Assembly (NCBI GenBank): GCA_913055155.1
Contig: CAJXJR010000002.1
Coordinates: 64,501 to 128,500, forward strand
Length of the DNA stretch: 64,000 nt
Origin: an uncultured Erythrobacter sp.
Lineage (GTDB): Bacteria > Pseudomonadota > Alphaproteobacteria > Sphingomonadales > Sphingomonadaceae
Direction: 5' to 3'
Each line of letters begins with the position of its first letter. Positions within the stretch are counted from its first letter, which is position 1. Below the pieces are notes generated by a model. That model saw nothing but the letters and a program-made list of their open reading frames with translations. It did no database searches and was not told the origin of the DNA. The position numbers and the translations under genes are program-made. Positions 1 to 64,000 of this stretch are shown one piece after another.

Positions 1-2
1 CG

Positions 3-1511
3 CAGAGCGAGCGCGCCGACATGATGGCCGCGCGAGACGAGCTGGGCGCGGGATCGGTGGCTTTCGGCGACCATCACCTGTCGGTGCTGGTGCGCGAACG
101 CGACCTCGAGCGGTTGGACGATGCGACCGCCTCGGTCGCGGCCAGCCTGGCCGATACCGGCGCCATCGCCGTGCGCGAGGATACCAACCTCGAACCCGCC
201 TTCTGGGGCCAGTTCCCCGGCAACGAGCAGTACCTGGTGCGCCGGGCAATGATCTCCACCGCCAACATGGCCAGCTTCGGCAGCTTCCACGGCTTCGCGC
301 TGGGGCAGGCCGAAGGCAACCACTGGGGCGAAGCGGTCACGCTGTTGCAGACCACCAGCTCCACCCCGTTCTTCTTCAACTTCCACAACGGCGACCTGGG
401 CAACTTCTCGGTCATCGGCCCGTCGGGCTCGGGCAAGACCGTGGTGATGAATTTCCTGGCCGCACAGGCGCAGAAGTTCAGCCCCCGCACCATCCTGTTC
501 GACAAGGATCGCGGCGCGGAGCTGTTCATCCGTGGCATCGGCGGCACTTACGATCGCATCCGTTCGGGCGAGCCGACCGGCTTCAACCCGCTCGCCCTGC
601 CCGATACGCCCGCCAATCGCGGCTTCCTGCGCGACTGGCTGAGCGTGCTGCTGCAGGCCGAGGGGCCGGAGGAGAGCGCCACCATCGCGGCGGCCGTGGA
701 TGCGGCCTATGCCAACGATCCTTCGCTGCGCCGCCTGCGCTATTTCAAGGAACTGGTCAGCGGCGCGCGCCGTCCGCAGCCGGGCGACCTGGCCGACCGC
801 CTGTCGGCCTGGATCGAAGACGGCGAGCATGGGTGGCTGTTCGACAACGAGACCGACAAGCTGGACCTGTCCACCCGCGTAATGGGCTTCGACATGACCG
901 CGCTGCTGGAGAATCCCAAGCTGCGCACGCCGGTGATGATGTACCTGTTCCACCGCATCGACGAGCGGCTGGACGGCCAGCCGACCATGGTGCTGATCGA
1001 CGAAGGGTGGAAGGCGCTGGACGACGAGGTGTTCGCCGCGCGCATTCGCGACTGGCTGAAGACGCTGCGCAAGCGCAACGCGCTGGTCGGTTTCGCCACC
1101 CAGTCCGCACGCGACGCGCTCGATTCCAAGATCTCCACCGCACTGGTGGAGCAGACCGCCACCATGGTGTTCATGCCCAATGCCCGCGCGCGGGCGGAGG
1201 ACTATTGCGAAGGCTTCGGCCTGACCGAGCACGAGTTGGCCCTGATAAAGAGCCTGCCCGCACACAGCCGCTGCTTCCTGGTCCGCCAGCCCGATGCCAG
1301 CGTGGTGGTGCGGCTGGACCTGTCCGGCGCGCCCGAAGTGCTGACAATCCTTTCGGGCCGTGAAAGCACCGTGCGCCGGCTGGACCTGCTGCGCGAAGCC
1401 GTGGGTAACGATCCCGCCCAGTGGTATCCCGCGCTTACCAACCGGCCCTGGCCGGGTTCCGGCCAGGACCCGCTGGACGAGGATGGCTTCAACTGGGAGG
1501 CTGCCGAGTGA
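3..1511 (+). CDS. virB4: VirB4-type T4SS ATPase, C-terminal part (5' end outside window)
   Basis: This is the cytoplasmic ATPase that powers assembly and substrate transfer of a type IV secretion system. The frame is open to the window edge, so the N-terminal part is missing. From the Met at base 21, a Walker A motif (GPSGSGKT) lies near residues 131-138 and a Walker B (TMVLIDEG) near residues 321-328. The segments FGSFHGFALG and FNFHNGD between them are typical of VirB4. Its stop overlaps the GTG start of virB6, so the two are translationally coupled. The family call is firm. Whether the system moves DNA, protein or nothing is unknown, because no relaxase or coupling protein is visible. Confidence 0.93.
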   Translation, partial: QSERADMMAARDELGAGSVAFGDHHLSVLVRERDLERLDDATASVAASLADTGAIAVREDTNLEPAFWGQFPGNEQYLVRRAMISTANMASFGSFHGFALGQAEGNHWGEAVTLLQTTSSTPFFFNFHNGDLGNFSVIGPSGSGKTVVMNFLAAQAQKFSPRTILFDKDRGAELFIRGIGGTYDRIRSGEPTGFNPLALPDTPANRGFLRDWLSVLLQAEGPEESATIAAAVDAAYANDPSLRRLRYFKELVSGARRPQPGDLADRLSAWIEDGEHGWLFDNETDKLDLSTRVMGFDMTALLENPKLRTPVMMYLFHRIDERLDGQPTMVLIDEGWKALDDEVFAARIRDWLKTLRKRNALVGFATQSARDALDSKISTALVEQTATMVFMPNARARAEDYCEGFGLTEHELALIKSLPAHSRCFLVRQPDASVVVRLDLSGAPEVLTILSGRESTVRRLDLLREAVGNDPAQWYPALTNRPWPGSGQDPLDEDGFNWEAAE

Positions 1512-2722
1512 GCGCAGCCTCTGCCTCAACCAGCGTTGGCGTGGAATGCATGCGCGCCATGGAAGGCGTGGGCGCCGGCATCGGTGCATCCTTGCGCGGC
1601 GTGGACTGCGCGGCATCGGCCATGGCGCAGGCGGCCTTCAACCGCCTGTTCAGCGCCGAAGGCAGCTTCGGCCCTGCACTGACCATGTTGCTGACACTGT
1701 GGATCGCCTTCCTCGGCTTCAGCCTTATCACCGGGCGCACGCGCCTTGGCCTGTCCTCGCTCACCCCGCGCATGGTTACGCTGGTGCTGGTCATCACCTT
1801 TGCCACCAGCTGGGTCGCCTTCCAGAGCGTATTCTGGAACCTGGCGGTGGGCGCGCCGGACCAGATCGCCACCGTGCTGATGGGCACGGATGGTTCTGCC
1901 ACCACCATCTTTGCCGACAAGCTGGACGTGGTCATGCTTTCGCTGATGGAAGCATCGGGCGGCGACGCCATGGCCAACGACACCTCGATCTTCTCTCCGC
2001 CGGGCCTGCTGTGGTCGGGCGGCACCATGCTGCTGCTGGGCTCCGTGGGCGTGCTGGCCACCTGCAAGATCGCGCTGGCCATCCTGATGGGGCTGGGCCC
2101 GATCTTCATCCTGCTCGCCCTGTTCGATGCCACGCGCAGCCTGTTCGTTGGCTGGCTGAAGGGCGTGGTGCTGATGGCGCTGGCGCCGCTGTTCGCAGTG
2201 CTGGGCGGATCGCTGATGCTGGAGCTGGCGATTCCCGTGCTGTCCAGCCTGATGTCCACGCCCGGCACCATCGACGTGCGCCCGGCGATGGCCTTCTTCA
2301 TGATCGGCGCGGTGCACCTGGCTCTGATGGCGATGGTGCTGAAAGTCGCCACCACCATGGTAAGCGGATGGAGCGTGTTCGGACTGTCGCGCAGCGACCG
2401 GGCGGACGAGCATGGCGCCCGGAACACCGCGCGCGATGCCTCTCCCGCACCGGCGCTTGCCCCTGCGCTAACCGGCGCCACGGCACGCGAACGGGCGGCA
2501 CAGTCCGCGCCGCCGCCCTCCCGCGATATCCGCGTGAGCGCCGGCATGCCCGCTGCCGCCAACGATACCGGCGGGTCCACCACCGTGCGCGAGACGCGCG
2601 TGGTGCAGGGCGCCTTGGCAACCGATCAGGGGCGCAGCGGCTCTTCCACCCCCTCCCGCGCGCGCGGCATTGGCAGCCGCTTCAAGTCCGCGCCCGTTCG
2701 TTCTTCGGAGAAAATGACATGA
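1508..2722 (+). CDS. virB6: VirB6/TrbL-family T4SS inner-membrane protein
   Basis: This is a polytopic inner-membrane channel component of the T4SS, 404 aa. I chose the GTG at 1508, which overlaps the virB4 stop (GTGA). An upstream ATG in the same frame lies deep inside virB4. Hydrophobic segments run through the middle of the protein, for example around LTMLLTLWIAFLGF, MVTLVLVITFA, ILMGLGPIFILLALF and AFFMIGAVHLALMAMVL. The last 90 residues are hydrophilic and rich in Ala, Pro and Arg. The stop overlaps the virB9 start (ATGA). In canonical virB operons virB8 would follow; here virB9 follows directly. Confidence 0.85.
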   Translation: MSAASASTSVGVECMRAMEGVGAGIGASLRGVDCAASAMAQAAFNRLFSAEGSFGPALTMLLTLWIAFLGFSLITGRTRLGLSSLTPRMVTLVLVITFATSWVAFQSVFWNLAVGAPDQIATVLMGTDGSATTIFADKLDVVMLSLMEASGGDAMANDTSIFSPPGLLWSGGTMLLLGSVGVLATCKIALAILMGLGPIFILLALFDATRSLFVGWLKGVVLMALAPLFAVLGGSLMLELAIPVLSSLMSTPGTIDVRPAMAFFMIGAVHLALMAMVLKVATTMVSGWSVFGLSRSDRADEHGARNTARDASPAPALAPALTGATARERAAQSAPPPSRDIRVSAGMPAAANDTGGSTTVRETRVVQGALATDQGRSGSSTPSRARGIGSRFKSAPVRSSEKMT

Positions 2723-3504
2723 TCCGCGAAAGCCTGGCCGCGCTGCTGCTGGCTTCAACCCTGATTGCCGCTCCCGCCGCCGCGCAGGACCCGCGCCTGG
2801 TCGAGCGCCTTTACGATCCTACCCAGGTGGTCGAGATCGAAGGCAAGGTGAATGTCCAGTCGACCATCCAGTTCGGCGAAGGCGAAGTGATCGAGAATGT
2901 CGCCATCGGCGATTCCACCAGCTGGCAGGTTACCCCCAACCGCCGCGCCAACCTGCTGTTCGTGAAACCGCTGGCCGCGCGCGCCACCACTAACATGACG
3001 GTGGTGACCAACCGCCACACCTACCTTTTCGACCTGGTCGCCAGCCCCAACGTGCGCACTCCGCTGTACGTGCTGACCTTCACCTATCCGGTGGAAGTGG
3101 AACCGGTGGAGGAAACCGACGTCGCCGATGCCGATCCTGCCGTGCAGCCCAATGCGCTGGAAGTGGCAGCGGCGAACGACGACTATGCCGTGCTCGATCC
3201 GACGCAGCTGAATTTCGACTGGGCCGCCAGCGGCGATAGCGCGCTGCTGCCAGAACGCGTCTATGACGACGGCAGCGCCACCTTCCTCGCCTGGCCCGAA
3301 GGCACGCCGATGCCTGCCATCCTGGTGAAAGACCACGAAGGTACCGAAGGCCCGGTGAACTTTGCCGTACGCGGCGACACGATCGTGCTGGACCTGGTGC
3401 CGGCAGAAATCATCCTGCGATCGGGCGACGATGCGGCCATGCTTGTTAACCAGGGCCCGGTCGGCGCGGTGAATGCCGACGGCACGGCCCATCAGGGTGC
3501 CTGA
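2719..3504 (+). CDS. virB9: VirB9-type T4SS outer-membrane core protein
   Basis: This is a periplasmic and outer-membrane core-complex subunit, 261 aa. The N-terminus is a clear Sec signal peptide ending in AAPAAAQ, followed by DPRLVERLYDP, a typical mature VirB9 start. The mid-region (WQVTPNRRANLLFVKP, then TNMTVVTNRHTYLFDL) is the VirB9/CagX signature. The C-terminal beta domain (LPERVYDDGSATFLAWP, PAILVKD, FAVRGDTIVLD) pairs with VirB10 in the family. The ATG overlaps the virB6 stop. It lies 24 bp upstream of virB10 in the same operon. Confidence 0.92.
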   Translation: MIRESLAALLLASTLIAAPAAAQDPRLVERLYDPTQVVEIEGKVNVQSTIQFGEGEVIENVAIGDSTSWQVTPNRRANLLFVKPLAARATTNMTVVTNRHTYLFDLVASPNVRTPLYVLTFTYPVEVEPVEETDVADADPAVQPNALEVAAANDDYAVLDPTQLNFDWAASGDSALLPERVYDDGSATFLAWPEGTPMPAILVKDHEGTEGPVNFAVRGDTIVLDLVPAEIILRSGDDAAMLVNQGPVGAVNADGTAHQGA

Positions 3505-3528
3505 ACGGCGAATTTGGAGTAACGGAAC

Positions 3529-4665
3529 ATGAAACTTGCCATGCGCCTGCCCGAGAAGACCAGCGGGATCGCCAATGACGCCGATCCGCGCGACGCGGAA
3601 ACGACCGAGGTCATCGACCTTGCCAGCCGCACGTCCTACCCGGCGGTGGCCAATCGCAAGGGCAGCCGCGATGCGCTGGGCCTGCTGGCCGGCGTCGGCT
3701 TCGTCGCACTGCTGGGCGCTGCCACCCTGTGGGGGTTGAACGCCAGCCGTACGGACAACCAGCAGGATGCCGCTGCGGTCACTCCTGTCCAGCCCGCTCC
3801 GGCTGACCTGGCCATGCCTGCCGAGGAAGTGCCCGAACCTGCGGTCGCGCCGCAGCAGGAAGATCCGGCGCCCGCTCCGGTGCTGGCCCGCGCGCCCGAA
3901 GGCAATGCCGCGCCCGGCCCGGTAAACAATCCCTATTCCTCGCCCACGCTGGTGTTCGACGGCGGCATCGCGCCAGCCACGGCAGCCGCCAATGCCGCTG
4001 CCGCCGAAGCCGCCGCGGCCACGGCGGCCAGTGGTTCCGTGGTGCCCGGCGGCGGCGCAGCCAACGAATTCGCCGCCCGTATCGGCGGCGTGGGCGGCGG
4101 CCCCGCTCTCGCCACGCAGGACGTGAACCCCGCCACCACGGTAACGCAGGGCACGATGATCCCGGCTATCCTGGAAACCGCCATCAACACCGACGTGCCC
4201 GGCTTCGTGCGCGCCGTGGTAAGCCAGGACGTGCGCAGCTTCGACGGCAGCCGCGTGCTGATCCCGCGCTCCAGCCGCCTTGTCGGCCAGTACCAGTCGG
4301 GCCTGCAGGCCGGCCAGCGCCGCGCCTATGTGATCTGGCAGCGGGTGATCCGCCCGGATGGCGTGACCGTCTCGATCCAGAGCCCGGCCACCAGTTTCGA
4401 CGGCACCACCGGCCTCGAAGGCGAAGTGAACAGCCACTTCTTCAGCCGTTTCGGTTCGGCCATGCTGCTGTCCGTCATCGGCGGGCTGACCACGCTGGCC
4501 AGCGGCGGCACCTCGGTGGTGCTGGGCGGCGGGCAGAGCGCGGCCAGCACGGCCCTGCAGCAGGACGGCCAGCGCCCGCCCACCGTGCGCGTGCGCATGG
4601 GGGAGCCGATCCGCGTCTACACCGCGCGCGACCTGGATTTCAGCCAGGCCCCGCAGGTCGACTGA
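3529..4665 (+). CDS. virB10: VirB10/TrbI-type T4SS core protein
   Basis: This 378-aa protein spans from the inner membrane to the outer-membrane core. A hydrophilic cytoplasmic tail of about 45 residues is followed by one membrane segment (LGLLAGVGFVALLGAATLWG). Next comes a long Pro/Ala-rich periplasmic linker, then the C-terminal TrbI domain from about residue 200 (TQGTMIPAILETAINTDVPG, SRVLIPRSSRLVGQY, VRVRMGEPIRVY). AATTTGGAGTAACGGAAC upstream contains a good ribosome site. It lies between virB9 and virB11 in the expected order. Confidence 0.93.
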   Translation: MKLAMRLPEKTSGIANDADPRDAETTEVIDLASRTSYPAVANRKGSRDALGLLAGVGFVALLGAATLWGLNASRTDNQQDAAAVTPVQPAPADLAMPAEEVPEPAVAPQQEDPAPAPVLARAPEGNAAPGPVNNPYSSPTLVFDGGIAPATAAANAAAAEAAAATAASGSVVPGGGAANEFAARIGGVGGGPALATQDVNPATTVTQGTMIPAILETAINTDVPGFVRAVVSQDVRSFDGSRVLIPRSSRLVGQYQSGLQAGQRRAYVIWQRVIRPDGVTVSIQSPATSFDGTTGLEGEVNSHFFSRFGSAMLLSVIGGLTTLASGGTSVVLGGGQSAASTALQQDGQRPPTVRVRMGEPIRVYTARDLDFSQAPQVD

Positions 4666-4672
4666 GGCCATA

Positions 4673-5731
4673 GTGTCTGCCAAGATCCACCACCTGAACG
4701 ACCAGCCCGAACGGGGCGACGATACCCCGGCGCCCATCGCAGGCCCGCCTGCCGATGCGCCGCAATTGCCCAGCGGCTCGGTCTACCTCGACGCCTATCT
4801 CGCGCCGTTTCGCGACTGGCTGGAGCGCGACACGGTCACGGAAATCCTCGTCAACAAGCCCGGCGAGATGTGGGTGGAGGATGCCGCCAGCCCCGGCATG
4901 CAGCGGATCGAGCTCGACGCCATCGACGACAAGCTGATCCAGCGCCTGGCCGAACAGGTCGCGCGCATCAGCCACCAGGGCATCAACCGCGAGCATCCCT
5001 TGCTGGGCGCCACCCTGCCCGACGGCGCGCGTATCCAGTTCTGCGGCCCGCCGGCCACGCGCAAGCACTGGGCCATGGCAGTGCGCCGCCACCGGCGCCT
5101 GGACCTGCCGCTGGATGCCTACGATTCCGGCCCGCTGTCGCAGCCGAGCGAGGCGGACATGCCCGATCCGCAGGAACAGCCGATTGCCTACCTGCGCGCG
5201 GCGATCCGGGCGAAGAAGACGGTGCTGATCTCCGGCGGCACCAGCACCGGCAAGACCACCTTCCTCAACGCCATGCTGGGCGAAATCCCGCGCGACGAAC
5301 GCGTGGTACTGGTGGAGGATACGCCCGAACTGAAATTCCCCGGCGCCAATGCCGTGGGCCTGGTTGCGGTGAAGGGCGAGCTGGGCGAAGCCAAGGTCAC
5401 CGCCAACGAATTGCTGCAATCGGCGCTGCGGCTGCGGCCCGATCGCATCGTACTGGGCGAACTGCGTGGTGCGGAAAGCGTCAGCTTCCTGCGCGCCATC
5501 AACACCGGGCACCCGGGCAGCTTCTCCACCATCCACGCCAATTCCTTGCGCGGCGCGCTGGAACAGCTCAGCCTGATGGTGATGCAGACCGGCATCGGCC
5601 TCTCGCGCAGCGATACCATCGCCTATGCCGCCAGCGTGATCGACGTGATCGTCCAGCTGAAACGCGCCGAGGGCAAGCGCGGTATCGCCGCCATTGCACG
5701 CGCCAGCGATCTGGTGGAAACGTGGACCTGA
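4673..5731 (+). CDS. virB11: VirB11-type T4SS ATPase
   Basis: This is the hexameric AAA+-like traffic ATPase of the T4SS, 352 aa, cytoplasmic and membrane-associated. It starts at a GTG 7 bp after the virB10 stop. The N-terminal domain contains LERDTVTEILVNKPGEMWVE. The Walker A is SGGTSTGKTT. The Asp-box and Walker B region has VVLVEDTPEL and RPDRIVLGELRGAE, and the His box is TGHPGSFSTIHANS. All key elements are present, so the enzyme is probably active. It is the last T4SS gene before ppk1; no virD4 or relaxase gene follows. Confidence 0.94.
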   Translation: MSAKIHHLNDQPERGDDTPAPIAGPPADAPQLPSGSVYLDAYLAPFRDWLERDTVTEILVNKPGEMWVEDAASPGMQRIELDAIDDKLIQRLAEQVARISHQGINREHPLLGATLPDGARIQFCGPPATRKHWAMAVRRHRRLDLPLDAYDSGPLSQPSEADMPDPQEQPIAYLRAAIRAKKTVLISGGTSTGKTTFLNAMLGEIPRDERVVLVEDTPELKFPGANAVGLVAVKGELGEAKVTANELLQSALRLRPDRIVLGELRGAESVSFLRAINTGHPGSFSTIHANSLRGALEQLSLMVMQTGIGLSRSDTIAYAASVIDVIVQLKRAEGKRGIAAIARASDLVETWT

Positions 5732-5781
5732 AGGGCAGGCGCTGATTCTCCTCGCTTGCCAGGCTGAACTTTCGAGGACCG

Positions 5782-7965
5782 ATGAGCACCCTCCCCGACA
5801 CTTCCGAATCCAGCCAGCCTGACCTGCTGGACCCAGCCTCGCTCTCGCCCGAGGACCTCTATTTCAACCGCGAGCTGTCGTGGCTTTCCTTCAACGAGCG
5901 GGTGCTGGCCGAGGCCAGCCGCAGTTCCTATCCGCTGCTGGAGAGGCTGCGCTTCCTCTCGATCTCGGGCAACAACCTAGACGAATTCATGATGATCCGC
6001 GTGGCGGGCCTTGCCGGGCAGGTGCGCAGCGGGGTGGCGGAAATGTCGCTCGATGCGCGCACGCCCAAGCAGCAGCTCGTGCTGATCGAGCAGAAGTATC
6101 GCGAGCTGGAAGAGCTGCAGCAATCCATCCTCACCGAACTGCGCCCGCAGCTGGCGGCGCAGGGTATCCACATCAAGGGCGAAGATCGGATCGACGAGGA
6201 AGCGGAAAGCTGGCTGCGGCAGTATTTCCTCGATCACATCATGCCCGTTATCACCCCGCAGGCGATCGACCCGGCGCACCCCTTCCCCTTTGTCGCCAAC
6301 CTGGGAATTGGCGCGCTGTTCAACCTGACCCGCCGGGAAGACGGCAGCAGGCTGGTGGAAATGGTGCTGATCCCCAGCGCCCTGCCGCGCTTCATCCGTA
6401 TTCCCGGTGAAGAGGCGATCTATGTCGCCATCGAACGCCTGGTGGTGCGCTTTGCCGACCTGCTGTTTCCCGGCTTCGATGTCACCGGCGACGGCGTGTT
6501 CCGCGTGCTGCGCGACAGCGATATCGAGATCGAGGAAGAGGCCGAAGACCTGGTGCGCTACTTCCGCAGCGCCATCCAGCGGCGCCGGCGCGGGCAGGCC
6601 ATCATGCTGGAAATCGACGAGAACTTCGATGCCGAGGCGGAAGAACTGCTGCGCGACAAGCTGGAGCTGGAACAGGCTTTCATCACCAAGACCGAGGGCA
6701 TGCTGGGCATCACCGGGCTGGACGAGGTGGTGAAGGAAGACCGGCCCGACCTGAAGTTCACCCCCTATTCCCCGCGCTATCCCGAACGCGTGATGGAGCA
6801 CGACGGCGACGTATTCGCCGCGATCCACGAGAAGGATATCGTCATCCACCACCCCTACGAAAGCTTCGAGGTGGTGGTCGATTTCCTGCGACAGGCTGCG
6901 CAGGACCCCAATGTCGTCTCGATCAAGCAGGCGCTCTATCGCGCAGGCCAGCAATCGCCGGTCATCAACGCGCTGACGGCGGCCGCGGAGAACGGCAAAT
7001 CCGTCACCGCCGTGGTGGAGTTGAAGGCGCGTTTCGACGAAGAGCAGAACCTGAAATGGGCGGGCGAGCTTGAGCGCGCCGGGGTGCAGGTGATCTACGG
7101 ATTCATCGACTGGAAGACCCACGCCAAGATCTCCATGGTCGTGCGGAAGGAAGACGGCGGCTATCGTACCTACTGCCACTATGGCACCGGCAACTATCAC
7201 CCGGTGACGACCAAGATCTACACCGACCTCAGCTATTTCACCGCCGACCCCGCGCTGGGGCGCGATGCGGCCAAGCTGTTCAACTTCATCACCGGCTATG
7301 TAGAGCCGCAGGAGATGGAGAAGCTGGCGATCTCGCCGCTGGACCTGCTGGAAACCTTGCTGGCCGATATCGAGGCAGAGATCGAATTCGCCCGCCAGGG
7401 CAAGCCTGCAACGATCTGGATGAAGATGAACCAGATCACCGAAAAGCGCGTGATCGACAAGCTGTACGAGGCCAGCCAGGCAGGCGTGCAGGTGGTGCTG
7501 GTGTGCCGCGGCATCTGCTGCCTGCGTCCCGGCGTACCGGGCCTGTCGGACAACATCACCGTCAAATCCATCATCGGCCGGTTCCTGGAACACAGCCGCA
7601 TCTATGCCTTCGGCAATGGCGAGGTGCTGCCCAGCGACAAGGCCAAGGTATACATCTCCAGCGCCGACGTGATGGACCGCAACCTGTATCGCCGGGTGGA
7701 GGCGCTGGTGCCGATCACCAACGACACCGTGCACGACCAGATCCTGGAGCAGGTGCTGCTCGCCAACCTGCTCGACACCGAACAGTCGTGGCTGCTGGAT
7801 GGCGAAACCGGGGAATACGAGCGCGTCGAAAGCGATGCCGGGGTTGAGGGGGACGGCTTCAACTGCCACGAATATTTCATGACCAACCCCTCTCTCTCCG
7901 GCCGTGGCGGCGCGCTGAAGGAAGACCGCGTACCCAAGCTTTCCCTGCGCAAGGGAGCGGCATGA
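5782..7965 (+). CDS. ppk1: Polyphosphate kinase 1
   Basis: PPK1 makes long-chain polyphosphate from ATP reversibly. At 727 aa it has the usual length. The N-terminal domain begins with YFNRELSWLSFNERVL, a classic PPK signature. A THAKI motif near residue 447 matches the phospho-accepting His of the phospholipase-D-like fold, and a second conserved His lies in FLEHSRIYAF. YGTGNYHPVTTKIYTD is also conserved. The last 40 residues are lineage-specific. The stop overlaps the ppx ATG (ATGA), so synthesis and hydrolysis enzymes are translationally coupled. No Pho box was identified upstream. Confidence 0.97.
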   Translation: MSTLPDTSESSQPDLLDPASLSPEDLYFNRELSWLSFNERVLAEASRSSYPLLERLRFLSISGNNLDEFMMIRVAGLAGQVRSGVAEMSLDARTPKQQLVLIEQKYRELEELQQSILTELRPQLAAQGIHIKGEDRIDEEAESWLRQYFLDHIMPVITPQAIDPAHPFPFVANLGIGALFNLTRREDGSRLVEMVLIPSALPRFIRIPGEEAIYVAIERLVVRFADLLFPGFDVTGDGVFRVLRDSDIEIEEEAEDLVRYFRSAIQRRRRGQAIMLEIDENFDAEAEELLRDKLELEQAFITKTEGMLGITGLDEVVKEDRPDLKFTPYSPRYPERVMEHDGDVFAAIHEKDIVIHHPYESFEVVVDFLRQAAQDPNVVSIKQALYRAGQQSPVINALTAAAENGKSVTAVVELKARFDEEQNLKWAGELERAGVQVIYGFIDWKTHAKISMVVRKEDGGYRTYCHYGTGNYHPVTTKIYTDLSYFTADPALGRDAAKLFNFITGYVEPQEMEKLAISPLDLLETLLADIEAEIEFARQGKPATIWMKMNQITEKRVIDKLYEASQAGVQVVLVCRGICCLRPGVPGLSDNITVKSIIGRFLEHSRIYAFGNGEVLPSDKAKVYISSADVMDRNLYRRVEALVPITNDTVHDQILEQVLLANLLDTEQSWLLDGETGEYERVESDAGVEGDGFNCHEYFMTNPSLSGRGGALKEDRVPKLSLRKGAA

Positions 7966-9449
7966 CGGCGACATTCGCCAGCCAACGGGCGAAGAACGCC
8001 GTCCGGCCGCAGCGCGCAGTCATCGATATCGGCTCCAACACGGTGCGCCTGGTGGTCTATTACGGGCCTCAGCGTGCACCCGACGTGTGGCTGAACGAAA
8101 AGGTGACGGCCAAGCTGGGCCGCGACCTCGCCACCACCGGGCGGATGCCCGACGAAGCGGTTTCGCTCGCCATGCGCGGGCTCGCGCGGTTCGCCTGTAT
8201 CCTGAAGGACATCGGGGTGACCGAGGTGCAGGTCGTCGCCACCGCAGCGGTGCGCGATGCCGAAAACGGACCCGAATTCGTCGAACAGGTGCGTGCGCTG
8301 GGGCTGGATGTGGAGGTGCTTTCCGGAGAGGAAGAGGCGATCACCTCCGCCTATGGCGTGATCGGCGGCTTTCCCGGCGCGCAGGGCGTGGTGGCAGACC
8401 TTGGCGGGGGCAGCCTGGAACTGGTGGCGATCGCCGATGGCCATCCTTCGCACGGCGTCAGCTTGCCGCTGGGCACCCTGCGCCTGCCCGCCATGCGCGA
8501 GAAAGGCACCAAGGCGTTCAACAAGGCGGTGAAGGCGGAGCTTGCCAGGGCCGACTGGGCCAGCGCCCATAGCGGGCCGCTGTACATGGTCGGCGGCACC
8601 TGGCGCGCGCTGGCCAATTTCGCCATGCACAAGGCGGGCCATCCGCTGACCGATCCGCAGGCTTTCACCATGACTCTGGAGGAAGCCGACAAGACCGCCA
8701 AGAAGGTCGCCCGGATGGAGCCCGACAAGCTGGCATCCATCGGCGGCATACCCTCTGCCCGCGCAGCCGCCCTACCCGATGCCGCCGCCATGCTGCGCCC
8801 GGTGCTGGCCGCGCTGGAGCCCGATGGGCTCGTGTTCTCCTCGTGGGGTCTGCGCGAAGGGCTGCTCTACCGCGGGCTGTCGGAAGGGGCGCAAAGGCTC
8901 GATCCGCTGCTGGCGGCGGTCTCGCATTTTACCGAACCGCGCGGCGCCTCGCAGACAATGGCAACGCAAATCGCGGCCTGGACTTCGGACGCAGCGCTCA
9001 GCCGACGCCACGGCAACGAACGGCTGCGACTGGCGGCAATCATGCTGAGCCTTGCCCAGTGGCGGCTGGAGCCGAACATGCGCCTCAACCACTCGATCGA
9101 CTGGGCCCTGCACAAGCGCTGGCTGGGCCTCGATTACCGTGGCCGGGCGATGATTGCCGCCGCCCTGCGCGCCGCCAACGGCAAGCCCGATCCGACGAGC
9201 GACCTGCAGGTGCTCGCCAGCGACGAGGCCTTGCACGAAGCTGCCGCCTGGGGCCTCGCCTTCCGCCTGTGTCGCCGCCTTGGCGCAGGCTCGCGCCTAT
9301 CGCTTATGTCAAGCAGGCTGACACGCACGGACGACGTGCTGAAACTGTGGCTGGAGCCGGGCCGCGCGCAGCTGGTATCAGAACAGGTCGAAATCGAACT
9401 GGCGCGGCTTGCCGCCTGGCTCGGCTGCGAAGGCATCGTCGAGGCCTAG
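7962..9449 (+). CDS. ppx: Exopolyphosphatase / Ppx-GppA family phosphatase
   Basis: This enzyme hydrolyses terminal phosphate from polyphosphate, or pppGpp in GppA members. It is 495 aa, with an ASKHA actin-like fold. The phosphate-1 loop is DIGSNTVRLVVYYG near residues 21-34 and the second is VVADLGGGSLELVAI near residues 143-157. The C-terminal helical and HD-like region follows. The start overlaps the ppk1 stop by four bases. Pairing with ppk1 favours a polyphosphate substrate, but GppA activity cannot be excluded by sequence. Confidence 0.93.
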   Translation: MTATFASQRAKNAVRPQRAVIDIGSNTVRLVVYYGPQRAPDVWLNEKVTAKLGRDLATTGRMPDEAVSLAMRGLARFACILKDIGVTEVQVVATAAVRDAENGPEFVEQVRALGLDVEVLSGEEEAITSAYGVIGGFPGAQGVVADLGGGSLELVAIADGHPSHGVSLPLGTLRLPAMREKGTKAFNKAVKAELARADWASAHSGPLYMVGGTWRALANFAMHKAGHPLTDPQAFTMTLEEADKTAKKVARMEPDKLASIGGIPSARAAALPDAAAMLRPVLAALEPDGLVFSSWGLREGLLYRGLSEGAQRLDPLLAAVSHFTEPRGASQTMATQIAAWTSDAALSRRHGNERLRLAAIMLSLAQWRLEPNMRLNHSIDWALHKRWLGLDYRGRAMIAAALRAANGKPDPTSDLQVLASDEALHEAAAWGLAFRLCRRLGAGSRLSLMSSRLTRTDDVLKLWLEPGRAQLVSEQVEIELARLAAWLGCEGIVEA

Positions 9450-9540
9450 GCCCTTTTTTGACATTTTTATGACAGTTTGCCGGCCAGCTTGCATCGCGAG
9501 GGCCGCGGCTGCATCTGACCGTGCAATGGAAACCCCTGCT

Positions 9541-9813
9541 ATGGCCAAGAACCAGTCGAATACACCGGAACAACCGGCAAACGAAAACACTCCGACAGAC
9601 CAGGATTCGCTGGCGCTGGACGCGCTGGCCAAGGGCGTGCTGTCGCGCGAGTTCCGGCCGCGCGCTGCCAGCGTGCGCCGCCTCGCCGAAGGCGTGCTGG
9701 CCCTGCAGGACGACCTGAAGAAGGCGCGCAAGAAGGCCAAGGCTGCCGCCAAGCCGAAAAAGAAGAAGAACAAGAAGCTGGCCAAGATCCCGGGGCAGAA
9801 GAAGGGCAAGTAG
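9541..9813 (+). CDS. Small highly basic hypothetical protein
   Basis: This is a 90-aa protein with no recognised function. The N-terminal third is acidic and polar (NQSNTPEQPANENTPTDQD), the centre is a predicted amphipathic helix (SVRRLAEGVLALQDDLKKA), and the C-terminus is a lysine cluster (KPKKKKNKKLAKIPGQKK). Such a tail suggests nucleic-acid or ribosome binding, but that is inference. An in-frame ATG 15 bases upstream (9526) is an alternative start; neither has a strong ribosome site. It converges with the NTF2-like gene downstream. I cannot assign a family. Confidence 0.6.
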   Translation: MAKNQSNTPEQPANENTPTDQDSLALDALAKGVLSREFRPRAASVRRLAEGVLALQDDLKKARKKAKAAAKPKKKKNKKLAKIPGQKKGK

Positions 9814-9861
9814 GCCCCGACCAAGGCCAACCACCAGCCCTTCGGGTCGCTTCCGAGGAGG

Positions 9862-10425
9862 CTACCCTTCCGGGTCGAACGGGTCCTGCGACTGTTCGCC
9901 AAACGGCCGCGTATCGGCCGGTTCGCTGCGATAGGGCGGGCGCTGCGGTAGCGTGCGCTCTCCTTTCCACGGCACCTGGTCCACCTCGGTCCAGGCGTTC
10001 ACCGTCAGCCGCCAGAACTTCCAGCGCCCGTCTTCCTTCACCAGCCGATCGTCGCGCGTGCCGATGCCGAACACGAAATTCGTCCGGTAATCGGCGTTCC
10101 ACTGCACGATCTGGAAGAAGCAGCGCACCCGCGCGCCTTCGGGATGCGGGTCCATGATGAACTGGTTCATCAGGTGCTGGCGGCCATACCACCAGTGCTG
10201 GCGGTCGTACCACAGCGAGCGCAGGTTCTGGCGAATCGCATCGTGGCCTTTCACCTTCCCCTGCCACAGGTGGTCGAACTCCGCATCGCGCGCGAAGGTG
10301 GCGATCGCCTGTTCCTCGTCGGCCAGGTCGATGCCCCAGGCATAGCGGGCATAGAGTTCCTCGATCTCTCCGCGATCCTGCGCCGGCATCACCTGCGGCA
10401 CGCCATCCGGCCAACATTCGCTCAT
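9862..10425 (-). CDS. NTF2-fold (SnoaL-like) protein divergent from a lignostilbene-dioxygenase-like gene
   Basis: This 187-aa protein has the NTF2/SnoaL architecture: an N-terminal helix pair (EIEELYARYAWGIDLADEEQAI), then FARDAEFDHLWQGKVKGHDAI, and a curved sheet ending in DGRWKFWRLTVNAW. It has no signal peptide. It is transcribed away from the carotenoid-oxygenase gene at 10504. Cofactor-free diarylpropane lyases of sphingomonads that feed lignostilbene dioxygenases belong to the NTF2 superfamily (recalled knowledge). That makes a lyase role here attractive but unproven. Alternatives are an isomerase, dehydratase or non-catalytic binding protein. Confidence 0.8.
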   Translation of the reverse strand: MSECWPDGVPQVMPAQDRGEIEELYARYAWGIDLADEEQAIATFARDAEFDHLWQGKVKGHDAIRQNLRSLWYDRQHWWYGRQHLMNQFIMDPHPEGARVRCFFQIVQWNADYRTNFVFGIGTRDDRLVKEDGRWKFWRLTVNAWTEVDQVPWKGERTLPQRPPYRSEPADTRPFGEQSQDPFDPEG

Positions 10426-10448
10426 TCGCTTTGTCTCCCGTCAATTGT

Positions 10449-10463
10449 CCGCTTGCCAAGCGG
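10449..10463. promoter_or_regulatory. Perfect 7-1-7 inverted repeat in the divergent promoter region
   Basis: CCGCTTG-C-CAAGCGG is a perfect inverted repeat between the NTF2-like gene and the dioxygenase gene. Its place in a 78-bp divergent intergenic gap suggests an operator. It is unlike the TAAC-N4-GTTA element of the core block, so another regulator would be needed. No regulator gene adjoins it. Confidence 0.4.
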
Positions 10464-10503
10464 CGCTATTGCCATTTGAATTGGGGTAACACGGGAGAGA
10501 GCA

Positions 10504-11919
10504 ATGCCGGAAATTTTTCACCCCTTCGCCAGCTTCGGACTGCAGGAACGCAAGCCCATGCGGTTCGAGGCAGACGTATTCGAATGTGAAGTAGAGGGCG
10601 AGATCCCTCCAGAGCTACAAGGCTCCTATTTCCGCAGCGGGGGTGACCGGCAATATCCCAGCCTGGAAGACGACATCATCCTCAACGGCGATGGCATGGT
10701 CAGTGCCTTCCATTTCGAGGACGGCCACGTCTCCTTCCGCAGCCGCTATGTGCAGACAGAGCGGCTGAAGGCCGAACGCGCGGCGCGGCGGCGGCTCTAT
10801 GGCCGCTACCGCAACAAGTATACCGACGACCCCAGCGTCTCGAACCTGCCGCAGCGCGACAACACCGGCAACACCTATGCCTTCGAGCATCACGGCAAGC
10901 TGTATGCCCTGCGCGAGGACAGCCGCCCCTACGAAATCGACATGGACACGCTGGAGACGAAGGGCGTTGGCGACTTCGGCGACCTCAAGTCTACCGCGCT
11001 CACCGCACATCCCAAGATCGACCCCGTCACCGGCGAATGGTGGAGCTACGGCGTCTTTGCGGATGGCGAGCCGAGCACGACCGCCAGCCTGCATGTATTC
11101 GACGCCGAGGGTAACCTGATCCGCGAGCAGATGTTCGATACGCCCTACCCCGGCCTCAGCCACGACTGGGGCGTGACGCGCGATCACCTGGTCTTCCCGA
11201 TCATGCCGCTGACCGCCGACGAGGCGCGGCTGCGCGCTGGCGGGGCCTATTACGAATACGATCCCGACCTGCCCAGCAAGTGGGGCGTGATGCCGCGCGA
11301 TGGCGATCCGGCCAGGGACATGCGCTGGTTCGACATTCCCGGCCTGGTAATGGGCCACGTGATGAACGCCTACAGCGAAGGCGACAAGGTTATCCTCGAT
11401 ACCCCCGCCTCGCCCGGCAACTGCTTCTGCTTCTTCGCCGACAAGAACGGGCGCCTGCCTGCCATGCCGGAGACGATCACGCAGATTACCCGCATCGTGT
11501 TCGACCTGTCGAAGCCGGATCACGAGGCAGTCAGCCTGCACCCGGTGCAAGGGGCACTGGGCGACATGCCCAAGATCGACGATCGTTTTGCCATGTCGAA
11601 ATACGCCATCGGCTATTTCGCCCTGCGCGACTTCCCGCAGATGGGCATTGGCCAGATCATGTGGGACACCGGCGAATTGCGCGTCCACGAATTGCAGGGC
11701 GCCGCCGCGCAGGAGCCTGTCTTCATTCCCCGCAGCGCCGATGCGCCCGAAGGCGACGGCTTCATCCTCACCGTGGTCGACCGGTTCGACGAAAAGCGCG
11801 CCGACCTGTTGATCCTCGACGGCAACGATGTCAGCCGTCCGCCGATTGCCACCATCAAGCTTCCTTTTGCCATGCCCATGGCCTTTCACGGCTGCTGGGT
11901 TCCTTTGGAGAATACCTGA
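10504..11919 (+). CDS. Carotenoid-oxygenase family enzyme, lignostilbene-dioxygenase-like (copy 1)
   Basis: This is a non-heme iron(II) dioxygenase of the RPE65/CCO family, 471 aa, expected to cleave a C=C bond to two aldehydes. The four iron-binding His fit H169 (TAHP), H220 (LSHDW), H285 (MGHVMNA) and H462 (FHGCW). A GRYRNKYTDDPS segment provides Y102, aligning with the phenol-contacting Tyr of lignostilbene dioxygenases. The companion Lys position is Arg (R137 in ALRED), so its substrate may differ from copy 2. ACGGGAGAGAGCA gives a good ribosome site. The next gene starts immediately after its stop. A true carotenoid substrate is possible, but no crt genes are nearby. Confidence 0.87.
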   Translation: MPEIFHPFASFGLQERKPMRFEADVFECEVEGEIPPELQGSYFRSGGDRQYPSLEDDIILNGDGMVSAFHFEDGHVSFRSRYVQTERLKAERAARRRLYGRYRNKYTDDPSVSNLPQRDNTGNTYAFEHHGKLYALREDSRPYEIDMDTLETKGVGDFGDLKSTALTAHPKIDPVTGEWWSYGVFADGEPSTTASLHVFDAEGNLIREQMFDTPYPGLSHDWGVTRDHLVFPIMPLTADEARLRAGGAYYEYDPDLPSKWGVMPRDGDPARDMRWFDIPGLVMGHVMNAYSEGDKVILDTPASPGNCFCFFADKNGRLPAMPETITQITRIVFDLSKPDHEAVSLHPVQGALGDMPKIDDRFAMSKYAIGYFALRDFPQMGIGQIMWDTGELRVHELQGAAAQEPVFIPRSADAPEGDGFILTVVDRFDEKRADLLILDGNDVSRPPIATIKLPFAMPMAFHGCWVPLENT

Positions 11920-12243
11920 ATGACCGATACCGCCACTGCCAAGACTCGCCTCGAAGCCCAGCTCGCAGAGCTGAAGGAACGCCTGAGCCATATCGAGCGC
12001 GACCTTGACGAGCCGCACGATCCGGATTCGAGCGAACGCGCCGTGCAGATGGAGGACGACGAAAGCCTGGAAGCCCAGGCCGCGCTCGTCACCCGCGAAA
12101 TCGCCTCGACCGACCGCGCGCTGGAACGGCTCGCCAAGGGCGAATACGGCTACTGCGTCGAATGCGGTGAGGAGATCTCGGAAGGCCGCCTCGAAGCCCG
12201 CCCCGAAGCCGCGCTGTGCATCAACTGCGCGAAGAAGGGTTAG
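11920..12243 (+). CDS. DksA/TraR-family zinc-finger protein
   Basis: This 107-aa protein has an N-terminal coiled-coil-forming helix (about residues 8-75, rich in Glu, Arg and Leu) and a C4 zinc finger. The finger is CVEC in YGYCVECGEEI, followed 17 residues later by CINC in ALCINCAKK. Family members bind the RNA polymerase secondary channel and modulate transcription. It starts directly at the end of the dioxygenase gene, implying co-transcription. It is shorter than DksA and closer in size to the short DksA-like proteins. Whether it regulates the neighbouring catabolic genes is unknown. Confidence 0.88.
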   Translation: MTDTATAKTRLEAQLAELKERLSHIERDLDEPHDPDSSERAVQMEDDESLEAQAALVTREIASTDRALERLAKGEYGYCVECGEEISEGRLEARPEAALCINCAKKG

Positions 12244-12274
12244 GCTGGCCTTTCACCCGTAGGAAAGGGCCTGC

Positions 12275-13138
12275 CTAGCCGGTAACCCGGCGCACGAAGC
12301 CTGCCACCATGCGCTCGGTCTCGGTCTGGTCGCTGCCGATGGAGAGACCGGGCGCCAGGTGGTTGTGGCCGGAAAGGTAGTGCATCTCGGGCAGGCGGCC
12401 CTTGGTCGCGGTCCACTGCGTCACCACCTGCGCGGCCTGGCGGTGGAAATCGTCCGGGTCGAACTCGGCCACGCTGAACTGCATCGGCACCGGCGATGCC
12501 AGCAGGCCCGCCAGCGCCGAGGCCGGCCCCCAGCCCTTGCGATCATCGCCATAATAGGCGCGACCGAAGGGGTTATCCTCGGCGGTGAAGGTGTCGTAGA
12601 TGCCGCTCATGAACACCGCGCCCGCGATTCCAGCGGCATGGTCGCGCGCGTGGGCAAGGTAGTTGGCGACGTGCGCGGCGCCCGCGCTCTGGCCCATCAG
12701 CACGATCTTGCCCGCATCGCCGCCGTGTGCGGCAATGTTTTCGCGCAGCCAGTCAACGAACAGCCGCATGTCCTCCACCCCGCTGGGGAACTTGTGCGCG
12801 GGCGCAAGGCGATAGGTCATGGTCACGCCCACCCAGCCCATGCGCGCGGCAAAGTCGCCAACGTTGGAATAGAAGGGCGAGCCTTCGGTATGCTTGTCGC
12901 CCATCACGAAGCCGCCGCCGTGGACATAGACCAGCACCGGCGCGCCCTTGGGCGTTCCTTGCGTGAACACGTCCAGCCGGTGGCGCTCATCAGGGCCGTA
13001 GGCAAGGTCGCGCGTCACCTGCGTTTCGGAGGCGAGACCCTTGTTGCGCTCTGCCATCAGCTTTTGCGTGCCGCCCAACATGTCGGGCGTCAGGTCGTGG
13101 CCGAGGGCTTCAAGTTTCGCGCGCAGGTCAGGCGTCAT
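12275..13138 (-). CDS. Alpha/beta hydrolase, hormone-sensitive-lipase-type esterase
   Basis: This is a 287-aa cytoplasmic esterase. The oxyanion motif HGGGF starts at H73, the nucleophile elbow is GQSAG with S151, and Asp (EFDPDDF) and His (SGHNHLAPG) candidates follow in order near the C-terminus. All three catalytic elements are present. The start codon overlaps the 3' end of the upstream zinc alcohol dehydrogenase gene by 11 bp, so the two are one transcription unit. A role in hydrolysing an ester of an aromatic intermediate is inference from context. Confidence 0.9.
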
Positions 13139-14258
13139 CGCTATTCTCCATCAGCAGGACAGGCTTGATCGCCGCGCCCGATTTCGCATCGGCCCAGGCG
13201 CGGTCGATCTCTTTGAAGGGGTAGAACGACAGTAGCCGGTCGAACGGCAGGCGGCCTTGCCGCCAGTAGTCGGCCAGCTGCGGCAGGAAGGTGCGCGGGT
13301 TGGCATCGCCGCCCAGGATACCGCGCAGCTGCCGCCCGCCCGCCAGCATGGCGAACATCTGCGGCGCCCACGGGCCGTTGGCATCGGGCAGTGGTGCGGC
13401 GACGAAACCGGCGGTGCCGTTCATCGCCAGCACGTCCAGCGCCATGGTGTGCACGGGCGGTGCATTGGTGGTGTTGAAGGTAAACTGCATGCCGCGCCCG
13501 GTTACCTTGCGGATGGCATCGGCAAGGCCCTCCTGGTCGCCGCGGAAGGTGTGCGTCGCGCCCAGCTCGCGGGCGAGCTCCAGCCGCTCGTCCGACAGGT
13601 CCACGGCGACGATATGCTTGGCCCCCACCAGCTTTGCCGCCATCACCGCAGAAAGACCCACGCCGCCGGTGCCGAAGACGGCGATGGAATCGCCAAAGCC
13701 AACCTTCAGCGCCTCGATCACGCCGCCTGCACCCGTCACCACGCCGCAGCCAAGCGGACCGAGCTTTTCCAGCGGCAGGTCCTTGTCCATCTTCACCGCC
13801 GTGCGCTGGGGCACGATTGCGTGGGTGGCAAAGCTCGACTGGCCGAAGAAGTGCGAATGCACCGGGTGGTCGCCCTCATCTGCGTGTTGGCACAGCGCGG
13901 TGGAACCATCCAGCCGCTTGCCGCAGAAGCACAGCGGCATGGCAAGGTCGCAATAGGTGGGGCGCCCGGCAAGGCAGCTGGGGCACTGGCCGCAGCTGTT
14001 ACCGGAAAGGATCACGTGGTCGCCCACAGCAAAGCCGGAGACGCCTTCGCCCAGTTCCTCCACCACGCCGGCACCTTCGTGGCCCAGCACGATGGGCTGG
14101 GGCGAATGCCTGCCGGGGTGTTCGTGCAGGTCGGTATGGCAAATGCCGGTGGCGACGAGGCGGATGCGCATTTCGCCGGCGCGCGGCGCTTCCTGCTCCA
14201 GTTCGACCAGTTCGGGCGCGTCTCCGCCCCGGCCGGAAAGGGCTGCGGTAATCTTCAT
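13128..14258 (-). CDS. Zinc-dependent NAD(P) alcohol dehydrogenase (aryl-alcohol type)
   Basis: This is a medium-chain dehydrogenase, 376 aa. Catalytic zinc ligands fit C40 (GICHTD), H60-E61 (LGHEGAG) and C171 (PLGCGVV). The structural zinc cysteines are C89, C92, C95 and C103. The nucleotide motif is FGTGGVG near residue 195. I chose the ATG at 14258 (MKITAALSG); an in-frame upstream ATG at 14312 lacks conserved sequence. The closest functional group appears to be benzyl/aryl-alcohol dehydrogenases, matching the aldehyde dehydrogenase upstream. An NAD-dependent oxidation of an aromatic alcohol is plausible. Confidence 0.9.
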
Positions 14259-14415
14259 GCCATGCCTCCTGCGCGGTAATGTGGAGCACCTGGAGCACTG
14301 TCCTGCGGGCAAAAACTGCCGGGATGGACCGGGTCTGCAAAATGGCCTGTACGCTGCGGGCTGGCGAGGCGAGTCATGCGCGAAAGGTGCCTTTGCAATC
14401 CACTTGTAGGCAAGC

Positions 14416-15858
14416 TCATGCCCCCTTCCCCAGGTGATGGTCGTCGCGGATATCGGCCACTGCGCCGGTCTGTGTCAGCAGGCTCTTGCGCCTGAGGAAC
14501 CGGCGCAGGCTTTCCGGCCCGATGCGCGGGGCGCCATGGCCGGACCAGCCGAAGCTGTCGCTGCCGAAAGTGCGCATCTTGGCGAAGGTGAGGAAGGTAT
14601 CCTGCAGGAATATCCCGCCTGCGTTCAGGCGCCGCCCGATGGCTTCGGCCTCTTCCGCAGTCCCGGCGATCACGCTGGCGGTGAGGCCGAACTGCGTATC
14701 GTTGGCCAGGCGGATGGCGTCTTCGGTATCGGCATAGGCCATCACCGGGATGGTGGGGCCGAAGGTTTCGTCCTGCATGATCGCCATGTCGTGCGTCACG
14801 CCGGTCAACACGGTGGGCCGCAGGTAGCGCCCGCCGTCGATCTCCTCGACCGCGCCGCCGCATTCAACCTTTGCCCCCTTGGCCACGGCATCGGCGATGT
14901 GCGCGGCGACGATATCGGCCTGCGGGCCATGGGTGAACGGGCCGATGTGCCCGGCGCGCGGGTTATCGGTGTTGAGGCGCACCTCGGCGGCCTTTGCCAC
15001 CAGCTTTTCGACGAATGCATCGTGGATGACCTGGTGCACATAAACCCGCTCTACCGAGTAGCAGACCTGCCCGGTGGCATAGACCGCGCCGCGCAATACC
15101 GCGGTGGCCGCGCGTTCGAGGTCGGCTGTTTCGGTGACGATGCACGGATCCTTTCCGCCCAGTTCCAGGTGGCAGGGGATCAGCCGTTCGGCGCAGGCCA
15201 CGGCCACCTTGCGGCCCGTGGGCACGGATCCGGTAAAGCAGATCGTGTCTGCCTCCCCGATCACCGCCTGCCCCACGTCGCCAGCACCGGTGACATAATC
15301 GAACACCGCGGCCAGTTCGGGCACTTCGCGCACGGTTTCGAACAGCACCTCGATCACGCGCGGGGTAATTTCGGAGGGTTTGAGCAACACCGCGCAGCCC
15401 GCGAACAGCGCGGGCACGGCATCGAGCAGCGCCAGCATCAGCGGCGCGTTCCACGGAGAGATGACACCCACCAGCGGATAGGCCACGACCTGGCTCTGCA
15501 CGCGCACCGTCGGCATGGAGGGGCTCATCGCGTCGTATTCCAGCGCGGCGAAGGCCCTGGGCGCGTCTTCCAGCCAGCCGCCCACATTGCCCATCGTGAT
15601 GAAGCCTTGCAGGTAGCTGGTGTGACAGCCGCCGGTATCGTGGGCATCGGCCTCGCCAATGTCCGCCGCGCGCGCCTTTACCGCCTGCAGCCAGCGCGCC
15701 ATCACCCCGCAGCGCCCGCCAACGCCCATGGCTTCCCACGCGGGTTGCGCCGCACGCAGGGCTGAGGCCTTGGCGGCCACATCCTCGCGCGTGGCAGGCA
15801 CGATCGCGTGATCCGCCTGCCCCGTGCGCGGGTTTATGACTTCGAGCTTGCCCATCAA
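14416..15858 (-). CDS. NAD(P)-dependent aldehyde dehydrogenase (copy 1)
   Basis: This 480-aa aldehyde dehydrogenase superfamily enzyme has the catalytic Glu in LELGGKD (E232) and nucleophile Cys in TGQVCYS (C266). ISPWNAPL is the N-terminal signature and FTGSVPTGRKV is the cofactor loop. It oxidises an aldehyde to an acid. It is separated by 157 bp from the alcohol dehydrogenase on the same strand. Together they could take an aromatic alcohol through aldehyde to acid. The ATG ATG at the start leaves a one-residue ambiguity. Confidence 0.92.
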   Translation of the reverse strand: MMGKLEVINPRTGQADHAIVPATREDVAAKASALRAAQPAWEAMGVGGRCGVMARWLQAVKARAADIGEADAHDTGGCHTSYLQGFITMGNVGGWLEDAPRAFAALEYDAMSPSMPTVRVQSQVVAYPLVGVISPWNAPLMLALLDAVPALFAGCAVLLKPSEITPRVIEVLFETVREVPELAAVFDYVTGAGDVGQAVIGEADTICFTGSVPTGRKVAVACAERLIPCHLELGGKDPCIVTETADLERAATAVLRGAVYATGQVCYSVERVYVHQVIHDAFVEKLVAKAAEVRLNTDNPRAGHIGPFTHGPQADIVAAHIADAVAKGAKVECGGAVEEIDGGRYLRPTVLTGVTHDMAIMQDETFGPTIPVMAYADTEDAIRLANDTQFGLTASVIAGTAEEAEAIGRRLNAGGIFLQDTFLTFAKMRTFGSDSFGWSGHGAPRIGPESLRRFLRRKSLLTQTGAVADIRDDHHLGKGA

Positions 15859-15906
15859 TCTCTCCCCTTCGATGGCCAGCCTAGATGGGCATGTCGGGTT
15901 TGCCTA

Positions 15907-17925
15907 TCAGAACCCGTAGCGCACACCGATCCAGAAGGTCTGCGGCACGCCGATGTCGATCGCGCCGCCGCTGTTGCGGGTGACGATCACCTCGTCGAGC
16001 AGGTTCTCCACGCGGGCGATACCCGACAGCTGGCCCACCAGCGGCACCTGTGCGAACAGGTCCACCGTGGTGGCAGGCGGCAGCGGTTCGGTTTCCTGGT
16101 CGCTTTCGTACTGGCGACCCACGTGGCGCAGCGTAGCGGCCAGCAGCGCGCCGTCCATCGGGCGCCAGCTGGCGGTGGTGCTGAAGCTGACGTTAGGCGT
16201 CTGCGGCGGCAGGTTGCCGTCCAGCACGGCAGCCGGGCCGGTGCCGACGATTTCCGGCGCGGTGTAGACCAGCGTGCCGTTGAAACCGAAATCGCCAAGG
16301 TCCAGCGCCGCGGCCACTTCGATGCCCTGCGCATCGATCGCATCGAGGTTGCGGCGCTGGCGCAGGTTGGTGCCGATGGTGACGTTGGCAATCGCGTTCT
16401 TGACCCGGTTATCGAAGAAGGTGGCCGACAGCGACATGAAATCGGCAGCCGCCAGGTCGAAACCGAACTCCCAGCCTTCCAGCCGTTCGGGCTCGAGGTC
16501 GGGGTTCGCCTCGGTCACCACCGGGAAGACCACGAAGGGACGATAGAGTTCGTTCAGCGTGGGCAGGCGGAACCCGCTGTAGGCGGCAGCGCGCAGGGTG
16601 AGCGCGCGGTTCACAGCCAGGCGCATGCCTCCGCGCCAGGTCACTTCCCAGTCGCTGCGATCGGGGTACACATCATCGGTCAGCACGGCGCCGCTGGCGT
16701 CCAGCGCGCGATAGTAGCCATCGTTGATGGTGTAGCGGTCCGCGCGCACACCGGCGGTCAGCGTGATCGGGCCCAGCGACACGTCATGATCGACATAGAA
16801 GCCAAGGTCGGTGTTCACGCCGCCGGCAAAGCGGTTTTCGCGCAGTGCGCCGGTGAAGGCGGAATAGCTGTCTTCGAACAGGTCGCCCTCGCTGCGGCGA
16901 TAGTCCACGCCCAGGCGCAGGTTCTGGAAGTCCCCCACCGGAGGGCGCAATTCGATCTTGCCGCCAAGGCCGCTCGCCGGCGTGTCCTTCTGGTCCAGCA
17001 CGGGGACGTAGCGGGTGGAAGAGATGATGACATTGCTGAAATTGCGCCACTGGCCATAGGCAATGGCATCCAGCTGCCAGTCACCGCGCGTCACCACGCG
17101 CACGGACACGTCTTGCCCGCGCACCATGTTGTCGGCGCCGTCGAAGCGCAAGGTGCGGTTGTCCTCGAAGGCAAGGCCGCGCACCTGCAGTTCCAGGTCT
17201 TCACCCACCTGCTGCACCACGCGCCCGCTGGCGGACCAGCTTTCATAAGCCGCGCGCGCAGTGGCGGGCACGCGGTCCGCCTCTGGCGTGGTGTAGAAGC
17301 CCTTGCCGCGATCCCAGCGCCCGCTGACAATGGCATAGCCATCGTTCCACGAAGGCGCGGCGGTCAGCGAGGTCTGCGTCTCGCCACGATCGTTCACCAG
17401 CGCCTGTCCCGTGAACAGGCCCAGCGTCTGGGCATCGGCACTGGTCAGCTCGATCGTGCCTGCCAGCGCGCCGGCGCCGAACGGGCCGGAACCCCCGCCG
17501 CGAGTCACGCGGATGGAAGAAAGCCGTTCGGGCGCGATGGCATTGAACGGTACGTAGCCGAAGAAAGGATCGACCATCGGCACGCCGTCGAGCAGCACCA
17601 GCGCCCGGCTGGATGCGTTGCCACCCAGCGCGCGCAGCGTGGCGCCCTGCGCGGTCGGGTTGGAACTGCGGCTGTCGGACCGGCGGAATTCCTGGAACCC
17701 CGCGACGTCACGCAAGGCGTCTTCGAAAGTGCCCGAACCGGTGGAAGTGATTGCCTCGCGGTCCAGCTCGATCACCGAATAGGCCGGCACGGAAGGCACA
17801 TCGGGCAGGCCTTCGCCCAGCACGATGATTTCATTCCCTTCATCATCGCCGGCGTCGCTGGACTGGGCGTGAGCGGGGAAAGCGATAAGCAGGCAGGCAG
17901 CACTTGCCAGGAGGGGGGATTTCAT
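15907..17925 (-). CDS. TonB-dependent outer-membrane receptor
   Basis: This 672-aa protein has a Sec signal (ending FPAHAQS), a TonB-box-like EIIVLGEG, a plug domain (FEDALRDVAGFQEF, TLRALGGNASSRALVLLDGVP, IRVTRGGGSGPFGAGALAGTIEL) and a 22-strand barrel-like C-terminus ending in the aromatic GVRYGF. It imports a ligand across the outer membrane using TonB energy. Its placement between aromatic-oxidation genes suggests uptake of an aromatic compound, but siderophore or cobalamin transport is not excluded. It is divergent from the NTF2-like lipoprotein gene. Confidence 0.93.
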   Translation of the reverse strand: MKSPLLASAACLLIAFPAHAQSSDAGDDEGNEIIVLGEGLPDVPSVPAYSVIELDREAITSTGSGTFEDALRDVAGFQEFRRSDSRSSNPTAQGATLRALGGNASSRALVLLDGVPMVDPFFGYVPFNAIAPERLSSIRVTRGGGSGPFGAGALAGTIELTSADAQTLGLFTGQALVNDRGETQTSLTAAPSWNDGYAIVSGRWDRGKGFYTTPEADRVPATARAAYESWSASGRVVQQVGEDLELQVRGLAFEDNRTLRFDGADNMVRGQDVSVRVVTRGDWQLDAIAYGQWRNFSNVIISSTRYVPVLDQKDTPASGLGGKIELRPPVGDFQNLRLGVDYRRSEGDLFEDSYSAFTGALRENRFAGGVNTDLGFYVDHDVSLGPITLTAGVRADRYTINDGYYRALDASGAVLTDDVYPDRSDWEVTWRGGMRLAVNRALTLRAAAYSGFRLPTLNELYRPFVVFPVVTEANPDLEPERLEGWEFGFDLAAADFMSLSATFFDNRVKNAIANVTIGTNLRQRRNLDAIDAQGIEVAAALDLGDFGFNGTLVYTAPEIVGTGPAAVLDGNLPPQTPNVSFSTTASWRPMDGALLAATLRHVGRQYESDQETEPLPPATTVDLFAQVPLVGQLSGIARVENLLDEVIVTRNSGGAIDIGVPQTFWIGVRYGF

Positions 17926-18035
17926 TGTCGCAACCTTATGAGATTGATTTTGTCCGGCTCTCTAGCGAGCATTTCTTGCCGCGTCACCCCGCCTTTGGCA
18001 CAGAGGGGGAAGGAGAGACCGAGGGAGAGGGATTC

Positions 18036-18587
18036 ATGCGCGCGTATATTGCGGCTTTTGCTGCCATCTTGCTGACAGCTTGCGGCAGCGAGCCGGCTGA
18101 ACAGGAGGCGGCTGCTACCGCCACCATACCGCCTGCCCCGCCGGAACTGCCGCGCGATCACGAGGCGCTGCTGGCCAGCGACGATCCGCAGCTGGCAGCG
18201 AACAAGCGGCTGGTCTATGACATGTACCGGATCGTGCTGCAGGCGGGCCTGGCAGATCGCGCGGGCGAATTCATCGCCGAGGACTATATCCAGCATAATC
18301 CCAATGCCGACCAGGGCCTTTCCGGGTTGCAGGACTACGTTCGCCGTACCCGGCCCGAACGCGCAATCGAGGACCGCCTCGAACTGCCGTTGATCCACAT
18401 CATGGCCGAAGGTGACTACGTGACCACCGCCTTCCTGCGCCTGCATGAGGACGCCGAGGGCAACGGCTACTACTCCACCTGGTTCGACCTCTATCGGATC
18501 GAGGATGGCCTTATCGCCGAGCACTGGGACCCGATGCTGAAGACCGACGAGCAGATCGACCCGAACTCGCAGCGGGTGGAGGGCTGA
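18036..18587 (+). CDS. NTF2/SnoaL-like lipoprotein
   Basis: This is a 183-aa putative lipoprotein with a lipobox LLTAC at residues 12-16. After a linker it has a SnoaL-like domain with DYIQHNPNADQGLSG and LYRIEDGLIAEHWDPM. Those motifs are shared with the cytoplasmic gene at 40601-40990. I chose the ATG at 18036, preceded by GAGGGAGAGGGATTC, because it gives the signal peptide. It lies 5 bp upstream of the quinohemoprotein gene, so both act in the periplasm and probably on one substrate. Its reaction is unknown. Confidence 0.82.
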   Translation: MRAYIAAFAAILLTACGSEPAEQEAAATATIPPAPPELPRDHEALLASDDPQLAANKRLVYDMYRIVLQAGLADRAGEFIAEDYIQHNPNADQGLSGLQDYVRRTRPERAIEDRLELPLIHIMAEGDYVTTAFLRLHEDAEGNGYYSTWFDLYRIEDGLIAEHWDPMLKTDEQIDPNSQRVEG

Positions 18588-18592
18588 TTTCG

Positions 18593-20770
18593 ATGCGCCT
18601 GAGAACACTCGCCCTCGGCAGCGCCCTGGCGGCGCTGGCGGTAACGCAGGTCACGGCCCAGACCGTGCCCCACTTCGCCCCCGTCACCGATGCGGACATC
18701 CAGAACCCCGATCCTGCCGATTGGCTCAGCTGGCGGCGCACGCTGGACAGCTGGGGCTATTCGCCGCTCGACCAGATCAATACCGGGAACGTGCAGAACC
18801 TGCGCATGGTCTGGGCCATGCCGCTCAACTCCGGGCACCAGGAAGGCACGCCGCTGGTGCACGACGGGATCATGTATTTCCCCGGCCCGGCCGACACGAT
18901 CCACGCCATCGACGCGCGTAGCGGCCAGCTGATCTGGCGGTACCAGCGCCAGCTGCCAGAGGATATCGGCGATTACCTGCCGGTCTACGACACCACCCGT
19001 AACGTGGCGATCTATGGCCACCTCATCATCGGCAATTCGGCGGACGATTATCTCTATGCGCTGGATGCCCGCACCGGGGAACTGGTGTGGGAGACGCAGG
19101 TGCTCGATTACCGGCAGGGGGCGAAGCAAAGCTCCGGCCCGATCATCGCCAATGGTCTCGCCATCACCGGGCGGTCTTGCGAGCCCGAAGGCGGCCCGGC
19201 GGCCTGCGTGATCACCGCGCACAATGCCGAAACGGGCAAAGAGGTCTGGCGCACGCCGATCATCGCCCAGGGTGACGATCCCAACGATGCCACCTGGGGC
19301 GGCGTTCCGCTGGAAGAGCGCTTGCAGGTGGGCGCGTGGATGATCCCCAGCTTCGATGCCGAACTGGGCCTCATCTACATGGGCACCTCTGTCAGCGCGC
19401 CGACGCCGAAGATCCGGCTGGCGGGCAACGACTATACCTACCTCTACCACAACTCCACGCTGGCGCTGGACGTGGAGACGGGCGAAATCGTCTGGCATTA
19501 CCAGCACCTGGTGGACCAGTGGGACATGGACCACACCTTCCCGCGCATGCTTATCGACCAGCAGGTGGCGCCCGACCCGGACGAAGTCGAATGGATGGCG
19601 CCCGATATCGAACCGGGCCGCACTTACCGCACGCTGTCGGGGGTGCCGGGCAAGACCGGGGTGGTCTATACGCTGGACCGCGAAACCGGGCGCTTCCTGT
19701 GGGCGCGGCCCACGCTGCAGCAGAACCTTGTCGGCCATATCGACGGGGCAACCGGGCGCGTCACCGCCAACCCGGAAACCGTGCCCACCGAATACGGCAC
19801 GTCCATAGAGATCTGCCCCTCGCCCAGTGGCGGCGCGAACTACCAGGCGCCTGCCTACAGCCCGCTGACGCAGACCATGTACTTCCCGGTGGTGAACACC
19901 TGCGCGGAAATGTCCGCGCTTGACCCGGCGGAAGGAGACACGGGCGTCTATGGCGTCGCCAGCCGCGCCTACATGGCACCCGGCGTCGACGGCATGCTGG
20001 GCGCGATCCACGCGGTGAACGCAGTGACGGGCGCCAGCGAATGGACGCACCTGCAGCGGGCGGGCACGCAGTCGCTGCTCACCACCGGCGGCGGGCTGCT
20101 GTTCGCAGGCGATGCCGAAGGCTTCCTGCTGGCGATGGACCAGCGCGACGGGAGCGTGCTGTGGTCGATGAATGTCGGCAGCTCGATCACCGGCTACCCC
20201 GCCACCTTCGCGGTGGACGGGCAGCAATACGTGGCGGTGTCGACGGGCTTCTGGCTGTCCGACAACTTCACGCCCGAACTGCTGCACGGGCGGCAGAACA
20301 CGCTGTTCGTGTTTGCCCTGCCCGAAGCAGGCATCGGCCATCGCGGGCCGGAGCGGGAGCAGATCAATCCCACAGGCGCGCTGGGATCGGCAGACCCGCC
20401 CGCACCGGGCCAGAATATCGGCGGCTTCAGCCGGGCAGCATCCGACGGCGTGTTCACGGCCGCACAGGCCGAGGCCGGGCTTGCGGTTTACCAGAGCGAT
20501 TGCGCGGCGTGCCACGGTACCAGCCTGCAGGGCAGCGGCGGCGTGCCCGCCGTGCGCGGTGGGGCCTTCTCTCGCCAATGGCGCGGGCGCAGCGTGGCCG
20601 AACTGTTCGGCTACTTGCGCACCGCGATGCCGCCAGCCGGAGCAGGCACACTGAGCGACCCGCAATACCTGGCTCTGGTGGCCTACCTGCTGCGCGAAAA
20701 CGGCTATCCGGCAGGCGAGCAACCGCTCGATCCGGACGAGGCACTGCTGGCGGCGGTGGGGATCGACTAG
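18593..20770 (+). CDS. Periplasmic PQQ-dependent quinohemoprotein dehydrogenase (copy 1)
   Basis: This 725-aa enzyme has a signal peptide (ending TQVTAQ), an eight-bladed quinoprotein propeller, and a C-terminal cytochrome c domain with CAACH near residue 640. Substrates would be alcohols or aldehydes, with electrons going to the respiratory chain. WDMDHTFPR and CPSPSGGANYQAPAYSP are typical of the family. The vicinal Cys-Cys seen in classic quinoprotein alcohol dehydrogenases, and in the second copy here, is absent; the corresponding region reads PVYDTTRNVAIYGH. No PQQ biosynthesis genes are in the window. It is co-transcribed with the NTF2-like lipoprotein. Confidence 0.9.
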   Translation: MRLRTLALGSALAALAVTQVTAQTVPHFAPVTDADIQNPDPADWLSWRRTLDSWGYSPLDQINTGNVQNLRMVWAMPLNSGHQEGTPLVHDGIMYFPGPADTIHAIDARSGQLIWRYQRQLPEDIGDYLPVYDTTRNVAIYGHLIIGNSADDYLYALDARTGELVWETQVLDYRQGAKQSSGPIIANGLAITGRSCEPEGGPAACVITAHNAETGKEVWRTPIIAQGDDPNDATWGGVPLEERLQVGAWMIPSFDAELGLIYMGTSVSAPTPKIRLAGNDYTYLYHNSTLALDVETGEIVWHYQHLVDQWDMDHTFPRMLIDQQVAPDPDEVEWMAPDIEPGRTYRTLSGVPGKTGVVYTLDRETGRFLWARPTLQQNLVGHIDGATGRVTANPETVPTEYGTSIEICPSPSGGANYQAPAYSPLTQTMYFPVVNTCAEMSALDPAEGDTGVYGVASRAYMAPGVDGMLGAIHAVNAVTGASEWTHLQRAGTQSLLTTGGGLLFAGDAEGFLLAMDQRDGSVLWSMNVGSSITGYPATFAVDGQQYVAVSTGFWLSDNFTPELLHGRQNTLFVFALPEAGIGHRGPEREQINPTGALGSADPPAPGQNIGGFSRAASDGVFTAAQAEAGLAVYQSDCAACHGTSLQGSGGVPAVRGGAFSRQWRGRSVAELFGYLRTAMPPAGAGTLSDPQYLALVAYLLRENGYPAGEQPLDPDEALLAAVGID

Positions 20771-20792
20771 GGAGAAACCGGAAAGGTCCGAA

Positions 20793-21410
20793 ATGCCCGA
20801 TACAAGGCAGGAACACTGGAACCGGGTCTACCGCGCCAAGACCGAAGCGGAGATGAGCTGGTACCAGGCTTCGCCAACGCCTTCGCTTGAGGCGCTGCAT
20901 CGCCTTGATGCCGGACCGGACAATTCGCTGATCGATGTCGGCGCAGGCGCTTCCAGCCTTGTCGATGCCCTGCTGCAAAGGGGTTGGCGGGATCTGACCG
21001 TTCTCGATATTGCCCCGTCGGCGATCGAGGCGGTAAAGGCCCGCCTTGGCGCCGATGCCGCGAAGGTCGATTGGCATGTCGCGGACATCACGCAGTGGAT
21101 TCCGAGCCGCCAGTACGACATCTGGCACGATCGCGCCGTCTTCCACTTCCTGACCGAACCTGCCCAGCGCGAAGCCTATCGCAAAGTGCTCGACAAGGCG
21201 CTGGCTCCGGGCGGCCGGGCAATCGTCGCGACATTCGCGCGAGGCGGGCCGGAGAAATGCAGCGGGCTGCCCGTCCGGCGTTATGACGGCCAAGGCCTGG
21301 CGCGCGAACTTGGCCCTTCGCTGCAACTGCTGGAGAGCTGGCAACAAGACCACGTCACGCCCTGGGGCAGCTCGCAGGCCTTCAACTGGTGTGCTTTCAG
21401 GCGCGCATGA
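20793..21410 (+). CDS. SAM-dependent methyltransferase (class I)
   Basis: This is a 205-aa Rossmann-type methyltransferase. Motif I is LIDVGAGAS near residue 46, followed by LTVLDIAPSAIE (motif II acidic residue), DIWHDRAVFHFL and LAPGGRAIVATFA. The N-terminus (EHWNRVYRAKTEAEMSWYQ) resembles small methyltransferases near thiopurine or aconitate methyltransferases. The substrate cannot be told. It lies 22 bp after the quinohemoprotein gene and converges with the aldehyde dehydrogenase gene at 21429. Confidence 0.85.
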   Translation: MPDTRQEHWNRVYRAKTEAEMSWYQASPTPSLEALHRLDAGPDNSLIDVGAGASSLVDALLQRGWRDLTVLDIAPSAIEAVKARLGADAAKVDWHVADITQWIPSRQYDIWHDRAVFHFLTEPAQREAYRKVLDKALAPGGRAIVATFARGGPEKCSGLPVRRYDGQGLARELGPSLQLLESWQQDHVTPWGSSQAFNWCAFRRA

Positions 21411-21428
21411 GCGCCGGCGAAGCCCGGA

Positions 21429-22895
21429 TTACGCAGGCATCCCGTCGAGCAGGATCGATTTCGTCTCGACGTAGCCCCACAGGCCTTCCTCGCCGCCTTC
21501 GCGGCCGATACCGGACTGCTTGTAGCCGCCGAAGGGCGCGGTCCATTCCATGCGCATCCCGTTCTGGCCGACCACGCCGGTGCGCACGCGCTTGGCAATG
21601 TCATAGGCGGCTTGCGCATCGTTGGTGAACACGCTGCCGTTGAGGCCGAACTGGCTTTCGTTGGCGATGCGGATCGCGTCTTCCTCGTCCTCTGCCGGGA
21701 TCAGGCACAGGACAGGACCGAAGATCTCCTCCTGCGCGATCTTGGACTTGTTATCGACGTTCGCGAACAGCGTGGGCTCGATGTAATAGCCCTTGTTCAT
21801 GTGCGCTGGGCGGTGGCCGCCGGTGACAAGGTCCGCTCCGCTCGCCTTGCCGGCCTCGATATACATTTCCACGCGTTCCAGCTGGCGGCGCATGGCCAGC
21901 GGGCCGAGCTGGGTCTCGGGGTCTTCGGGATCGCCGATCTTGATGCCCTTCATCACGCCCGCGATGGCCTCGGCCAGTTCGTCGTGCCGCGCCTTGGGCA
22001 CGATCGCGCGGCTCAGCATGGCGCAGACCTGCCCGCTCATCACGGTGATGGTGTTGCCAAGGATGTTGGCCGCTGCCTCGATGGGGAAATCGTCGCGGAT
22101 GATCGCCGCGCTCTTGCCGCCCAGCTCCATGGTGAAGCGGGTCATGTTGCCGCCGCACACGCTGGCGATATGCGCGCCCGCCGCGCTGGAGCCGGTGAAG
22201 CTGACCTTGTCGATTCTTTTCGAATGAATCAGGTGGTCGGACGCTTCGCGGTCTGCCGGAACCAGGTTCACCGTGCCCTTGGGCAGGCCGACGGCCTCTG
22301 CCGCCTCGGCGATGATATAGGCTTCCAGCGGCGTTTCCGGGCTGGGCTTCATGATGATGACGCTGCCCGAGATCAGCGAATAGAATACCTTGTTGGCCAT
22401 GATGCCGAAGGGGCCGTTCCACGGTGCGATGCCCACGACCACGCCGACGGGTTCGCGCCGGATCAGCACGCTGTCGACCGCATCGCCCTTGCGCCGGGTT
22501 TCCCATTCGAAATTCTCGCCCAGTGCGGCGATCCCGCGCAGGCCGGCCACGGCGCCGCCCTGCATCATGGGGGAGAAGCTGGCGAGCCCGCCGACCTGCG
22601 CCGTCCACGCGGCGGCCAGTTCGGGCACACGGCTTTCGAGATGGTCGATCATCTCCATCAGCTTGGCCTGCCGCTCCTTCGGCGGGGTGGTGGGCCAGGG
22701 GCCGTTGTCGAAAGCCTCGCGCGCGGCGGCGACGGCGGCATCCATGTCGCGGTTGTCCGCCGCCGCGGTGCGCGCCACCACTTCCTCGCTGGCGGGATTG
22801 ACCACCTCGATCGTGCCGTTGGAGATCGGCTTCACCCAGTCGCCGCCGATGAACAGCTTGTCCGGGTGCTGGATGTTTACGCCTTCGGGGGTCAT
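21429..22895 (-). CDS. NAD(P)-dependent aldehyde dehydrogenase (copy 2)
   Basis: This 488-aa enzyme has catalytic Glu in MELGGKS (E257) and Cys in SGQVCAM (C291), with APWNGPF and SFTGSSAAGAHI conserved. I chose the ATG at 22895, preceded by AGGAGATCAAGCA; the frame is open upstream but that part overlaps the quinohemoprotein gene. It lies 17 bp after that gene's stop in a three-gene operon with an NmrA-like reductase. The likely role is oxidation of the aldehyde made by the quinoprotein or by the dioxygenases. Vanillin-type substrates are plausible, not shown. Confidence 0.93.
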   Translation of the reverse strand: MTPEGVNIQHPDKLFIGGDWVKPISNGTIEVVNPASEEVVARTAAADNRDMDAAVAAAREAFDNGPWPTTPPKERQAKLMEMIDHLESRVPELAAAWTAQVGGLASFSPMMQGGAVAGLRGIAALGENFEWETRRKGDAVDSVLIRREPVGVVVGIAPWNGPFGIMANKVFYSLISGSVIIMKPSPETPLEAYIIAEAAEAVGLPKGTVNLVPADREASDHLIHSKRIDKVSFTGSSAAGAHIASVCGGNMTRFTMELGGKSAAIIRDDFPIEAAANILGNTITVMSGQVCAMLSRAIVPKARHDELAEAIAGVMKGIKIGDPEDPETQLGPLAMRRQLERVEMYIEAGKASGADLVTGGHRPAHMNKGYYIEPTLFANVDNKSKIAQEEIFGPVLCLIPAEDEEDAIRIANESQFGLNGSVFTNDAQAAYDIAKRVRTGVVGQNGMRMEWTAPFGGYKQSGIGREGGEEGLWGYVETKSILLDGMPA

Positions 22896-22912
22896 TGCTT
22901 GATCTCCTGCGA

Positions 22913-25120
22913 TCAGAAGTTGGAGAGGATCGTCAGCGACTGGCTGTCGAGCGGCAGGCCGCGGCGTTGCAGTTCCAGCTCGCGTTCGCGCAAGGGGCCC
23001 TGCACCGAAATCAGCCAGGCGTGGATCGCCCGCACCTGCTCTTCCGTCAGACGGTCGTCGAAGCGCGGCATGCCTTGCGGCAGGAACAGCCCTTCCAGCA
23101 CGATCTGTTCGAACCCGGCGTGGATATTGGGCTGCATCCGCCGCAGATCGGGCAGCGGTGCGCGCGGCTGGTTGGAGTGGCAGATAGAGCAGTTCTCGGT
23201 GAAAAGCCCTGCCCCCATGGCGATCATTTCCGGCGTTACGCCCTCCAGCTGCTCGGGCGGTGCGGGGGCCGGTTCCAGCGGAGGCAAGTCGTCGGGCACG
23301 GGCACTTCGCCGCCGCCCAAGCGGAACACCAGCAGGCGGTTGGCATTGCCCTTGTGATAGGCTGCCGAATAGTTGGGCATGAAGCCCCAGCCGCCACCGC
23401 CCCAGCCGGTCTGCACGGCAATGTATTGCACGCCGTCCACGCTGTAGGTCATGGGCGCAGCCATGATGTGCGACCCGGTGTCGATGCTCCACAGTTCTTC
23501 CCCGGTGTCGCTGTCACGCGCAAACAGCTTGCCCGCTGCATTGCCGTGAAAAACGAGGCCGCTCTGTGTGGCCAGCACGCCCTGGCGGTCCTGCCAGCCA
23601 ATGCTTTCCACCGCCCACTTGGTCTCGCCCGTCATCGGGTCCATGGCGCGCAGCTGGCTGGAGTACGGTTCGTCCAGCACCCACTGCCAGCTGTCCTCGG
23701 CCTCCATCGCTTCGCGCAGCGGCGGCGGCAGGGTGGCGGCAGCTGCCTGCAGGTCAGGCGTGAAGATGATTGCCGCGCCCGCGTTCAGGAATTTCTCCTG
23801 GTGCTGCACGTTGTCGATCGGGCCCGGCAGGAAAAGCAGGTTGCCCATGTCCAGCACGTGCGCGAAATAGGTGTCGCGGGTGGGGTCGTAGGCGGCAGGA
23901 TACCAGTTGCGCGCGCCGGGCGAGCCGGGGAACACGATCTTGGGCCCTTGCGCATAGTCGGAATCCTCCAGCGTCACGTTGAAACGCTGCGTTTCGAGAT
24001 CGAACCCGTCGGCCCAGTTGGTGCGCACGATCGGGTTCACCGCATGGGCGCGGCCGGTCTCTCGGTCCACCACGAAGAAGAAGCCGTTCTTGGGCGTGTG
24101 CAGGATCACCGGGCGCTGCTCGCCATCCACATCGAGGCTGGCCAGCATCATCGGCTGGGTGGCGGTCAGGTCCCAGTTATCCTGCGGGGTTTCCTGGAAA
24201 TACCAGTTCATGCGACCGCTCTCGCGGTCCAGCGCCACCAGCGAGTTGAGGTAGAGGTTGTCGCCGCCGCCTGGCGAACGGATCGCCTGCGAATAGGGGC
24301 CGCCGTTGCCGGTGCCCACGATCACCTGGTCGAATTCGGGATCGTAGACGATGGCATCCCACGCGGTGCCGCCTCCGCCGATGTCCCAGCGGGTGTCTTC
24401 GCTCCAGGTTTCCAGCGCGGCGTCGAGCTCGGGGTTTTCCTGCTCTCCGGTCGCCGGATCGCGGGGAATGGTGAAAAAGCGCCAGGCCTGTTCGCCATCG
24501 GCAATGCGATAGGCGGTGACATAGCCGCGCGTGTCGTATTCCGCGCCGGCATTGCCGATCACCACCAGGTCTCCCGCCACTTCGGGCGCGCCGGTGGAGG
24601 TGTAGCCGCGATCATGGTCGATGATGGTGTCGACGCTCCATTCCACAGCGCCGGTCTCGGCGTTGAGCGCATAGAGCACGCCGTCGAGCGCGCCGACCAT
24701 CACCTTTCCATCGGCCACGGCCACCCCGCGGTTGGCCTGGTCGCAGCAGGCCGAACGGTTGATCTGCATGTCGAGCTCGGGCGTGAAGGTCCACAGTTCC
24801 TCGCCCGTGGCAGCGTTCAGGGCATAGACCCGGCCAAGGTTGCCGGACGTATACATCACCCCGTCGATCACCACCGGCGTGGCTTCCTGCACGCGCGACG
24901 TGCCCAGGTCGTATTCCCAGGCCAGCCCCAGTTCGCCGACGTTTTCGCGGTTGATCGTCTCCAGCCGCGAGAAGTGGCTTTCGGCCCAGTCGCCGCCGGG
25001 ATTGTCCCAGTTTTCGCCCGCGCCATAAGTGGCGGTGTCGATGCTGGACGGGTCGAAACTGTCGCCGCAAGCGGCCAGCGCAAGGCTAGCGGCAAGCACG
25101 ATGGAAAGACGTTGGATCAT
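22913..25120 (-). CDS. PQQ-dependent quinohemoprotein alcohol dehydrogenase (copy 2)
   Basis: This 735-aa enzyme begins with a lipoprotein-type signal (LALAACG), so it is probably anchored in the periplasm. The propeller carries the vicinal disulfide pair ACCDQANRG, the WDLTATQP motif and GNAGAEYDTRGYVTAYR. A C-terminal cytochrome c domain has CSICH near residue 650. These match type II quinohemoprotein alcohol dehydrogenases. Its ATG overlaps the stop of the NmrA-like gene (ATGA). The operon's control region carries one TAAC-N4-GTTA palindrome. Confidence 0.94.
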   Translation of the reverse strand: MIQRLSIVLAASLALAACGDSFDPSSIDTATYGAGENWDNPGGDWAESHFSRLETINRENVGELGLAWEYDLGTSRVQEATPVVIDGVMYTSGNLGRVYALNAATGEELWTFTPELDMQINRSACCDQANRGVAVADGKVMVGALDGVLYALNAETGAVEWSVDTIIDHDRGYTSTGAPEVAGDLVVIGNAGAEYDTRGYVTAYRIADGEQAWRFFTIPRDPATGEQENPELDAALETWSEDTRWDIGGGGTAWDAIVYDPEFDQVIVGTGNGGPYSQAIRSPGGGDNLYLNSLVALDRESGRMNWYFQETPQDNWDLTATQPMMLASLDVDGEQRPVILHTPKNGFFFVVDRETGRAHAVNPIVRTNWADGFDLETQRFNVTLEDSDYAQGPKIVFPGSPGARNWYPAAYDPTRDTYFAHVLDMGNLLFLPGPIDNVQHQEKFLNAGAAIIFTPDLQAAAATLPPPLREAMEAEDSWQWVLDEPYSSQLRAMDPMTGETKWAVESIGWQDRQGVLATQSGLVFHGNAAGKLFARDSDTGEELWSIDTGSHIMAAPMTYSVDGVQYIAVQTGWGGGGWGFMPNYSAAYHKGNANRLLVFRLGGGEVPVPDDLPPLEPAPAPPEQLEGVTPEMIAMGAGLFTENCSICHSNQPRAPLPDLRRMQPNIHAGFEQIVLEGLFLPQGMPRFDDRLTEEQVRAIHAWLISVQGPLRERELELQRRGLPLDSQSLTILSNF

Positions 25121-26025
25121 GCGGGCCAGGCTCCCTGGTACTGTTCAAACACCGAACGCAGCGTGCGCGGCTTCTTGCCGGTGATGCGCTCCACATCGTC
25201 GGACTCGATATCCATGAAGCCTTCGCGGATGGACTGTCCGAAGGTCACCATGCCTTCGCTGGCCCACGGAATCGGCGTGTCGGGCGTCAGGTCTTCCGCC
25301 TTTCGCACCGCACCGATCGAATCGAAATACCGGTACATGCCTTCGTCATCGACGTCCTCGACGGTAATCGGCTTGCCCGCCATCTCGGCGACCAGGGCCA
25401 TGGCATCGGGCAGGGTCCAGAGGTCCGGCCCGGTTATGTCGTAGGCCTTGTTTTCGTGCCCGTCCTGCGTCAGCACGCCGACAGCAGCGGCCACGCAATC
25501 GTCGCGGCTGATAACCGGCACCCGGCCCTTGCCTGCGTTTTCCATCTTGCCGCCAGCCTCGAGCGCCGGAATGGCCATCGCCGTGGCGACCGCGTCGGCA
25601 TAGAGGCTGTTGCGCAGGAAGGTGTAGGGCACACCGGATTGCTCAAGCAGCTCCTCGGTGGCGATATGGTCGAAACCCTCGACTGACGGGTTGCCGGGAC
25701 GGCGTACCCCCAGCAGCGAGGTGTAGACGATGTGCTTCACGCCCGCCTTCTTCGCGGCATCGATGGCATTGCCGTGCTGGCGCGCGCGCTGGCCCACCAG
25801 GGTAGTGGAAATCAGCAGCAGCTTGTCGCCACCAGCCATGGCTTCTTCGAGTCCGTCGGGACTGTCGAAATCGGCCGCGCGCACGTCCGCGCCGCGCTCG
25901 GCAAGATCTGCGATCTTGTCGACATTGCGCGACAGGGCGATGACCTCTTCACCCATGTCCAGAAGCTGCGAAGCGGCGGCATGGCCGAACTGGCCGGACG
26001 CGCCGGAAACAATGATCTTTGCCAC
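25117..26025 (-). CDS. NmrA-like NAD(P)-binding reductase (atypical SDR)
   Basis: This 302-aa protein has the N-terminal nucleotide-binding motif SGASGQFG near residue 6, then LSRNVDKIADLAERG and KHIVYTSLLGV, as in NmrA/QorB-type atypical SDRs. The family includes quinone reductases and redox sensors, and lacks a full YxxxK site here. I chose a GTG at 26025 because GGGAGAGATTT precedes it; the earlier in-frame ATG has no ribosome site. It is first in the operon with the quinohemoprotein and aldehyde dehydrogenase. Quinone reduction would fit an aromatic pathway. Confidence 0.85.
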   Translation of the reverse strand: MAKIIVSGASGQFGHAAASQLLDMGEEVIALSRNVDKIADLAERGADVRAADFDSPDGLEEAMAGGDKLLLISTTLVGQRARQHGNAIDAAKKAGVKHIVYTSLLGVRRPGNPSVEGFDHIATEELLEQSGVPYTFLRNSLYADAVATAMAIPALEAGGKMENAGKGRVPVISRDDCVAAAVGVLTQDGHENKAYDITGPDLWTLPDAMALVAEMAGKPITVEDVDDEGMYRYFDSIGAVRKAEDLTPDTPIPWASEGMVTFGQSIREGFMDIESDDVERITGKKPRTLRSVFEQYQGAWPA

Positions 26026-26076
26026 AAATCTCTCCCTTGGCAGTCGCAATGGCGTGCTGACTGCTTGCGCTCATCA

Positions 26077-26088
26077 TAACGAATGTTA
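26077..26088. promoter_or_regulatory. TAAC-N4-GTTA palindrome, site A
   Basis: TAAC-GAAT-GTTA lies between the NmrA-like operon and the NTF2-like/tannase operon, 52 bp from one start and 32 bp from the other. It continues as CGATTGGCGCAACA, resembling the continuation at site D. It is one of four such palindromes, all in divergent gaps, and a candidate operator for the MarR regulator at 33363-33893. Confidence 0.7.
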
Positions 26089-26119
26089 CGATTGGCGCAA
26101 CAAGAGGGGATGAGACGAA

Positions 26120-26614
26120 ATGGCAGTATCAATCGAGGACCGGCTGGGCCTGCAGGACCTGATCGCCGCCTACAGCTGGGCGCTCGACACCGGCGATGCC
26201 GACGGGCTGGTGGAATGTTTCACCGAAGATTGCGAAATGCGCGAGGAAGTGTTCGAGGACCCGGATATCTGGCTGGGCCACGATGGCATTCGCGGGCTGA
26301 TGGCGCACTACGCCGGAGCTCCCGGCTTTCCCGGCAGGCAGCACCACGTCACGCAGGTGCAGTACTTCCCGCAAGCCGACGGCAGCGTGAAGATGCGCGG
26401 CTTCGCCTTCGTCACCGAATGTCATGACGAGCCGCCTTACGAGCTGCGTTTCTGCGGCTGGTACGACGATCACGCGGTGAAGGGAGACGGAGGCAAGTGG
26501 CGCTTCAAGACCCGTGTGGTGCGCCTGTGGGACGGCCAGGTGCTGGAACGCTTCCCCGGCCATGGCGACTGGAAGCCGCGCAAGCGCCCGGATTCGCTGA
26601 TTATCAGGAAGTAG
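26120..26614 (+). CDS. NTF2/SnoaL-like protein
   Basis: This is a 164-aa cytoplasmic NTF2-fold protein. The N-terminal helix DRLGLQDLIAAYSWALDTGD is followed by CFTEDCEMREEVFED and GHDGIRGLMAHY, then RQHHVTQVQYF and KWRFKTRVVRLW. The arrangement matches SnoaL_4-type proteins, which include dehydratases and isomerases as well as ring-hydroxylating dioxygenase beta subunits. No alpha subunit is nearby. It starts 32 bp after palindrome A and 39 bp before the tannase-family gene, so the two are probably one unit. Confidence 0.82.
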   Translation: MAVSIEDRLGLQDLIAAYSWALDTGDADGLVECFTEDCEMREEVFEDPDIWLGHDGIRGLMAHYAGAPGFPGRQHHVTQVQYFPQADGSVKMRGFAFVTECHDEPPYELRFCGWYDDHAVKGDGGKWRFKTRVVRLWDGQVLERFPGHGDWKPRKRPDSLIIRK

Positions 26615-26653
26615 GTTAGGACCTGCGCAAACGGTCAGGAGAGGATAATACCG

Positions 26654-28219
26654 ATGCGCACAAGGACTTGTTTCGCCGCCGCGGCTTCGCTTGCCACACT
26701 GGCCTTCGCATCGCCGGCACTGGCCGCTTGCGAGGACCTGGCAAGCCTGCAACTGGATGGCGGCGAAGTCACCTCGGCCAGCGTGGTCTCGGCCGGTGAA
26801 TTCGCCCCGCCTGCGGGCATGGGGCCGCCACCGGGCGTATCCGGGATGGCATACGAGAACCTGCCCGGCTTCTGCCGCGTGGAGTTGGCCCTGCGCCCCA
26901 GCGAGGATTCCGATATTCGCAGCGAGGTATGGCTGCCGCTGCAAGGCTGGAACGGCCGCTATGCCGCAGTCGGCAACGGCATCTGGGCAGGCTCGCTGTC
27001 TTACGCCGAAATGGGCCGCAACCTGACGCGCAGCTATGCCACCGCCGCCACCGACACCGGCCATGTCGGCAACGGCATGACCGCAGAGTGGGCCGTTGGC
27101 CACCCGGAAAAGCTGGTCGATTTCGGCCACCGTGCGGTGCATGTCACCACTGTTGCGGCAAAGGCCGTGGTCGAAGCCTTCTATGGCCGCCCGCCCGAAT
27201 ATTCGCTGTGGAACTCGTGCTCCACCGGCGGGCGACAGGGGCTGATGGCCGCGCACCGCTATCCCGATGATTTCGACGCCATCAGCGCCATGGCGCCGGC
27301 CAACCCGATGACCGACCTGATGGTGCAGTCCATGTGGGCAGGCTGGCAGGCCCAGCGTTTCGGCGTCAGCCTGTCTCCCGCCGATTTCGCCATGGTGCAC
27401 GGTGCCGTGCTGGCCCAGTGCGATGCGCTGGACGGATTGCAGGACGGGGTGATCGGGCGCCCGCTGCAATGCGGATTCCAACCCGCCAGCCTGCAATGCC
27501 GCGCGGGCGAGAGCGAAGACTGCCTGTCGCCCGGCAAGGTGCGCGCCTTCGAGGCGTTTTACGATGGCGTTCGCGCAGAGGACGGCACGGCACTGCTGCC
27601 GGGCTGGCCTAGGGGATCGGAAATGCAGCTGATGGTCCTGACCATGGGGCCCGAACCCTTCCCGGTGGCGACCAGCTATTTCCGCGATCTCGTCTTCGGC
27701 GGGCAAGCAGGCTGGGATTGGCGCGCGACGGGCTACCGCGACTATGTCGATGCCGCGCGCAGCTATGGCGCCGAAATCCTCGACGTGCCACCCACCGGGC
27801 TGGAGGCGTTCTTCGCTCGAGGTGGCAAGCTGCTGATGAGCCACGGCTGGAACGACGGGTTGATCCCCGCCACCAACACGCTGGCCTTCTACCATGGCCT
27901 CTACAACGCCACGCCCGCGGCGCGGCGCGACAGCCAGATGCGGCTGTTCATGGTACCGGGGATGGACCACTGCGCGGGCGGCGAAGGGCCGAGCGAGTTC
28001 GACACGCTGGGCACGATCGACGCCTGGGCGACAACCGGCATTGCGCCCGATAGGATCGTCGCCACCAGGCCGGTGCAGGCAGGCGGCATGCCGGGGCAGC
28101 CCCCCATGCCCCCGCGTGAGCCGATGGAGCGCCCGCTGTGCCCCTATCCGCTGGTCGCCGTCTACGACGGGTCAGGCGATACGGGCGTCGCCGGCAGCTT
28201 TACCTGCGCTTTCGAATAG
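26654..28219 (+). CDS. Tannase / feruloyl esterase family hydrolase (secreted)
   Basis: This 521-aa protein has a Sec signal (ending PALAA) and the tannase/feruloyl esterase fold. The nucleophile motif is WNSCSTGGRQG with C189-S190, the Cys pairing with a second Cys in this family. The Asp region is SHGWNDGLIP and the His region is GMDHCAGGEGP. It would hydrolyse esters of gallic, ferulic or similar acids in the periplasm or outside. It follows the NTF2-like gene in the operon controlled from site A. Confidence 0.92.
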   Translation: MRTRTCFAAAASLATLAFASPALAACEDLASLQLDGGEVTSASVVSAGEFAPPAGMGPPPGVSGMAYENLPGFCRVELALRPSEDSDIRSEVWLPLQGWNGRYAAVGNGIWAGSLSYAEMGRNLTRSYATAATDTGHVGNGMTAEWAVGHPEKLVDFGHRAVHVTTVAAKAVVEAFYGRPPEYSLWNSCSTGGRQGLMAAHRYPDDFDAISAMAPANPMTDLMVQSMWAGWQAQRFGVSLSPADFAMVHGAVLAQCDALDGLQDGVIGRPLQCGFQPASLQCRAGESEDCLSPGKVRAFEAFYDGVRAEDGTALLPGWPRGSEMQLMVLTMGPEPFPVATSYFRDLVFGGQAGWDWRATGYRDYVDAARSYGAEILDVPPTGLEAFFARGGKLLMSHGWNDGLIPATNTLAFYHGLYNATPAARRDSQMRLFMVPGMDHCAGGEGPSEFDTLGTIDAWATTGIAPDRIVATRPVQAGGMPGQPPMPPREPMERPLCPYPLVAVYDGSGDTGVAGSFTCAFE

Positions 28220-28240
28220 CCGCGGGAGGCGGCGGCGCCT

Positions 28241-28759
28241 TCAGGCCCGCCGCACAAGCAGCCAGGCAAGCGCCGTCGCCTCGTCACCCACCAGGCCGCT
28301 GAGCGGCGCGGCGTTGACCGGGTCGGCAACGAAACCGGCGAAGGCGCCCAGCCAGTCCTGCCGCGCACCCACGATCCGGCGGCTGAGCGGGTTCCACTGT
28401 GGATGGCAGGTGAAGCCGGTGCAGCCATGGCGATTGCCGCGCAGTTCCAGCGCGGTGTCATAGCCCTCTTCGGCGGCGACCTCGGCAAACAGCAGGGCAT
28501 CGGCAGAGCGGGTAACCCCTGCCAGCAGCGGCACCCGCTGGCCCAGGATCTGGCGGGCCATGAGGATCCGGTCGCCTGCCACCGCGCGCGTGCCGTGCCC
28601 GGCATCGCCCAGCAGGCTGGCGAAGCGCTGTCCTGCAGGCAGGTCCGGGTCGTAGACCCCGGCCAGCGAACGGGTCTGCGCCCAGGCAACTTCGCCAAGC
28701 GCGGCCAACGCGGGAACGAGCGCGGCACCTGCCATCATTCCGCGGCGGGTAACCTTCAT
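28241..28759 (-). CDS. Putative Tat-exported protein in the flavocytochrome operon
   Basis: This 172-aa protein has no recognised family. The N-terminus has KVTRRGMMAGAALVPALAAL and ends AWA, a twin-arginine-like export signal. The rest includes LRGNRHGCTGFTCHPQWNP with two Cys, and GDEATALAWLLVRRA at the end. Its ATG overlaps the cytochrome gene stop (ATGA), so it is translated with the flavocytochrome. Possible jobs are maturation of the flavoprotein or electron transfer; neither is shown by sequence. Confidence 0.75.
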   Translation of the reverse strand: MKVTRRGMMAGAALVPALAALGEVAWAQTRSLAGVYDPDLPAGQRFASLLGDAGHGTRAVAGDRILMARQILGQRVPLLAGVTRSADALLFAEVAAEEGYDTALELRGNRHGCTGFTCHPQWNPLSRRIVGARQDWLGAFAGFVADPVNAAPLSGLVGDEATALAWLLVRRA

Positions 28760-29160
28760 TGCGCATCTCCATGCGGTCCGGCGGCAAGGTAGTCGGCGAT
28801 CGCCTGCAGGTCCTCGTCCGAAACCTCGCCCCGCGGGATGGCGGGCATGTTGCCAATGCCATTGCGCGCCGCGATCACCACGAACCCGGCGGCAAGGTCG
28901 CTGCGCCCTTCCAGCAGGGCCGGTTCGCGCCCGCGCCGCGCCAGCAGGCCGGTGCCCATGCCGTTGGCCGCGTGGCACATGGCGCAATATTCGATGTACA
29001 AAGCTTCGCCACCGGTGGCGTTCGGGCGCTGCGCCATCGTCACCGGTTGCGGCATGGGCGGCGGCCCGGCGCGCTCCTCGCCTTCCGCGTTCTGCGCCAC
29101 GGCAACGCCCGCACATCCTGCCAGCGCCACGGCGGCTGCGATCAGTCCAAGGTTCTTCAT
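28756..29160 (-). CDS. Cytochrome c subunit of the flavocytochrome
   Basis: This 134-aa c-type cytochrome has a signal ending AVAQ, one heme site CAMCH near residue 59, and a distal Met region in NMPAIPRGEV. Its size and place after the FAD subunit match the small cytochrome subunit of p-cresol methylhydroxylase and eugenol hydroxylase. It would accept electrons from the flavoprotein in the periplasm. The ATG overlaps the flavoprotein stop, and the stop overlaps the next start, so three genes are coupled. Confidence 0.9.
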   Translation of the reverse strand: MKNLGLIAAAVALAGCAGVAVAQNAEGEERAGPPPMPQPVTMAQRPNATGGEALYIEYCAMCHAANGMGTGLLARRGREPALLEGRSDLAAGFVVIAARNGIGNMPAIPRGEVSDEDLQAIADYLAAGPHGDAQ

Positions 29161-30719
29161 GCCTGCCGCTCCTGCCTGTAGGCGCTGCCCCAGATACCGC
29201 TCTTGCCCGGGGCGATGATGCCGTTGGGATCGAGCGCGTCCTTCACCGCTTCGTTCATGCGGTTGAGCGCGCCGCCGTTGAAGTCATAGGTGCCCGCGAC
29301 AAGGTCCATGTAATCCAGGTGCGTGCGGTATTCGCCGTAGCCCTGCTCCTTCGCGTCTGCCACCAGCGTGCGGAAGAACGGATCGATCCGGCTCATCATC
29401 CCCGGATCGTCCTTGTTGAACACCATCGCGTTGACGTTGGTCAGGTGCCGTTCGCCAAAGGCGAAGCTGCCCTGGTAATCCATGCCGTATTCCTGATAGC
29501 GGGCATAGGTGCGGCGGAACTGCGCCAGCGCGGCATCGCCATCCTGCGGGATGATGGGCGAGAATCCGATATGGCCACCGCGCCCGCCGTACCAGTTCAC
29601 GTTCTGCATCGGGAAGGTCATCGGCGTGCCGGTCCAGCCGGTGTATTCCAGCGGTTCACCGCGCACCCAGCTGGTGGGCTTGATCGCCATCGGCCCGGCG
29701 TTGCCCATGGCCTCTTCCAGAACCTTGTAGGCGGCCTTGTTCACATCCTCGCGGCCATAGAGGCGCAAGCTGACGCCCCACCAGCCGATGTTGAACTGGC
29801 GGCGGATGGCGTCGATCACGCTGTCCGAAAGCGCACCCGGCTCATCCGTCCACTGGTCGCGCGTGGTCAGCACGGCGGCCGCGCGCATCCAGTTACCGAT
29901 GGAGGGCGACTGGGTCAGCAGCCGTTCGCGCCGCAGGGGGGCGATGGTGTCGACCATCACCTTGAGGTCTTCGGGCCGGTCGAATTCCACGTCCATGCCC
30001 ATCAGGCTTTCGGGCTCGGGCATCATCCACATGCCCATCTTGGTGACGATGCCGAAGTTCGATTGCACGAACATCTGGTCCCAGCCGGGGCCGAAACCAA
30101 AGGGATAGGCCTGCCACGTCGGCGCGCCGCTGAACGCACCCATGCCGGTGCGCACCACCTCGCCATTGGCCAGTACCACTTCCAGCCCGCAGATGTTCTT
30201 GGTGTGCTCGCCATACGGGGTGTAGCCCACGCCGCGATCCAGCGCGTTGCCCATCACGCTGCCCCACGAATTGCCGGGGGTGGAAAGCCAGTAGGGCAGG
30301 TTGTTGCGCTGCACGTAATCGTAGAGGTCGTAGAAACCCACACCCGGCTCCAGCAGCACGGTGCCCAGTTCCTCGTCGAACTCGATGCGCTTCATGCGCG
30401 ACAGGTCCATCACCACGCTGCCCGCCAGCACCGGCGCGGTGCCGCCGTAACCCAGGTTCTTGCCACGGGCGATGGGGAAGATCGGCAGGCGGTATTCGTT
30501 GGCGATTCGCACCACCGCCTGGATTTCCTCCACCGTCTCGGGCGCGACGGCGCCTGCCGGGTGGTGTGCGCTATCGTCTACCGCGAACTTGTCCTGGTAG
30601 CTGCGCTGGTCCAACGCCTCGAAAAAGACCTTGTCCGCCCCCAGCGCGGTTTCCAGCGCGCGGCGCGCCTCGTCCAGCCGCATGGCCGACATTCCGGGTG
30701 GTAGCGGTGAATCCGCCAT
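29157..30719 (-). CDS. 4-cresol dehydrogenase / vanillyl-alcohol oxidase family flavoprotein
   Basis: This 520-aa FAD enzyme of the VAO/PCMH family has the FAD loop FPIARGKNLGYGGT (about residues 81-94), LGTVLLEPGVGFYDLYDYV and a C-terminal GIIAPGKSGIW, all typical of 4-cresol dehydrogenase, eugenol hydroxylase and related enzymes. These enzymes oxidise the benzylic carbon of a 4-alkylphenol and add water. No signal peptide is visible. The cytochrome subunit is coupled downstream, so it is a flavocytochrome rather than an oxygen-using oxidase. Lignan-type substrates are possible. Site B lies 43 bp upstream of its start. Confidence 0.92.
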   Translation of the reverse strand: MADSPLPPGMSAMRLDEARRALETALGADKVFFEALDQRSYQDKFAVDDSAHHPAGAVAPETVEEIQAVVRIANEYRLPIFPIARGKNLGYGGTAPVLAGSVVMDLSRMKRIEFDEELGTVLLEPGVGFYDLYDYVQRNNLPYWLSTPGNSWGSVMGNALDRGVGYTPYGEHTKNICGLEVVLANGEVVRTGMGAFSGAPTWQAYPFGFGPGWDQMFVQSNFGIVTKMGMWMMPEPESLMGMDVEFDRPEDLKVMVDTIAPLRRERLLTQSPSIGNWMRAAAVLTTRDQWTDEPGALSDSVIDAIRRQFNIGWWGVSLRLYGREDVNKAAYKVLEEAMGNAGPMAIKPTSWVRGEPLEYTGWTGTPMTFPMQNVNWYGGRGGHIGFSPIIPQDGDAALAQFRRTYARYQEYGMDYQGSFAFGERHLTNVNAMVFNKDDPGMMSRIDPFFRTLVADAKEQGYGEYRTHLDYMDLVAGTYDFNGGALNRMNEAVKDALDPNGIIAPGKSGIWGSAYRQERQA

Positions 30720-30761
30720 AGTTCTTCGTCCCTCTCCCCGTGCGCCCGTTCGACGCGACTT

Positions 30762-30773
30762 TAACGTTCGTTA
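30762..30773. promoter_or_regulatory. TAAC-N4-GTTA palindrome, site B
   Basis: TAAC-GTTC-GTTA lies between the flavocytochrome operon and the divergent duplicated-NTF2/MFS operon. It is 43 bp from the flavoprotein start and 67 bp from the TTG start on the other side. It is the second of four matching palindromes and a candidate MarR operator. Confidence 0.7.
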
Positions 30774-30840
30774 CTTTTCAGCTAGCACGGTGTCGAGTCA
30801 AGCGACCCCTGACAAAACAGGGGCAGGCAGGGAGAGGGAC

Positions 30841-31713
30841 TTGGCGTCTCGCGAGGAATTGTACGGCGTGCTCGACGCCTATCTGGCTGCCCTGGCAGCG
30901 CGCGATCCGTCGCTCGCGCCGATTGCGGCCAACGCCTTCAACACCGAAAACAACGTGGTGCTGCAAGTGGGCGACGGGGTGTGGAACACGATCACCGCGA
31001 AGCACGACTACGACCTGCGCTTCGCCGAACCTGGTCGCGGCCAAGTGGCGGTGTTCACCGCGGTGGAGGAAACCGACGCGCTGAACCCGTGCTGCATCCG
31101 CCTGGAGGTAGATGGCAGCCAGATCACCGGGGTCGAGACCGTGGTGGCGCGCAACAAGGACGAGGGCTTTCCCTTCGGCCCGCAGCATTTCGAGCGCAAG
31201 CCGGTGATGGAAGCGCTGGTGCCCGAAGATGAGCGCGCCAGCCGCGAGGAGCTGGTGCGCGTCGCCAACGGCTATTTCGAGACCATCGAACGCAATGACG
31301 GCACCATCAACACGCGCTTCTGGCCGCACTGCAACCGCGTGGAAAACGGGGTGCAGACCACCAACAATGCCGACTTCCCCCTGCCCGTGGCGCGCATGGG
31401 CTGCGAGGAGCAGTTCGCGCTGGGCTGGTATCGCTATGACGACGACCTGCGCGCCCGCCGTTTCCCGCTGGTGGATTTGGAGCGCGGCATCGTGCTGGCC
31501 TATGGTTTCATCGATCATTCGGGCAAGCTGGGCGAATACCGGCTGACCGATGGCACCACGGCGGAAAGCCCGGTTCGCCGGCCGCACTCCTATTACCTTG
31601 CCGAAGCCTTCCGCATCCGCGGCCATGCGATCGAGCAGGTGGAGGCGGACTTCCTCACCGTGCCCTATCGCATGCCCTCGCCCTGGGATTCGCGATCGGA
31701 GGCGACGGCATGA
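30841..31713 (+). CDS. Internally duplicated NTF2-like protein, cytoplasmic
   Basis: This 290-aa protein is made of two related halves. Each half starts SREEL, about 135 residues apart, and continues to a motif of the form N/R-x-EN-x-V followed by an aromatic-rich strand (NTENNVVLQVGDGVW and NRVENGVQTTNN). It has no signal peptide. It is paralogous to the exported gene at 37004-37981, sharing GxGVWNTITA, IRLEVDG, VVARNKD and GHAIEQVEA-type segments. The start is a TTG preceded by GGGAGAGGGAC; no ATG fits. It overlaps the MFS gene start. The function is unknown. Confidence 0.8.
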   Translation: MASREELYGVLDAYLAALAARDPSLAPIAANAFNTENNVVLQVGDGVWNTITAKHDYDLRFAEPGRGQVAVFTAVEETDALNPCCIRLEVDGSQITGVETVVARNKDEGFPFGPQHFERKPVMEALVPEDERASREELVRVANGYFETIERNDGTINTRFWPHCNRVENGVQTTNNADFPLPVARMGCEEQFALGWYRYDDDLRARRFPLVDLERGIVLAYGFIDHSGKLGEYRLTDGTTAESPVRRPHSYYLAEAFRIRGHAIEQVEADFLTVPYRMPSPWDSRSEATA

Positions 31714-32945
31714 ATAACCGGACGATCCTCTCGCTTGCCCTGCTGGCAGGCATCTTCGTGATGGAAGGCTATGACATTGCCGCCATGGGCCTTGCCGTTG
31801 CGCGGCTGGACGAAGCGCTGGGGCTGGAGCCGACCAGCTTCGGCCTCGTGTTTACCGCGCTGCTGGTGGGCATCGGCGTGGGTGGCGCGCTGCTGGCCCC
31901 TTATGGAGACCGCTTCGGCCGGCGCACCCTGATCGTGTGGGGCGCGGCGGCAACCGGGGTCTTCACCCTTGCCACCACTACCGCCACCACGGTGCCTGAA
32001 TTCCTCGTCTGGCGCGGCCTTACCGGCATTGCGCTTGGCGCCGCCCTGCCCAACGTCAGCTCGCTTTCGGCAGAGCTTGCCCCTGCGCGGTTACGGGCGA
32101 CGGTGATGGCGCTGGTGTCGGCGGGTATTCCCTTCGGCATTTTCCTGGCGGGCATGCTCTCACCCAATGTTGTGGGCGCCTTTGGCTGGCAAGGCCTGTT
32201 CTACGTGCCGGGGATACTGGCGCTGGTGCTGGCCGCATCGCTGCGGGTGATACTGGACGGCGGGCTTCCCACCACCGAGGGGACCGCCGTCGGGGCCGCA
32301 GACGAAGCGCCCAAGGCTCCGCAGATCCTGCTGTTCCGCCAGCCGTGGATCATCCCCTTCGCCATTTTCGCCACCATGCTCGCCTTCAACGCGATGAACC
32401 TCTACCTGCTCAATTCGTGGCTGCCCACGGTGTTGCCGCAAGCCGGGTTCGAGCAGGACCTGGCAGACCGCGTTTCGGGCGTGGTGCAGTTCGCGGGTAT
32501 CGGCATCGGCATTGCCGCCAGCTTCGGCATCGATCGCTGGAACAAGGGCTGGACGCTGGCGCTGATGTTCGGGGCGATGGCCGTGTGCTTCTTTGCCGTC
32601 AGCATCAGCCCACCCGACCAGACGGTGTGGACCCTGCTGCTGTGCGTGGGCGTGGGCGGTGCCAGCGCCGGCGGCATGGTGCTGCCGGGCCTGTGCGTCT
32701 ACCTGTTCGCCTCGCGCCTGCTCTCCACCGCAATCGGCATGGGCGTGATGGTGGCGCGGCTGGGCGCCTTTGCCGGGCCGCTGGTGGGCCAGGCCGTGCT
32801 GGATGCCGATGCCGGGCCGCAGTTCTTCTTCATGGTTGCCTCCGTTCCCGCCACGATCTGCGCACTGGTGGCCTTCCTGGTGCCGCTGGGGCTGGGGGTG
32901 AAGGAACGCGAGGCGAGCCGGGAAGCGGCAGCCGCTACGGCCTGA
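31710..32945 (+). CDS. MFS transporter, aromatic acid:H+ symporter type
   Basis: This 411-aa protein has 12 predicted membrane helices. The first helix contains MEGYDIAAMGLA, matching the GxD region of the AAHS (PcaK/BenK) family. The loop 2-3 motif is GDRFGRRTLI. It imports an aromatic acid or similar compound by proton symport. Its ATG overlaps the stop of the duplicated NTF2-like gene, so the two are coupled. The 3' end overlaps the convergent NTF2-like gene by 11 bp. Confidence 0.9.
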   Translation: MNNRTILSLALLAGIFVMEGYDIAAMGLAVARLDEALGLEPTSFGLVFTALLVGIGVGGALLAPYGDRFGRRTLIVWGAAATGVFTLATTTATTVPEFLVWRGLTGIALGAALPNVSSLSAELAPARLRATVMALVSAGIPFGIFLAGMLSPNVVGAFGWQGLFYVPGILALVLAASLRVILDGGLPTTEGTAVGAADEAPKAPQILLFRQPWIIPFAIFATMLAFNAMNLYLLNSWLPTVLPQAGFEQDLADRVSGVVQFAGIGIGIAASFGIDRWNKGWTLALMFGAMAVCFFAVSISPPDQTVWTLLLCVGVGGASAGGMVLPGLCVYLFASRLLSTAIGMGVMVARLGAFAGPLVGQAVLDADAGPQFFFMVASVPATICALVAFLVPLGLGVKEREASREAAAATA

Positions 32946-33366
32946 AGTCGAGGCCGCCCTTGCGCTCGGCAAAGCGCCAGCCCTCGGCGGTCCTGACCAC
33001 GCGGTCCTCGAAAGTGCCGATCAGGGGCGACTTCGGGTCCTGCACGGGCAGGCCCTCTTCCGCCGCATCGCCCATGTAAAGCACGATCACCGATTTCGCG
33101 CGCGCCTCGGTCTCGCTGACCACGTCCACCAGCGTGTTCGCCATCACGTGGCGCTGGGCGCGCGGCGGACGGGCGGTGAAGCTGGCAAGTATCGCTGCGC
33201 GCCCTACCACCGGATCGCCGCCGCTGGGGCGCCGGAACACGGCATCATCGGTGTAGAGCGAGGCGCACTGCTCCCAGTCCTGCGCGTCGTTCGCCCAGAC
33301 ATACTGGTGGATCAGCCGCATCACATCGGCCTCGATCGCGCGGCGTTGCTCTTCTGTCATTGTCAT
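32935..33366 (-). CDS. NTF2/SnoaL-like protein co-transcribed with marR
   Basis: This 143-aa NTF2-fold protein has an N-terminal helix (IEADVMRLIHQYVWANDAQDW), then CASLYTDDAVFRRPSGGDPVVGRAAI, RHVMANTLVDVV and EDRVVRTAEGWRFAERKG. This is the SnoaL_4 pattern. It has no signal peptide. The start overlaps the marR stop by four bases; a second ATG two codons in is an alternative. Co-transcription with the regulator suggests it handles the inducer or an early intermediate, which is inference. Confidence 0.82.
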   Translation of the reverse strand: MTMTEEQRRAIEADVMRLIHQYVWANDAQDWEQCASLYTDDAVFRRPSGGDPVVGRAAILASFTARPPRAQRHVMANTLVDVVSETEARAKSVIVLYMGDAAEEGLPVQDPKSPLIGTFEDRVVRTAEGWRFAERKGGLDFRP

Positions 33367-33893
33367 TCTTCCGGCTTGGTACGTTCGAGGAACAGCGAAT
33401 TGCCCTGTTCGTCCTCGGCATCGAGGCGTTCGATCAGACGTTCGACGATGCTGGCGAAGCCTTCCAGCTCGGTCTGTTCCAGCTTGCCGAACAGGTAGTG
33501 CGCCACGGTTTCGGTCTGCGGTCGCATGATCTCGTACAGGCGCCTGCCTTCATCGGACAGGCTCAGCCACTTGCGGCGCTTGTTGCCTTCATCGCGCTCC
33601 ACCACCACGCGGCCGTGCTTTTGCAGCGTGGCAACGGCGCGGCTGATGCTCATGGCGTTGACACCGGTCAGCTCGGCCACCTCGTGGCTGGCCGTCTTGC
33701 CCAGTGCGCCAATCGTCATCAACACGCGGAATTCGTTGAGGCTGATCTTGTAGCGATGCGAAAGGTGCATCGAGAACGGCGCCATCAGCCGGTTCGTCAG
33801 TTTCAGCAGGCGATGCAGCAGCACGACCTCGTCGGCTTCATCCATGTGCACACTGGCGCCGGACTTCAGCGCCACGCCGGAATCCCCGTCCAT
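33363..33893 (-). CDS. MarR-family transcriptional regulator
   Basis: This 176-aa winged-helix regulator has the DNA-binding core ISLNEFRVLMTIGALGKTASHEVAELTGVNAMSISRAVATLQKHGRVVVERDE. MarR proteins bind short palindromes as dimers and release on binding phenolic ligands. I chose the ATG at 33893, preceded by GGGAG seven bases upstream; the frame is open further up but without a ribosome site. Site C lies about 50 bp upstream of it, so autoregulation is likely. It is the only MarR-type regulator in the window and the best candidate to bind all four TAAC-N4-GTTA sites. Confidence 0.9.
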   Translation of the reverse strand: MDGDSGVALKSGASVHMDEADEVVLLHRLLKLTNRLMAPFSMHLSHRYKISLNEFRVLMTIGALGKTASHEVAELTGVNAMSISRAVATLQKHGRVVVERDEGNKRRKWLSLSDEGRRLYEIMRPQTETVAHYLFGKLEQTELEGFASIVERLIERLDAEDEQGNSLFLERTKPEE

Positions 33894-33943
33894 CCTCCAA
33901 CTCCCATCTGGCTGTCGTGTACATTGCAGCCTTGCGCTGATTG

Positions 33944-33955
33944 TAACAAGCGTTA
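33944..33955. promoter_or_regulatory. TAAC-N4-GTTA palindrome, site C
   Basis: TAAC-AAGC-GTTA lies between marR and the second dioxygenase gene, 50 bp from the marR start and 39 bp from the dioxygenase ATG. It is the third of four matching palindromes. Its position beside a MarR gene is the main reason to propose that MarR is the cognate regulator. Confidence 0.75.
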
Positions 33956-33994
33956 GCGTTATCGCAAGAATCACGGGAAGAGAGGATCTTGGTC

Positions 33995-35482
33995 ATGGGA
34001 TTTCCGCAGACCATTCATTTCATCGGCACCAACACGCCGCGCCAGCAGGAATATGCGCTGGAAGGGCTTGAGGTTGAGGGAGAAATCCCGGCAGCCATCA
34101 GCGGCAAGTTCTTTCGCGCGGTGCCCGACAACGCGCACGAACCGATGTTCGAAGACGATATCGCGCTCAACCACGACGGCATGATTTCGGCCTTCTCCAT
34201 CGACGGCGGAAAGGTCGATTTCGCCATCAAATATGTCGAGACCGAGCGTTACCTGGCCGAAAAGGAAGCGGGCCGCGCACTGTTCGGGCGCTATCGCAAT
34301 CCCTTTACCGACGATCCCAGCGTAAAGGGCAAGGATCGCACCGTCGCCAATACCACGCCCGTGTGGCACGGGCATCGCCTGTTCATGACCAAGGAAGACG
34401 GGCGCGGCTACGAAGTAAATCCGCACACCCTCGCCACCGAGGGCCGCTGGGACTACGACGGCAAGCTGAAGTCCCAGACCTTCACCGCGCACCCGCGCAT
34501 CGATGCGCAAACGGGCGAGATGTTCTTCTTCGGCTACGAAGCGGGCGGGCTGTGCAGCCTCGATGTTGCCTATTGCATTGCCGACAAGGACGGCAAGCTG
34601 GTGAAGGAACAGTGGTTCGACCAGCCCTATTGCTCCACCATCCATGACTTCGTGATTACCGAGAATTACGCGATTTTCCCGCTGTTCCCGACGCTGGCCG
34701 ATCTCGACCGGATCAAGGCAGGCGGCGCGCACTGGGCGCACCACCAGGACCTGCCCAGCTACCTGGGCATCATGCCGCGCTATGGCGACGTGTCGGAGAT
34801 GACATGGATCGAGGGGCCCATCGGCGTTTCCTGCTTCCACGAGGTGAACGCCTTCGAGGACGGAGACACCGTCCACGTCGACCTGTGCCTGACCAACACC
34901 AACGCCTTCCAGTTCATGCGCGAGGCGGGTGGCGTCGATATTCCGCAGCAGGAAATCCAGGGCGCCCTGACGCGCTGGAGCGTGGATATGAGCGCCGACA
35001 AGCTGGCCATCGCCGAGCGTCCGCTCGGCCCGCCGGGAGACCTGTGCCGGGTGGAAGACGCGGTGCAGGGCCGCCCCTACGACCGCGCCTGGTATCTCAG
35101 CATGAACCCGGAAGCCAAGGGACCGCCGATGCTGGGCGGCCCGGTCGGGGCGAACTTCAACTGCATGCTGCGCATCAATCCCAATACCGGCCAGCTGTCG
35201 ATGATGGAGACGCCTCCGGGTGCAGCCATCAGCGAGCCTGCGCACGTGGTCTCGCCCGTGGAAGGCCACGGCGGCTGGCTGCTGACCGTGATCGACATTC
35301 CCAATGGCCCTCCTGGTGCAGGCGACCCGTCGGACTATTCGAGCGAGCTGTGGGTGGTGGAAGCCGACGCCATCGAAAAGGGCCCGATTGCCAAGGTGAA
35401 GACCGGCAAGGCGCTGCGCAGCCAGGTCCACGGCACCTGGGTCTCGCGCGAGAAGCTGGAGAACAGCATTCGCAAGGGCTGA
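33995..35482 (+). CDS. Carotenoid-oxygenase family enzyme, lignostilbene-dioxygenase-like (copy 2)
   Basis: This is a 495-aa iron(II) dioxygenase. Iron ligands fit H166 (TAHPRID), H217 (STIHDF), H282 (CFHEVNAF) and H479 (QVHGTW). Tyr in FGRYRNPFTDDPS (Y100) and Lys in MTKEDG (K133) align with the Tyr and Lys that bind the substrate phenol in characterised lignostilbene dioxygenases (recalled knowledge). This favours cleavage of a 4-hydroxystilbene-type alkene to two aromatic aldehydes. I chose the ATG at 33995, nine bases after AGAGG; a TTG two codons earlier is possible. Site C is its likely control element. Confidence 0.9.
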   Translation: MGFPQTIHFIGTNTPRQQEYALEGLEVEGEIPAAISGKFFRAVPDNAHEPMFEDDIALNHDGMISAFSIDGGKVDFAIKYVETERYLAEKEAGRALFGRYRNPFTDDPSVKGKDRTVANTTPVWHGHRLFMTKEDGRGYEVNPHTLATEGRWDYDGKLKSQTFTAHPRIDAQTGEMFFFGYEAGGLCSLDVAYCIADKDGKLVKEQWFDQPYCSTIHDFVITENYAIFPLFPTLADLDRIKAGGAHWAHHQDLPSYLGIMPRYGDVSEMTWIEGPIGVSCFHEVNAFEDGDTVHVDLCLTNTNAFQFMREAGGVDIPQQEIQGALTRWSVDMSADKLAIAERPLGPPGDLCRVEDAVQGRPYDRAWYLSMNPEAKGPPMLGGPVGANFNCMLRINPNTGQLSMMETPPGAAISEPAHVVSPVEGHGGWLLTVIDIPNGPPGAGDPSDYSSELWVVEADAIEKGPIAKVKTGKALRSQVHGTWVSREKLENSIRKG

Positions 35483-35541
35483 CCCAATGTGCTTGCGGGC
35501 CTTATTGGCTCGCGGCATACTTCCTCGCTGGGGAGAGGAAC

Positions 35542-36576
35542 ATGAGGACAGTCTTTTTCGCCGCTCTGGCGCTCGCCGCTACGCCGTTGGCCGCGCAGGA
35601 GCCCACGTTCGAGGAACAGATGGCCGCGCGGTTCGAGCCGCCACCGCCGGGCTGGGAAATGCCGCGCACGCAGTGGGGCGACCCGGACCTGCGCGGCAAG
35701 TGGCCGGTCGACTATCTTGGCCGCACACCGCGCGAACGCAGCCCCGCGCTGGGTGAGCGCGCCTTCCTGACCGACGAGGAATACGAACGCGCCTTCGCCC
35801 GCGCCGACAGCGACCTGGGCCGTTACGAGGAAGAGGAACGCGCAGGCCTGATGGCCATGGGCCACTGGGCCGAATTCGGCCACCCGCTGCGCCAGTCGAG
35901 CATGATCGTGGAGCCGGCCAACGGCCGCTACCCGCCGCTGACCGAACTGGGGCAGGAGTGGAAGGCGAACGAGCGCACCAGCTGGAACACCTACGTATTC
36001 GAGAACATGGACGATTTCGGCATCTTCGACCGCTGCCTGACACGTGGCATGCCCGGTTCCATGCTGCCCGGCGCCTACAACGGCGGGATCGAGATCTTCC
36101 AGGCGCCCGGCCTTGTCGCCATCAGCCTGGAGATGATCCACGAGACGCGGCTGGTCTACCTCGACGGGCGCGAACGTCCCGCGCCTGACGTGCAGTACGA
36201 CCTCGGCTTTTCACTCGGCCACTGGGAAGGCGATACGCTGGTGATCGAGACCACCAATTTCCGCCCCGGCATGTCGATGGGCCCCGCCCCCAATTCGGAC
36301 CAGCTGCACGTGACCGAGCACCTGACGCTGATGAACGACAACCAGATCCACTACGAGGCCTGGGTGCGCGATCCGCTGGTGATGGAAGGCCACTACAAGC
36401 TCGACCTGCCGTGGCTGCGCGAGGACGATTACGGCATGTACGAATATGCCTGCCACGAAGGCAACGTGCAGATCCGCGGCTATATCACCGCCACCAGCCC
36501 GCGCTTTGCCGAAGAGCGCGCGCAGGCCTGGATCGAACAGGGCGAGGAACCGGGTGAAGGAGTGCCCGTGCGATGA
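35542..36576 (+). CDS. Secreted protein of uncharacterised family (GHWEGDTLVIETTNF type)
   Basis: This 344-aa exported protein has a signal peptide ending ATPLAAQ. The most conserved part is SLGHWEGDTLVIETTNFRPG, a motif I recognise from a large unannotated family in sphingomonads and other soil bacteria. Other segments are WGDPDLRGKWPVDYLGRTPRER and GIEIFQAPGLVAISLEMIHETRLVYLDGR. No catalytic motif is recognisable. It is 59 bp downstream of the dioxygenase gene and overlaps the next gene by four bases, so it is part of the site C operon. The function is unknown. Confidence 0.8.
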   Translation: MRTVFFAALALAATPLAAQEPTFEEQMAARFEPPPPGWEMPRTQWGDPDLRGKWPVDYLGRTPRERSPALGERAFLTDEEYERAFARADSDLGRYEEEERAGLMAMGHWAEFGHPLRQSSMIVEPANGRYPPLTELGQEWKANERTSWNTYVFENMDDFGIFDRCLTRGMPGSMLPGAYNGGIEIFQAPGLVAISLEMIHETRLVYLDGRERPAPDVQYDLGFSLGHWEGDTLVIETTNFRPGMSMGPAPNSDQLHVTEHLTLMNDNQIHYEAWVRDPLVMEGHYKLDLPWLREDDYGMYEYACHEGNVQIRGYITATSPRFAEERAQAWIEQGEEPGEGVPVR

Positions 36577-36983
36577 AATGGCTTTACCACATCAGCCGCG
36601 TGATCTTCGGCGGCTGGTGGGTCTATTCCGGCACCATGCCCTTCATCGATCCCGCCTGGCAGCCGTTGGGGCAGGAACAGGCGGCAATCGATTTCTCGCT
36701 GGCGATGATCGATTCCGGCCTGATGACCTGGGTGAAAGTGGCCGAGATCGCACTCGGCCTGCTGATCCTGGCAAACCGCGCCATGCCTTTCGCCGTCGTC
36801 GCCGTCGCACCGATCAATTTCGTGATCGTCTACTGGAACTTCGTGCTGGACGAAGGCGTGATCGAATATGTCTTCGGCGCGCTGACCATCGCCTTCAACG
36901 TGGTGATGGCATGGCCGTGGCGACATTACCTCTACCCGCTGCTGACATTGAACGGCGCGCCCGACTATTCACTGAAACCGTGA
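36573..36983 (+). CDS. Small four-helix membrane protein (DoxX-like)
   Basis: This 136-aa membrane protein has four predicted helices: near the N-terminus around RVIFGGWWVYSG, then VKVAEIALGLLILA, VVAVAPINFVIVYW, and FGALTIAFNVVMAW. The pattern suggests a DoxX-like protein, a family linked to quinone or thiosulfate redox in some members, but no diagnostic motif is present. The ATG overlaps the stop of the secreted-protein gene. It lies 20 bp before the exported duplicated NTF2-like gene. Confidence 0.75.
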   Translation: MKWLYHISRVIFGGWWVYSGTMPFIDPAWQPLGQEQAAIDFSLAMIDSGLMTWVKVAEIALGLLILANRAMPFAVVAVAPINFVIVYWNFVLDEGVIEYVFGALTIAFNVVMAWPWRHYLYPLLTLNGAPDYSLKP

Positions 36984-37003
36984 CAACCCTTGAGAGGGGA
37001 CAC

Positions 37004-37981
37004 ATGACCAAGACCGCACTTGCCGCGCTGCTGGCTTCCGCCGCGATGGCAGCATCCGCCGTGGCGCAAGCCGAAGACTCCGCATGCGACCGCGATTGCC
37101 TGATCGCGCTGGCCGACGCCTATGCCAGCGGCGTGGTGGCAGACGATCCGGGCGCCGTGCGCTGGGCCGATGATGCCGTGGTGGTGGAGAACCAGTCAGC
37201 CATCGCCGCGGGCGAAGGCATTTTCGATACCGTCACCGCCGGGCCTACCACCGACTACGCGGTGCATGTCGCCGATCCGGTCAGCCAGCAGGTCGGCCTG
37301 CTGACCATGATGAGCGAAGGCGATGCGCCGGTGTTCGTCGGCATTCGCCTGCAACTGGACGAGGAAGGCCGCGTGGCGGAGGCCGAACACCTTGTCGCGC
37401 GCGATCTTTCGCCCGGCCAGCTGGCCAACCTGCAGGACGAACGCCCGCGGCTGATGGAACCCGTGCCCGAACCCTACATGGACAGCCGCGCGCGGATGAT
37501 CTGGCTGGGCCGCAGCTATTACGACGCGCTCGACAACAACAATTCGGCCCATTCCAACATGGCCGACGATTGCGAGCGGCGCGAAAACGGTTTCCAGACG
37601 GCGCGCAACCCGATGGTGCGCGAGAGTGCGGGTGGCAACGGCCAGTTCGACCCGATCTTCGCCTATCTCGGTGGCCTTGGCTGCGCGGCGCAGATGGATA
37701 CCAACATGTGGGAATACATCACCCGCATCGAGAACCGCCGGGTGGAGATTGCCGATCCGGTGACGGGCCTGGTCTGGGGTGTAAGCCACTTCGAGCACGA
37801 TTTCGACAAGCAGGACTTTGCCCTGGTCGGCGTGCCGTGGGCGGACAACCGCCACATGGAATTCGATCCTTTCGACATGCCGGCGATCCACATCTACAAG
37901 GTGTGGGGCGGCGCGATCCACGAGATAGAGGCGCTGGGCATCGTCATGCCCTACCAAACCCCGCACGTGTTCGAGGACTGA
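37004..37981 (+). CDS. Internally duplicated NTF2-like protein, exported paralogue
   Basis: This 325-aa protein has a Sec signal (MTKTALAALLASAAM through AVAQA). The mature part is a paralogue of the cytoplasmic protein at 30841-31713: VENQSAIAAGEGIFDTVTA, IRLQLDEEG, LVARDL, DCERRENGFQTARNP and GGAIHEIEALG align with its counterparts. Two halves are again visible. A pair CDRDC follows the signal and could form a disulfide. It ends the operon that starts with dioxygenase copy 2. The existence of a cytoplasmic and a periplasmic version suggests related substrates on both sides of the membrane. Confidence 0.8.
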   Translation: MTKTALAALLASAAMAASAVAQAEDSACDRDCLIALADAYASGVVADDPGAVRWADDAVVVENQSAIAAGEGIFDTVTAGPTTDYAVHVADPVSQQVGLLTMMSEGDAPVFVGIRLQLDEEGRVAEAEHLVARDLSPGQLANLQDERPRLMEPVPEPYMDSRARMIWLGRSYYDALDNNNSAHSNMADDCERRENGFQTARNPMVRESAGGNGQFDPIFAYLGGLGCAAQMDTNMWEYITRIENRRVEIADPVTGLVWGVSHFEHDFDKQDFALVGVPWADNRHMEFDPFDMPAIHIYKVWGGAIHEIEALGIVMPYQTPHVFED

Positions 37982-37986
37982 TGCGA

Positions 37987-38022
37987 AAAGGGCGGGGAAG
38001 CGCTCGGCCTCCCCGCCCCTGT
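37987..38022 (-). terminator. Hairpin terminator between convergent genes
   Basis: A stem of GGGCGGGG(A) pairing with (T)CCCCGCCC encloses a loop near AAGCGCTCGGCC. On the minus strand it is followed by TTTTCG, so it best fits termination of the DUF1097-like gene. It may also stop the plus-strand operon. Confidence 0.6.
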
Positions 38023-38038
38023 CAGGTCGGAAGCGCGC

Positions 38039-38569
38039 TTACTCAGCCGGTTCGGCAGCGGCAGCGACGTCCTTCTTCGTCAGCACTCCGGCGAATTTTT
38101 CCGAAACGATCCCGAACACCGCGCCGATGACGACGGAGACAACCGTCGGCACCCAGGCGCCGACCGGGTCCATGCCCTCTTCACCCGCCATCAGGAAGGT
38201 CGCGCCGGCCACGGCGGCAAAGCCGTAGACGCTGGCCGGGATCGTCGCCAGCAGCGGCACCGCGCTGGCCAAGCAGATCACGAAGGCGCCAAGGCCCACG
38301 GCTACCGGGCCGGCCCAATCGCCCAGCCCCGCCAGCGGGCCCATCAGCGCCCAGATCGCCGCGGTACCGATCACAGCGCCAAAGCTCATGCCCACAGCGG
38401 CCGTGGTCATGCCCTTCACGCCGCCGCCCGAATGGAAGTGGCAGCCCCAGGCGATGAAGCTGATCCACACCAGCCCCGGCAGGAAACTGGCCAGCGGCAC
38501 GCCGAACAGCCAGGTGTCGAGAATGGCAAGCAGGCCCACCGAAAAGGCGAGCGCAAGATATGCGGTCAT
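38039..38569 (-). CDS. DUF1097-like inner-membrane protein
   Basis: This 176-aa protein has about five or six hydrophobic segments (LALAFSVGLLAILDTWLFG, PLASFLPGLVWISFIAWG, then several Ala/Gly-rich helices). The first loop contains WGCHFHSGGGVKG, which resembles DUF1097 (YcdZ) proteins. I chose the ATG at 38569 with GGAGAGGGG upstream; a TTG six codons earlier is less likely. No function is known. It lies between catabolic operons and may be a permease-like component. Confidence 0.65.
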   Translation of the reverse strand: MTAYLALAFSVGLLAILDTWLFGVPLASFLPGLVWISFIAWGCHFHSGGGVKGMTTAAVGMSFGAVIGTAAIWALMGPLAGLGDWAGPVAVGLGAFVICLASAVPLLATIPASVYGFAAVAGATFLMAGEEGMDPVGAWVPTVVSVVIGAVFGIVSEKFAGVLTKKDVAAAAEPAE

Positions 38570-38620
38570 TGTTGTTCCCCTCTCCAAGGTGCAGCCTCTT
38601 TGCGGACTGCTGCCGCGGGA

Positions 38621-38645
38621 GACTAAGTCAAATTGAGAATTAGTC
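38621..38645. promoter_or_regulatory. GACTAA-N13-TTAGTC inverted repeat
   Basis: Perfect six-base arms with a 13-base spacer lie in the divergent gap between the DUF1097-like and NTF2-like lipoprotein genes. This pair of genes lacks the TAAC-N4-GTTA palindrome, so a different regulator may act here. The spacing is longer than usual for a simple operator. Confidence 0.3.
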
Positions 38646-38726
38646 CATAGGAGGGTAATTCCCCTGTGGACTTGTCAGCCTGGCCGGACAGGCGCAATCT
38701 GTGGGGCAGGAGAGAGGGAGAGTGAC

Positions 38727-39302
38727 ATGAACCGCAAAGCCGTTTTGCCTACAGGCCTCGCCTGCCTGATTCTGGCCGCCTGCAATTCCGCCGATACCGG
38801 CGGTGCGCCCGATCCGGCCATGCAGGAAGCCATCGACCGCGTGGCCATCGAGGACATGGTGGTGGAATACTACGCCCATCTCGGCGGCGGCGATGCGAGC
38901 GCCTTCGACGACTATTTCACCGAAGACGCCGTGTTCGACGTGAACGGCAATATCGCAACGGGGCGCGAAGAGATCGAAGCGCTTTACGGTTCCATCGGGG
39001 AGGACCCCTCCAGCGCCTCCAACCAGGGCGGCCCTTTCCGCATGCTGCTATCGAACCCGGTGATCGAAGTGGATGGCGACAGCGCAACCGCCAGCTTCAT
39101 CTGGACCGGCGTCGGCAACCCGGCGATCGACGCTCCGCCCGTACTGCTGGAACAGGGCCGCGAGTTCGACCGGCTGGTGAAAGTAGACGGCGAATGGAAG
39201 TTCAGCCACCGCGTGGTGATCGCCGACAGCGGCCTGCCGGAAGGCCAGTACCCCGACTACACGCCGCGCCGCGATTTTGGCGTCGAAGACCTCAACCCCT
39301 GA
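38727..39302 (+). CDS. NTF2/SnoaL-like lipoprotein
   Basis: This 191-aa protein has a lipobox LAAC at residues 16-19, so it is membrane-anchored in the periplasm. The SnoaL-like domain has IDRVAIEDMVVEYYAHLGGGD, FTEDAVFDVNGNIATGREEIEALY and VDGEWKFSHRVVIADSG. It is the second periplasmic NTF2-type lipoprotein in the window. It converges with the DUF3237 gene. Its partner and reaction are unknown. Confidence 0.8.
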   Translation: MNRKAVLPTGLACLILAACNSADTGGAPDPAMQEAIDRVAIEDMVVEYYAHLGGGDASAFDDYFTEDAVFDVNGNIATGREEIEALYGSIGEDPSSASNQGGPFRMLLSNPVIEVDGDSATASFIWTGVGNPAIDAPPVLLEQGREFDRLVKVDGEWKFSHRVVIADSGLPEGQYPDYTPRRDFGVEDLNP

Positions 39303-39306
39303 GCGG

Positions 39307-39837
39307 TCAGGTCAGCGCGTAGTAACGCAGCAGGTTGCCATCGCTGCGCCGCTCGCCCACGCCGATGAACACGTGCTTGGTCAGCCAGTCGTGCTTGCCA
39401 ACGGCGCATTCGAAAGTGGGGTTGCCGCGCAGGTAGTATTCGGGGTGCGGCACCGGCTCGCCGTCGCCAAAGGCCCAGTCGCGCAGGCGCTGCATGGTGT
39501 CGGGCTGGCGCCCCCACAGGAAGCCCTTGTTGTGCAGCAGGATGATCGTGCCGTCATCCTCCTCCAACAGGTAGCGGGCATCGAACACGGCCACATCGTC
39601 CGGGCGGAAATAGGCGTAGTCGCCGCCCGATCCCGGCACCGCGCGCCCTTTCAACTGCGGCCCTTCGAAGGTGCCGCCCTGCACCAGCACGGCGGTGCGC
39701 ATCCCGCCACCCGGATGCGGGGCAATGGAATAGACTTCCGGAAAGGTCAGCCGTACTTCCATCACGAATTCCAGGCGCGGGTTATCGAGCTCGCTGAACG
39801 GCGGCTGGAACGGCGTGGTGTCGGAAAATTCGGTCAT
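39307..39837 (-). CDS. DUF3237 domain protein
   Basis: This 176-aa protein shows the DUF3237 pattern: PRLEFVMEVRLTF, GGGMRTAVLVQGGTFEGPQLKG, VPGSGGDY, then FDARYLLEEDDGTIILLHNKG and the C-terminal TFECAVGKHDWLTKHVFIGVG. No biochemical function is assigned with confidence to the family. It starts 2 bp after the SDR gene stop, in an operon with the SDR and an NTF2-like gene. A small-molecule binding or lyase role is plausible by context. Confidence 0.85.
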   Translation of the reverse strand: MTEFSDTTPFQPPFSELDNPRLEFVMEVRLTFPEVYSIAPHPGGGMRTAVLVQGGTFEGPQLKGRAVPGSGGDYAYFRPDDVAVFDARYLLEEDDGTIILLHNKGFLWGRQPDTMQRLRDWAFGDGEPVPHPEYYLRGNPTFECAVGKHDWLTKHVFIGVGERRSDGNLLRYYALT

Positions 39838-39839
39838 TT

Positions 39840-40589
39840 CTATCCCAGTTCGATGAGTCCGCCATCGACGAACAGGTTGGCACCCGTGATGAAGCTGGCA
39901 TCGTCGCTGGCAAGGAACAGCACGGCTTTCGCCACGTCCGCACTCTCGCCCATGCGCTTCATCGGGATGTTCTGGATCATCATGTCCTTCAGGCCCGCCA
40001 CCTGTGCGTCGGTCATGCCGGGGTTGCGGTAGAGCAGCGGCGTGTCGATCGGGCCGGGGCTGACCACGTTCACGCGGATGCCCTCGCTCACCAGTTCCTT
40101 GGCAAACACCTTCATCGCCATGAACAGCCCGGCCTTGGCCGCGGCATAGGTGCCGTTGCCTTCCAGCGCACCGTGCGCGCCGATGGAGCCGGTGACGACG
40201 ACAGAGCCACCCTTGCCCATGAGGCGAATGGCCTTTTGCAGCGCGAACACGCAGCCGCGCAGGTTGATTGCATGGGTATGGTCCCAGGCGTCCTCGGTAA
40301 TGTCGCGCAAGGGTGCGAAACCGCCAACGCCTGCGTTGATGTAGAGCACGTCGATGCGGCCATCGGCCTCCTGGATGGCTTTCACGACCGCCTCGGTCGC
40401 AGCAGGATCGGAAATGTCGGACCGGTAGCCGGTAGCACCCGGAATGCTTTCGACTGCGGCATCAATGGTGGCCTGGTCGCGGCCGGTCAGGTGAACCGTG
40501 CCACCTTCGGCCGCAAACATCTTCGCAGCTTCCAGCCCCATTCCCGAATTGCCACCCAGGACGAGGACGATCTTGTCTTTGAAACGCAC
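39840..40589 (-). CDS. Short-chain dehydrogenase/reductase
   Basis: This 249-aa classical SDR has the cofactor motif GGNSGMG near residue 12, NAG in YINAGVGG near residue 86, catalytic Ser in VTGSIGAHG and the YAAAK site. It oxidises or reduces an alcohol/ketone with NAD(P)(H). All catalytic residues are present. It lies between the NTF2-like gene (11 bp upstream) and the DUF3237 gene in the minus-strand operon of site D. A benzylic alcohol dehydrogenase role is a reasonable guess. Confidence 0.92.
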   Translation of the reverse strand: MRFKDKIVLVLGGNSGMGLEAAKMFAAEGGTVHLTGRDQATIDAAVESIPGATGYRSDISDPAATEAVVKAIQEADGRIDVLYINAGVGGFAPLRDITEDAWDHTHAINLRGCVFALQKAIRLMGKGGSVVVTGSIGAHGALEGNGTYAAAKAGLFMAMKVFAKELVSEGIRVNVVSPGPIDTPLLYRNPGMTDAQVAGLKDMMIQNIPMKRMGESADVAKAVLFLASDDASFITGANLFVDGGLIELG

Positions 40590-40600
40590 CGGAAAGCTCC

Positions 40601-40990
40601 TCAGAAGGGGGACAGCGGGTTGAGACGATCGGGATCCACGTCCTGCATCACGTCCCAGTGTTCGGCGATCTTGCCGTCTTCGACGCGGAAGATATCCATC
40701 ACCGCGAAGCCCGGATCGCCCTCGTGCCGGATCACGTGGTAGTGCAGCATCACGTGGTCGCCATCGACGAAGGAGCGGTGCAGGATCTGCTCGGCCTCTC
40801 CCGGCTGGCCTTTCGCCCAGTCGAGAAAGCTCTTCAGCGCCTCACGCCCCGGCTCCACGTTCTGGTGGTGCTGGATGTAGTCGGGCGAAATGTACTCATC
40901 GACGCGGGTGCTATCCAGCGGCACCAAAACGTTTTCGAACATCTCCACCACGAGACGCAGGTTCGCCTCTTCTTCGGGCGTACGGCTCAT
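40601..40990 (-). CDS. NTF2/SnoaL-like protein
   Basis: This 129-aa cytoplasmic SnoaL-like protein has NLRLVVEMFENVLVPLD, DEYISPDYIQHHQNVEPG, HYHVIRHEGD and DIFRVEDGKIAEHWDVMQDV. The YIQH and EHWD motifs match the periplasmic lipoprotein at 18036-18587, and resemble proteins predicted as SnoaL-like aldol-condensation enzymes. It is first in the minus-strand operon and starts 28 bp from site D. Confidence 0.85.
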   Translation of the reverse strand: MSRTPEEEANLRLVVEMFENVLVPLDSTRVDEYISPDYIQHHQNVEPGREALKSFLDWAKGQPGEAEQILHRSFVDGDHVMLHYHVIRHEGDPGFAVMDIFRVEDGKIAEHWDVMQDVDPDRLNPLSPF

Positions 40991-41018
40991 TTTTCCTCCC
41001 CTTCTGTTGCACTGATGC

Positions 41019-41030
41019 TAACGCGCGTTA
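41019..41030. promoter_or_regulatory. TAAC-N4-GTTA palindrome, site D
   Basis: TAAC-GCGC-GTTA lies in the 68-bp gap between two divergent NTF2-like genes. Its inner bases make the whole 12-mer a perfect palindrome. It continues as CGATTGTCGGCAACA, resembling the continuation at site A. It is the fourth matching palindrome. Confidence 0.72.
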
Positions 41031-41058
41031 CGATTGTCGGCAACACAAAGGGACAGGG

Positions 41059-41454
41059 ATGACCCGAGAAGACTACGACTACTACGCTGAAGCGTTCAAC
41101 GCGCGCGATTACGACGCTGTGTTCGATTTCTATGTCGACGATCCGGACATCTGCTTCTTCGGCGTGGAAATCCGCACGCGCGAGCAGCTGCGCGACTTCT
41201 ACACCTTCCTCCACACCTATGTGCGCGAGACCGTCACGGTGGAGAAATTCGCTTCGTCCGAAGAGCTCGTCGCGCTCGAAGGCATTATCCGGGTGGAAGG
41301 CATCAAGGACCTGAACCGCGAGGAACTGGATGCGCGCGGGCTCGACCAGTTTTTCCCCATCAAGGCTGGCGACGTGCAGGAAATCCGCCAGTACATCCAC
41401 TATCACATGCGCGATGGAAAGATTGCCAGCGTCGGCTGCGCCATCGTGGCCTGA
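41059..41454 (+). CDS. NTF2/SnoaL-like protein
   Basis: This 131-aa protein has a short N-terminal helix (DYDYYAEAFNARDYDAVFDFY), a VDDPDICFFGVEIRTREQLRDFY segment and a sheet ending EIRQYIHYHMRDGKIASVG. This is the NTF2 pattern with few other landmarks. It has no signal peptide. It starts 28 bp after site D and 12 bp before the core-MetE-like gene, so the two are probably coupled. Confidence 0.8.
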   Translation: MTREDYDYYAEAFNARDYDAVFDFYVDDPDICFFGVEIRTREQLRDFYTFLHTYVRETVTVEKFASSEELVALEGIIRVEGIKDLNREELDARGLDQFFPIKAGDVQEIRQYIHYHMRDGKIASVGCAIVA

Positions 41455-41466
41455 GGAGACTTACCA

Positions 41467-42594
41467 GTGATCAAGACCAGTCATGTCGGCAGCCTTCCGC
41501 GCGGCGAACAGCTTGTCCCCCTGCTGCTCGCGCGGGACAAGGGCGAGCCCTACGATGCCGAGGAATTCGACCGCGTGGTGCAGGAAGCCGTGACCGAGGC
41601 CGTGCGCCAGCAGGTGGCAGCAGGCGTTTCCGTCGTCAGCGATGGCGAGCTGGGCAAGGTGGGCTACTCCACCTACATCATCGAACGGCTTTCCGGCTTT
41701 GGCGGGCACACCCCGCGCAAGCCCGCGCTGGACCTGGCCGAAGTGCCCGAGCTGACCAAGAAGCTGAGCCATATCACGGGCGCGCAGGAATTCACCCGCG
41801 CCAGCGCCATCGACAAGGTTGAACTGGTGAACCTGCAGCCGCTGCACGACGATATCCGCCGCTTCCGCAACGCGCTGGATGCTGCCGGAGAAGGCGTGGA
41901 GGCCTTCCTCAACTCCGCCTCGCCGGGCCTCATCACCGCGTTCCAGCCGAACCAGTATTACCCAACGCACGAGGCCTATCTGGCTGACCTCGCCGCCGCC
42001 ATGCGCCCGGAATACGAGGCCATCGTGGAAGCCGGTTTCCAGCTGCAGCTCGACTGCCCCGACCTGGCGATGAGCCGCCACACCGGCTACCAGGACATGG
42101 ACGAGGCGCAGTTCCTGAAGACCATCCGCGCCAACGTGGAAGCGCTGAACGAGGCAACCGCCAACATCGCGCCGGAACAGATGCGCATGCACGTGTGCTG
42201 GGGCAATTACGAAGGCCCGCACACCTACGATATCCCGCTCGAGACGATCCTCGACGTGGTGCTTTCGGCCCGCCCCGCCACGATCCTGTTCGAAGCGGCC
42301 AACCCCAGGCACGAGCACGAATGGGCCGTGTGGGCGAAAGCCGACCTGCCGGAGGAAAAGGTGCTCGCGCCCGGCCTGGTGGATACCTGCTCCAACTATG
42401 TCGAGACGGGCGAACTGATTGCCCAGCGGATCGAGCGCTTTGCCGATATCGTGGGCAAGGACCGCGTGATCGCCAGCACCGATTGCGGCTTCGGCACGTT
42501 TGCCGGTTATGGCAAGATCGACCCCAAGGTCGCCTGGGCCAAGCTGCGCGCCCTGCGCGAAGGTGCCGATATCGCGGACGAAAGATTGGCGTAA
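41467..42594 (+). CDS. Core-MetE-like (cobalamin-independent methionine synthase family) protein
   Basis: This 375-aa protein matches only the C-terminal catalytic half of MetE. It begins IKTSHVGSLPRG, a typical start of this family. Probable zinc ligands are His and Cys in MRMHVCWGNYEG, a Glu in ILFEAANPRHEHE and Cys in STDCGFGTF. Relatives transfer methyl groups to homocysteine or thiols to epoxides (coenzyme M transferase). The start is a GTG with GAGGAGA upstream. It follows an NTF2-like gene and lies next to the LigM/C1 module, so a link to methyl or thiol chemistry of aromatics is possible. The substrate is unknown. Confidence 0.85.
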   Translation: MIKTSHVGSLPRGEQLVPLLLARDKGEPYDAEEFDRVVQEAVTEAVRQQVAAGVSVVSDGELGKVGYSTYIIERLSGFGGHTPRKPALDLAEVPELTKKLSHITGAQEFTRASAIDKVELVNLQPLHDDIRRFRNALDAAGEGVEAFLNSASPGLITAFQPNQYYPTHEAYLADLAAAMRPEYEAIVEAGFQLQLDCPDLAMSRHTGYQDMDEAQFLKTIRANVEALNEATANIAPEQMRMHVCWGNYEGPHTYDIPLETILDVVLSARPATILFEAANPRHEHEWAVWAKADLPEEKVLAPGLVDTCSNYVETGELIAQRIERFADIVGKDRVIASTDCGFGTFAGYGKIDPKVAWAKLRALREGADIADERLA

Positions 42595-42621
42595 AACCCG
42601 CTTTTTCACTCTTGCGTAATT

Positions 42622-42636
42622 TTCGTATACATGAAA
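42622..42636. promoter_or_regulatory. Candidate IclR operator at iclR
   Basis: On the minus strand this reads TTTCATGTATACGAA. It differs at one of 15 positions from the element at 46555-46569 in front of the hydrolase/metF operons. It ends 10 bases before the iclR ATG, so binding would block iclR expression. The pairing suggests that IclR controls itself and the O-demethylation module. Confidence 0.65.
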
Positions 42637-42646
42637 TAGCTTTGGC

Positions 42647-43411
42647 ATGGCCGAAGCGACCACCAAGGCACCTGCGCAAAACAGCCAGGTAAAATCAGCA
42701 ACCCGTACGCTCGACATTATCGAATATGTCGTGGCGCACGATCGGCCGCTGGTGGCGCAGGAGATTGCCACGGCGCTGGGCATCCCGGTGTCCAGCCTGT
42801 CGTACCTGCTCTCCACCCTGGTGGACCGGCAGTACCTGGAACGGCAAGGGCGGCGCTATTCGGCAGGTCCCGGCCTTGCCCGGCTGCAGACATCGGGCGG
42901 CAGTTACACGCTGCGCGATCGCGCCGCGCCGCTGGTGCGAACCTTGCGCATGCAACTGGACGAGACGACCAGCTTCTTCATTCGCGAAGGCTGGGAGATC
43001 GAGGCGATCGTGACCGAAAGCAGCGAACAGGCGCTGCGCTATTCGGTGCCCAGCGGCCAGCGCCTGCCGATGCACGCGCTGGCGGCGGGCAAGGTGCTGC
43101 TGGCCGCGCTGCCCGAAGAGGACCTGGATCGCTATTTCGCCGAGACCGAACGGGCGCAATTCACGCCCTCCACGGTGACCGACGAGGCGACCTTGCGCGC
43201 GCAGATCGCCGAATCGCGCGAAACCGGCTTTGCCACCACCGACGAGGAATTCTCGCGCGGGATCGAAGGCATCGCGCGGGTGGTGAAGATCGACGGCAAT
43301 CCGGTCGGCTCGATCTCCGTCGCCGTGCCCAAGGTGCGCGTGGATGCAGCATTCGAAAGCCGCGTGCGCGACCTGCTGGACAAGACCGCCGCCCTGCTCG
43401 AAGGCGGCTAG
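42647..43411 (+). CDS. IclR-family transcriptional regulator
   Basis: This 254-aa protein has the N-terminal winged helix (TLDIIEYVVAHDRPLVAQEIATALGIPVSSLSYLLSTLVDRQYLER) and the IclR effector domain (RLPMHALAAGKVLLAALPEEDL, ATTDEEFSRGIEGIARVVK). IclR regulators commonly control aromatic catabolism. A 15-bp element overlaps its promoter region and recurs at the hydrolase/metF gap about 4 kb away. It converges with the following gene on the minus strand. Confidence 0.93.
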   Translation: MAEATTKAPAQNSQVKSATRTLDIIEYVVAHDRPLVAQEIATALGIPVSSLSYLLSTLVDRQYLERQGRRYSAGPGLARLQTSGGSYTLRDRAAPLVRTLRMQLDETTSFFIREGWEIEAIVTESSEQALRYSVPSGQRLPMHALAAGKVLLAALPEEDLDRYFAETERAQFTPSTVTDEATLRAQIAESRETGFATTDEEFSRGIEGIARVVKIDGNPVGSISVAVPKVRVDAAFESRVRDLLDKTAALLEGG

Positions 43412-43414
43412 GCC

Positions 43415-44233
43415 CTACAACCCATCGAGGAAATCGGCGGTGATCCGGGGGGCGTCGTCGCCTTCGTCATCACCCGCTTCTGCATCGGCGTCGGCAGGCT
43501 CGCCCTCCTCGGGTACCACCTCTTCGAGCGGCTCCAGTTCCAGTCCCGCCTGCGTGGCAGCGGCAGCCGCGGCCTGTTCGTCGACCAGGCCAAGCGGCTG
43601 CCAGTCGACCTGTGCCGCTGGTGTGGCAGGCGCGCTTTCGGCAAGGGCCGGCGCAGGCTCGGCGGCCTCCTCTTCGGCAGGCTCATCGAAACCTTCGCTC
43701 TCTGCTTCGGCCAGTTGCGGGGACGCGTCGGCCTCTTCGCCGTAGTCGGTTTCGATCACCGCGTTGTCGCGGTCGTAGATGCGCATGTCCTCGAAGGGGC
43801 CCAGCGGCGTATCGGGCGCAACGCGCACCAGCGGATAGGGATCGCCGGGGATGCCGATATAGGTCAGGCTCGCCTGGTTCTCGCTCACCTGGCGAAATTG
43901 CAGGATGTCGCGCCTGTCACCCGGTTGCGGTCCGGCGAAGGCCAGTTGCACCACGCCGCCGCGTTCCAGCACTTCGATCGGTTGCACCGTCTCGCGCCCG
44001 CTCATTCGGCGGAACACCGCGCCGTTGCTGTCGATCTCCACCGGACGCGTCCACGCGCCTTGCCAGCCGCCGCCATCCGCCTGTTCCAGGCTGAAGACGA
44101 AGATCGTCGCATCGTCGATGCGCAAGGCCCAGTGGCCCGACAGGTCGCCGTCGTGATCGTCGGCCATGGCCCGGGCAGGCAGCAGCAGGGCGGCAAGGAT
44201 GATGAGGATACGCAGCACCATGCGCGCCAGCAT
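43415..44233 (-). CDS. Exported hypothetical protein with acidic C-terminal tail
   Basis: This 272-aa protein has a signal peptide (LRILIILAALLLPARAMA). The first half (residues about 30-135) looks like a small beta domain (SGHWALRIDDATIFVFSLEQ, WQGAWTRPV, FRQVSENQASLTYIG). The second half is low-complexity, rich in Glu, Ala and Pro. No family is recognised. A second ATG four codons in is an alternative start. It is convergent with iclR and lies downstream of the ligM terminator, so it is probably a separate unit. Confidence 0.7.
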   Translation of the reverse strand: MLARMVLRILIILAALLLPARAMADDHDGDLSGHWALRIDDATIFVFSLEQADGGGWQGAWTRPVEIDSNGAVFRRMSGRETVQPIEVLERGGVVQLAFAGPQPGDRRDILQFRQVSENQASLTYIGIPGDPYPLVRVAPDTPLGPFEDMRIYDRDNAVIETDYGEEADASPQLAEAESEGFDEPAEEEAAEPAPALAESAPATPAAQVDWQPLGLVDEQAAAAAATQAGLELEPLEEVVPEEGEPADADAEAGDDEGDDAPRITADFLDGL

Positions 44234-44262
44234 GGCGCAAGCGGGGTGCCTGCTGCAAGCAA

Positions 44263-44296
44263 AAGGGGCGACCTGTCGCCAGGCCGCCCCCTTCGT
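44263..44296 (-). terminator. Hairpin terminator after the LigM-like gene
   Basis: On the minus strand, AAGGGGGCGGCCTG pairs with CAGGTCGCCCCTTTT across a short loop, ending in a T run. It lies just after the O-demethylase stop and before the next gene on the same strand. Confidence 0.65.
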
Positions 44297-44317
44297 GTGA
44301 TCGGTTGAAACCCGCGA

Positions 44318-45745
44318 TCAGGTGTTGGCGCCAACACCCGTGGCGCGCCAGCTGTCGGCATAGGCCGTGCGGGCGACGTTGGAGTACGGAACCGGGCTGA
44401 TCACAGCGGTGATCTCGGTCTGCACGTGCGGCTCGACGGTCGGCTTGGAGGTGCCGCCGTTGGGCTCGCCCCACACCAGCTTCACTTCCTTGCCCATTTC
44501 GACCTCGTCCGGATCGATCATGGCGAGGGTGAGCATCTTGCCTTCGTTCGAGGAGTAGCCGACCCAGGTCGACACGCCGATGACCTTGCCGTCGGCGTTC
44601 TTCACTTCGTCGAACGGGTGCATGGCGTAGACGGCGCTGGGGAATTCGAAGTACTTGGCACGGCCACCTTCGGCGAACAGCGAGGACATCACACGGGTCA
44701 TGTCTTCGTTGTCGAGGGCGAGGGTCACCTTCTGCTTGTGCTTCTGGTCAGCCATCTTTTCCAGCGCTTCGCGACCGACGAAGTCGTGGTCGAACTTCAC
44801 GATGTGGCCATAGCCGATGTCCCACGGCGTGAGGTAGTAGCCCTCGATGCTGTCGGGAACGTAAGAGCCGCCGATCGAGCACATGCCGGCATAGCTCTTG
44901 GCCGAAGCCCAGGTGCGGAAGTCCTTCATCATCTGGCTGTCGCCGGTGTAGAAGGCGGGCAGCGGCGAAGGCAGCCAGCCCGATTCCAGCGTGTTCGACG
45001 AATAGGCGCGGCCACCCACCAGGGCGAGGCCGAATTCCTTGCCGGCTTCCACCAGCGCGCCGTGCACGGCTTCGTAATCTTCCCACGGGCCGAACAGTTC
45101 GTAACCCGGCTGGCCGGCCATGCCGTGACGCAGGGCGATCACGTCCTTACCGTTGATGTCGACGTGGGCCATGTTGAAGAACTTCAGGTCCGGCGGGGTC
45201 TGGCCCATGGCCTTTTCCAGCGTCTTCATGGCGTTCGGGCCCTGCAGCTGGAAGCGATAGTTCTTGCGCTTGCCATCGGTGCGCATGGCGGTGCGTTCGT
45301 CACGCTCGATTTCGACGTCCCACTTGCTGCCGTCCGGCTTGTGGTACTGGGCGTGGAATTCGACCCACTCGATGGCCGGGGCACGACCAACCAGGCTGAA
45401 CTCGTTCTCGTCGAGGTAGAACAGGATCACGTCGCCGATGACATAGCCGTCCGGAGTGACCGGGACGTACTGCTTGGCCTTGTTGACGGCGAAGTTCTTG
45501 AAGCTGTTGATGGCGGTGTATTCCAGCAGCGCCATGGCATCGGGGCCGCGCACGTAGAGTTCCACCATGTGATAGCTCTGGTTGAACAGCACGGCGCTTT
45601 CGGCCCAGGCGCGCTGTTCGTTGCGCCAGTTGGAATATTCTGCCGGAACGCCGGGATAGGGGTTCGGGCCAAGCTGCTGGTTGCGCAGGAATTCGACAAT
45701 GTCGCCTTCTGCGTCCAGCTTCTGCTGCAGGTTCTGGTCACTCAT
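44318..45745 (-). CDS. ligM: Tetrahydrofolate-dependent aromatic O-demethylase, LigM/GcvT family
   Basis: This 475-aa protein is a GcvT-type aminomethyltransferase. The N-terminal EYSNWRNEQRAWAESAVLFNQSYHMVELYVRGPDA resembles LigM of sphingomonads, which moves the methyl of vanillate or 3-O-methylgallate to tetrahydrofolate. The length equals LigM's (about 470 aa). It is too long for glycine-cleavage GcvT (about 370 aa). A DmdA-type DMSP demethylase or a DesA-type syringate demethylase are alternatives. metF and folD nearby, which recycle the methyl, support O-demethylation. GAGAGAGGAACTGAAAG is a good ribosome site. It is followed by a terminator. Confidence 0.82.
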   Translation of the reverse strand: MSDQNLQQKLDAEGDIVEFLRNQQLGPNPYPGVPAEYSNWRNEQRAWAESAVLFNQSYHMVELYVRGPDAMALLEYTAINSFKNFAVNKAKQYVPVTPDGYVIGDVILFYLDENEFSLVGRAPAIEWVEFHAQYHKPDGSKWDVEIERDERTAMRTDGKRKNYRFQLQGPNAMKTLEKAMGQTPPDLKFFNMAHVDINGKDVIALRHGMAGQPGYELFGPWEDYEAVHGALVEAGKEFGLALVGGRAYSSNTLESGWLPSPLPAFYTGDSQMMKDFRTWASAKSYAGMCSIGGSYVPDSIEGYYLTPWDIGYGHIVKFDHDFVGREALEKMADQKHKQKVTLALDNEDMTRVMSSLFAEGGRAKYFEFPSAVYAMHPFDEVKNADGKVIGVSTWVGYSSNEGKMLTLAMIDPDEVEMGKEVKLVWGEPNGGTSKPTVEPHVQTEITAVISPVPYSNVARTAYADSWRATGVGANT

Positions 45746-45813
45746 CTTTCAGTTCCTCTCTCTGGGGAAGGTTGCGATAGGTACGGGTATTCGAAATTCA
45801 GTCCTTGGCCGGC

Positions 45814-46515
45814 TTAATCCCCGGCAGGCTGGTCCAGCCAGTCGGCAATCGCGGCGTTGACCGCATCCGGGGCTTCCAGCTGGATCATGTGGCCGGCGCC
45901 GGGCACCACCACCAGTTTCGATCCGGGGATGGCCTTGGCAATTTCCTCGTGCTGCGCAGGCGGGGCCCAGGCATCCAGTTCGCCGGTCATCACCAGCGTC
46001 GGGCAGCGGACCTGCGCCAGCAGGTCGTCGAATGGCGGGCGGCCCAGCAGCGCCTTGATCTGCGCGTCGAACACGGCCTGCCCCTTGGACAGGCACATCT
46101 CGCGCATCACGCGGTATTCGGGAGTGTCACGATGGTCATCTGCCACCATCGGCGGCAGCCAGGTATCCACCAGCGCCTCGAACCCGTTGTCGTAGCCGAC
46201 CTTCTGCAGTTCGGCGCGCTTGGCCGGCTCGTTCGGGCCGACCGGGTGGATACCGGTGGAAACCAGCGCCAGCCGGCGCACGCGGTGCGGCGCCAGGCGG
46301 AACACTTCCATCGCCACGCGCCCGCCCATGGAATGGCCGAACACGTCAAGCTTTTCCGCTCCGCGTTCATCGGCCTGGGCCAGCGCGATTCGCGCCATTT
46401 CCGCCAGCGAGTCGGCCATGCCGTAGCCGTCGACCACCAATGCTTCCGGAAAGGCAGCGGCCTGCGGCGCATAGATGCGCGAATCGCAGATCAGGCCTGG
46501 CAGGAACATCAGCAT
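45814..46515 (-). CDS. Alpha/beta hydrolase
   Basis: This is a 233-aa hydrolase with the nucleophile elbow GHSMGG, an Asp in VMTGELDAWAPP and a His in GAGHMIQLEAP, so the catalytic triad is complete. It resembles MhpC/3-oxoadipate enol-lactonase-like esterases. I prefer the ATG at 46515 because the next in-frame ATG upstream (46560) sits inside the putative IclR operator. It is 68 bp upstream of the ligM-like gene on the same strand. Ester or ring-fission product hydrolysis is possible. Confidence 0.85.
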   Translation of the reverse strand: MLMFLPGLICDSRIYAPQAAAFPEALVVDGYGMADSLAEMARIALAQADERGAEKLDVFGHSMGGRVAMEVFRLAPHRVRRLALVSTGIHPVGPNEPAKRAELQKVGYDNGFEALVDTWLPPMVADDHRDTPEYRVMREMCLSKGQAVFDAQIKALLGRPPFDDLLAQVRCPTLVMTGELDAWAPPAQHEEIAKAIPGSKLVVVPGAGHMIQLEAPDAVNAAIADWLDQPAGD

Positions 46516-46554
46516 TTCGGGCGCTCTCGATGACTTTCTTCGCGTTCTTGAAAA

Positions 46555-46569
46555 TTTCATCTATACGAA
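46555..46569. promoter_or_regulatory. Candidate IclR operator at the hydrolase/metF divergent promoter
   Basis: TTTCATCTATACGAA lies between the hydrolase-ligM operon and the divergent metF-folD operon. It matches 14 of 15 positions of the element at iclR. It is the only other copy I noticed. It suggests co-regulation of demethylation and C1 recycling. Confidence 0.65.
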
Positions 46570-46667
46570 TTTCCAGCCATGCGCTAGGGGGTTTGTGAAA
46601 CAACACGCCAAGTCTGGAACGCCCCGCCTATAAAGGGGCCGTGCAGGGCCATAGAGGAGAGCAGAAC

Positions 46668-47540
46668 ATGTCCTACGCCGCGATCCATCCCAATTGGGAA
46701 AAGCCGATGGACAACATGGTCGACGGCTATTCGCTGGAAATGACCGCCAAGGAAGTAGAAGGCCTGAAGGAAGCCGCGCCGCTGATCCGCAAGGATACGC
46801 AGGTCGCCGTCACCTTCCTGCCCGGCGAGGAACTGGAACAGCGCGTAGAGGCCGCCGTGCTGGTGCGCGAACTGGGCTTCGAGCCGATCGTCCACCTCTC
46901 CGCCCGCCGCATCGAATCCGAAGAGCAGCTCGACTGGTACCTGGGCGAAATCACCAAGAAGGCCGGCGTGAAGCGCGTCTTCATCATCGCCGGCGACCCG
47001 CCCGAACCCGAAGGCCCCTATGAAGACAGCCTGCAGATCATCGAAACGGGCCTGCTGGAAAAGCACGGCATCGAGATCGTCGGCGTCGGCGGCCACCCGG
47101 AAGGCCATCCCAATGTCTCCAAGGACGACCTGTGGGTGTGGATGCAGAAGAAGATCGACGCGGTGCGTGCCCACGGCATGACCCCGCTGGTCGTCACCCA
47201 GTTTGCCTTCGACGACGATGCCATCGTCGAATGGCTGGCCGAAATGCGCGACCGCAACATCGACGTTCCCGTGCGCCTGGGCGTGCCCGGCCCTGCCGGC
47301 ATCAAGCGCCTGCTGGGCTTTGCCAAGCGTTGCGGCGTGGGCGCCTCGGCCAGCGTGATGAAGAAGTACGGCGTGTCGCTGACGAACCTGATCGGCAGCG
47401 CCGGGCCGGACAAGCTGGTCGGCAACCTGGAAAAGAAGCTGACCGAGCGCCACGGTCGCGTGCGCCTGCACTTCTATCCCTTCGGCGCGCTGAAGGCATC
47501 TGCCGAGTGGATCAACGACTACGACGCACGTCACTCCTGA
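46668..47540 (+). CDS. metF: Methylenetetrahydrofolate reductase family protein
   Basis: This 290-aa protein has the TIM-barrel fold of MetF with FLPGEELEQRV, PIVHLSARRIESEEQLDWYL, VFIIAGDPPEPEGPYEDSL, VGVGGHPEGHPN and VTQFAFDDDAIVEWL. It interconverts methyl- and methylene-tetrahydrofolate. In LigM-containing sphingomonads the metF near ligM is needed to recycle methyl-THF. A GAGGAGAGCAGAAC ribosome site precedes the ATG. An 81-bp gap with an inverted repeat separates it from folD. Confidence 0.93.
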   Translation: MSYAAIHPNWEKPMDNMVDGYSLEMTAKEVEGLKEAAPLIRKDTQVAVTFLPGEELEQRVEAAVLVRELGFEPIVHLSARRIESEEQLDWYLGEITKKAGVKRVFIIAGDPPEPEGPYEDSLQIIETGLLEKHGIEIVGVGGHPEGHPNVSKDDLWVWMQKKIDAVRAHGMTPLVVTQFAFDDDAIVEWLAEMRDRNIDVPVRLGVPGPAGIKRLLGFAKRCGVGASASVMKKYGVSLTNLIGSAGPDKLVGNLEKKLTERHGRVRLHFYPFGALKASAEWINDYDARHS

Positions 47541-47621
47541 GCCGCACTCGGGACCGACGCTGACCTGCGCGAGCGCGAGCCTGGCGGCTCGCCCGCGCCA
47601 CCAGACAGGAGCTTTGCCGCG

Positions 47622-48560
47622 ATGGCAGACATTATCGATGGCCGCGCGATCGCGCGCCAGCTGGACGAGAAGACCAAGGCCGAAGTCGATGCCCTCGTGG
47701 CAGCGGGCCACCCCGCCCCCGGGCTGACCGTGATCCTGGTGGGCGAGGACCCCGCCAGCGAGGTCTATGTCCGCCGCAAGATCAAGGCCTGCGAAAAGGT
47801 CGGCATCAAGTCGACGGAGCACCGCCTGCCCGCCGATACCAGCCAGGAAGACCTGCTGGCGCTGATCGACACGCTCAACGCCGATCCGGAAGTGCACGGC
47901 ATCTTGTGCCAGGTGCCGCTGCCCGAACATATCGACACCCGCCTGGTGCTACGCTCGATCACGCCCGACAAGGACGTGGACGGCTTCCACCCGGTCAATG
48001 TCGGTCGCCTGTCGACCGGCACCGGCGGTATCGTGCCCTGCACCCCGCTGGGCGTAATGATGCTGATCAACACCGTGATTCCCGACCTGACCGGCATGGA
48101 TGCCGTGGTGATCGGCAAGTCCAACATCGTCGGCAAGCCCGTGGCCAACCTGCTGCTGGATGCAGAGGCAACCGTTACCGTCACCCACATCTATACCCAC
48201 GGCCTGCCCGATATCTGCCGCAAGGCAGACGTGATCGTGGCCGCCGCCGGCGCGCCCGAACTGGTGAAGGGCGACTGGGTGAAGGACGGCGCGGTCATCA
48301 TCGACGTGGGCATTACCCGCCAGGAAACCGAGGACGGCAAGACCAAACTGGTGGGCGACGTTGCCTTCGACGAATGCCAGCACGCCAGGGCCATCACCCC
48401 CGTGCCCGGCGGCGTGGGCCCGATGACCATCGCCTGCCTGCTGGCCAACACGGTGCAGGCCGCCCGCGCGCTGTTGGTGGGAAACGGTAATGACGGCAGT
48501 GACTATGCCGATGCGCCTTCACGCTCTATGTTCACCGGATCAGGATCCACCTCGAACTAA
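47622..48560 (+). CDS. folD: Bifunctional methylenetetrahydrofolate dehydrogenase/cyclohydrolase
   Basis: FolD converts methylene-THF to formyl-THF. The protein is 312 aa. SEVYVRRKIKACEKVGI has the catalytic Tyr and Lys, GIVPCTPLGVM and VVIGKSNIVGKPVANLLL are the dinucleotide and signature segments, and VTPVPGGVGPMTIA-like sequence is near the C-terminus. A tail of about 20 residues (GNGNDGSDYADAPSRSMF) extends beyond usual FolD length. It is in line with metF and 12 bp upstream of the monooxygenase, completing the C1 recycling module. Confidence 0.95.
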   Translation: MADIIDGRAIARQLDEKTKAEVDALVAAGHPAPGLTVILVGEDPASEVYVRRKIKACEKVGIKSTEHRLPADTSQEDLLALIDTLNADPEVHGILCQVPLPEHIDTRLVLRSITPDKDVDGFHPVNVGRLSTGTGGIVPCTPLGVMMLINTVIPDLTGMDAVVIGKSNIVGKPVANLLLDAEATVTVTHIYTHGLPDICRKADVIVAAAGAPELVKGDWVKDGAVIIDVGITRQETEDGKTKLVGDVAFDECQHARAITPVPGGVGPMTIACLLANTVQAARALLVGNGNDGSDYADAPSRSMFTGSGSTSN

Positions 48561-48572
48561 AGAGTAACCACC

Positions 48573-50081
48573 ATGACCCAGCCCGATACCGACGTTTGCA
48601 TCATCGGGGCTGGCATATCGGGCATCTCGATGGCTGCGCATATCGGGATGATCTGTCCCGATCGCAGCTACACCATCCTTGAGCGCCGCGACCAGATCGG
48701 CGGCACCTGGGACCTGTTCCGCTATCCCGGCGTGCGGTCGGATTCCGACATGCACACTTTGGGCTTCGATTTCGAACCATGGAAGCATCAGGATGCCATC
48801 GCCGACGGGCCGAACATCCTCGAATACCTGAACCGCATTGCCGACGAGCGCGGCATCCGCGAACATATCCGCTTCGGGCAGGAAGTGCTGTCCGCCGACT
48901 GGGATTCGCTGACCGCGCGCTGGACCGTGACCGCACGCGGCAAGGACGGCACACAGACCGTCACCACCGCGCGCTGGCTCTATTTCGCCAGCGGCTATTA
49001 CGATTACGACAATCCGCACGATGCGCAGATCCCCGGTATCGAGGACTTCGGCGGAGACGTGATCCACCCGCAGTTCTGGCCGGAAGACTACGACTATTCG
49101 GGCAAGGAAGTGGTGGTGATCGGTTCGGGCGCGACCGCCGTCACGCTGGTGCCCGCCATGACCGACAAGGCCAGGCGCGTCACCATGCTGCAACGCACGC
49201 CCACCTGGATGGGTGCCGGCCCACGGCAGGACAAGTGGAACAAGCGCTTCCTGCGCTGGTTCCCCGAGAAAGTCGCCTATCGCCTGACGCGGTGGAAGAA
49301 CATCGCCCTGCGCAGCTATTTCTTCAACCTCTCGCGCCGTAACCCGCAGAAGCTGGCGGACATGCTGCGGAACATGTTGAAGGGCCAACTTGGCGACAAG
49401 TACGATCCGAAGCATTTCGAGCCGCCCTACAACCCGTGGCAGCAGCGCTTGTGCCTGGTGCCCGACGGCGACCTGTTCGAAGCTGTGAAGGCAGACAAGG
49501 CGCGCGTCGTCACCGATCATATCGCCGGCTTCGATGCCGATGGGATCAAGCTGCAATCGGGCGAACACCTGCCTGCCGACGTGGTGGTGACCGCCACCGG
49601 CCTCAGGCTGGTGCTGGCAGGCAAGGTGGAAGTATCGAAGGATGGCGAGCCGGTCGACTGGACCGATCACTTCTTCTACCGCGGCACCATGTTCTCCAAC
49701 CTTCCGAACCTGTCTTTCGTGTTCGGCTACCTCAACGCCAGCTGGACCCTGCGCGCCGATTGCAACGCCCGCTATGCCTGCGAAGTGCTGAAGGAGATGG
49801 GCGCGCGCGGCGTGGACGTGGCCGTGCCCGAACTGCTGCCCGAGGACGAACCCGAAGCGGTGGAACCGTGGGACTACACCTCGGGCTATCTCAACCGCGC
49901 CAAGGGCCTGATGCCCAAGGTGAGTGCCGAGCGGCCGTGGACGCTGGCGCACGATTACCTGGCCGATCGCCGCGACTTCCGCCAGCGCCCGGTGGCCGAT
50001 GGCGTATTGCGCTTCCGCCACGCGCCCGCTGCCTCGCAGGATGAGCCGGTTTCCCAGCACGAGAAGATTGCCGCCGAATGA
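48573..50081 (+). CDS. FAD/NADPH-dependent monooxygenase, Baeyer-Villiger/FMO type
   Basis: This 502-aa flavoprotein has an FAD motif GAGISG at residues 12-17, the Baeyer-Villiger fingerprint FGGDVIHPQFWPE and a second nucleotide motif VIGSGATAV. Baeyer-Villiger enzymes turn ketones into esters or lactones. Its place after folD and near hydrolases raises the idea of aryl-ketone oxygenation followed by ester cleavage, but that is inference. The stop overlaps the next start (ATGA). Confidence 0.9.
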   Translation: MTQPDTDVCIIGAGISGISMAAHIGMICPDRSYTILERRDQIGGTWDLFRYPGVRSDSDMHTLGFDFEPWKHQDAIADGPNILEYLNRIADERGIREHIRFGQEVLSADWDSLTARWTVTARGKDGTQTVTTARWLYFASGYYDYDNPHDAQIPGIEDFGGDVIHPQFWPEDYDYSGKEVVVIGSGATAVTLVPAMTDKARRVTMLQRTPTWMGAGPRQDKWNKRFLRWFPEKVAYRLTRWKNIALRSYFFNLSRRNPQKLADMLRNMLKGQLGDKYDPKHFEPPYNPWQQRLCLVPDGDLFEAVKADKARVVTDHIAGFDADGIKLQSGEHLPADVVVTATGLRLVLAGKVEVSKDGEPVDWTDHFFYRGTMFSNLPNLSFVFGYLNASWTLRADCNARYACEVLKEMGARGVDVAVPELLPEDEPEAVEPWDYTSGYLNRAKGLMPKVSAERPWTLAHDYLADRRDFRQRPVADGVLRFRHAPAASQDEPVSQHEKIAAE

Positions 50082-50845
50082 GCCAATCGAAAGACAAGGT
50101 GTGGACCGCCGGACTGGTGGTGATCGGTGACGAGATCCTTTCCGGTCGCACGCACGACAAGAACATCGCCCAGGTCGCCAGCTGGCTGCAGGTGCAGGGC
50201 ATCCGCCTGACCGAAGTGCGCGTCGTGTCCGACGACATGGCGGCCATTGCCGCAGCGGTGAATGCCCTGCGCGACGCTTACGACTATGTCTTCACCACCG
50301 GCGGCATCGGCCCCACGCACGACGATATCACCGTCGATGCCGTGGCATCGGCGCTGGGCGTTGCGGTGGTGGTCCATCCCGAAGCGCGCGCGATGCTGGA
50401 GGACTATTACAAGGACAAGCCCGGCGGCCTGACCGAGGCGCGCCTGCGCATGGCGCGCGTGCCCGAGGGCGCCGACCTCATCCCCAACCGCATGTCGGGC
50501 GCGCCCGGTATCCGGCACGGCAACCTGTTCCTGATGGCCGGCGTGCCGCACATCACCGCGCAGATGCTGGACGGGCTGACCGGCCAGCTGGAAGGCGGCG
50601 CGCCGCTGCTGACCGAGACGGTGGGCTGCTGGACTGCCGAAAGCGAAGTCGCCGATATCCTGCGCGAAGTGGAAAAGGCCCACGAGGACTGCCAGATCGG
50701 CAGCTACCCCTTCTTCCGCGAAGGCAGGATCGGCGCCAATTTCGTCATCCGCTCCACCAGCCGCGACGTGCTGGAAAGCGCGGTGGACACGCTGTGCGAA
50801 GCGCTGGCCGAGGCAGGCCGGGATTTCACGCCGGGCGGCATCTAG
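50078..50845 (+). CDS. CinA-type MoCF domain protein
   Basis: This 255-aa protein has the N-terminal molybdopterin-binding-like domain of CinA: AGLVVIGDEILSGRTHDKNI, FTTGGIGPTHDDITVDAVA and GAPGIRHGNLFLMAGVPH. It lacks the C-terminal nicotinamide-nucleotide deamidase domain found in full CinA (about 400 aa). Related stand-alone domains are pyrophosphatases or putative cofactor enzymes. It overlaps the monooxygenase gene by four bases. Its role in the operon is unclear. Confidence 0.85.
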   Translation: MSQSKDKVWTAGLVVIGDEILSGRTHDKNIAQVASWLQVQGIRLTEVRVVSDDMAAIAAAVNALRDAYDYVFTTGGIGPTHDDITVDAVASALGVAVVVHPEARAMLEDYYKDKPGGLTEARLRMARVPEGADLIPNRMSGAPGIRHGNLFLMAGVPHITAQMLDGLTGQLEGGAPLLTETVGCWTAESEVADILREVEKAHEDCQIGSYPFFREGRIGANFVIRSTSRDVLESAVDTLCEALAEAGRDFTPGGI

Positions 50846-51110
50846 GCGCGGGCTCCAGAACCCCACGCTGTCGAACATGCGCGGCACCTGAAGGCGTGAG
50901 GCATTGGTCGAGAGATGGTGGCCGTCACGATGGAGCAAGCGGCCCGATGCCACCAACCGTTTGAGCAGGGCAAACCGGGCATTAACCCTCCTGCGCTAAG
51001 ACACATTGCCAGACCAGTGCCGGCGGCAACTGCGCCGGCATCGGCACGCCGGCTTGCAGCTCCCCCGCTGACGGTGAATGCACACGCGATCGACAGGCGG
51101 CCCTTCCCCG

Positions 51111-52025
51111 ATGACCACCACCCGCACCTACCAAATCCGCTTCATCGTCGGCTCGCGCAAGCTCTTCGGGTCGGATCGCCAGCTGATCCCGGTGGTCTGG
51201 ACGCTGGAGGACCTGATCGGGCAAACGACGCCCGCCATGCCCTCCTGCGAAGGGGCCGACGGCTACCAGCTGAGCTCGCCGCCCGCTGCCGCAGTGGAGG
51301 CAATCCTGGCGCGACACCCCGGTTGGCTGGTCGGTGCGCGCAGCGACTATGCCCGGCACTACATCTGCCTTGATGGCAGCTATGAGGATTACCTCGCGCA
51401 GTTTTCCGGCAAGACCCGTTCGACCTTGCGGCGCAAGGCGCGCAAGTTCGCCGAAGCGGACGGCGGCACGCTGAACCTGCGCTGCTATCGCACCCCCGGA
51501 GAGGTGCGTGAATTCATGCAGCTGGTGCGCCCGCTGAACGAAAGCACCTACCAGACCCGCCTGCTGGGCGTCGGCCTGCCCACGGACGAGGAAGCCGAGC
51601 AGGAGGCGATCCGGCTGGCAGAACAAGACGCGTTGCGCGCTTTCCTGCTGTTCCTGCACGGCCAGCCGGTCGCCTATCTCTACCTCCCGGCGCGGGGCGA
51701 GACGCTGCTGTATCTCTACCTCGGCTATGCGCCCGAACATGCACACCTCTCGCCCGGCACCGTGCTGCAGCTGGCAGCGCTGGAACAGCTCTTTGCCGAG
51801 GGCCGGTTCCGCTACTTCGACTTCACCGAAGGCAGCGGCGCGCACAAGGCGAAGTTCGGCACCCACAGCATCGATTGCTGTTCCTTCATCCTGCTGCGCC
51901 CGACACTGGCGAACCGCCTGCTGCTCGGCTCGCTGAATGCCTTCGACGGCGCCGTCGCCACCGCGCGCACGCTGGTCGAAAAGCTTGGCGGCAATTCCCT
52001 TGCCCGCAGGCTGCTGCGCGGCTGA
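51111..52025 (+). CDS. GNAT-fold acyltransferase (BioF2/CelD-like)
   Basis: This 304-aa protein resembles the BioF2-like acetyltransferase family: YEDYLAQFSGKTRSTLRRKARKF, FLLFLHGQPVAYLYLPARGETLLYLYLGYAPEH, LSPGTVLQLAALEQLFAEG and FRYFDFTEGSGAHKAKFGT. Family members act on polysaccharides or cell-envelope compounds. I chose the ATG at 51111; an in-frame ATG at 51078 has no better support. About 265 bp with no gene lie upstream. A strong terminator follows. The substrate is unknown. Confidence 0.75.
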   Translation: MTTTRTYQIRFIVGSRKLFGSDRQLIPVVWTLEDLIGQTTPAMPSCEGADGYQLSSPPAAAVEAILARHPGWLVGARSDYARHYICLDGSYEDYLAQFSGKTRSTLRRKARKFAEADGGTLNLRCYRTPGEVREFMQLVRPLNESTYQTRLLGVGLPTDEEAEQEAIRLAEQDALRAFLLFLHGQPVAYLYLPARGETLLYLYLGYAPEHAHLSPGTVLQLAALEQLFAEGRFRYFDFTEGSGAHKAKFGTHSIDCCSFILLRPTLANRLLLGSLNAFDGAVATARTLVEKLGGNSLARRLLRG

Positions 52026-52030
52026 ACACA

Positions 52031-52062
52031 AAAGGGCCGGAGGATCGCTCCCCCGGCCCTTT
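52031..52062 (+). terminator. Intrinsic terminator
   Basis: AAAGGGCCGG pairs with CCGGCCCTTT, with a loop around AGGATCGCTCCC. It is 6 bp after the acyltransferase stop and ends transcription toward the convergent rplA gene. Confidence 0.8.
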
Positions 52063-52095
52063 GCGTTTCGTAGTCCTGTAGGACAGCGCCAATTC

Positions 52096-52188
52096 GGATC
52101 CGTCAGGATCCGCAAGGCCGACTGGCCGCCCGCAGCGGGGCCAGCTTTGCTGGCCGTCTAGCGAGGACGCCCGCGCGGAGGCGCGGGC
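52096..52188. repeat. Three tandem perfect hairpins downstream of rplA
   Basis: Within 93 bp lie GGATCC-GTCA-GGATCC (52096-52111), GGCCAGC-TTT-GCTGGCC (52139-52155) and GCCCGCGC-GGAG-GCGCGGGC (52169-52188). The last is 10 bases from the rplA stop. None has a T run on the minus strand, so they may protect the 3' end or act with Rho rather than be a classic terminator. Confidence 0.5.
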
Positions 52189-52197
52189 GCTCACAAA

Positions 52198-52890
52198 TCA
52201 GGCGCCTTCGACTTCCGACAGGTCGATCTTCAGGCCCGGGCCCATGGTCGAGGTCAGCGAGACCTTCTTCACGTACTTGCCCTTGGCGCCCGACGGCTTC
52301 GCCTTGACGATGGCGTCGGTCATGGCCTTGAAGTTGGCCTTCAGGTCTTCGTCCTTGAAGCTCAGCTTGCCGATGCCGGAGTGGATGATGCCCTGCTTTT
52401 CCACGCGGAATTCGACCTGGCCGCCCTTGGCGTCCTTCACGGCCTGTTCCACGTTGGGGGTGACGGTGCCCAGCTTGGGGTTCGGCATCAGGCCCTTGGG
52501 GCCCAGCACCTTGCCCAGGCGACCGACGACGCCCATCATGTCGGGCGTGGCGATCACGCGGTCATAGTCGAGGTTGCCGGCCTGCATGTCTTCCATCAGG
52601 TCTTCGGCACCGACCTTGTCGGCACCCGCGGCCAGCGCCTTGTCGGCATTGTCGCCGCGTGCGAACACGGCAACCTTCACGTCCTTGCCCGTGCCGCCCG
52701 GCAGCGAGACCATGCCGCGCACCATCTGGTCGGCGTGACGCGGGTCGACGCCCAGGTTCATGGCGACTTCGACGGTCTCGTCGAACTTGGCCTTGTGCTC
52801 GCGCAGCGTGGCGATCGCCTCGTCGACGGTGTAGAGCTTTTCGCTGTCCAGCTCGGCCAGCACCTTCTGCTTCTTGGTAAGCGTTGCCAT
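52198..52890 (-). CDS. rplA: 50S ribosomal protein L1
   Basis: L1 binds 23S rRNA at the L1 stalk and can repress its own operon. The protein is 230 aa, the usual length. Segments [64 protein letters not shown] and [20 protein letters not shown] are diagnostic. It lies 4 bp after rplK. The usual rplJ and rplL do not follow; a convergent acyltransferase does. Confidence 0.99.
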
Positions 52891-52894
52891 GGTC

Positions 52895-53326
52895 TTAGCC
52901 CTCCACCACTTCGATGCCCATCGAACGGGCGGAACCGGCGATGATCTTGGTTGCCTGCTCGATGTCGTTGGCGTTCAGATCCTTCATCTTCGCTTCGGCG
53001 ATTTCCGCCAGCTGCGAGGTCTTGATCGTGCCGATGATGTCCTTGCCCGGCTCCTTCGAGCCCGACTTGATCTTCATCGCCTTCTTGATGAGGAAGCTGG
53101 CCGGCGGCGACTTCGTTTCGAAGGTGAACGAGCGGTCGGCGTACACCGTGATCTTGGTGGGGATCGGGGCGTTCTTTTCCATGTCCTGCGTGGCCGCGTT
53201 GAAGGCCTTGCAGAATTCCATGATGTTCACGCCGCGCTGACCCAGCGCCGGGCCGATCGGGGGGGACGGGTTGGCGGTGCCGGCGGGCACCTGAAGGTTG
53301 ATGTAACCTTCGATCTTCTTGGCCAT
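52895..53326 (-). CDS. rplK: 50S ribosomal protein L11
   Basis: L11 forms the base of the L7/L12 stalk on the GTPase-associated centre. It is 143 aa. [35 protein letters not shown] is diagnostic, as is [12 protein letters not shown] at the C-terminus. In most bacteria it follows nusG directly. Here nusG is 4.6 kb upstream, separated by four unrelated genes. AAAAGGAGGCCACC is a strong ribosome site. Confidence 0.99.
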
Positions 53327-53796
53327 GGTGGCCTCCTTTTCTCACTGTTGCCCCACCCCGGAAACGGGTTCCGGAAAGCAAGGCTCATGTTAAGCGGTCC
53401 AGCGCCGGTGCGAACACCGGCTCCCGCGCGGAAATCCCTGTCTGAAACGGGGAAGGCGCGCGCATAGCCGATTCCGCGCCAAATGCAAGCCGTTTGGCTG
53501 GGCTGCGCGGTAGCAACATGGAGCGTGCAAGGGGGCCTTTACAAAAGTCCATACTGGCCGGAACCTGCTTGTTCCCAGATACTTGTACGCGAAACGAGCG
53601 TGCCGGGTGTAACCTTTCGCCCGCTGCCTGCGGGATTTCCGGGGCAGCGGCAAGCCGGCAACAGGGCAGCGGTGAAGCGGGCAGGCGGTTCATTCGTCCG
53701 GTTTTCCCGCCGATAGCCACTGTAGGAAAGCTGCCGACTGCGCTTGCTTACCACCGCCCGGCGCCGCACAACCGGGGGCGAACAAGGGGGATCGCC
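53327..53796. other. Intergenic region between rplK and the CAAX protease gene (470 bp)
   Basis: I see no convincing gene here. The left part is the rplK leader and must hold its promoter because nusG is not adjacent. It contains short inverted repeats such as CCGGAAACGGGTTCCGG and CGCCGGTGCGAACACCGGCTC. The right part leads to the GTG of the CAAX protease. A conserved leader RNA cannot be excluded by eye. Confidence 0.6.
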
Positions 53797-54588
53797 GTGG
53801 ACAAGCCTGCAAACAGCCTGGTGCTGAAACAGCCGATCGGCTGGCTCATCTTCCTGCTGCAGTTCTTCAGCGTGGCGGCGGCCTATTTCGTCGCCAGCAT
53901 ATTGCCCACCCTGCCCGCGCTGGCCGAGATCATGCTGAATGCCGTGCGGAACCCGGAAATGCCGCCGCCAGAGCCGCAGCTCGGCTCTGCGCTGGTCGCC
54001 TCCACCGTGGTGTCCAGCGCCCTGGCGGGCATGCTGGTGGTGTGGCTGTGGCTGCGGCGCGAGGGGCGCTTGCAGGAGGCAATCCGGCTGCAGGCACCGG
54101 AAAGCTGGCCGCGCACGCTGGTCTGGGCCGTCGGCGGCACCGTGGGGACGGTGCTGATCTTCACCTTCGGCGCGCAACTGACGCAGGCGCTGGGGCTGGG
54201 CACGCCCGACCCCAGCTTCGTGCTGGCGCTGGTTACCGAAAGCCCGCAGATGTTCGCGCTGTGGGTGGTGGCCGTCGCCTGGTTTGCCGCAGGCTTTGGC
54301 GAGGAAGTGCTCTATCGCGGCTTCCTGATGGACCGGCTGGAACGCCTTGCCGGCCTGCGTGGCCGCGCCTGGGCGGTGCTGGTGATCCAGGCCCTGCTGT
54401 TCGGCCTGCCGCACGCCTACCAGGGCATGGGAGGCATGGTGGTGACTGCCATGGTCGGCCTGCTGCTGGGCTGGATCCGCAACCGCTGTGGCGGCAACCT
54501 GTGGGCGGCGATCCTGGCCCACGCCATGGTCGACACGGTGATGATGAGCCTTGCCTATGCCGACGCGCTGGGGGGGTACGGCGGCTAA
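53797..54588 (+). CDS. CPBP-family intramembrane metalloprotease (CAAX protease-like)
   Basis: This 263-aa membrane protein carries the CPBP motifs: EEVLYRGFLMD (Glu-Glu-x3-Arg), a His in FGLPHAYQG and the final HAMVD. These residues form the metal site of Rce1-like proteases. About six or seven hydrophobic helices are present. I chose the GTG at 53797, preceded by AAGGGGGATCGCC; the frame is open upstream but not conserved. Target proteins are unknown. It lies 73 bp before the PspA-like gene on the same strand. Confidence 0.9.
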   Translation: MDKPANSLVLKQPIGWLIFLLQFFSVAAAYFVASILPTLPALAEIMLNAVRNPEMPPPEPQLGSALVASTVVSSALAGMLVVWLWLRREGRLQEAIRLQAPESWPRTLVWAVGGTVGTVLIFTFGAQLTQALGLGTPDPSFVLALVTESPQMFALWVVAVAWFAAGFGEEVLYRGFLMDRLERLAGLRGRAWAVLVIQALLFGLPHAYQGMGGMVVTAMVGLLLGWIRNRCGGNLWAAILAHAMVDTVMMSLAYADALGGYGG

Positions 54589-54661
54589 GCGCCTGCTTGC
54601 CTAATTCGTCAATGCATCTATGCCATTGTACAGCAGGGCTTAAATCGAGGGACCGACACAC

Positions 54662-55333
54662 ATGTTCGAACGCGCCAAGCGAGTGGGCCAGCTGGTCAGC
54701 AGCAATGTCGAAAGCCTGCTCGACAAGGCCAGCGACCCGCGCAAGCTGCTGCTGCTGTTGCGGGCCGAGATCGAGGACAACATCGTCTCGCTGCAGGGTG
54801 AACGCAGCCGGGCCCAGCGCAAGGCCGAACGCCTGGCAGAGGCAGCCAAGGCCAAGGCCGCGGTGGCAGAGGAATGGACCGCCAAGGCCAAGGTCGCAGT
54901 CGACAAGGGCCGCGAAGACCTGGCCCGTGCCGCCCTGCTGGCGCGCGAGAGCGACCGCACATTGGCGGCAGAACTGAAAGCCGACGCCGAAGCGGCGAAG
55001 GCCGAACTGGGCGAGATCGACACGGCGATGGCCGAGCTTGAAGCCAAGCGCGCCGAAGCGCTGGCCAGGCTGGACGCCATGCCCGCCCCCGCCAAGGCAG
55101 CGGAGAAGCCCGCCGCGCCTGCCAGCCGTACCGCAAGCCGCCTCGACGGGGTGGAAGCGATGGAAAAGCGCATGGATTTCAGCGCGCAGCGCCAGCCCGA
55201 CCTGTCCGCCGCCGATGTCGATGCGGAAATCGCCCGGATGGAACAGGAAAGCGCCATCGAAGCGGAAATCGCGGCGATGGCGGGCAAGGTTCGTAGCGGC
55301 GGCAAGGCGCGCGGGAAGACCCGCAAGGGCTGA
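54662..55333 (+). CDS. pspA: PspA/IM30-family protein
   Basis: This 223-aa, mostly helical coiled-coil protein begins FERAKRVGQLVSSNVESLLDKASDPRKLLLLLRAEIEDNIV, the PspA/IM30 N-terminus. It binds membranes and helps maintain envelope integrity. The C-terminal region (SRLDGVEAMEKRMDF, AEIARMEQES) is also typical. No PspF or PspBC genes are nearby; the upstream CAAX protease gene is a possible partner. Confidence 0.87.
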   Translation: MFERAKRVGQLVSSNVESLLDKASDPRKLLLLLRAEIEDNIVSLQGERSRAQRKAERLAEAAKAKAAVAEEWTAKAKVAVDKGREDLARAALLARESDRTLAAELKADAEAAKAELGEIDTAMAELEAKRAEALARLDAMPAPAKAAEKPAAPASRTASRLDGVEAMEKRMDFSAQRQPDLSAADVDAEIARMEQESAIEAEIAAMAGKVRSGGKARGKTRKG

Positions 55334-55349
55334 TCCTGCCGCAGGGCGG

Positions 55350-55383
55350 TTCCGGCGAAAGCGGGTCGTCACTCTCGCCGGAA
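55350..55383. terminator. Bidirectional hairpin between pspA and icd
   Basis: TTCCGGCGA pairs perfectly with TCGCCGGAA around a 16-base loop, between the convergent pspA and icd genes. There is no T run on either side, so termination strength is uncertain. Confidence 0.5.
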
Positions 55384-55399
55384 TGCCAGGTGCCCTGCC

Positions 55400-56890
55400 C
55401 TATTGCCCCTGCCCCAGCGAGTAGCCGGGTTCACCGTCGAAGGTGTAGAGGTTCTCGGTCTTGATCAGGTCCACGCCCGCTTCGTGCAGGCGGCCCAGCA
55501 GCGCGATCAGCGCGGCGGGATCGACCTTGCCGCCATCGCGCGGCTGGAAACGGCAGCGCCAGTGGTCGGTGCAGAAGGTTTCGGGCAGGCCGCCCGGCCA
55601 TACCTTCACCCCGCGGTTGGTCACCATCAGCAGTTCCAGCGCCTCGCTGTCGCCTTGCTTGAGCAGCTCGACCAGCGGCTCCACCGCGCCGGCGTGGCAG
55701 GCGAACACGTCCATGCCCACCAGTTCGCGCTGCTGCGGCTTGCGCTTTTGCGCCTGCAGCACCGGCACGGCGGCATGGTCGGCATAGTCGACAGGCGGCA
55801 GGTGCCGCGGTTCCTGGCCCAGCCGTTCGATCACCGCGTCGGCGAATTCGGTGGTGCCCACCTTGCGCCTGGTGCGCTCGGGATCGGCAATGTCGCCGGT
55901 GTGCACGCCGTCCTCGATGGTGCGCAGCCAGGCGTTGTGCACGCGGCGAGCCACGTCGCCCTGGCCCAGGTGCACCAGCATCATCACGCCTGCCAGCAGC
56001 AGGCCAGAGGGGTTGGCGATCCCCTGCCCGGCGATATCGGGGGCAGAGCCGTGGATGGCTTCGAACATCGCGCATTCGGTGCCGATATTGGCCGAAGCGC
56101 CAAGACCCACCGAGCCGGTGATCTGCGCCGCGATATCCGACAGGATATCGCCATAAAGGTTGGGCGTCACCACCACGTCGAAGTGCTCGGGGCTGTCGGC
56201 CAGCCGCGCGGCGCCGATATCGACGATCATGTATTCCTTCTCGATCTCGGGGTATTCCGCGCCGATCTCGTCGAACACGCGCCGGAACAGCCCGTCGGTC
56301 AGTTTCATGATGTTGTCCTTGGCCATGCAGGTCACCTTGCGGCGAGAGTTGGCGCGGGCATATTCGAAGGCATAGCGCACGATGCGCTCGCAACCCGGAC
56401 GGGTGATCAGCTTCAGGCACTGCACCACTTCGTCGGTCTGGCGATGTTCGATCCCGGCGTAGAGGTCTTCCTCGTTCTCGCGCACGATCACCACGTCCAT
56501 GCCCGGGTGGCGGGTGGCCACGGCGGGGGCATAGGCGACGCAGGGGCGCACGTTGGCGAACAGGCCGAAGGACTTGCGCAGCGTGACATTGAGGCTCTTC
56601 ACCCCGCCGCCCTGCGGGGTGGTGATCGGCGCCTTGAACACCACGCGGGTGCGGCGCAGGCTGTCCCAGCCCTCGGGCGCGATGCCGGCGCTGTGGCCGG
56701 CGTGGAACAGCTTCTCGCCCAGTTCCACCTCCTCGATGTCCAGCTTCGCGCCGGCAGCCTCCAGCACGCGCAGGCTGGCATCCATGATTTCCGGGCCGAT
56801 ACCGTCGCCGCGTGCCACGCTGATGCGGGCGGCTTCATGGTCGGCAGAGGTCGTGGCGGGCTTGAAGGCGGTGGTGGAATGTTCGTTCAT
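55400..56890 (-). CDS. icd: Isocitrate dehydrogenase, Thermus-type long form
   Basis: This enzyme converts isocitrate to 2-oxoglutarate in the TCA cycle. It is 496 aa. The first 330 residues are the isocitrate/isopropylmalate dehydrogenase fold with VARGDGIGPEI, IVRENEEDLYAGIEHR and VTPNLYGDILSDIAAQITGSVGLGASANIG. A C-terminal extension of about 150 residues is typical of the Thermus-type subfamily. The ATG at 56890 has AAAAGGAGATTGCCCC upstream. It is divergent from a LysR gene that may control it. NAD or NADP preference cannot be read with confidence. Confidence 0.9.
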   Translation of the reverse strand: MNEHSTTAFKPATTSADHEAARISVARGDGIGPEIMDASLRVLEAAGAKLDIEEVELGEKLFHAGHSAGIAPEGWDSLRRTRVVFKAPITTPQGGGVKSLNVTLRKSFGLFANVRPCVAYAPAVATRHPGMDVVIVRENEEDLYAGIEHRQTDEVVQCLKLITRPGCERIVRYAFEYARANSRRKVTCMAKDNIMKLTDGLFRRVFDEIGAEYPEIEKEYMIVDIGAARLADSPEHFDVVVTPNLYGDILSDIAAQITGSVGLGASANIGTECAMFEAIHGSAPDIAGQGIANPSGLLLAGVMMLVHLGQGDVARRVHNAWLRTIEDGVHTGDIADPERTRRKVGTTEFADAVIERLGQEPRHLPPVDYADHAAVPVLQAQKRKPQQRELVGMDVFACHAGAVEPLVELLKQGDSEALELLMVTNRGVKVWPGGLPETFCTDHWRCRFQPRDGGKVDPAALIALLGRLHEAGVDLIKTENLYTFDGEPGYSLGQGQ

Positions 56891-56967
56891 CGGGGCAATC
56901 TCCTTTTCCGGGGGCGCAGATAGGGACAACATCCGCGTTACGAAAATTGATTGTTCCAATCTAATTT

Positions 56968-56982
56968 ATTGCTAAACGCAAT
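56968..56982. promoter_or_regulatory. Candidate LysR box
   Basis: ATTGC-TAAAC-GCAAT is a perfect five-base inverted repeat with the T-N11-A form of LysR sites. It lies immediately upstream of the lysR-type ATG, in the gap shared with icd. It suits autoregulation. Confidence 0.5.
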
Positions 56983-56984
56983 AT

Positions 56985-57869
56985 ATGAGCCTTGCCCGCA
57001 CCATCGATCCCGAATTGCTGCGCGCTTTCGTGGCGGTGGTCGACACCGGCAGTTTCAGCGCCGCGGCGAAGCGCCTGCTGCGCGGGCAATCGGCGGTGTC
57101 GCTGCAGATCAAGCGGCTGGAGGAGCAGCTCGACACGCGACTGCTCAACCGCACCAGCCGGCGGGTGGCGCTGACGGCGGAAGGGGAAATGGTGCTGGGT
57201 CACGCCCGCACACTGCTGCGCCTCAACGAACAGCTGCTCAACCGCGCACGCGAGCCCGAACTGGCAGGCCTCGTGCGGATCGGCGCGCCGGAGGATTTCG
57301 CCACCACCCGCCTGCCGCGCATCCTTGCCGAATTCCGCGAATCGTACCCGCGCGTGGCGCTGGAAGTGGTGTGCGAATTGACGCTCGACCTGCTCGACCG
57401 CTTCCATGCGGGCGAACTGGACATGGCACTGCTGAAGCGCGAGCCGTCGGTCGATGTCGATGGCAGCCCGGTGTGGCGGGAAAAGCTGGTGTGGGCCTGC
57501 GGGTCGGAGCGTGAGGCCTTGCTGGATGAAGACGCGCTGCCACTGGTCTGCTCGCCCAAGCCTTGCGTCTATCGCCAGCGCGCCACCAGCGCGCTGGATG
57601 CGGTCGGGCGGTCCTGGCGCGTCGCCTACAGCTGCGGATCGCTGGCGGGCAACCTGGCGGCGCTGCGCGCCGGGCTGGGCCTGGCCGTGCTGCCGCGCGA
57701 CATGGTGCCGCACGACATGCTGGTAGTGGACGAGGCGCGCCACGCACTGCCCTCGCTGTCGGACACGGAAATCGCGCTAGTTACGCAGCAGCACCTGTCA
57801 TCGCCGGCGCTGCGCCTGCGCGACTATGTGCAGCACGAGATCGAACGGGTTGCCGCCTCGCAGGACTGA
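56985..57869 (+). CDS. LysR-family transcriptional regulator
   Basis: This 294-aa protein has the N-terminal helix-turn-helix ([47 protein letters not shown]) and a LysR substrate-binding domain. It is divergent from icd with a 94-bp gap that holds a T-N11-A inverted repeat. LysR proteins usually act on the divergent gene, so icd or its own gene are likely targets. The effector is unknown. Confidence 0.93.
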
Positions 57870-57897
57870 CGGTGAAGGGCGCCGCAGCGCCCGCCGC

Positions 57898-58437
57898 TTA
57901 CTTGACCAGTTCGACCTGTTCGAAGTCCAGTTCCACCGGCGTTGCGCGGCCGAAGATGGAGACGCTGACCTTGACCTTGGCCTTGTCGAAATCCAGCTCT
58001 TCCACCACTCCGTTGAAGCTGGCGAAGGGGCCTTCCAGCACCTTGACCTGGTCGCCGATCTCGTAATCGACGTGGATGTCCTTCTTGGGCGCGGCCTTGG
58101 CTTCTTCCACCCCGCCGAAATAGCGCGCAGCCTCTTTCTCGGAAATCGGCTGCGGCTTGTTGTTGGTGCCCAGGAAGCCGGTTACCTTGGGCGTGTTCTT
58201 GACCAGGTGGTAAATGTCGTCGGTCATGTTCAGCTTGGCCAGCACGTAGCCGGGCATGAACTTGCGTTCGACCTGCACCTTCTTGCCGCGCTTGATCTCG
58301 GTCACGGTCTCGGTCGGCACTTCGACTTCCTCGACGCCTTCGGACAGGCCGAGGCGCTCTGCTTCGGCAAGGATCGCGTCGCGCACCTTGTTCTCGAAAC
58401 CGGAATAGGCGTGGATGATATACCAGCGGGCAGCCAT
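57898..58437 (-). CDS. nusG: Transcription termination/antitermination factor NusG
   Basis: NusG binds RNA polymerase and couples it to Rho or ribosomes. It is 179 aa with [18 protein letters not shown] at the N-terminus, [14 protein letters not shown], and the KOW domain [23 protein letters not shown]. It lies 44 bp after secE. rplK does not follow it; a LysR gene converges instead. Confidence 0.99.
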
Positions 58438-58481
58438 TGAACTCTCTTTTCTAACCTGAACCTGTGGGCCTTGGGCGTGCG

Positions 58482-58712
58482 TCAGAGCAGCGCGAGCAGC
58501 TGCTGCACGATCCAGCCGAACAGCGAATCGACGCCAAGGAAGAACAGCGACAGGATCACCACCAGGATGAACACGAAGATGGCGGTGCGCACCGTCTCTT
58601 CGCGGCTGGGCCACACCACCTTGGAGGTTTCCGACCGCACCTGGCGGATGAATTCGCCCGGCGAGGTCTTCTTCTTCGCCGGAGTGGCGGCTTGTTTCGG
58701 TTCTTCGGCCAT
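58482..58712 (-). CDS. secE: Preprotein translocase subunit SecE
   Basis: This 76-aa subunit of the SecYEG channel has one membrane helix (TAIFVFILVVILSLFFLG), preceded by FIRQVRSETSKVVWPSREET, the conserved amphipathic helix. The short single-helix form is typical of non-enteric bacteria. It is upstream of nusG, as usual. Confidence 0.97.
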   Translation of the reverse strand: MAEEPKQAATPAKKKTSPGEFIRQVRSETSKVVWPSREETVRTAIFVFILVVILSLFFLGVDSLFGWIVQQLLALL

Positions 58713-58995
58713 GGTCGGTCCGTCGCCTTCGCAATAAAACTCGTTTCGTCTCTTCCGGGTAGGGCTCCTCGCCGCCCCGGACCAGGTCCGGGAGGGGCTT
58801 TCGAAGTTTCCAATGTCGGAAGACGGCTGGCTATTTAGGCGCAGGGCTCTGGCTTGGCAAGGGTTTGCCGAGCACGGGGCGCGCATCTGCAGCGCAATCG
58901 GTTACAAATGCAACGTGGGGGCTAGGCAGCGGCGCAGTGCACCGATAGCAAGGTGCGCTGAACCTTAGGGACGCATGAGGGGTTAGAACACACAC

Positions 58996-60519
58996 ATGGC
59001 AGCCGGAACCGAACTACCGCTGGGCGAGCGACTTGTCGCGCCGATCACCAATTTCTCCGACCTGTTGTGGGGCGGCACCTGGGAAGGCGCGACGGTGATC
59101 CCCTTCCCGCCGCTGGCGCTGATCCTGCTGGGTGCGGGCGTGTGGTTCATGATCGGCCTGCGGTTCTACCCGATCGTGAAGCTGGGCAGCGCGATCAAGG
59201 GCCTGTTCGCGGGGCGCAAGGGTTCGGGCAGCGGTGAAATCAGCCCCTTCGCGGCGCTTTCCACGGCGCTTTCGGGGCAGGTCGGCACGGGCAACCTGGC
59301 GGGCGTGGCCACGGCCATCGCGCTGGGCGGGCCGGGCGCGATCTTCTGGATGTGGATCACCGCCCTGTTCGGCATGGCGCTGGCCTTTGCCGAGGGCTCT
59401 CTGGCGATCCGCTATCGCGAAAAGACCAGTGACGGCGTCTATCGCGGCGGTCCGATGAGCTACATCATGATCGGCCTCGGCCCGAAATTCACCTGGCTGG
59501 CGGTGATCTTCTGTATCGGAACGCTGTTCTCCGCGCTGGTGACGGGCAATTCCATCCAGGCCAATGCGGTGGCCGACGGGCTGCAGGAACTGTTCGGCAT
59601 AGAGGAATGGCTGGGCGGCCTGATCGTGGCCATCCTGGTGTTCGTGGTCATCATCGGCGGCATCAAGTCGATCGGCAACGTGGCCGAAAAGGTCGTGCCG
59701 TTCATGGCCGCGGCCTACATCGTGATGGCCGTGATCGCGCTGATCATCAATTTCCAGGACCTGGGCGAAACCTTCGGCCTGATCTTCCACGGCGCCTTCA
59801 ATCCGCAAAGCGCGGTGGGCGGCTTTACCGGCGCGGCGATCATCATGGCGATCCGCGCCGGCGTGGCGCGCGGACTGTTCTCGAACGAGGCCGGCCAGGG
59901 TTCCACCCCCATCGCCCACGCCGTGGCGCAGACCAACGATCCCGAACAGCAGGGCCGCATGGCCATGCTGGGCACCTTCATCGACACCATCGTCATCTGC
60001 ACCATGACGGCGTTGGTGATCCTGACCGTGCGCGGCGATTTCACCGCCGGCGGAGAGGCCGTGCTGCATGCCTGGCAGAGCGACCGGGTGGGCTTCGAGA
60101 TGACCAGCGGCGCCTTTGCCGCGGCCTTCCCCTTCGCCATCGGCAGCATTCCCATCGGCACGCTGATCGCCAGCGTCGCGCTGCTGCTGTTCGTCTTCAC
60201 CACGCTGCTGACGTGGTCCTATTACGGCGAGCGGGCGATCACCTTCATCTACGACCGGTTCAAGGGCTCCAACCGCGCGGGCGAAAAGAAGCTGCACATG
60301 GCCTGGCGGGTGCTGTGGTGCGTGGTGATCTTCATCGGCGCCGCGCAGCCCAGCGAGCTGGTCTGGCGCCTGGGCGACATTTCCAACGCGGCGATGCTGG
60401 TGCCCAACATCCTGGCGCTGGCGCTGCTTTCCGGGGTGGTGTTCAAGCTGGCGCGCGGCATCAGGGATGCCGGGCCGGATCACCATGCCGACACGCCGGA
60501 AGAGCCGGAAGAGTATTAG
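58996..60519 (+). CDS. Sodium:alanine symporter family (AGCS) amino-acid transporter
   Basis: This 507-aa transporter has about 11 membrane helices. ALSGQVGTGNLAGVATAIALGGPGAIFWMW and RGLFSNEAGQGSTPIAHA are signatures of the AGCS family. It takes up alanine or glycine with sodium. A strong terminator follows. It is divergent from secE across a 283-bp gap in which I see no gene. Confidence 0.95.
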   Translation: MAAGTELPLGERLVAPITNFSDLLWGGTWEGATVIPFPPLALILLGAGVWFMIGLRFYPIVKLGSAIKGLFAGRKGSGSGEISPFAALSTALSGQVGTGNLAGVATAIALGGPGAIFWMWITALFGMALAFAEGSLAIRYREKTSDGVYRGGPMSYIMIGLGPKFTWLAVIFCIGTLFSALVTGNSIQANAVADGLQELFGIEEWLGGLIVAILVFVVIIGGIKSIGNVAEKVVPFMAAAYIVMAVIALIINFQDLGETFGLIFHGAFNPQSAVGGFTGAAIIMAIRAGVARGLFSNEAGQGSTPIAHAVAQTNDPEQQGRMAMLGTFIDTIVICTMTALVILTVRGDFTAGGEAVLHAWQSDRVGFEMTSGAFAAAFPFAIGSIPIGTLIASVALLLFVFTTLLTWSYYGERAITFIYDRFKGSNRAGEKKLHMAWRVLWCVVIFIGAAQPSELVWRLGDISNAAMLVPNILALALLSGVVFKLARGIRDAGPDHHADTPEEPEEY

Positions 60520-60542
60520 GAAAAGAGGGCCCGGGCCCAACG

Positions 60543-60581
60543 AAAAAGGGGCGGAGAGCACCCAGCTCTCTGGCCCTTTTT
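60543..60581 (+). terminator. Intrinsic terminator after the symporter
   Basis: AAAAAGGGGC(G)GAGAGC pairs with GCTCTC(T)GGCCCTTTTT with an ACCCA loop and T run. Paired A and T runs on both sides allow it to work for the minus-strand small gene as well. Confidence 0.8.
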
Positions 60582-60600
60582 CATGCCATCGCGGCCCGCG

Positions 60601-60747
60601 CTAGCGCCGTCCGAACAGGCGCGCGAAGAAGCCGGGTTCTTCCATCGGCAGGATCTTCCCCTGCGCGATTTCCCGAAAACGCGCATCGCTGTGGATGCGC
60701 GGACCCCCCAGGGTATCGACCCTGTTGCTGCGAAAGATCCTGGGCAT
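60601..60747 (-). CDS. Small 48-aa protein with good ribosome site
   Basis: This short frame encodes 48 residues beginning MPRIFRSNRVDTLGG and ending FFARLFGRR. The upstream AAAGGAGAGGGGC is a strong ribosome site at good spacing. The FFARLFGRR end is an amphipathic basic stretch that could bind membranes. It lies between the symporter terminator and tRNA-Trp. No family is recognised, but the start signal and order of residues favour a real gene. Confidence 0.55.
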   Translation of the reverse strand: MPRIFRSNRVDTLGGPRIHSDARFREIAQGKILPMEEPGFFARLFGRR

Positions 60748-60980
60748 GCCCCTCTCTCCTTTCCCGTGCGGCGATTCCCTTTGCCGAGACTTCGCCGCGA
60801 TTGTGCGAACATGCGGCACGCGCGCGATTCCCGCGAAACGCACGGGGTGGACAAACTGTGGAAAGGGAATTGGCAGGTGCGAAACCTCGGTCGCACCCAG
60901 CGACCGACAGCAAGCGAACGCGCAGCCCGCAGGTGCCGCGAAATGAAGCCGAAGGCGAATGGAGCGAATTGCACCGAGGA

Positions 60981-61002
60981 CGTTTTCGCGGAGGCGAAAA
61001 CG
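60981..61002. repeat. Perfect inverted repeat near tRNA-Trp
   Basis: CGTTTTCGC-GGAG-GCGAAAACG lies 10 bases past the tRNA 3' end. On the minus strand the T-rich run comes before the hairpin rather than after, so its role as a terminator is doubtful. Confidence 0.4.
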
Positions 61003-61012
61003 AAAAACAAAA

Positions 61013-61088
61013 TGGCAGGGGTGACAGGATTCGAACCCGTGGCCCTCGGTTTTGGAGACCGATGCTCTACCAGCTGAGCTACACCCCT
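61013..61088 (-). tRNA. trnW: tRNA-Trp (CCA anticodon)
   Basis: A full cloverleaf of 76 bases including an encoded CCA. The acceptor stem is AGGGGTG with CACCCCT, the D arm GCTC...GAGC, the anticodon stem TCGGT/ACCGA with loop CTCCAAA (anticodon CCA), and the T arm ACGGG-TTCGAAT-CCTGT. It lies 2.3 kb upstream of secE; in many bacteria tRNA-Trp precedes secE directly. Confidence 0.98.
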
Positions 61089-61171
61089 GCATGAGTGCGG
61101 AGAGCGCCTCTATAGCGAAGGCGGAACGAACGCAAGCGACCAGATGCCCGGTCTTTGCTATACGATACGCA

Positions 61172-61897
61172 ATGTACTCTCCCGCCCCTCGCCTGATCCC
61201 GCCCGACGTGCTGCTGCTGGCCTATCGCAGCGGCGTGTTCCCCATGGCCGATTCGCGCGAGGACGACGAAGTGTTCTGGGTGGAGCCGCGCCGGCGGGCG
61301 ATCCTGCCGCTCGATGGCTTCCATTGCTCGCGCTCGCTGGCCAAGGTGCTGAAACAGGATCACAGGGTCACCGTGGATGCCGATTTCGGCGCCGTGGTGG
61401 ATGCCTGCGCCCAGCCGCGACCCGATCCCGAAGCGGGCGGGGAAAGCGGCACCTGGATCAGCCACACGATCTCTGCCAGCTACCGTAACCTGCATGCCCA
61501 TGGTGCTGCCCACTCGGTGGAGTGCTGGGCCAGGACCGAGAGCGGCGACGAACTGGTCGGCGGGCTTTACGGCGTCGCCTTCGAGCGGGTGTTCTGCGGC
61601 GAATCGATGTTCAGCCGGGCCGACAATGCCAGCAAGGTGGCGCTGGCCTGGCTGGTGGCCTTGATGAAACGCGCCGGCTTGATGCTGCTCGATTGCCAGT
61701 TCATGACCGGCCACCTTGCTTCGCTGGGCGCGGTAGAGATCAGCCGCGACGAGTACCAGCTGCTGCTGGCGAAAGCCTGCGACGGGCAGCCGCTATGCAG
61801 CTTGCCGCAGGCCCATGATGCACTGATTCAGGCGGCGCTGTCTCAGCCTTCCTCGCCGGGAAAGCTCATCGCACAATCCTTGACCCAGACGTCGTAG
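61172..61897 (+). CDS. aat: Leucyl/phenylalanyl-tRNA--protein transferase
   Basis: Aat adds Leu or Phe to the N-terminus of proteins with basic N-terminal residues, marking them for the ClpAP pathway. It is 241 aa. LLLAYRSGVFPMAD, VFWVEPRRRAILPLDGFH, ECWARTESGDELVGGLYGVAFERVFCGESMFSR and LLDCQFMTGHLASLGA are diagnostic. I chose the ATG at 61172; the frame is open upstream but overlaps tRNA-Trp. Its 3' end overlaps the convergent DUF2155 gene by 55 bp. Confidence 0.97.
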   Translation: MYSPAPRLIPPDVLLLAYRSGVFPMADSREDDEVFWVEPRRRAILPLDGFHCSRSLAKVLKQDHRVTVDADFGAVVDACAQPRPDPEAGGESGTWISHTISASYRNLHAHGAAHSVECWARTESGDELVGGLYGVAFERVFCGESMFSRADNASKVALAWLVALMKRAGLMLLDCQFMTGHLASLGAVEISRDEYQLLLAKACDGQPLCSLPQAHDALIQAALSQPSSPGKLIAQSLTQTS

Positions 61898-62358
61898 ATC
61901 GGGTGCTCAACCACGTTCAGGCTGGGCGAGTTCTTGAACAGCCAGCCGGAAAAAACGCGCTGGAATTCCGGCTCCGCTTCGGGATCGCGCTCCTCGTTGA
62001 CGAACACCTGCACGAAGGCGCCGACTTCGGCCGGGCTTTCCCACGGCGCGGTACGTTCGCAGGCAGACAGGCGGATCACGACATCGTCCACCCGGCGCGT
62101 TTCGCCCGGGCTCAGTTCGATATCGCGCGACAGGTTGTTGCGCTTGTTGATCAGGCCCAGCGTGGCCACGCGCTCTTCCATCGGCGTGCCGATGGCCTCG
62201 ATCTCGCCAAGGTCGGGCAACGAATCGCTGACGAGGTCCTCGGGAACTTCGGTTTCTTCGGCGTCAGGCTCGTCGGGCGCACCGCTGTTGCAGGCAGCCA
62301 GGACCAACACGGGCGCCAGCAGCGCCGCGCCGGAAATGGCGGCGCGCACCGGGTTCAC
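61843..62358 (-). CDS. DUF2155 lipoprotein
   Basis: This 171-aa protein has a lipobox (LVLAAC) and the DUF2155 region: ATLGLINKRNNLSRDIELSPGETRRVDDVVIRLSACE, FVQVFV, VFSGWLFKNSPSLNVVEHPIYDVWVKDC. It is an alphaproteobacterial periplasmic protein of unknown function. It overlaps the complex I accessory-subunit gene upstream by four bases and the convergent aat by 55 bp, an unusually large overlap. Confidence 0.9.
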   Translation of the reverse strand: MNPVRAAISGAALLAPVLVLAACNSGAPDEPDAEETEVPEDLVSDSLPDLGEIEAIGTPMEERVATLGLINKRNNLSRDIELSPGETRRVDDVVIRLSACERTAPWESPAEVGAFVQVFVNEERDPEAEPEFQRVFSGWLFKNSPSLNVVEHPIYDVWVKDCAMSFPGEEG

Positions 62359-62753
62359 GCGTCGGGCGTCCAGGCTTCGTAGTCGCCGGTGGCCGCCGCC
62401 CGCTTGCCGCCCCGCTCCAGCGCGCCTGCGGGCAGGTAGCGCTTTGCCGTGCCGGTGGCATTCGGCGTGTAGTCGACTTCCCAGATCTTGGGCGGCGCGA
62501 GGTGGCTTTCGGGAAGCTCGTCATACGAGTGATGCAGCCAGCCATGCCATTCGCTGGGCACGCGGCTGGCATCGTTGGAGCCTTCGTAGATCACCCAGCG
62601 GCGTTCCTGCTGGCCTTCTTTCACGTTCTTCGAGCGGTAATACTTGTTGCCCTGCGCATCGGTGCCGACATGCTCGCCGTTGCGCGCCGACCACAAGGAA
62701 GTGCCGATGGTGGCGCCGTCCCACCAGGTGAAGAGCTTGAGAAGGAAGTTCAT
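62355..62753 (-). CDS. Complex I 17.2-kDa (NDUFA12-like) accessory subunit
   Basis: This 132-aa protein matches the NDUFA12/B17.2 family: FTWWDGATIGTSLWSARNGEHVGTDAQGNKYYRSK, RRWVIYEG, ASRVPSEWHGWLHHSYDELP, and the C-terminal PPKIWEVDY. Alphaproteobacteria are the main bacteria that encode it, which supports the taxonomic call. Its stop overlaps the DUF2155 gene start. It associates with NADH dehydrogenase. Confidence 0.95.
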   Translation of the reverse strand: MNFLLKLFTWWDGATIGTSLWSARNGEHVGTDAQGNKYYRSKNVKEGQQERRWVIYEGSNDASRVPSEWHGWLHHSYDELPESHLAPPKIWEVDYTPNATGTAKRYLPAGALERGGKRAAATGDYEAWTPDA

Positions 62754-62911
62754 GAGCGCGCCATTAGCGCCTCCCGCGCTTTACGCCAATAGGTTTGCTC
62801 TGGATCGGGCTGCGACCAGCAGGCCGCAAGCGCGAACGCGCGCCGGCCGGTCAGGCCGCCCCCTCGGAAGCGATCGCGCAGCGATCTGCCGTGAGAGCGA
62901 AAGACAGACAA

Positions 62912-63415
62912 TCACCACTCCACAAGATCGCCCGGCCCGATCCCCAGCTCTTCGGCGCGGCCCCGGTTCAGTTCCAGCACGCCGATGGCGAGGCCATCCG
63001 AATAGACGCTGGTTTCGTTGTAAGGCACGCCTTCGGCGATGTTCAGGATGCGATTGTCGGTGCCGATGAAGATGATGTCGAGCGGCAGCACGGTGTTGCG
63101 CATCCAGAAACCCAGCGACTCCGGCGGGTCGTAGGGGAAGATCATCCCCTCGTCCGGCCCCATTTCGGTGCGGAACATCAGGCCGCGGGCCTGTTCGCGC
63201 GGGCTGGCGGCGACTTCGGCCATGAACACGTGGGTGCCCGCGTCGGTAGTGACGGTTACCGGAATGATTTCCAGTCCCGATTCGGGATGGACGGAGGGCG
63301 CGGCGCTGGTCGGCTCGGGAACCTGCTCCGCCTGCGGCGAACAGGCGGCCAGTGCGGCAGCAGCCATCGTGGCAAGGGCGCCCAGCATCTTGTGCGAGCC
63401 AATCATGCGTTCCAT
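62912..63415 (-). CDS. DUF192 lipoprotein/exported protein
   Basis: This 167-aa protein has a lipobox-like LAAC near residue 24 and a DUF192 domain: VFMAEVAASPREQARGLMFRTEMGPDEGMIFPY, SLGFWMRNTVLPLDIIFIG and VLELNRGRAEELGIGPGDLV. The domain is small and widespread; the function is unknown. Its start overlaps the 3' end of recX by 13 bp. Confidence 0.93.
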   Translation of the reverse strand: MERMIGSHKMLGALATMAAAALAACSPQAEQVPEPTSAAPSVHPESGLEIIPVTVTTDAGTHVFMAEVAASPREQARGLMFRTEMGPDEGMIFPYDPPESLGFWMRNTVLPLDIIFIGTDNRILNIAEGVPYNETSVYSDGLAIGVLELNRGRAEELGIGPGDLVEW

Positions 63416-63984
63416 CCTCCGGTTTCCTCGCGGGCTTCCTCGGCCCAGTCCTGCGCTGCTGCCTCGTCAACTGCATCCAGCACGGCCAGCACGTGATCGA
63501 ACGTGTGGCCTGCCCGCAGCATGGCTGCAATCTGTTTCTCGCGCTTTTCCCGGTCCGGCGGACTGGCGGCGAAGGGGCCGAAGCCGCGTTTGCGCGCCAG
63601 GTGCAGCGCGGCGTTGCGCGCGGTGTATTCCTCCGGCGCGACTTCAGCGGCCACGCTTTCGCCGATGCCCGCCTGGCCCAGCGCCTGTTTCACCCGCCTG
63701 CCGCCATAGCCGCGCCGCAGCAGGTCGTTCGCCTTGGCCCGCGCATAGACCGCATCGTCGACATAGCCTTTTTCGACATAGCGCGAGACCATGGCGGCAA
63801 CGTCCGGCTCGTCCTCACCGTCCCATCCACGCTCGCGCAACTTGCGCTTCAGGTAGCTCTCCAGCTTGGCCGCGCTGGTGGCAAAACGCGCGACATAGGC
63901 CAGCGCCATGTCCTCGAACGACGCCTTGTCGAGCGGCTTTTTCCGCCTTTCGCCGCGCTTTCGCACTTGTGAATTGCCCTCCAT
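63403..63984 (-). CDS. recX: Regulatory protein RecX
   Basis: RecX inhibits RecA filaments. This 193-aa protein has ALAYVARFATSAAKLESYLKRKLRERG, VEKGYVDDAVYARAKANDLLRRGYGGRRVKQALGQAG and a C-terminal helical repeat, matching the three-helix RecX modules. The N-terminus is basic (RKRGERRKKPLDKAS). The gene is complete, with the ATG at 63984. No recA is within the window. Confidence 0.9.
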   Translation of the reverse strand: MEGNSQVRKRGERRKKPLDKASFEDMALAYVARFATSAAKLESYLKRKLRERGWDGEDEPDVAAMVSRYVEKGYVDDAVYARAKANDLLRRGYGGRRVKQALGQAGIGESVAAEVAPEEYTARNAALHLARKRGFGPFAASPPDREKREKQIAAMLRAGHTFDHVLAVLDAVDEAAAQDWAEEAREETGGWNA

Positions 63985-64000
63985 TGGCCTTATTCGTGCC

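Follow-up and report, generated by a model that had tools for sequence, protein, structure and literature searches.

The gene sets closest to the one analyzed here are the pinoresinol (pin) pathway, described in N. rhizosphaerae LY (PMC12607616) and represented in SYK-6 by PinZ and PinX, the SYK-6 lsdF cluster (SLG_27970 and its neighbors), the SYK-6 phc/lsdB cluster, and the gamma-formaldehyde lyases LdpA and PcfL. In the available part of PMC12607616, six genes are given as essential for growth of strain LY on pinoresinol, and no NTF2 gene is among them. LsdF shares one table row with PinU, and SLG_27980 is given as PinY (PMC12997858). The physiological roles of the SYK-6 lignostilbene dioxygenases (LSDs) were not established as of PMC8191317, according to its accessible portion. 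For none of the nine NTF2-fold proteins discussed below was an activity found in the literature.

The window, i.e. the whole stretch of 64,000 nucleotides from an uncultured Erythrobacter sp. (genes are named by their first coordinate; + and - denote strands), comprises 63 called genes, of which the 40 from 7962 to 50842 were scanned with Pfam. The initial annotation listed nine NTF2-fold genes and two LSD-like genes between 9862 and 41454; every coordinate corresponds to a real gene, and both RPE65-family genes were confirmed. Seven of the nine NTF2 genes score above the curated Pfam cut-off for a SnoaL-type model: SnoaL_4 in 9862 (9862..10425, -; 6e-19), 26120 (26120..26614, +), 32935 (32935..33360, -), and 38727 (38727..39302, +), and SnoaL_2 in 18036 (18036..18587, +; 2e-12), 40601 (40601..40990, -), and 41059 (41059..41454, +), the last of which has invariant Arg110, Tyr112, His114, and His116. 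No Pfam match was obtained for 30841 (30841..31713, +) and 37004 (37004..37981, +). Structure prediction, proposed earlier and carried out for two proteins, yielded the NTF2 fold for 26120 (Foldseek best 2.7e-10, VIA Z 17) and for both halves of 30841: a fold search with the AlphaFold model of this tandem protein (mean pLDDT 90.0, pTM 0.90) matched residues 1-107 and, separately, residues 130-277 to ketosteroid isomerases (Z ~11 for each). We count 37004 as a member through its paralogy to 30841 (26%, E 1e-22). For 30841 we preferred the TTG start to the gene caller's 30868, because two relatives begin at the matching residue. The SYK-6 relative of this protein has been called with a longer start. 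Inspection by eye reveals lipoboxes in 18036 (LTAC) and 38727, a signal peptide in 37004, and no signal sequence in the remaining six proteins, in agreement with the cytoplasmic, lipoprotein, and signal-peptide forms originally distinguished.

The 3.1-Mb genome contains approximately 27 SnoaL genes, a hand-merged count that covers the SnoaL_4 (14 matches) and SnoaL_2 (23 matches) models. Seven of them fall within this 31.6-kb stretch, versus 0.28 expected (Poisson P 2e-8), and in a simulation with uniform placement none of 20,000 runs reached seven SnoaL genes in any 31.6-kb stretch. The nine NTF2 genes are genuine and mostly conserved members of an island, for which gene content, fold, conservation, linkage, and the conservation of Asp and His residues were observed directly.

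Conservation was counted in 20 neighborhoods around orthologs of LSD 33995, from genomes with more similar LSDs, at a threshold of at least 50% and within 20 kb. The core of the island (approximately 18-41 kb) is similar to the pathway published for pinoresinol, a beta-beta lignan, because relatives of PinZ, PinX, and PinW/PinV lie beside 33995. The NmrA-type reductase 25117 (25117..26025, -; 18/20 neighborhoods) is 47% identical to SYK-6 PinZ, and no other protein of the genome matches PinZ at E <= 0.001. The PinX-like DUF3237 decarboxylase-type protein 39307 (39307..39837, -; 13/20), the product of one of the genome's four DUF3237 genes, is 64% identical to SYK-6 PinX, 75% to the copy in the SYK-6 lsdF cluster, and 41-42% to PhcF/PhcG. 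The PinW-like flavoprotein 29157 of the p-cresol dehydrogenase/vanillyl-alcohol oxidase family (29157..30692, -) and its PinV/PchC-like partner, cytochrome c 28756 (28756..29160, -), each present in 20/20 neighborhoods, show 45% and 40% identity to the N. lentum flavoprotein/cytochrome c pair beside PinX, through which their homology to PinW and PinV was judged. The PQQ alcohol dehydrogenase 22913, which has a cytochrome c domain (22913..25120, -; 17/20), is 59% identical both to the SYK-6 gene next to pinX and to the N. lentum gene preceding pinX, and the aldehyde dehydrogenase 21429 (21429..22895, -; 20/20) is 61% identical to a SYK-6 gene near pinX. Similar placement is found for NTF2 genes: 41059 has a 54% identical match in SYK-6 that lies between pinX and pinZ, 40601 is 50% identical to an N. 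lentum cluster gene, and 30841 is 51% identical to the gene that opens the pinX-containing run in N. lentum. The gene order of this run is tandem NTF2, PQQ alcohol dehydrogenase, PinX, flavoprotein, cytochrome c; PinZ and a coupled LSD are close by. In 39 kb of N. lentum no counterpart of 26120 or 32935 was seen.

Thus homologs of PinZ, PinX, PinW, PinV, and PinU occur in one stretch, as in the pin pathway to the extent that it is covered by the available part of PMC12607616; however, the identity of the window proteins to those of SYK-6 or N. lentum is 40-66%, and among the 40 genes scanned there is no counterpart of the GMC oxidase PinY, a PQQ alcohol dehydrogenase being present instead. The SYK-6 lsdF cluster shares with the window the orthologous LSD, flavoprotein, cytochrome c, DUF3237, MarR, aldehyde dehydrogenase, and NTF2 genes, but a GMC gene, taken by its place for PinY, adjoins lsdF, and counterparts of 32935, 22913, and 25117 were not found there. 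Lignans are likelier substrates of the core than diarylpropanes or phenylcoumarans, and since the PinZ-like protein forms a separate clade in the tree and the PinW-like protein is only 45% identical to its counterpart, the substrate may be another lignan. Beta-beta lignans, which the core indicates by its relatives of PinZ, PinX, PinW/PinV, and PinU, had not been named in the initial annotation.

Other genes of the core are a second PQQ alcohol dehydrogenase with a cytochrome c domain, little conserved (18593..20770, +; 2/20), a tannase/feruloyl esterase (26654..28219, +; Pfam Tannase 1e-90; 3/20), an MFS transporter (31710..32945, +), a MarR regulator (33363..33893, -; 20/20), a protein with no Pfam match (35659..36576, +; 10/20), and a short-chain dehydrogenase (39840..40589, -; 13/20). 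The flavocytochrome genes are adjoined by a small protein with a Tat-like start, judged by eye (28241..28759, -), which is found in 0/20 neighborhoods at the threshold of at least 50%; its relatives (31-69%) occur in 14 of 77 named loci, a wider set with LSDs of 44-91%, 10-kb flanks, and some incomplete loci.

Both RPE65-family proteins look like LSDs in sequence: in the PDB they match best to lignostilbene dioxygenases and to a "Dioxygenase" entry from that family, and both keep the four positions at which all 24 aligned LSDs have His. Protein 33995 (33995..35482, +) also keeps Tyr101 and Lys134, has Phe at position 283 as in LSD5/LSD6, and groups in one clade with the SYK-6 LSD at 3.018 Mb (NC_015976.1; 63-64%); by these sequence features it is an ortholog of SYK-6 LsdF, of the LSD5 type. 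Protein 10504 (10504..11919, +) falls on the LsdB side of the LSD tree and keeps the Tyr, with Arg replacing Lys134. RPE65-family enzymes cleave carotenoids as well, and carotenoid enzymes are among the weaker PDB matches of both proteins, which together with the Arg in 10504 would suit an island for another class of compounds (apocarotenoids, resveratrol-type stilbenoids, or steroids) and a superficial likeness to the pin genes. Such a reading is at odds with the adjoining tannase/feruloyl esterase and O-demethylation-type genes on the right flank. The latter comprise a GCV_T protein (44318..45745, -), 53% identical to a SYK-6 gene taken for LigM by its place, and an MTHFR-like (MetF) protein (46668..47540, +), 48% identical to the SYK-6 neighbor of the presumed LigM gene; we take the GCV_T protein to be an O-demethylase of the LigM/DesA type and its SYK-6 match to be LigM. 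The same flank carries a MetE-like methyltransferase (41467..42594, +; 12/20 neighborhoods), an IclR regulator (42647..43411, +; 13/20), and FolD (47622..48560, +). The Tyr101, Lys134, and four His of 33995 also argue against another compound class, as does the cleavage of lignostilbene by a lysate with its SYK-6 ortholog, reported in the accessible portion of PMC8191317. Although the steroid dehydratase Hsh2 is an NTF2 enzyme too (PMC12175502), we regard this explanation as improbable.

The nine NTF2 genes do not constitute one set, as 9862 and 10504 belong to a separate, LsdB-type module (9862-15855), while the core is of the LsdF/pin type. The left module further includes an alpha/beta hydrolase (12275..13138, -; Pfam Abhydrolase_3), 55% identical to a SYK-6 gene adjoining lsdB, and a zinc alcohol dehydrogenase (13128..14258, -) and an aldehyde dehydrogenase (14416..15855, -), 71% and 64% identical to SYK-6 lsdB neighbors; it is adjoined by a TonB-dependent receptor (15907..17925, -; 16/20 neighborhoods at the threshold of at least 50%). 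NTF2 protein 9862 is 64% identical to a SYK-6 protein whose gene lies between phcG and lsdB and, judging from the gene order, is SLG_09410. This SYK-6 counterpart sits between the beta-5 genes phcFG and phcCD. The aldehyde dehydrogenase, NTF2, alcohol dehydrogenase, and hydrolase genes are thus 55-71% identical to those of the phc/lsdB cluster, but the gene order differs, 10504 is only 40% identical to LsdB, and a PhcC/PhcD-like GMC gene was not found among the 40 window genes scanned. The dimer-catabolism setting originally suggested is supported; several NTF2 genes are conserved with the island, and an LSD adjoins 9862 in 19/20 fetched loci, in two gene orders. In one genome (G103) LSD 10504 is present without 9862.

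The Asp and His of SYK-6 LdpA have an aligned Asp-His pair as counterpart in three of the four SnoaL_4 proteins: 9862 (Asp33-His84; both kept in 21/21 rows, the window locus being counted twice), 26120 (Asp23-His75/His76; 27/27), and 32935 (Asp25-His71; 18/18). The LdpA His is residue 97, counted along chain 8abt, and PDB 8abu is LdpA H97Q with substrate; with LdpA as sole outgroup, this His fails to align with His84 of 9862. In the 38727 family the catalytic Asp is replaced by Gly in 8/8 rows, and the His is missing in 38727 and shifted by one column in 6/7 relatives. The pair occurs also in dehydratases and LinA. Along the lines of the initial annotation, the NTF2 proteins could be gamma-formaldehyde lyases of the LdpA/PcfL type that act on diarylpropanes (beta-1) and phenylcoumarans (beta-5); this reading draws on the Asp-His pair, on the shared fold (predicted for 26120), and on 9862, with its LSD partner and the position of its SYK-6 counterpart. 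A setting near LSDs is likewise common to these lyases and the window proteins. Orthology to LdpA was rejected: among the proteins compared, none of the three top BLAST matches to SYK-6 LdpA is encoded in the window, the genome's LdpA ortholog (75% identical) being at C4:207 kb and a second LdpA-type gene at C2:179 kb. Single phmmer searches with 32935 and with 9862 gave no LdpA chains (8abt-8abw) among the matches listed; these were recovered by profile search and, for 26120, by fold search. The window SnoaL_4 proteins, compared with the sequence of LdpA, are shorter and miss its long C-terminal part, and the core gene set matches the pin genes. The Asp-His pair of the LdpA-like idea stands for 9862, 26120, and 32935, its orthology and a catalytic Asp in 38727 do not, and we consider LdpA-type lyases an unlikely explanation.

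Four NTF2 families are nearly constant near the LsdF orthologs of the 20 genomes (26120, 18036, and 30841 in 18 each, and 32935, which is absent from the SYK-6 cluster, in 19); the others are less so (40601 in 13, 41059 in 10, 37004 in 6, and 38727 in 5). In the 77 named loci, relatives were found of 26120 in 35, 30841 in 32, 40601 in 23, 32935 in 22, 41059 in 19, and 18036 in 6. The 57 full-length loci (~21 kb) contain a mean of 2.7 NTF2-type genes versus a genome background of 0.19, and 11 of them contain none. Among 298 genomes, 26120 occurs in 28 and 9862 in 27, all within the 40 that have the LSD, in counts that ignore relatedness among genomes. A flavoprotein lies within 20 kb of 23/29 matches to 26120; two genomes have the LSD but no flavoprotein nearby, and one shows the reverse. 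A second SYK-6 copy of 26120 is near neither LSD nor flavoprotein. The earlier view of nine genes as one LSD-linked group is thus upheld for several conserved members, but not for the set divided between two modules, nor for 37004 and 38727. Such variation between genomes, the 11 loci devoid of NTF2 genes, and the loss of Asp in 38727 would also suit general helpers that accompany aromatic oxidation clusters without being tied to a particular pathway step, e.g. acid-base isomerases or proteins that bind or detoxify reactive aldehydes and quinone methides. The LY essential genes, as given in the available part of PMC12607616, fit the same picture; the NTF2 partners may thus be non-essential or have a role with some other substrate. 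This alternative is doubtful, given the four families kept in 18-19/20 neighborhoods and the adjacency of 9862 to an LSD in two gene orders.

We infer each reaction and substrate of the island, those of the NTF2 proteins included, and take the order of the core steps from the published pinoresinol pathway. Reductase 25117 would open the benzylic ether, 22913 and 21429 would convert the gamma-alcohol to the acid, 39307 would remove CO2 with ring opening, and flavoprotein 29157 with cytochrome c 28756 would oxidize the phenol, yielding a quinone methide, from which formaldehyde would be lost to leave a stilbene- or butadiene-like product, to be cleaved by the LsdF/PinU-like 33995 to aromatic aldehydes. 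In the left module 9862 may make or prepare a stilbene for 10504 in the manner of LdpA and LsdA, accompanied by the alcohol dehydrogenase, aldehyde dehydrogenase, and hydrolase. The NTF2 proteins would serve as cofactor-free acid-base catalysts at quinone-methide, dehydration, isomerization, or deformylation steps, 26120 most likely acting on the flavocytochrome product and 41059 beside the DUF3237 decarboxylase; 18036, 37004, and 38727 would work in the periplasm or at the membrane, where the PQQ enzymes act too, and 38727 may no longer be catalytic. Taken as a whole, a two-module catabolic island for lignans and related lignin dimers, with NTF2 proteins as cofactor-free helpers, is in our opinion the best explanation and a reasonably probable one. 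The region 9862-41454 is a conserved sphingomonad gene island that most likely serves the breakdown of lignans and related lignin dimers.

The nine NTF2-fold genes claimed in the initial annotation (starting at positions 9862, 18036, 26120, 30841, 32935, 37004, 38727, 40601 and 41059 of the window) are real genes, seven of which are matched by SnoaL Pfam models. Across the source genome (3.10 Mb, 21 contigs) SnoaL_4 yields 14 matches and SnoaL_2 yields 23, which amount to about 27 distinct genes once overlaps are merged by hand. A stretch of 31.6 kb holds seven SnoaL genes versus 0.28 expected, and chance clustering is ruled out, as none of 20,000 uniform placements put seven in any such stretch. 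Structure prediction, proposed earlier as a check, bore out the fold assignment of 26120 at the level of a model: the best of five AlphaFold models calculated from 27 alignment rows has a pLDDT of 85.9 (the five spanning 85.9 to 62.0), and its predicted fold matches NTF2-fold proteins, including the entries 8abt-8abw of the gamma-formaldehyde lyase LdpA (E 2e-7 to 8e-7); the absence of LdpA from the 50 listed matches of a second fold search carries no weight beside this. The model of the tandem protein 30841 (26 alignment rows) has a mean pLDDT of 90.0 and a pTM of 0.90, and both its halves align with structures of NTF2 and ketosteroid isomerase with Z of about 11-12; 37004 is a paralogue of this protein. 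The profile of 41059 found no match in the PDB at E <= 0.01, and its fold assignment therefore rests on the Pfam model SnoaL_2.

A lignostilbene dioxygenase (LSD) match at E <= 1e-100, counted for the LSD alone, is present in 40 of the 298 genomes sampled within the family (16 of 96 genera), and in 26 of these 40, the window's own counted, the LSD is at least 70% identical. We compared, at the DNA level (at least 50% identity, all 20 genomes), the 40 kb around the LSD in 20 of the 40 genomes, namely Sphingobium sp. SYK-6 and 19 with LSDs 70-85% identical, drawn from the 25 others (window's own aside) whose LSD reaches at least 70%. The flavoprotein (29157), cytochrome c (28756), MarR (33363) and aldehyde dehydrogenase (ALDH, 21429) genes each recur in 20/20 neighbourhoods, NTF2 gene 32935 in 19, the NTF2 genes 26120, 18036 and 30841 and the PinZ-like 25117 in 18 each, and the PQQ-dependent alcohol dehydrogenase (PQQ-ADH, 22913) in 17; NTF2 gene 40601 and the DUF3237 gene (39307) follow with 13 each, then 41059 with 10, 37004 with 6 and 38727 with 5, while 9862 is found in none. 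These counts, from 19/20 for 32935 to 0/20 for 9862, led us to reject the nine NTF2 genes as one uniform system; 9862 sits 23-36 kb from the LsdF orthologue in 12 genomes (window's own counted). Conservation is looser in a wider set of 77 named loci (LSDs 44-91%, flanks of up to 10 kb), where the most similar named LSD found is that of Aurantiacibacter odishensis (91%), which makes the source probably an Erythrobacter-group sphingomonad; relatives of 26120 occur in 35 of these loci, of 30841 in 32, of 40601 in 23, of 32935 in 22, of 41059 in 19 and of 18036 in 6. The 57 full-length loci of this set carry a mean of 2.7 NTF2-type genes versus 0.19 expected at genome density, and BLAST detected none in 11 of them. 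The best account of the region is an island for lignans or lignin dimers that comprises two modules, an LsdB-type one at 9862-15855 and an LsdF/pin-type core at about 18-41 kb, with NTF2 proteins as conserved parts.

The LSD encoded at 33995 belongs to the LsdF clade, has Leu59 (as in LsdF), Tyr101, Lys134 and Phe283, and retains the four alignment columns in which each of the 24 LSDs has His. Position 283 of the eight LSDs of SYK-6 agrees with the letters given for LSD1 to LSD8 in PMC8191317, which confirms the naming of the SYK-6 genes; according to the same paper, LSD5 (LsdF) lysate favoured lignostilbene over DCA-S. The second LSD (10504-11919) clusters with LsdB (support 0.92), with only 40% identity to it. 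Both this protein and its relative in genome G103 have Arg at the site of Lys134 of LSD4, hence the substrate of 10504 may differ.

Among the NTF2 proteins, 9862, 26120 and 32935 each have an Asp and a His that line up with the LdpA pair in a 13-row alignment, on which the match rests, since with LdpA as the sole outgroup its His failed to align with His84 of 9862. The LdpA residue is His97, counted along chain 8abt, and the title of PDB entry 8abu names the LdpA mutant H97Q with erythro-DGPD. Relatives were selected by omitting fragments and near-copies (26 of 35 for 26120, 17 of 22 for 32935 and 11 of 14 for 41059), and the pair is kept in 27/27 rows for 26120, 18/18 for 32935 and 21/21 for 9862 (with the window locus present twice); in 38727 and seven relatives Gly replaces Asp. 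LinA and scytalone dehydratase, both among the fold matches of 26120, have a similar Asp-His pair, which therefore marks an acid-base enzyme without telling which one. The NTF2 proteins are probably cofactor-free acid-base catalysts. The earlier proposal of NTF2 lyases was right as a general idea and wrong as to the exact family, the LdpA type: we rejected the window genes as LdpA orthologues because the genome's own orthologue lies outside the window, within the locus G000:C4:199000-214413. That locus also contains genes for a SnoaL_2 protein, amidohydrolase-like and MetE-like proteins, a PQQ-ADH and an ALDH, in a window-like layout.

Searches for 26120 (E <= 1e-40) returned 29 hits in 28 of the 298 genomes, all 28 among the 40 with an LSD. 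An LSD lies within 20 kb of 24 of the 29 hits and a flavoprotein within 20 kb of 23, mostly 0.4-3 kb off, the latter taken from the 32 best of 99 flavoprotein rows (down to 61%, plus a few near 50%), so that weaker nearby copies would escape. In one genome 26120 is separated by 418 bp from the flavoprotein and by 680 kb from the LSD, two genomes have the LSD near and no listed flavoprotein, and the second copy in SYK-6 is near neither. With 23 versus 24 of 29 and exceptions in both directions, we dropped the idea that the flavoprotein is a stricter companion of 26120 than the LSD is; 26120 is nearer to the flavoprotein, but the link has exceptions. A small protein that begins with a Tat-like stretch (28241-28759) often adjoins the flavoprotein and cytochrome c and might, in the manner of PchX, bring the signal-less flavoprotein to the periplasm. 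As for 9862, it occurs in 27 of the 298 genomes, again all among the 40, and an LSD directly adjoins it in 19 of 20 fetched loci (20 of the 27 hits, window's own counted). Thirteen of these LSDs stand back to back with 9862 (75-81% to 10504, plus the window's own) and six run in the same direction (identity 38-42%); in the twentieth locus, that of SYK-6, LsdB is two genes further on, and G103 has the LSD (81%) without 9862.

Both modules have counterparts in SYK-6. Its pinX-pinZ locus contains relatives of 21429 (61%), 22913 (59%) and 41059 (54%), with PinX 64% identical to 39307 and PinZ 47% to 25117, while the phc locus beside lsdB has relatives of 14416 (64%), 9862 (64%), 13128 (71%) and 12275 (55%). 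In SYK-6 the counterpart of 26120 adjoins pinY-lsdF, that of 41059 is placed between pinX and pinZ, and that of 9862 between phcG and lsdB. At 985-1025 kb of SYK-6, phcF, phcG, lsdB and two GMC genes taken for phcC and phcD are interspersed with four NTF2-type genes. SLG numbers beyond those in the review table of PMC12997858 were assigned by gene order; the NTF2 gene directly after phcG may be the published phcH, and the equation of PhcH with the NTF2 gene SLG_09380 is conjecture, drawn from gene order together with a single sentence of PMC8191317. In Novosphingobium lentum, genes for a tandem NTF2 protein, a PQQ-ADH, PinX, a flavoprotein and a cytochrome c form one run; on its flanks are relatives of 40601, of 39840 and of 21429, as well as genes for LdpA, for PinZ and for an LSD to which the PinZ gene is coupled. 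The gene order of N. rhizosphaerae LY, as given in PMC12997858, agrees with this arrangement. In LY, two genes upstream of pinX showed pinoresinol-specific transposon effects, and deletion did not abolish growth (PMC12607616); judging from synteny with N. lentum, they may correspond to the PQQ-ADH and the tandem NTF2.

Two further loci of the source genome carry LSDs. At G000:C21:2518-6760, three successive genes overlap at their ends; they encode an LSD that begins with a Tat-like stretch, a PQQ alcohol dehydrogenase, and an NTF2 protein of the SnoaL_4 type whose N terminus resembles a signal sequence (judged by eye), and they possibly constitute a wholly periplasmic lyase-LSD pathway. At 8105-18368 of contig G000:C2, an LsdD orthologue (76% to SYK-6 LsdD) is accompanied by DUF3237, MarR-like and MFS-like genes, and beside it are genes that, by their sequence starts only, resemble glutathione-dependent formaldehyde dehydrogenase, S-formylglutathione hydrolase and formate dehydrogenase, as would fit disposal of formaldehyde.

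Taken jointly, these associations allow a tentative and rather doubtful reading, in which the NTF2 proteins would be new, separately evolved cofactor-free enzymes with fixed partners: 9862 would be the lyase that forms the stilbene in an NTF2-LSD pair, 26120 would resolve (deformylate) the quinone methide that the flavocytochrome makes, and 41059 would be a partner of DUF3237 decarboxylases. The accessible parts of the pinoresinol papers name no separate enzyme for quinone-methide resolution. In the literature searched, as far as accessible, LdpA and PcfL are the only characterised NTF2 lyases of lignin dimers, and SYK-6 alone has 62 NTF2 homologues according to a 2026 review (PMC12997858); that search, mostly outside subscription papers, found no work on the lsdF cluster's NTF2 genes. 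The island links particular NTF2 families to particular partner enzymes, with SYK-6 counterparts open to deletion, and the lsdF cluster, the role of which was previously reported as not settled, gains a pathway frame. If the joint reading is true, NTF2 enzymes serve several steps of lignan catabolism beyond the deformylation carried out by LdpA and PcfL, and, should these roles hold, they would provide cofactor-free enzymes for lignin valorisation and insight into the control of quinone-methide steps.
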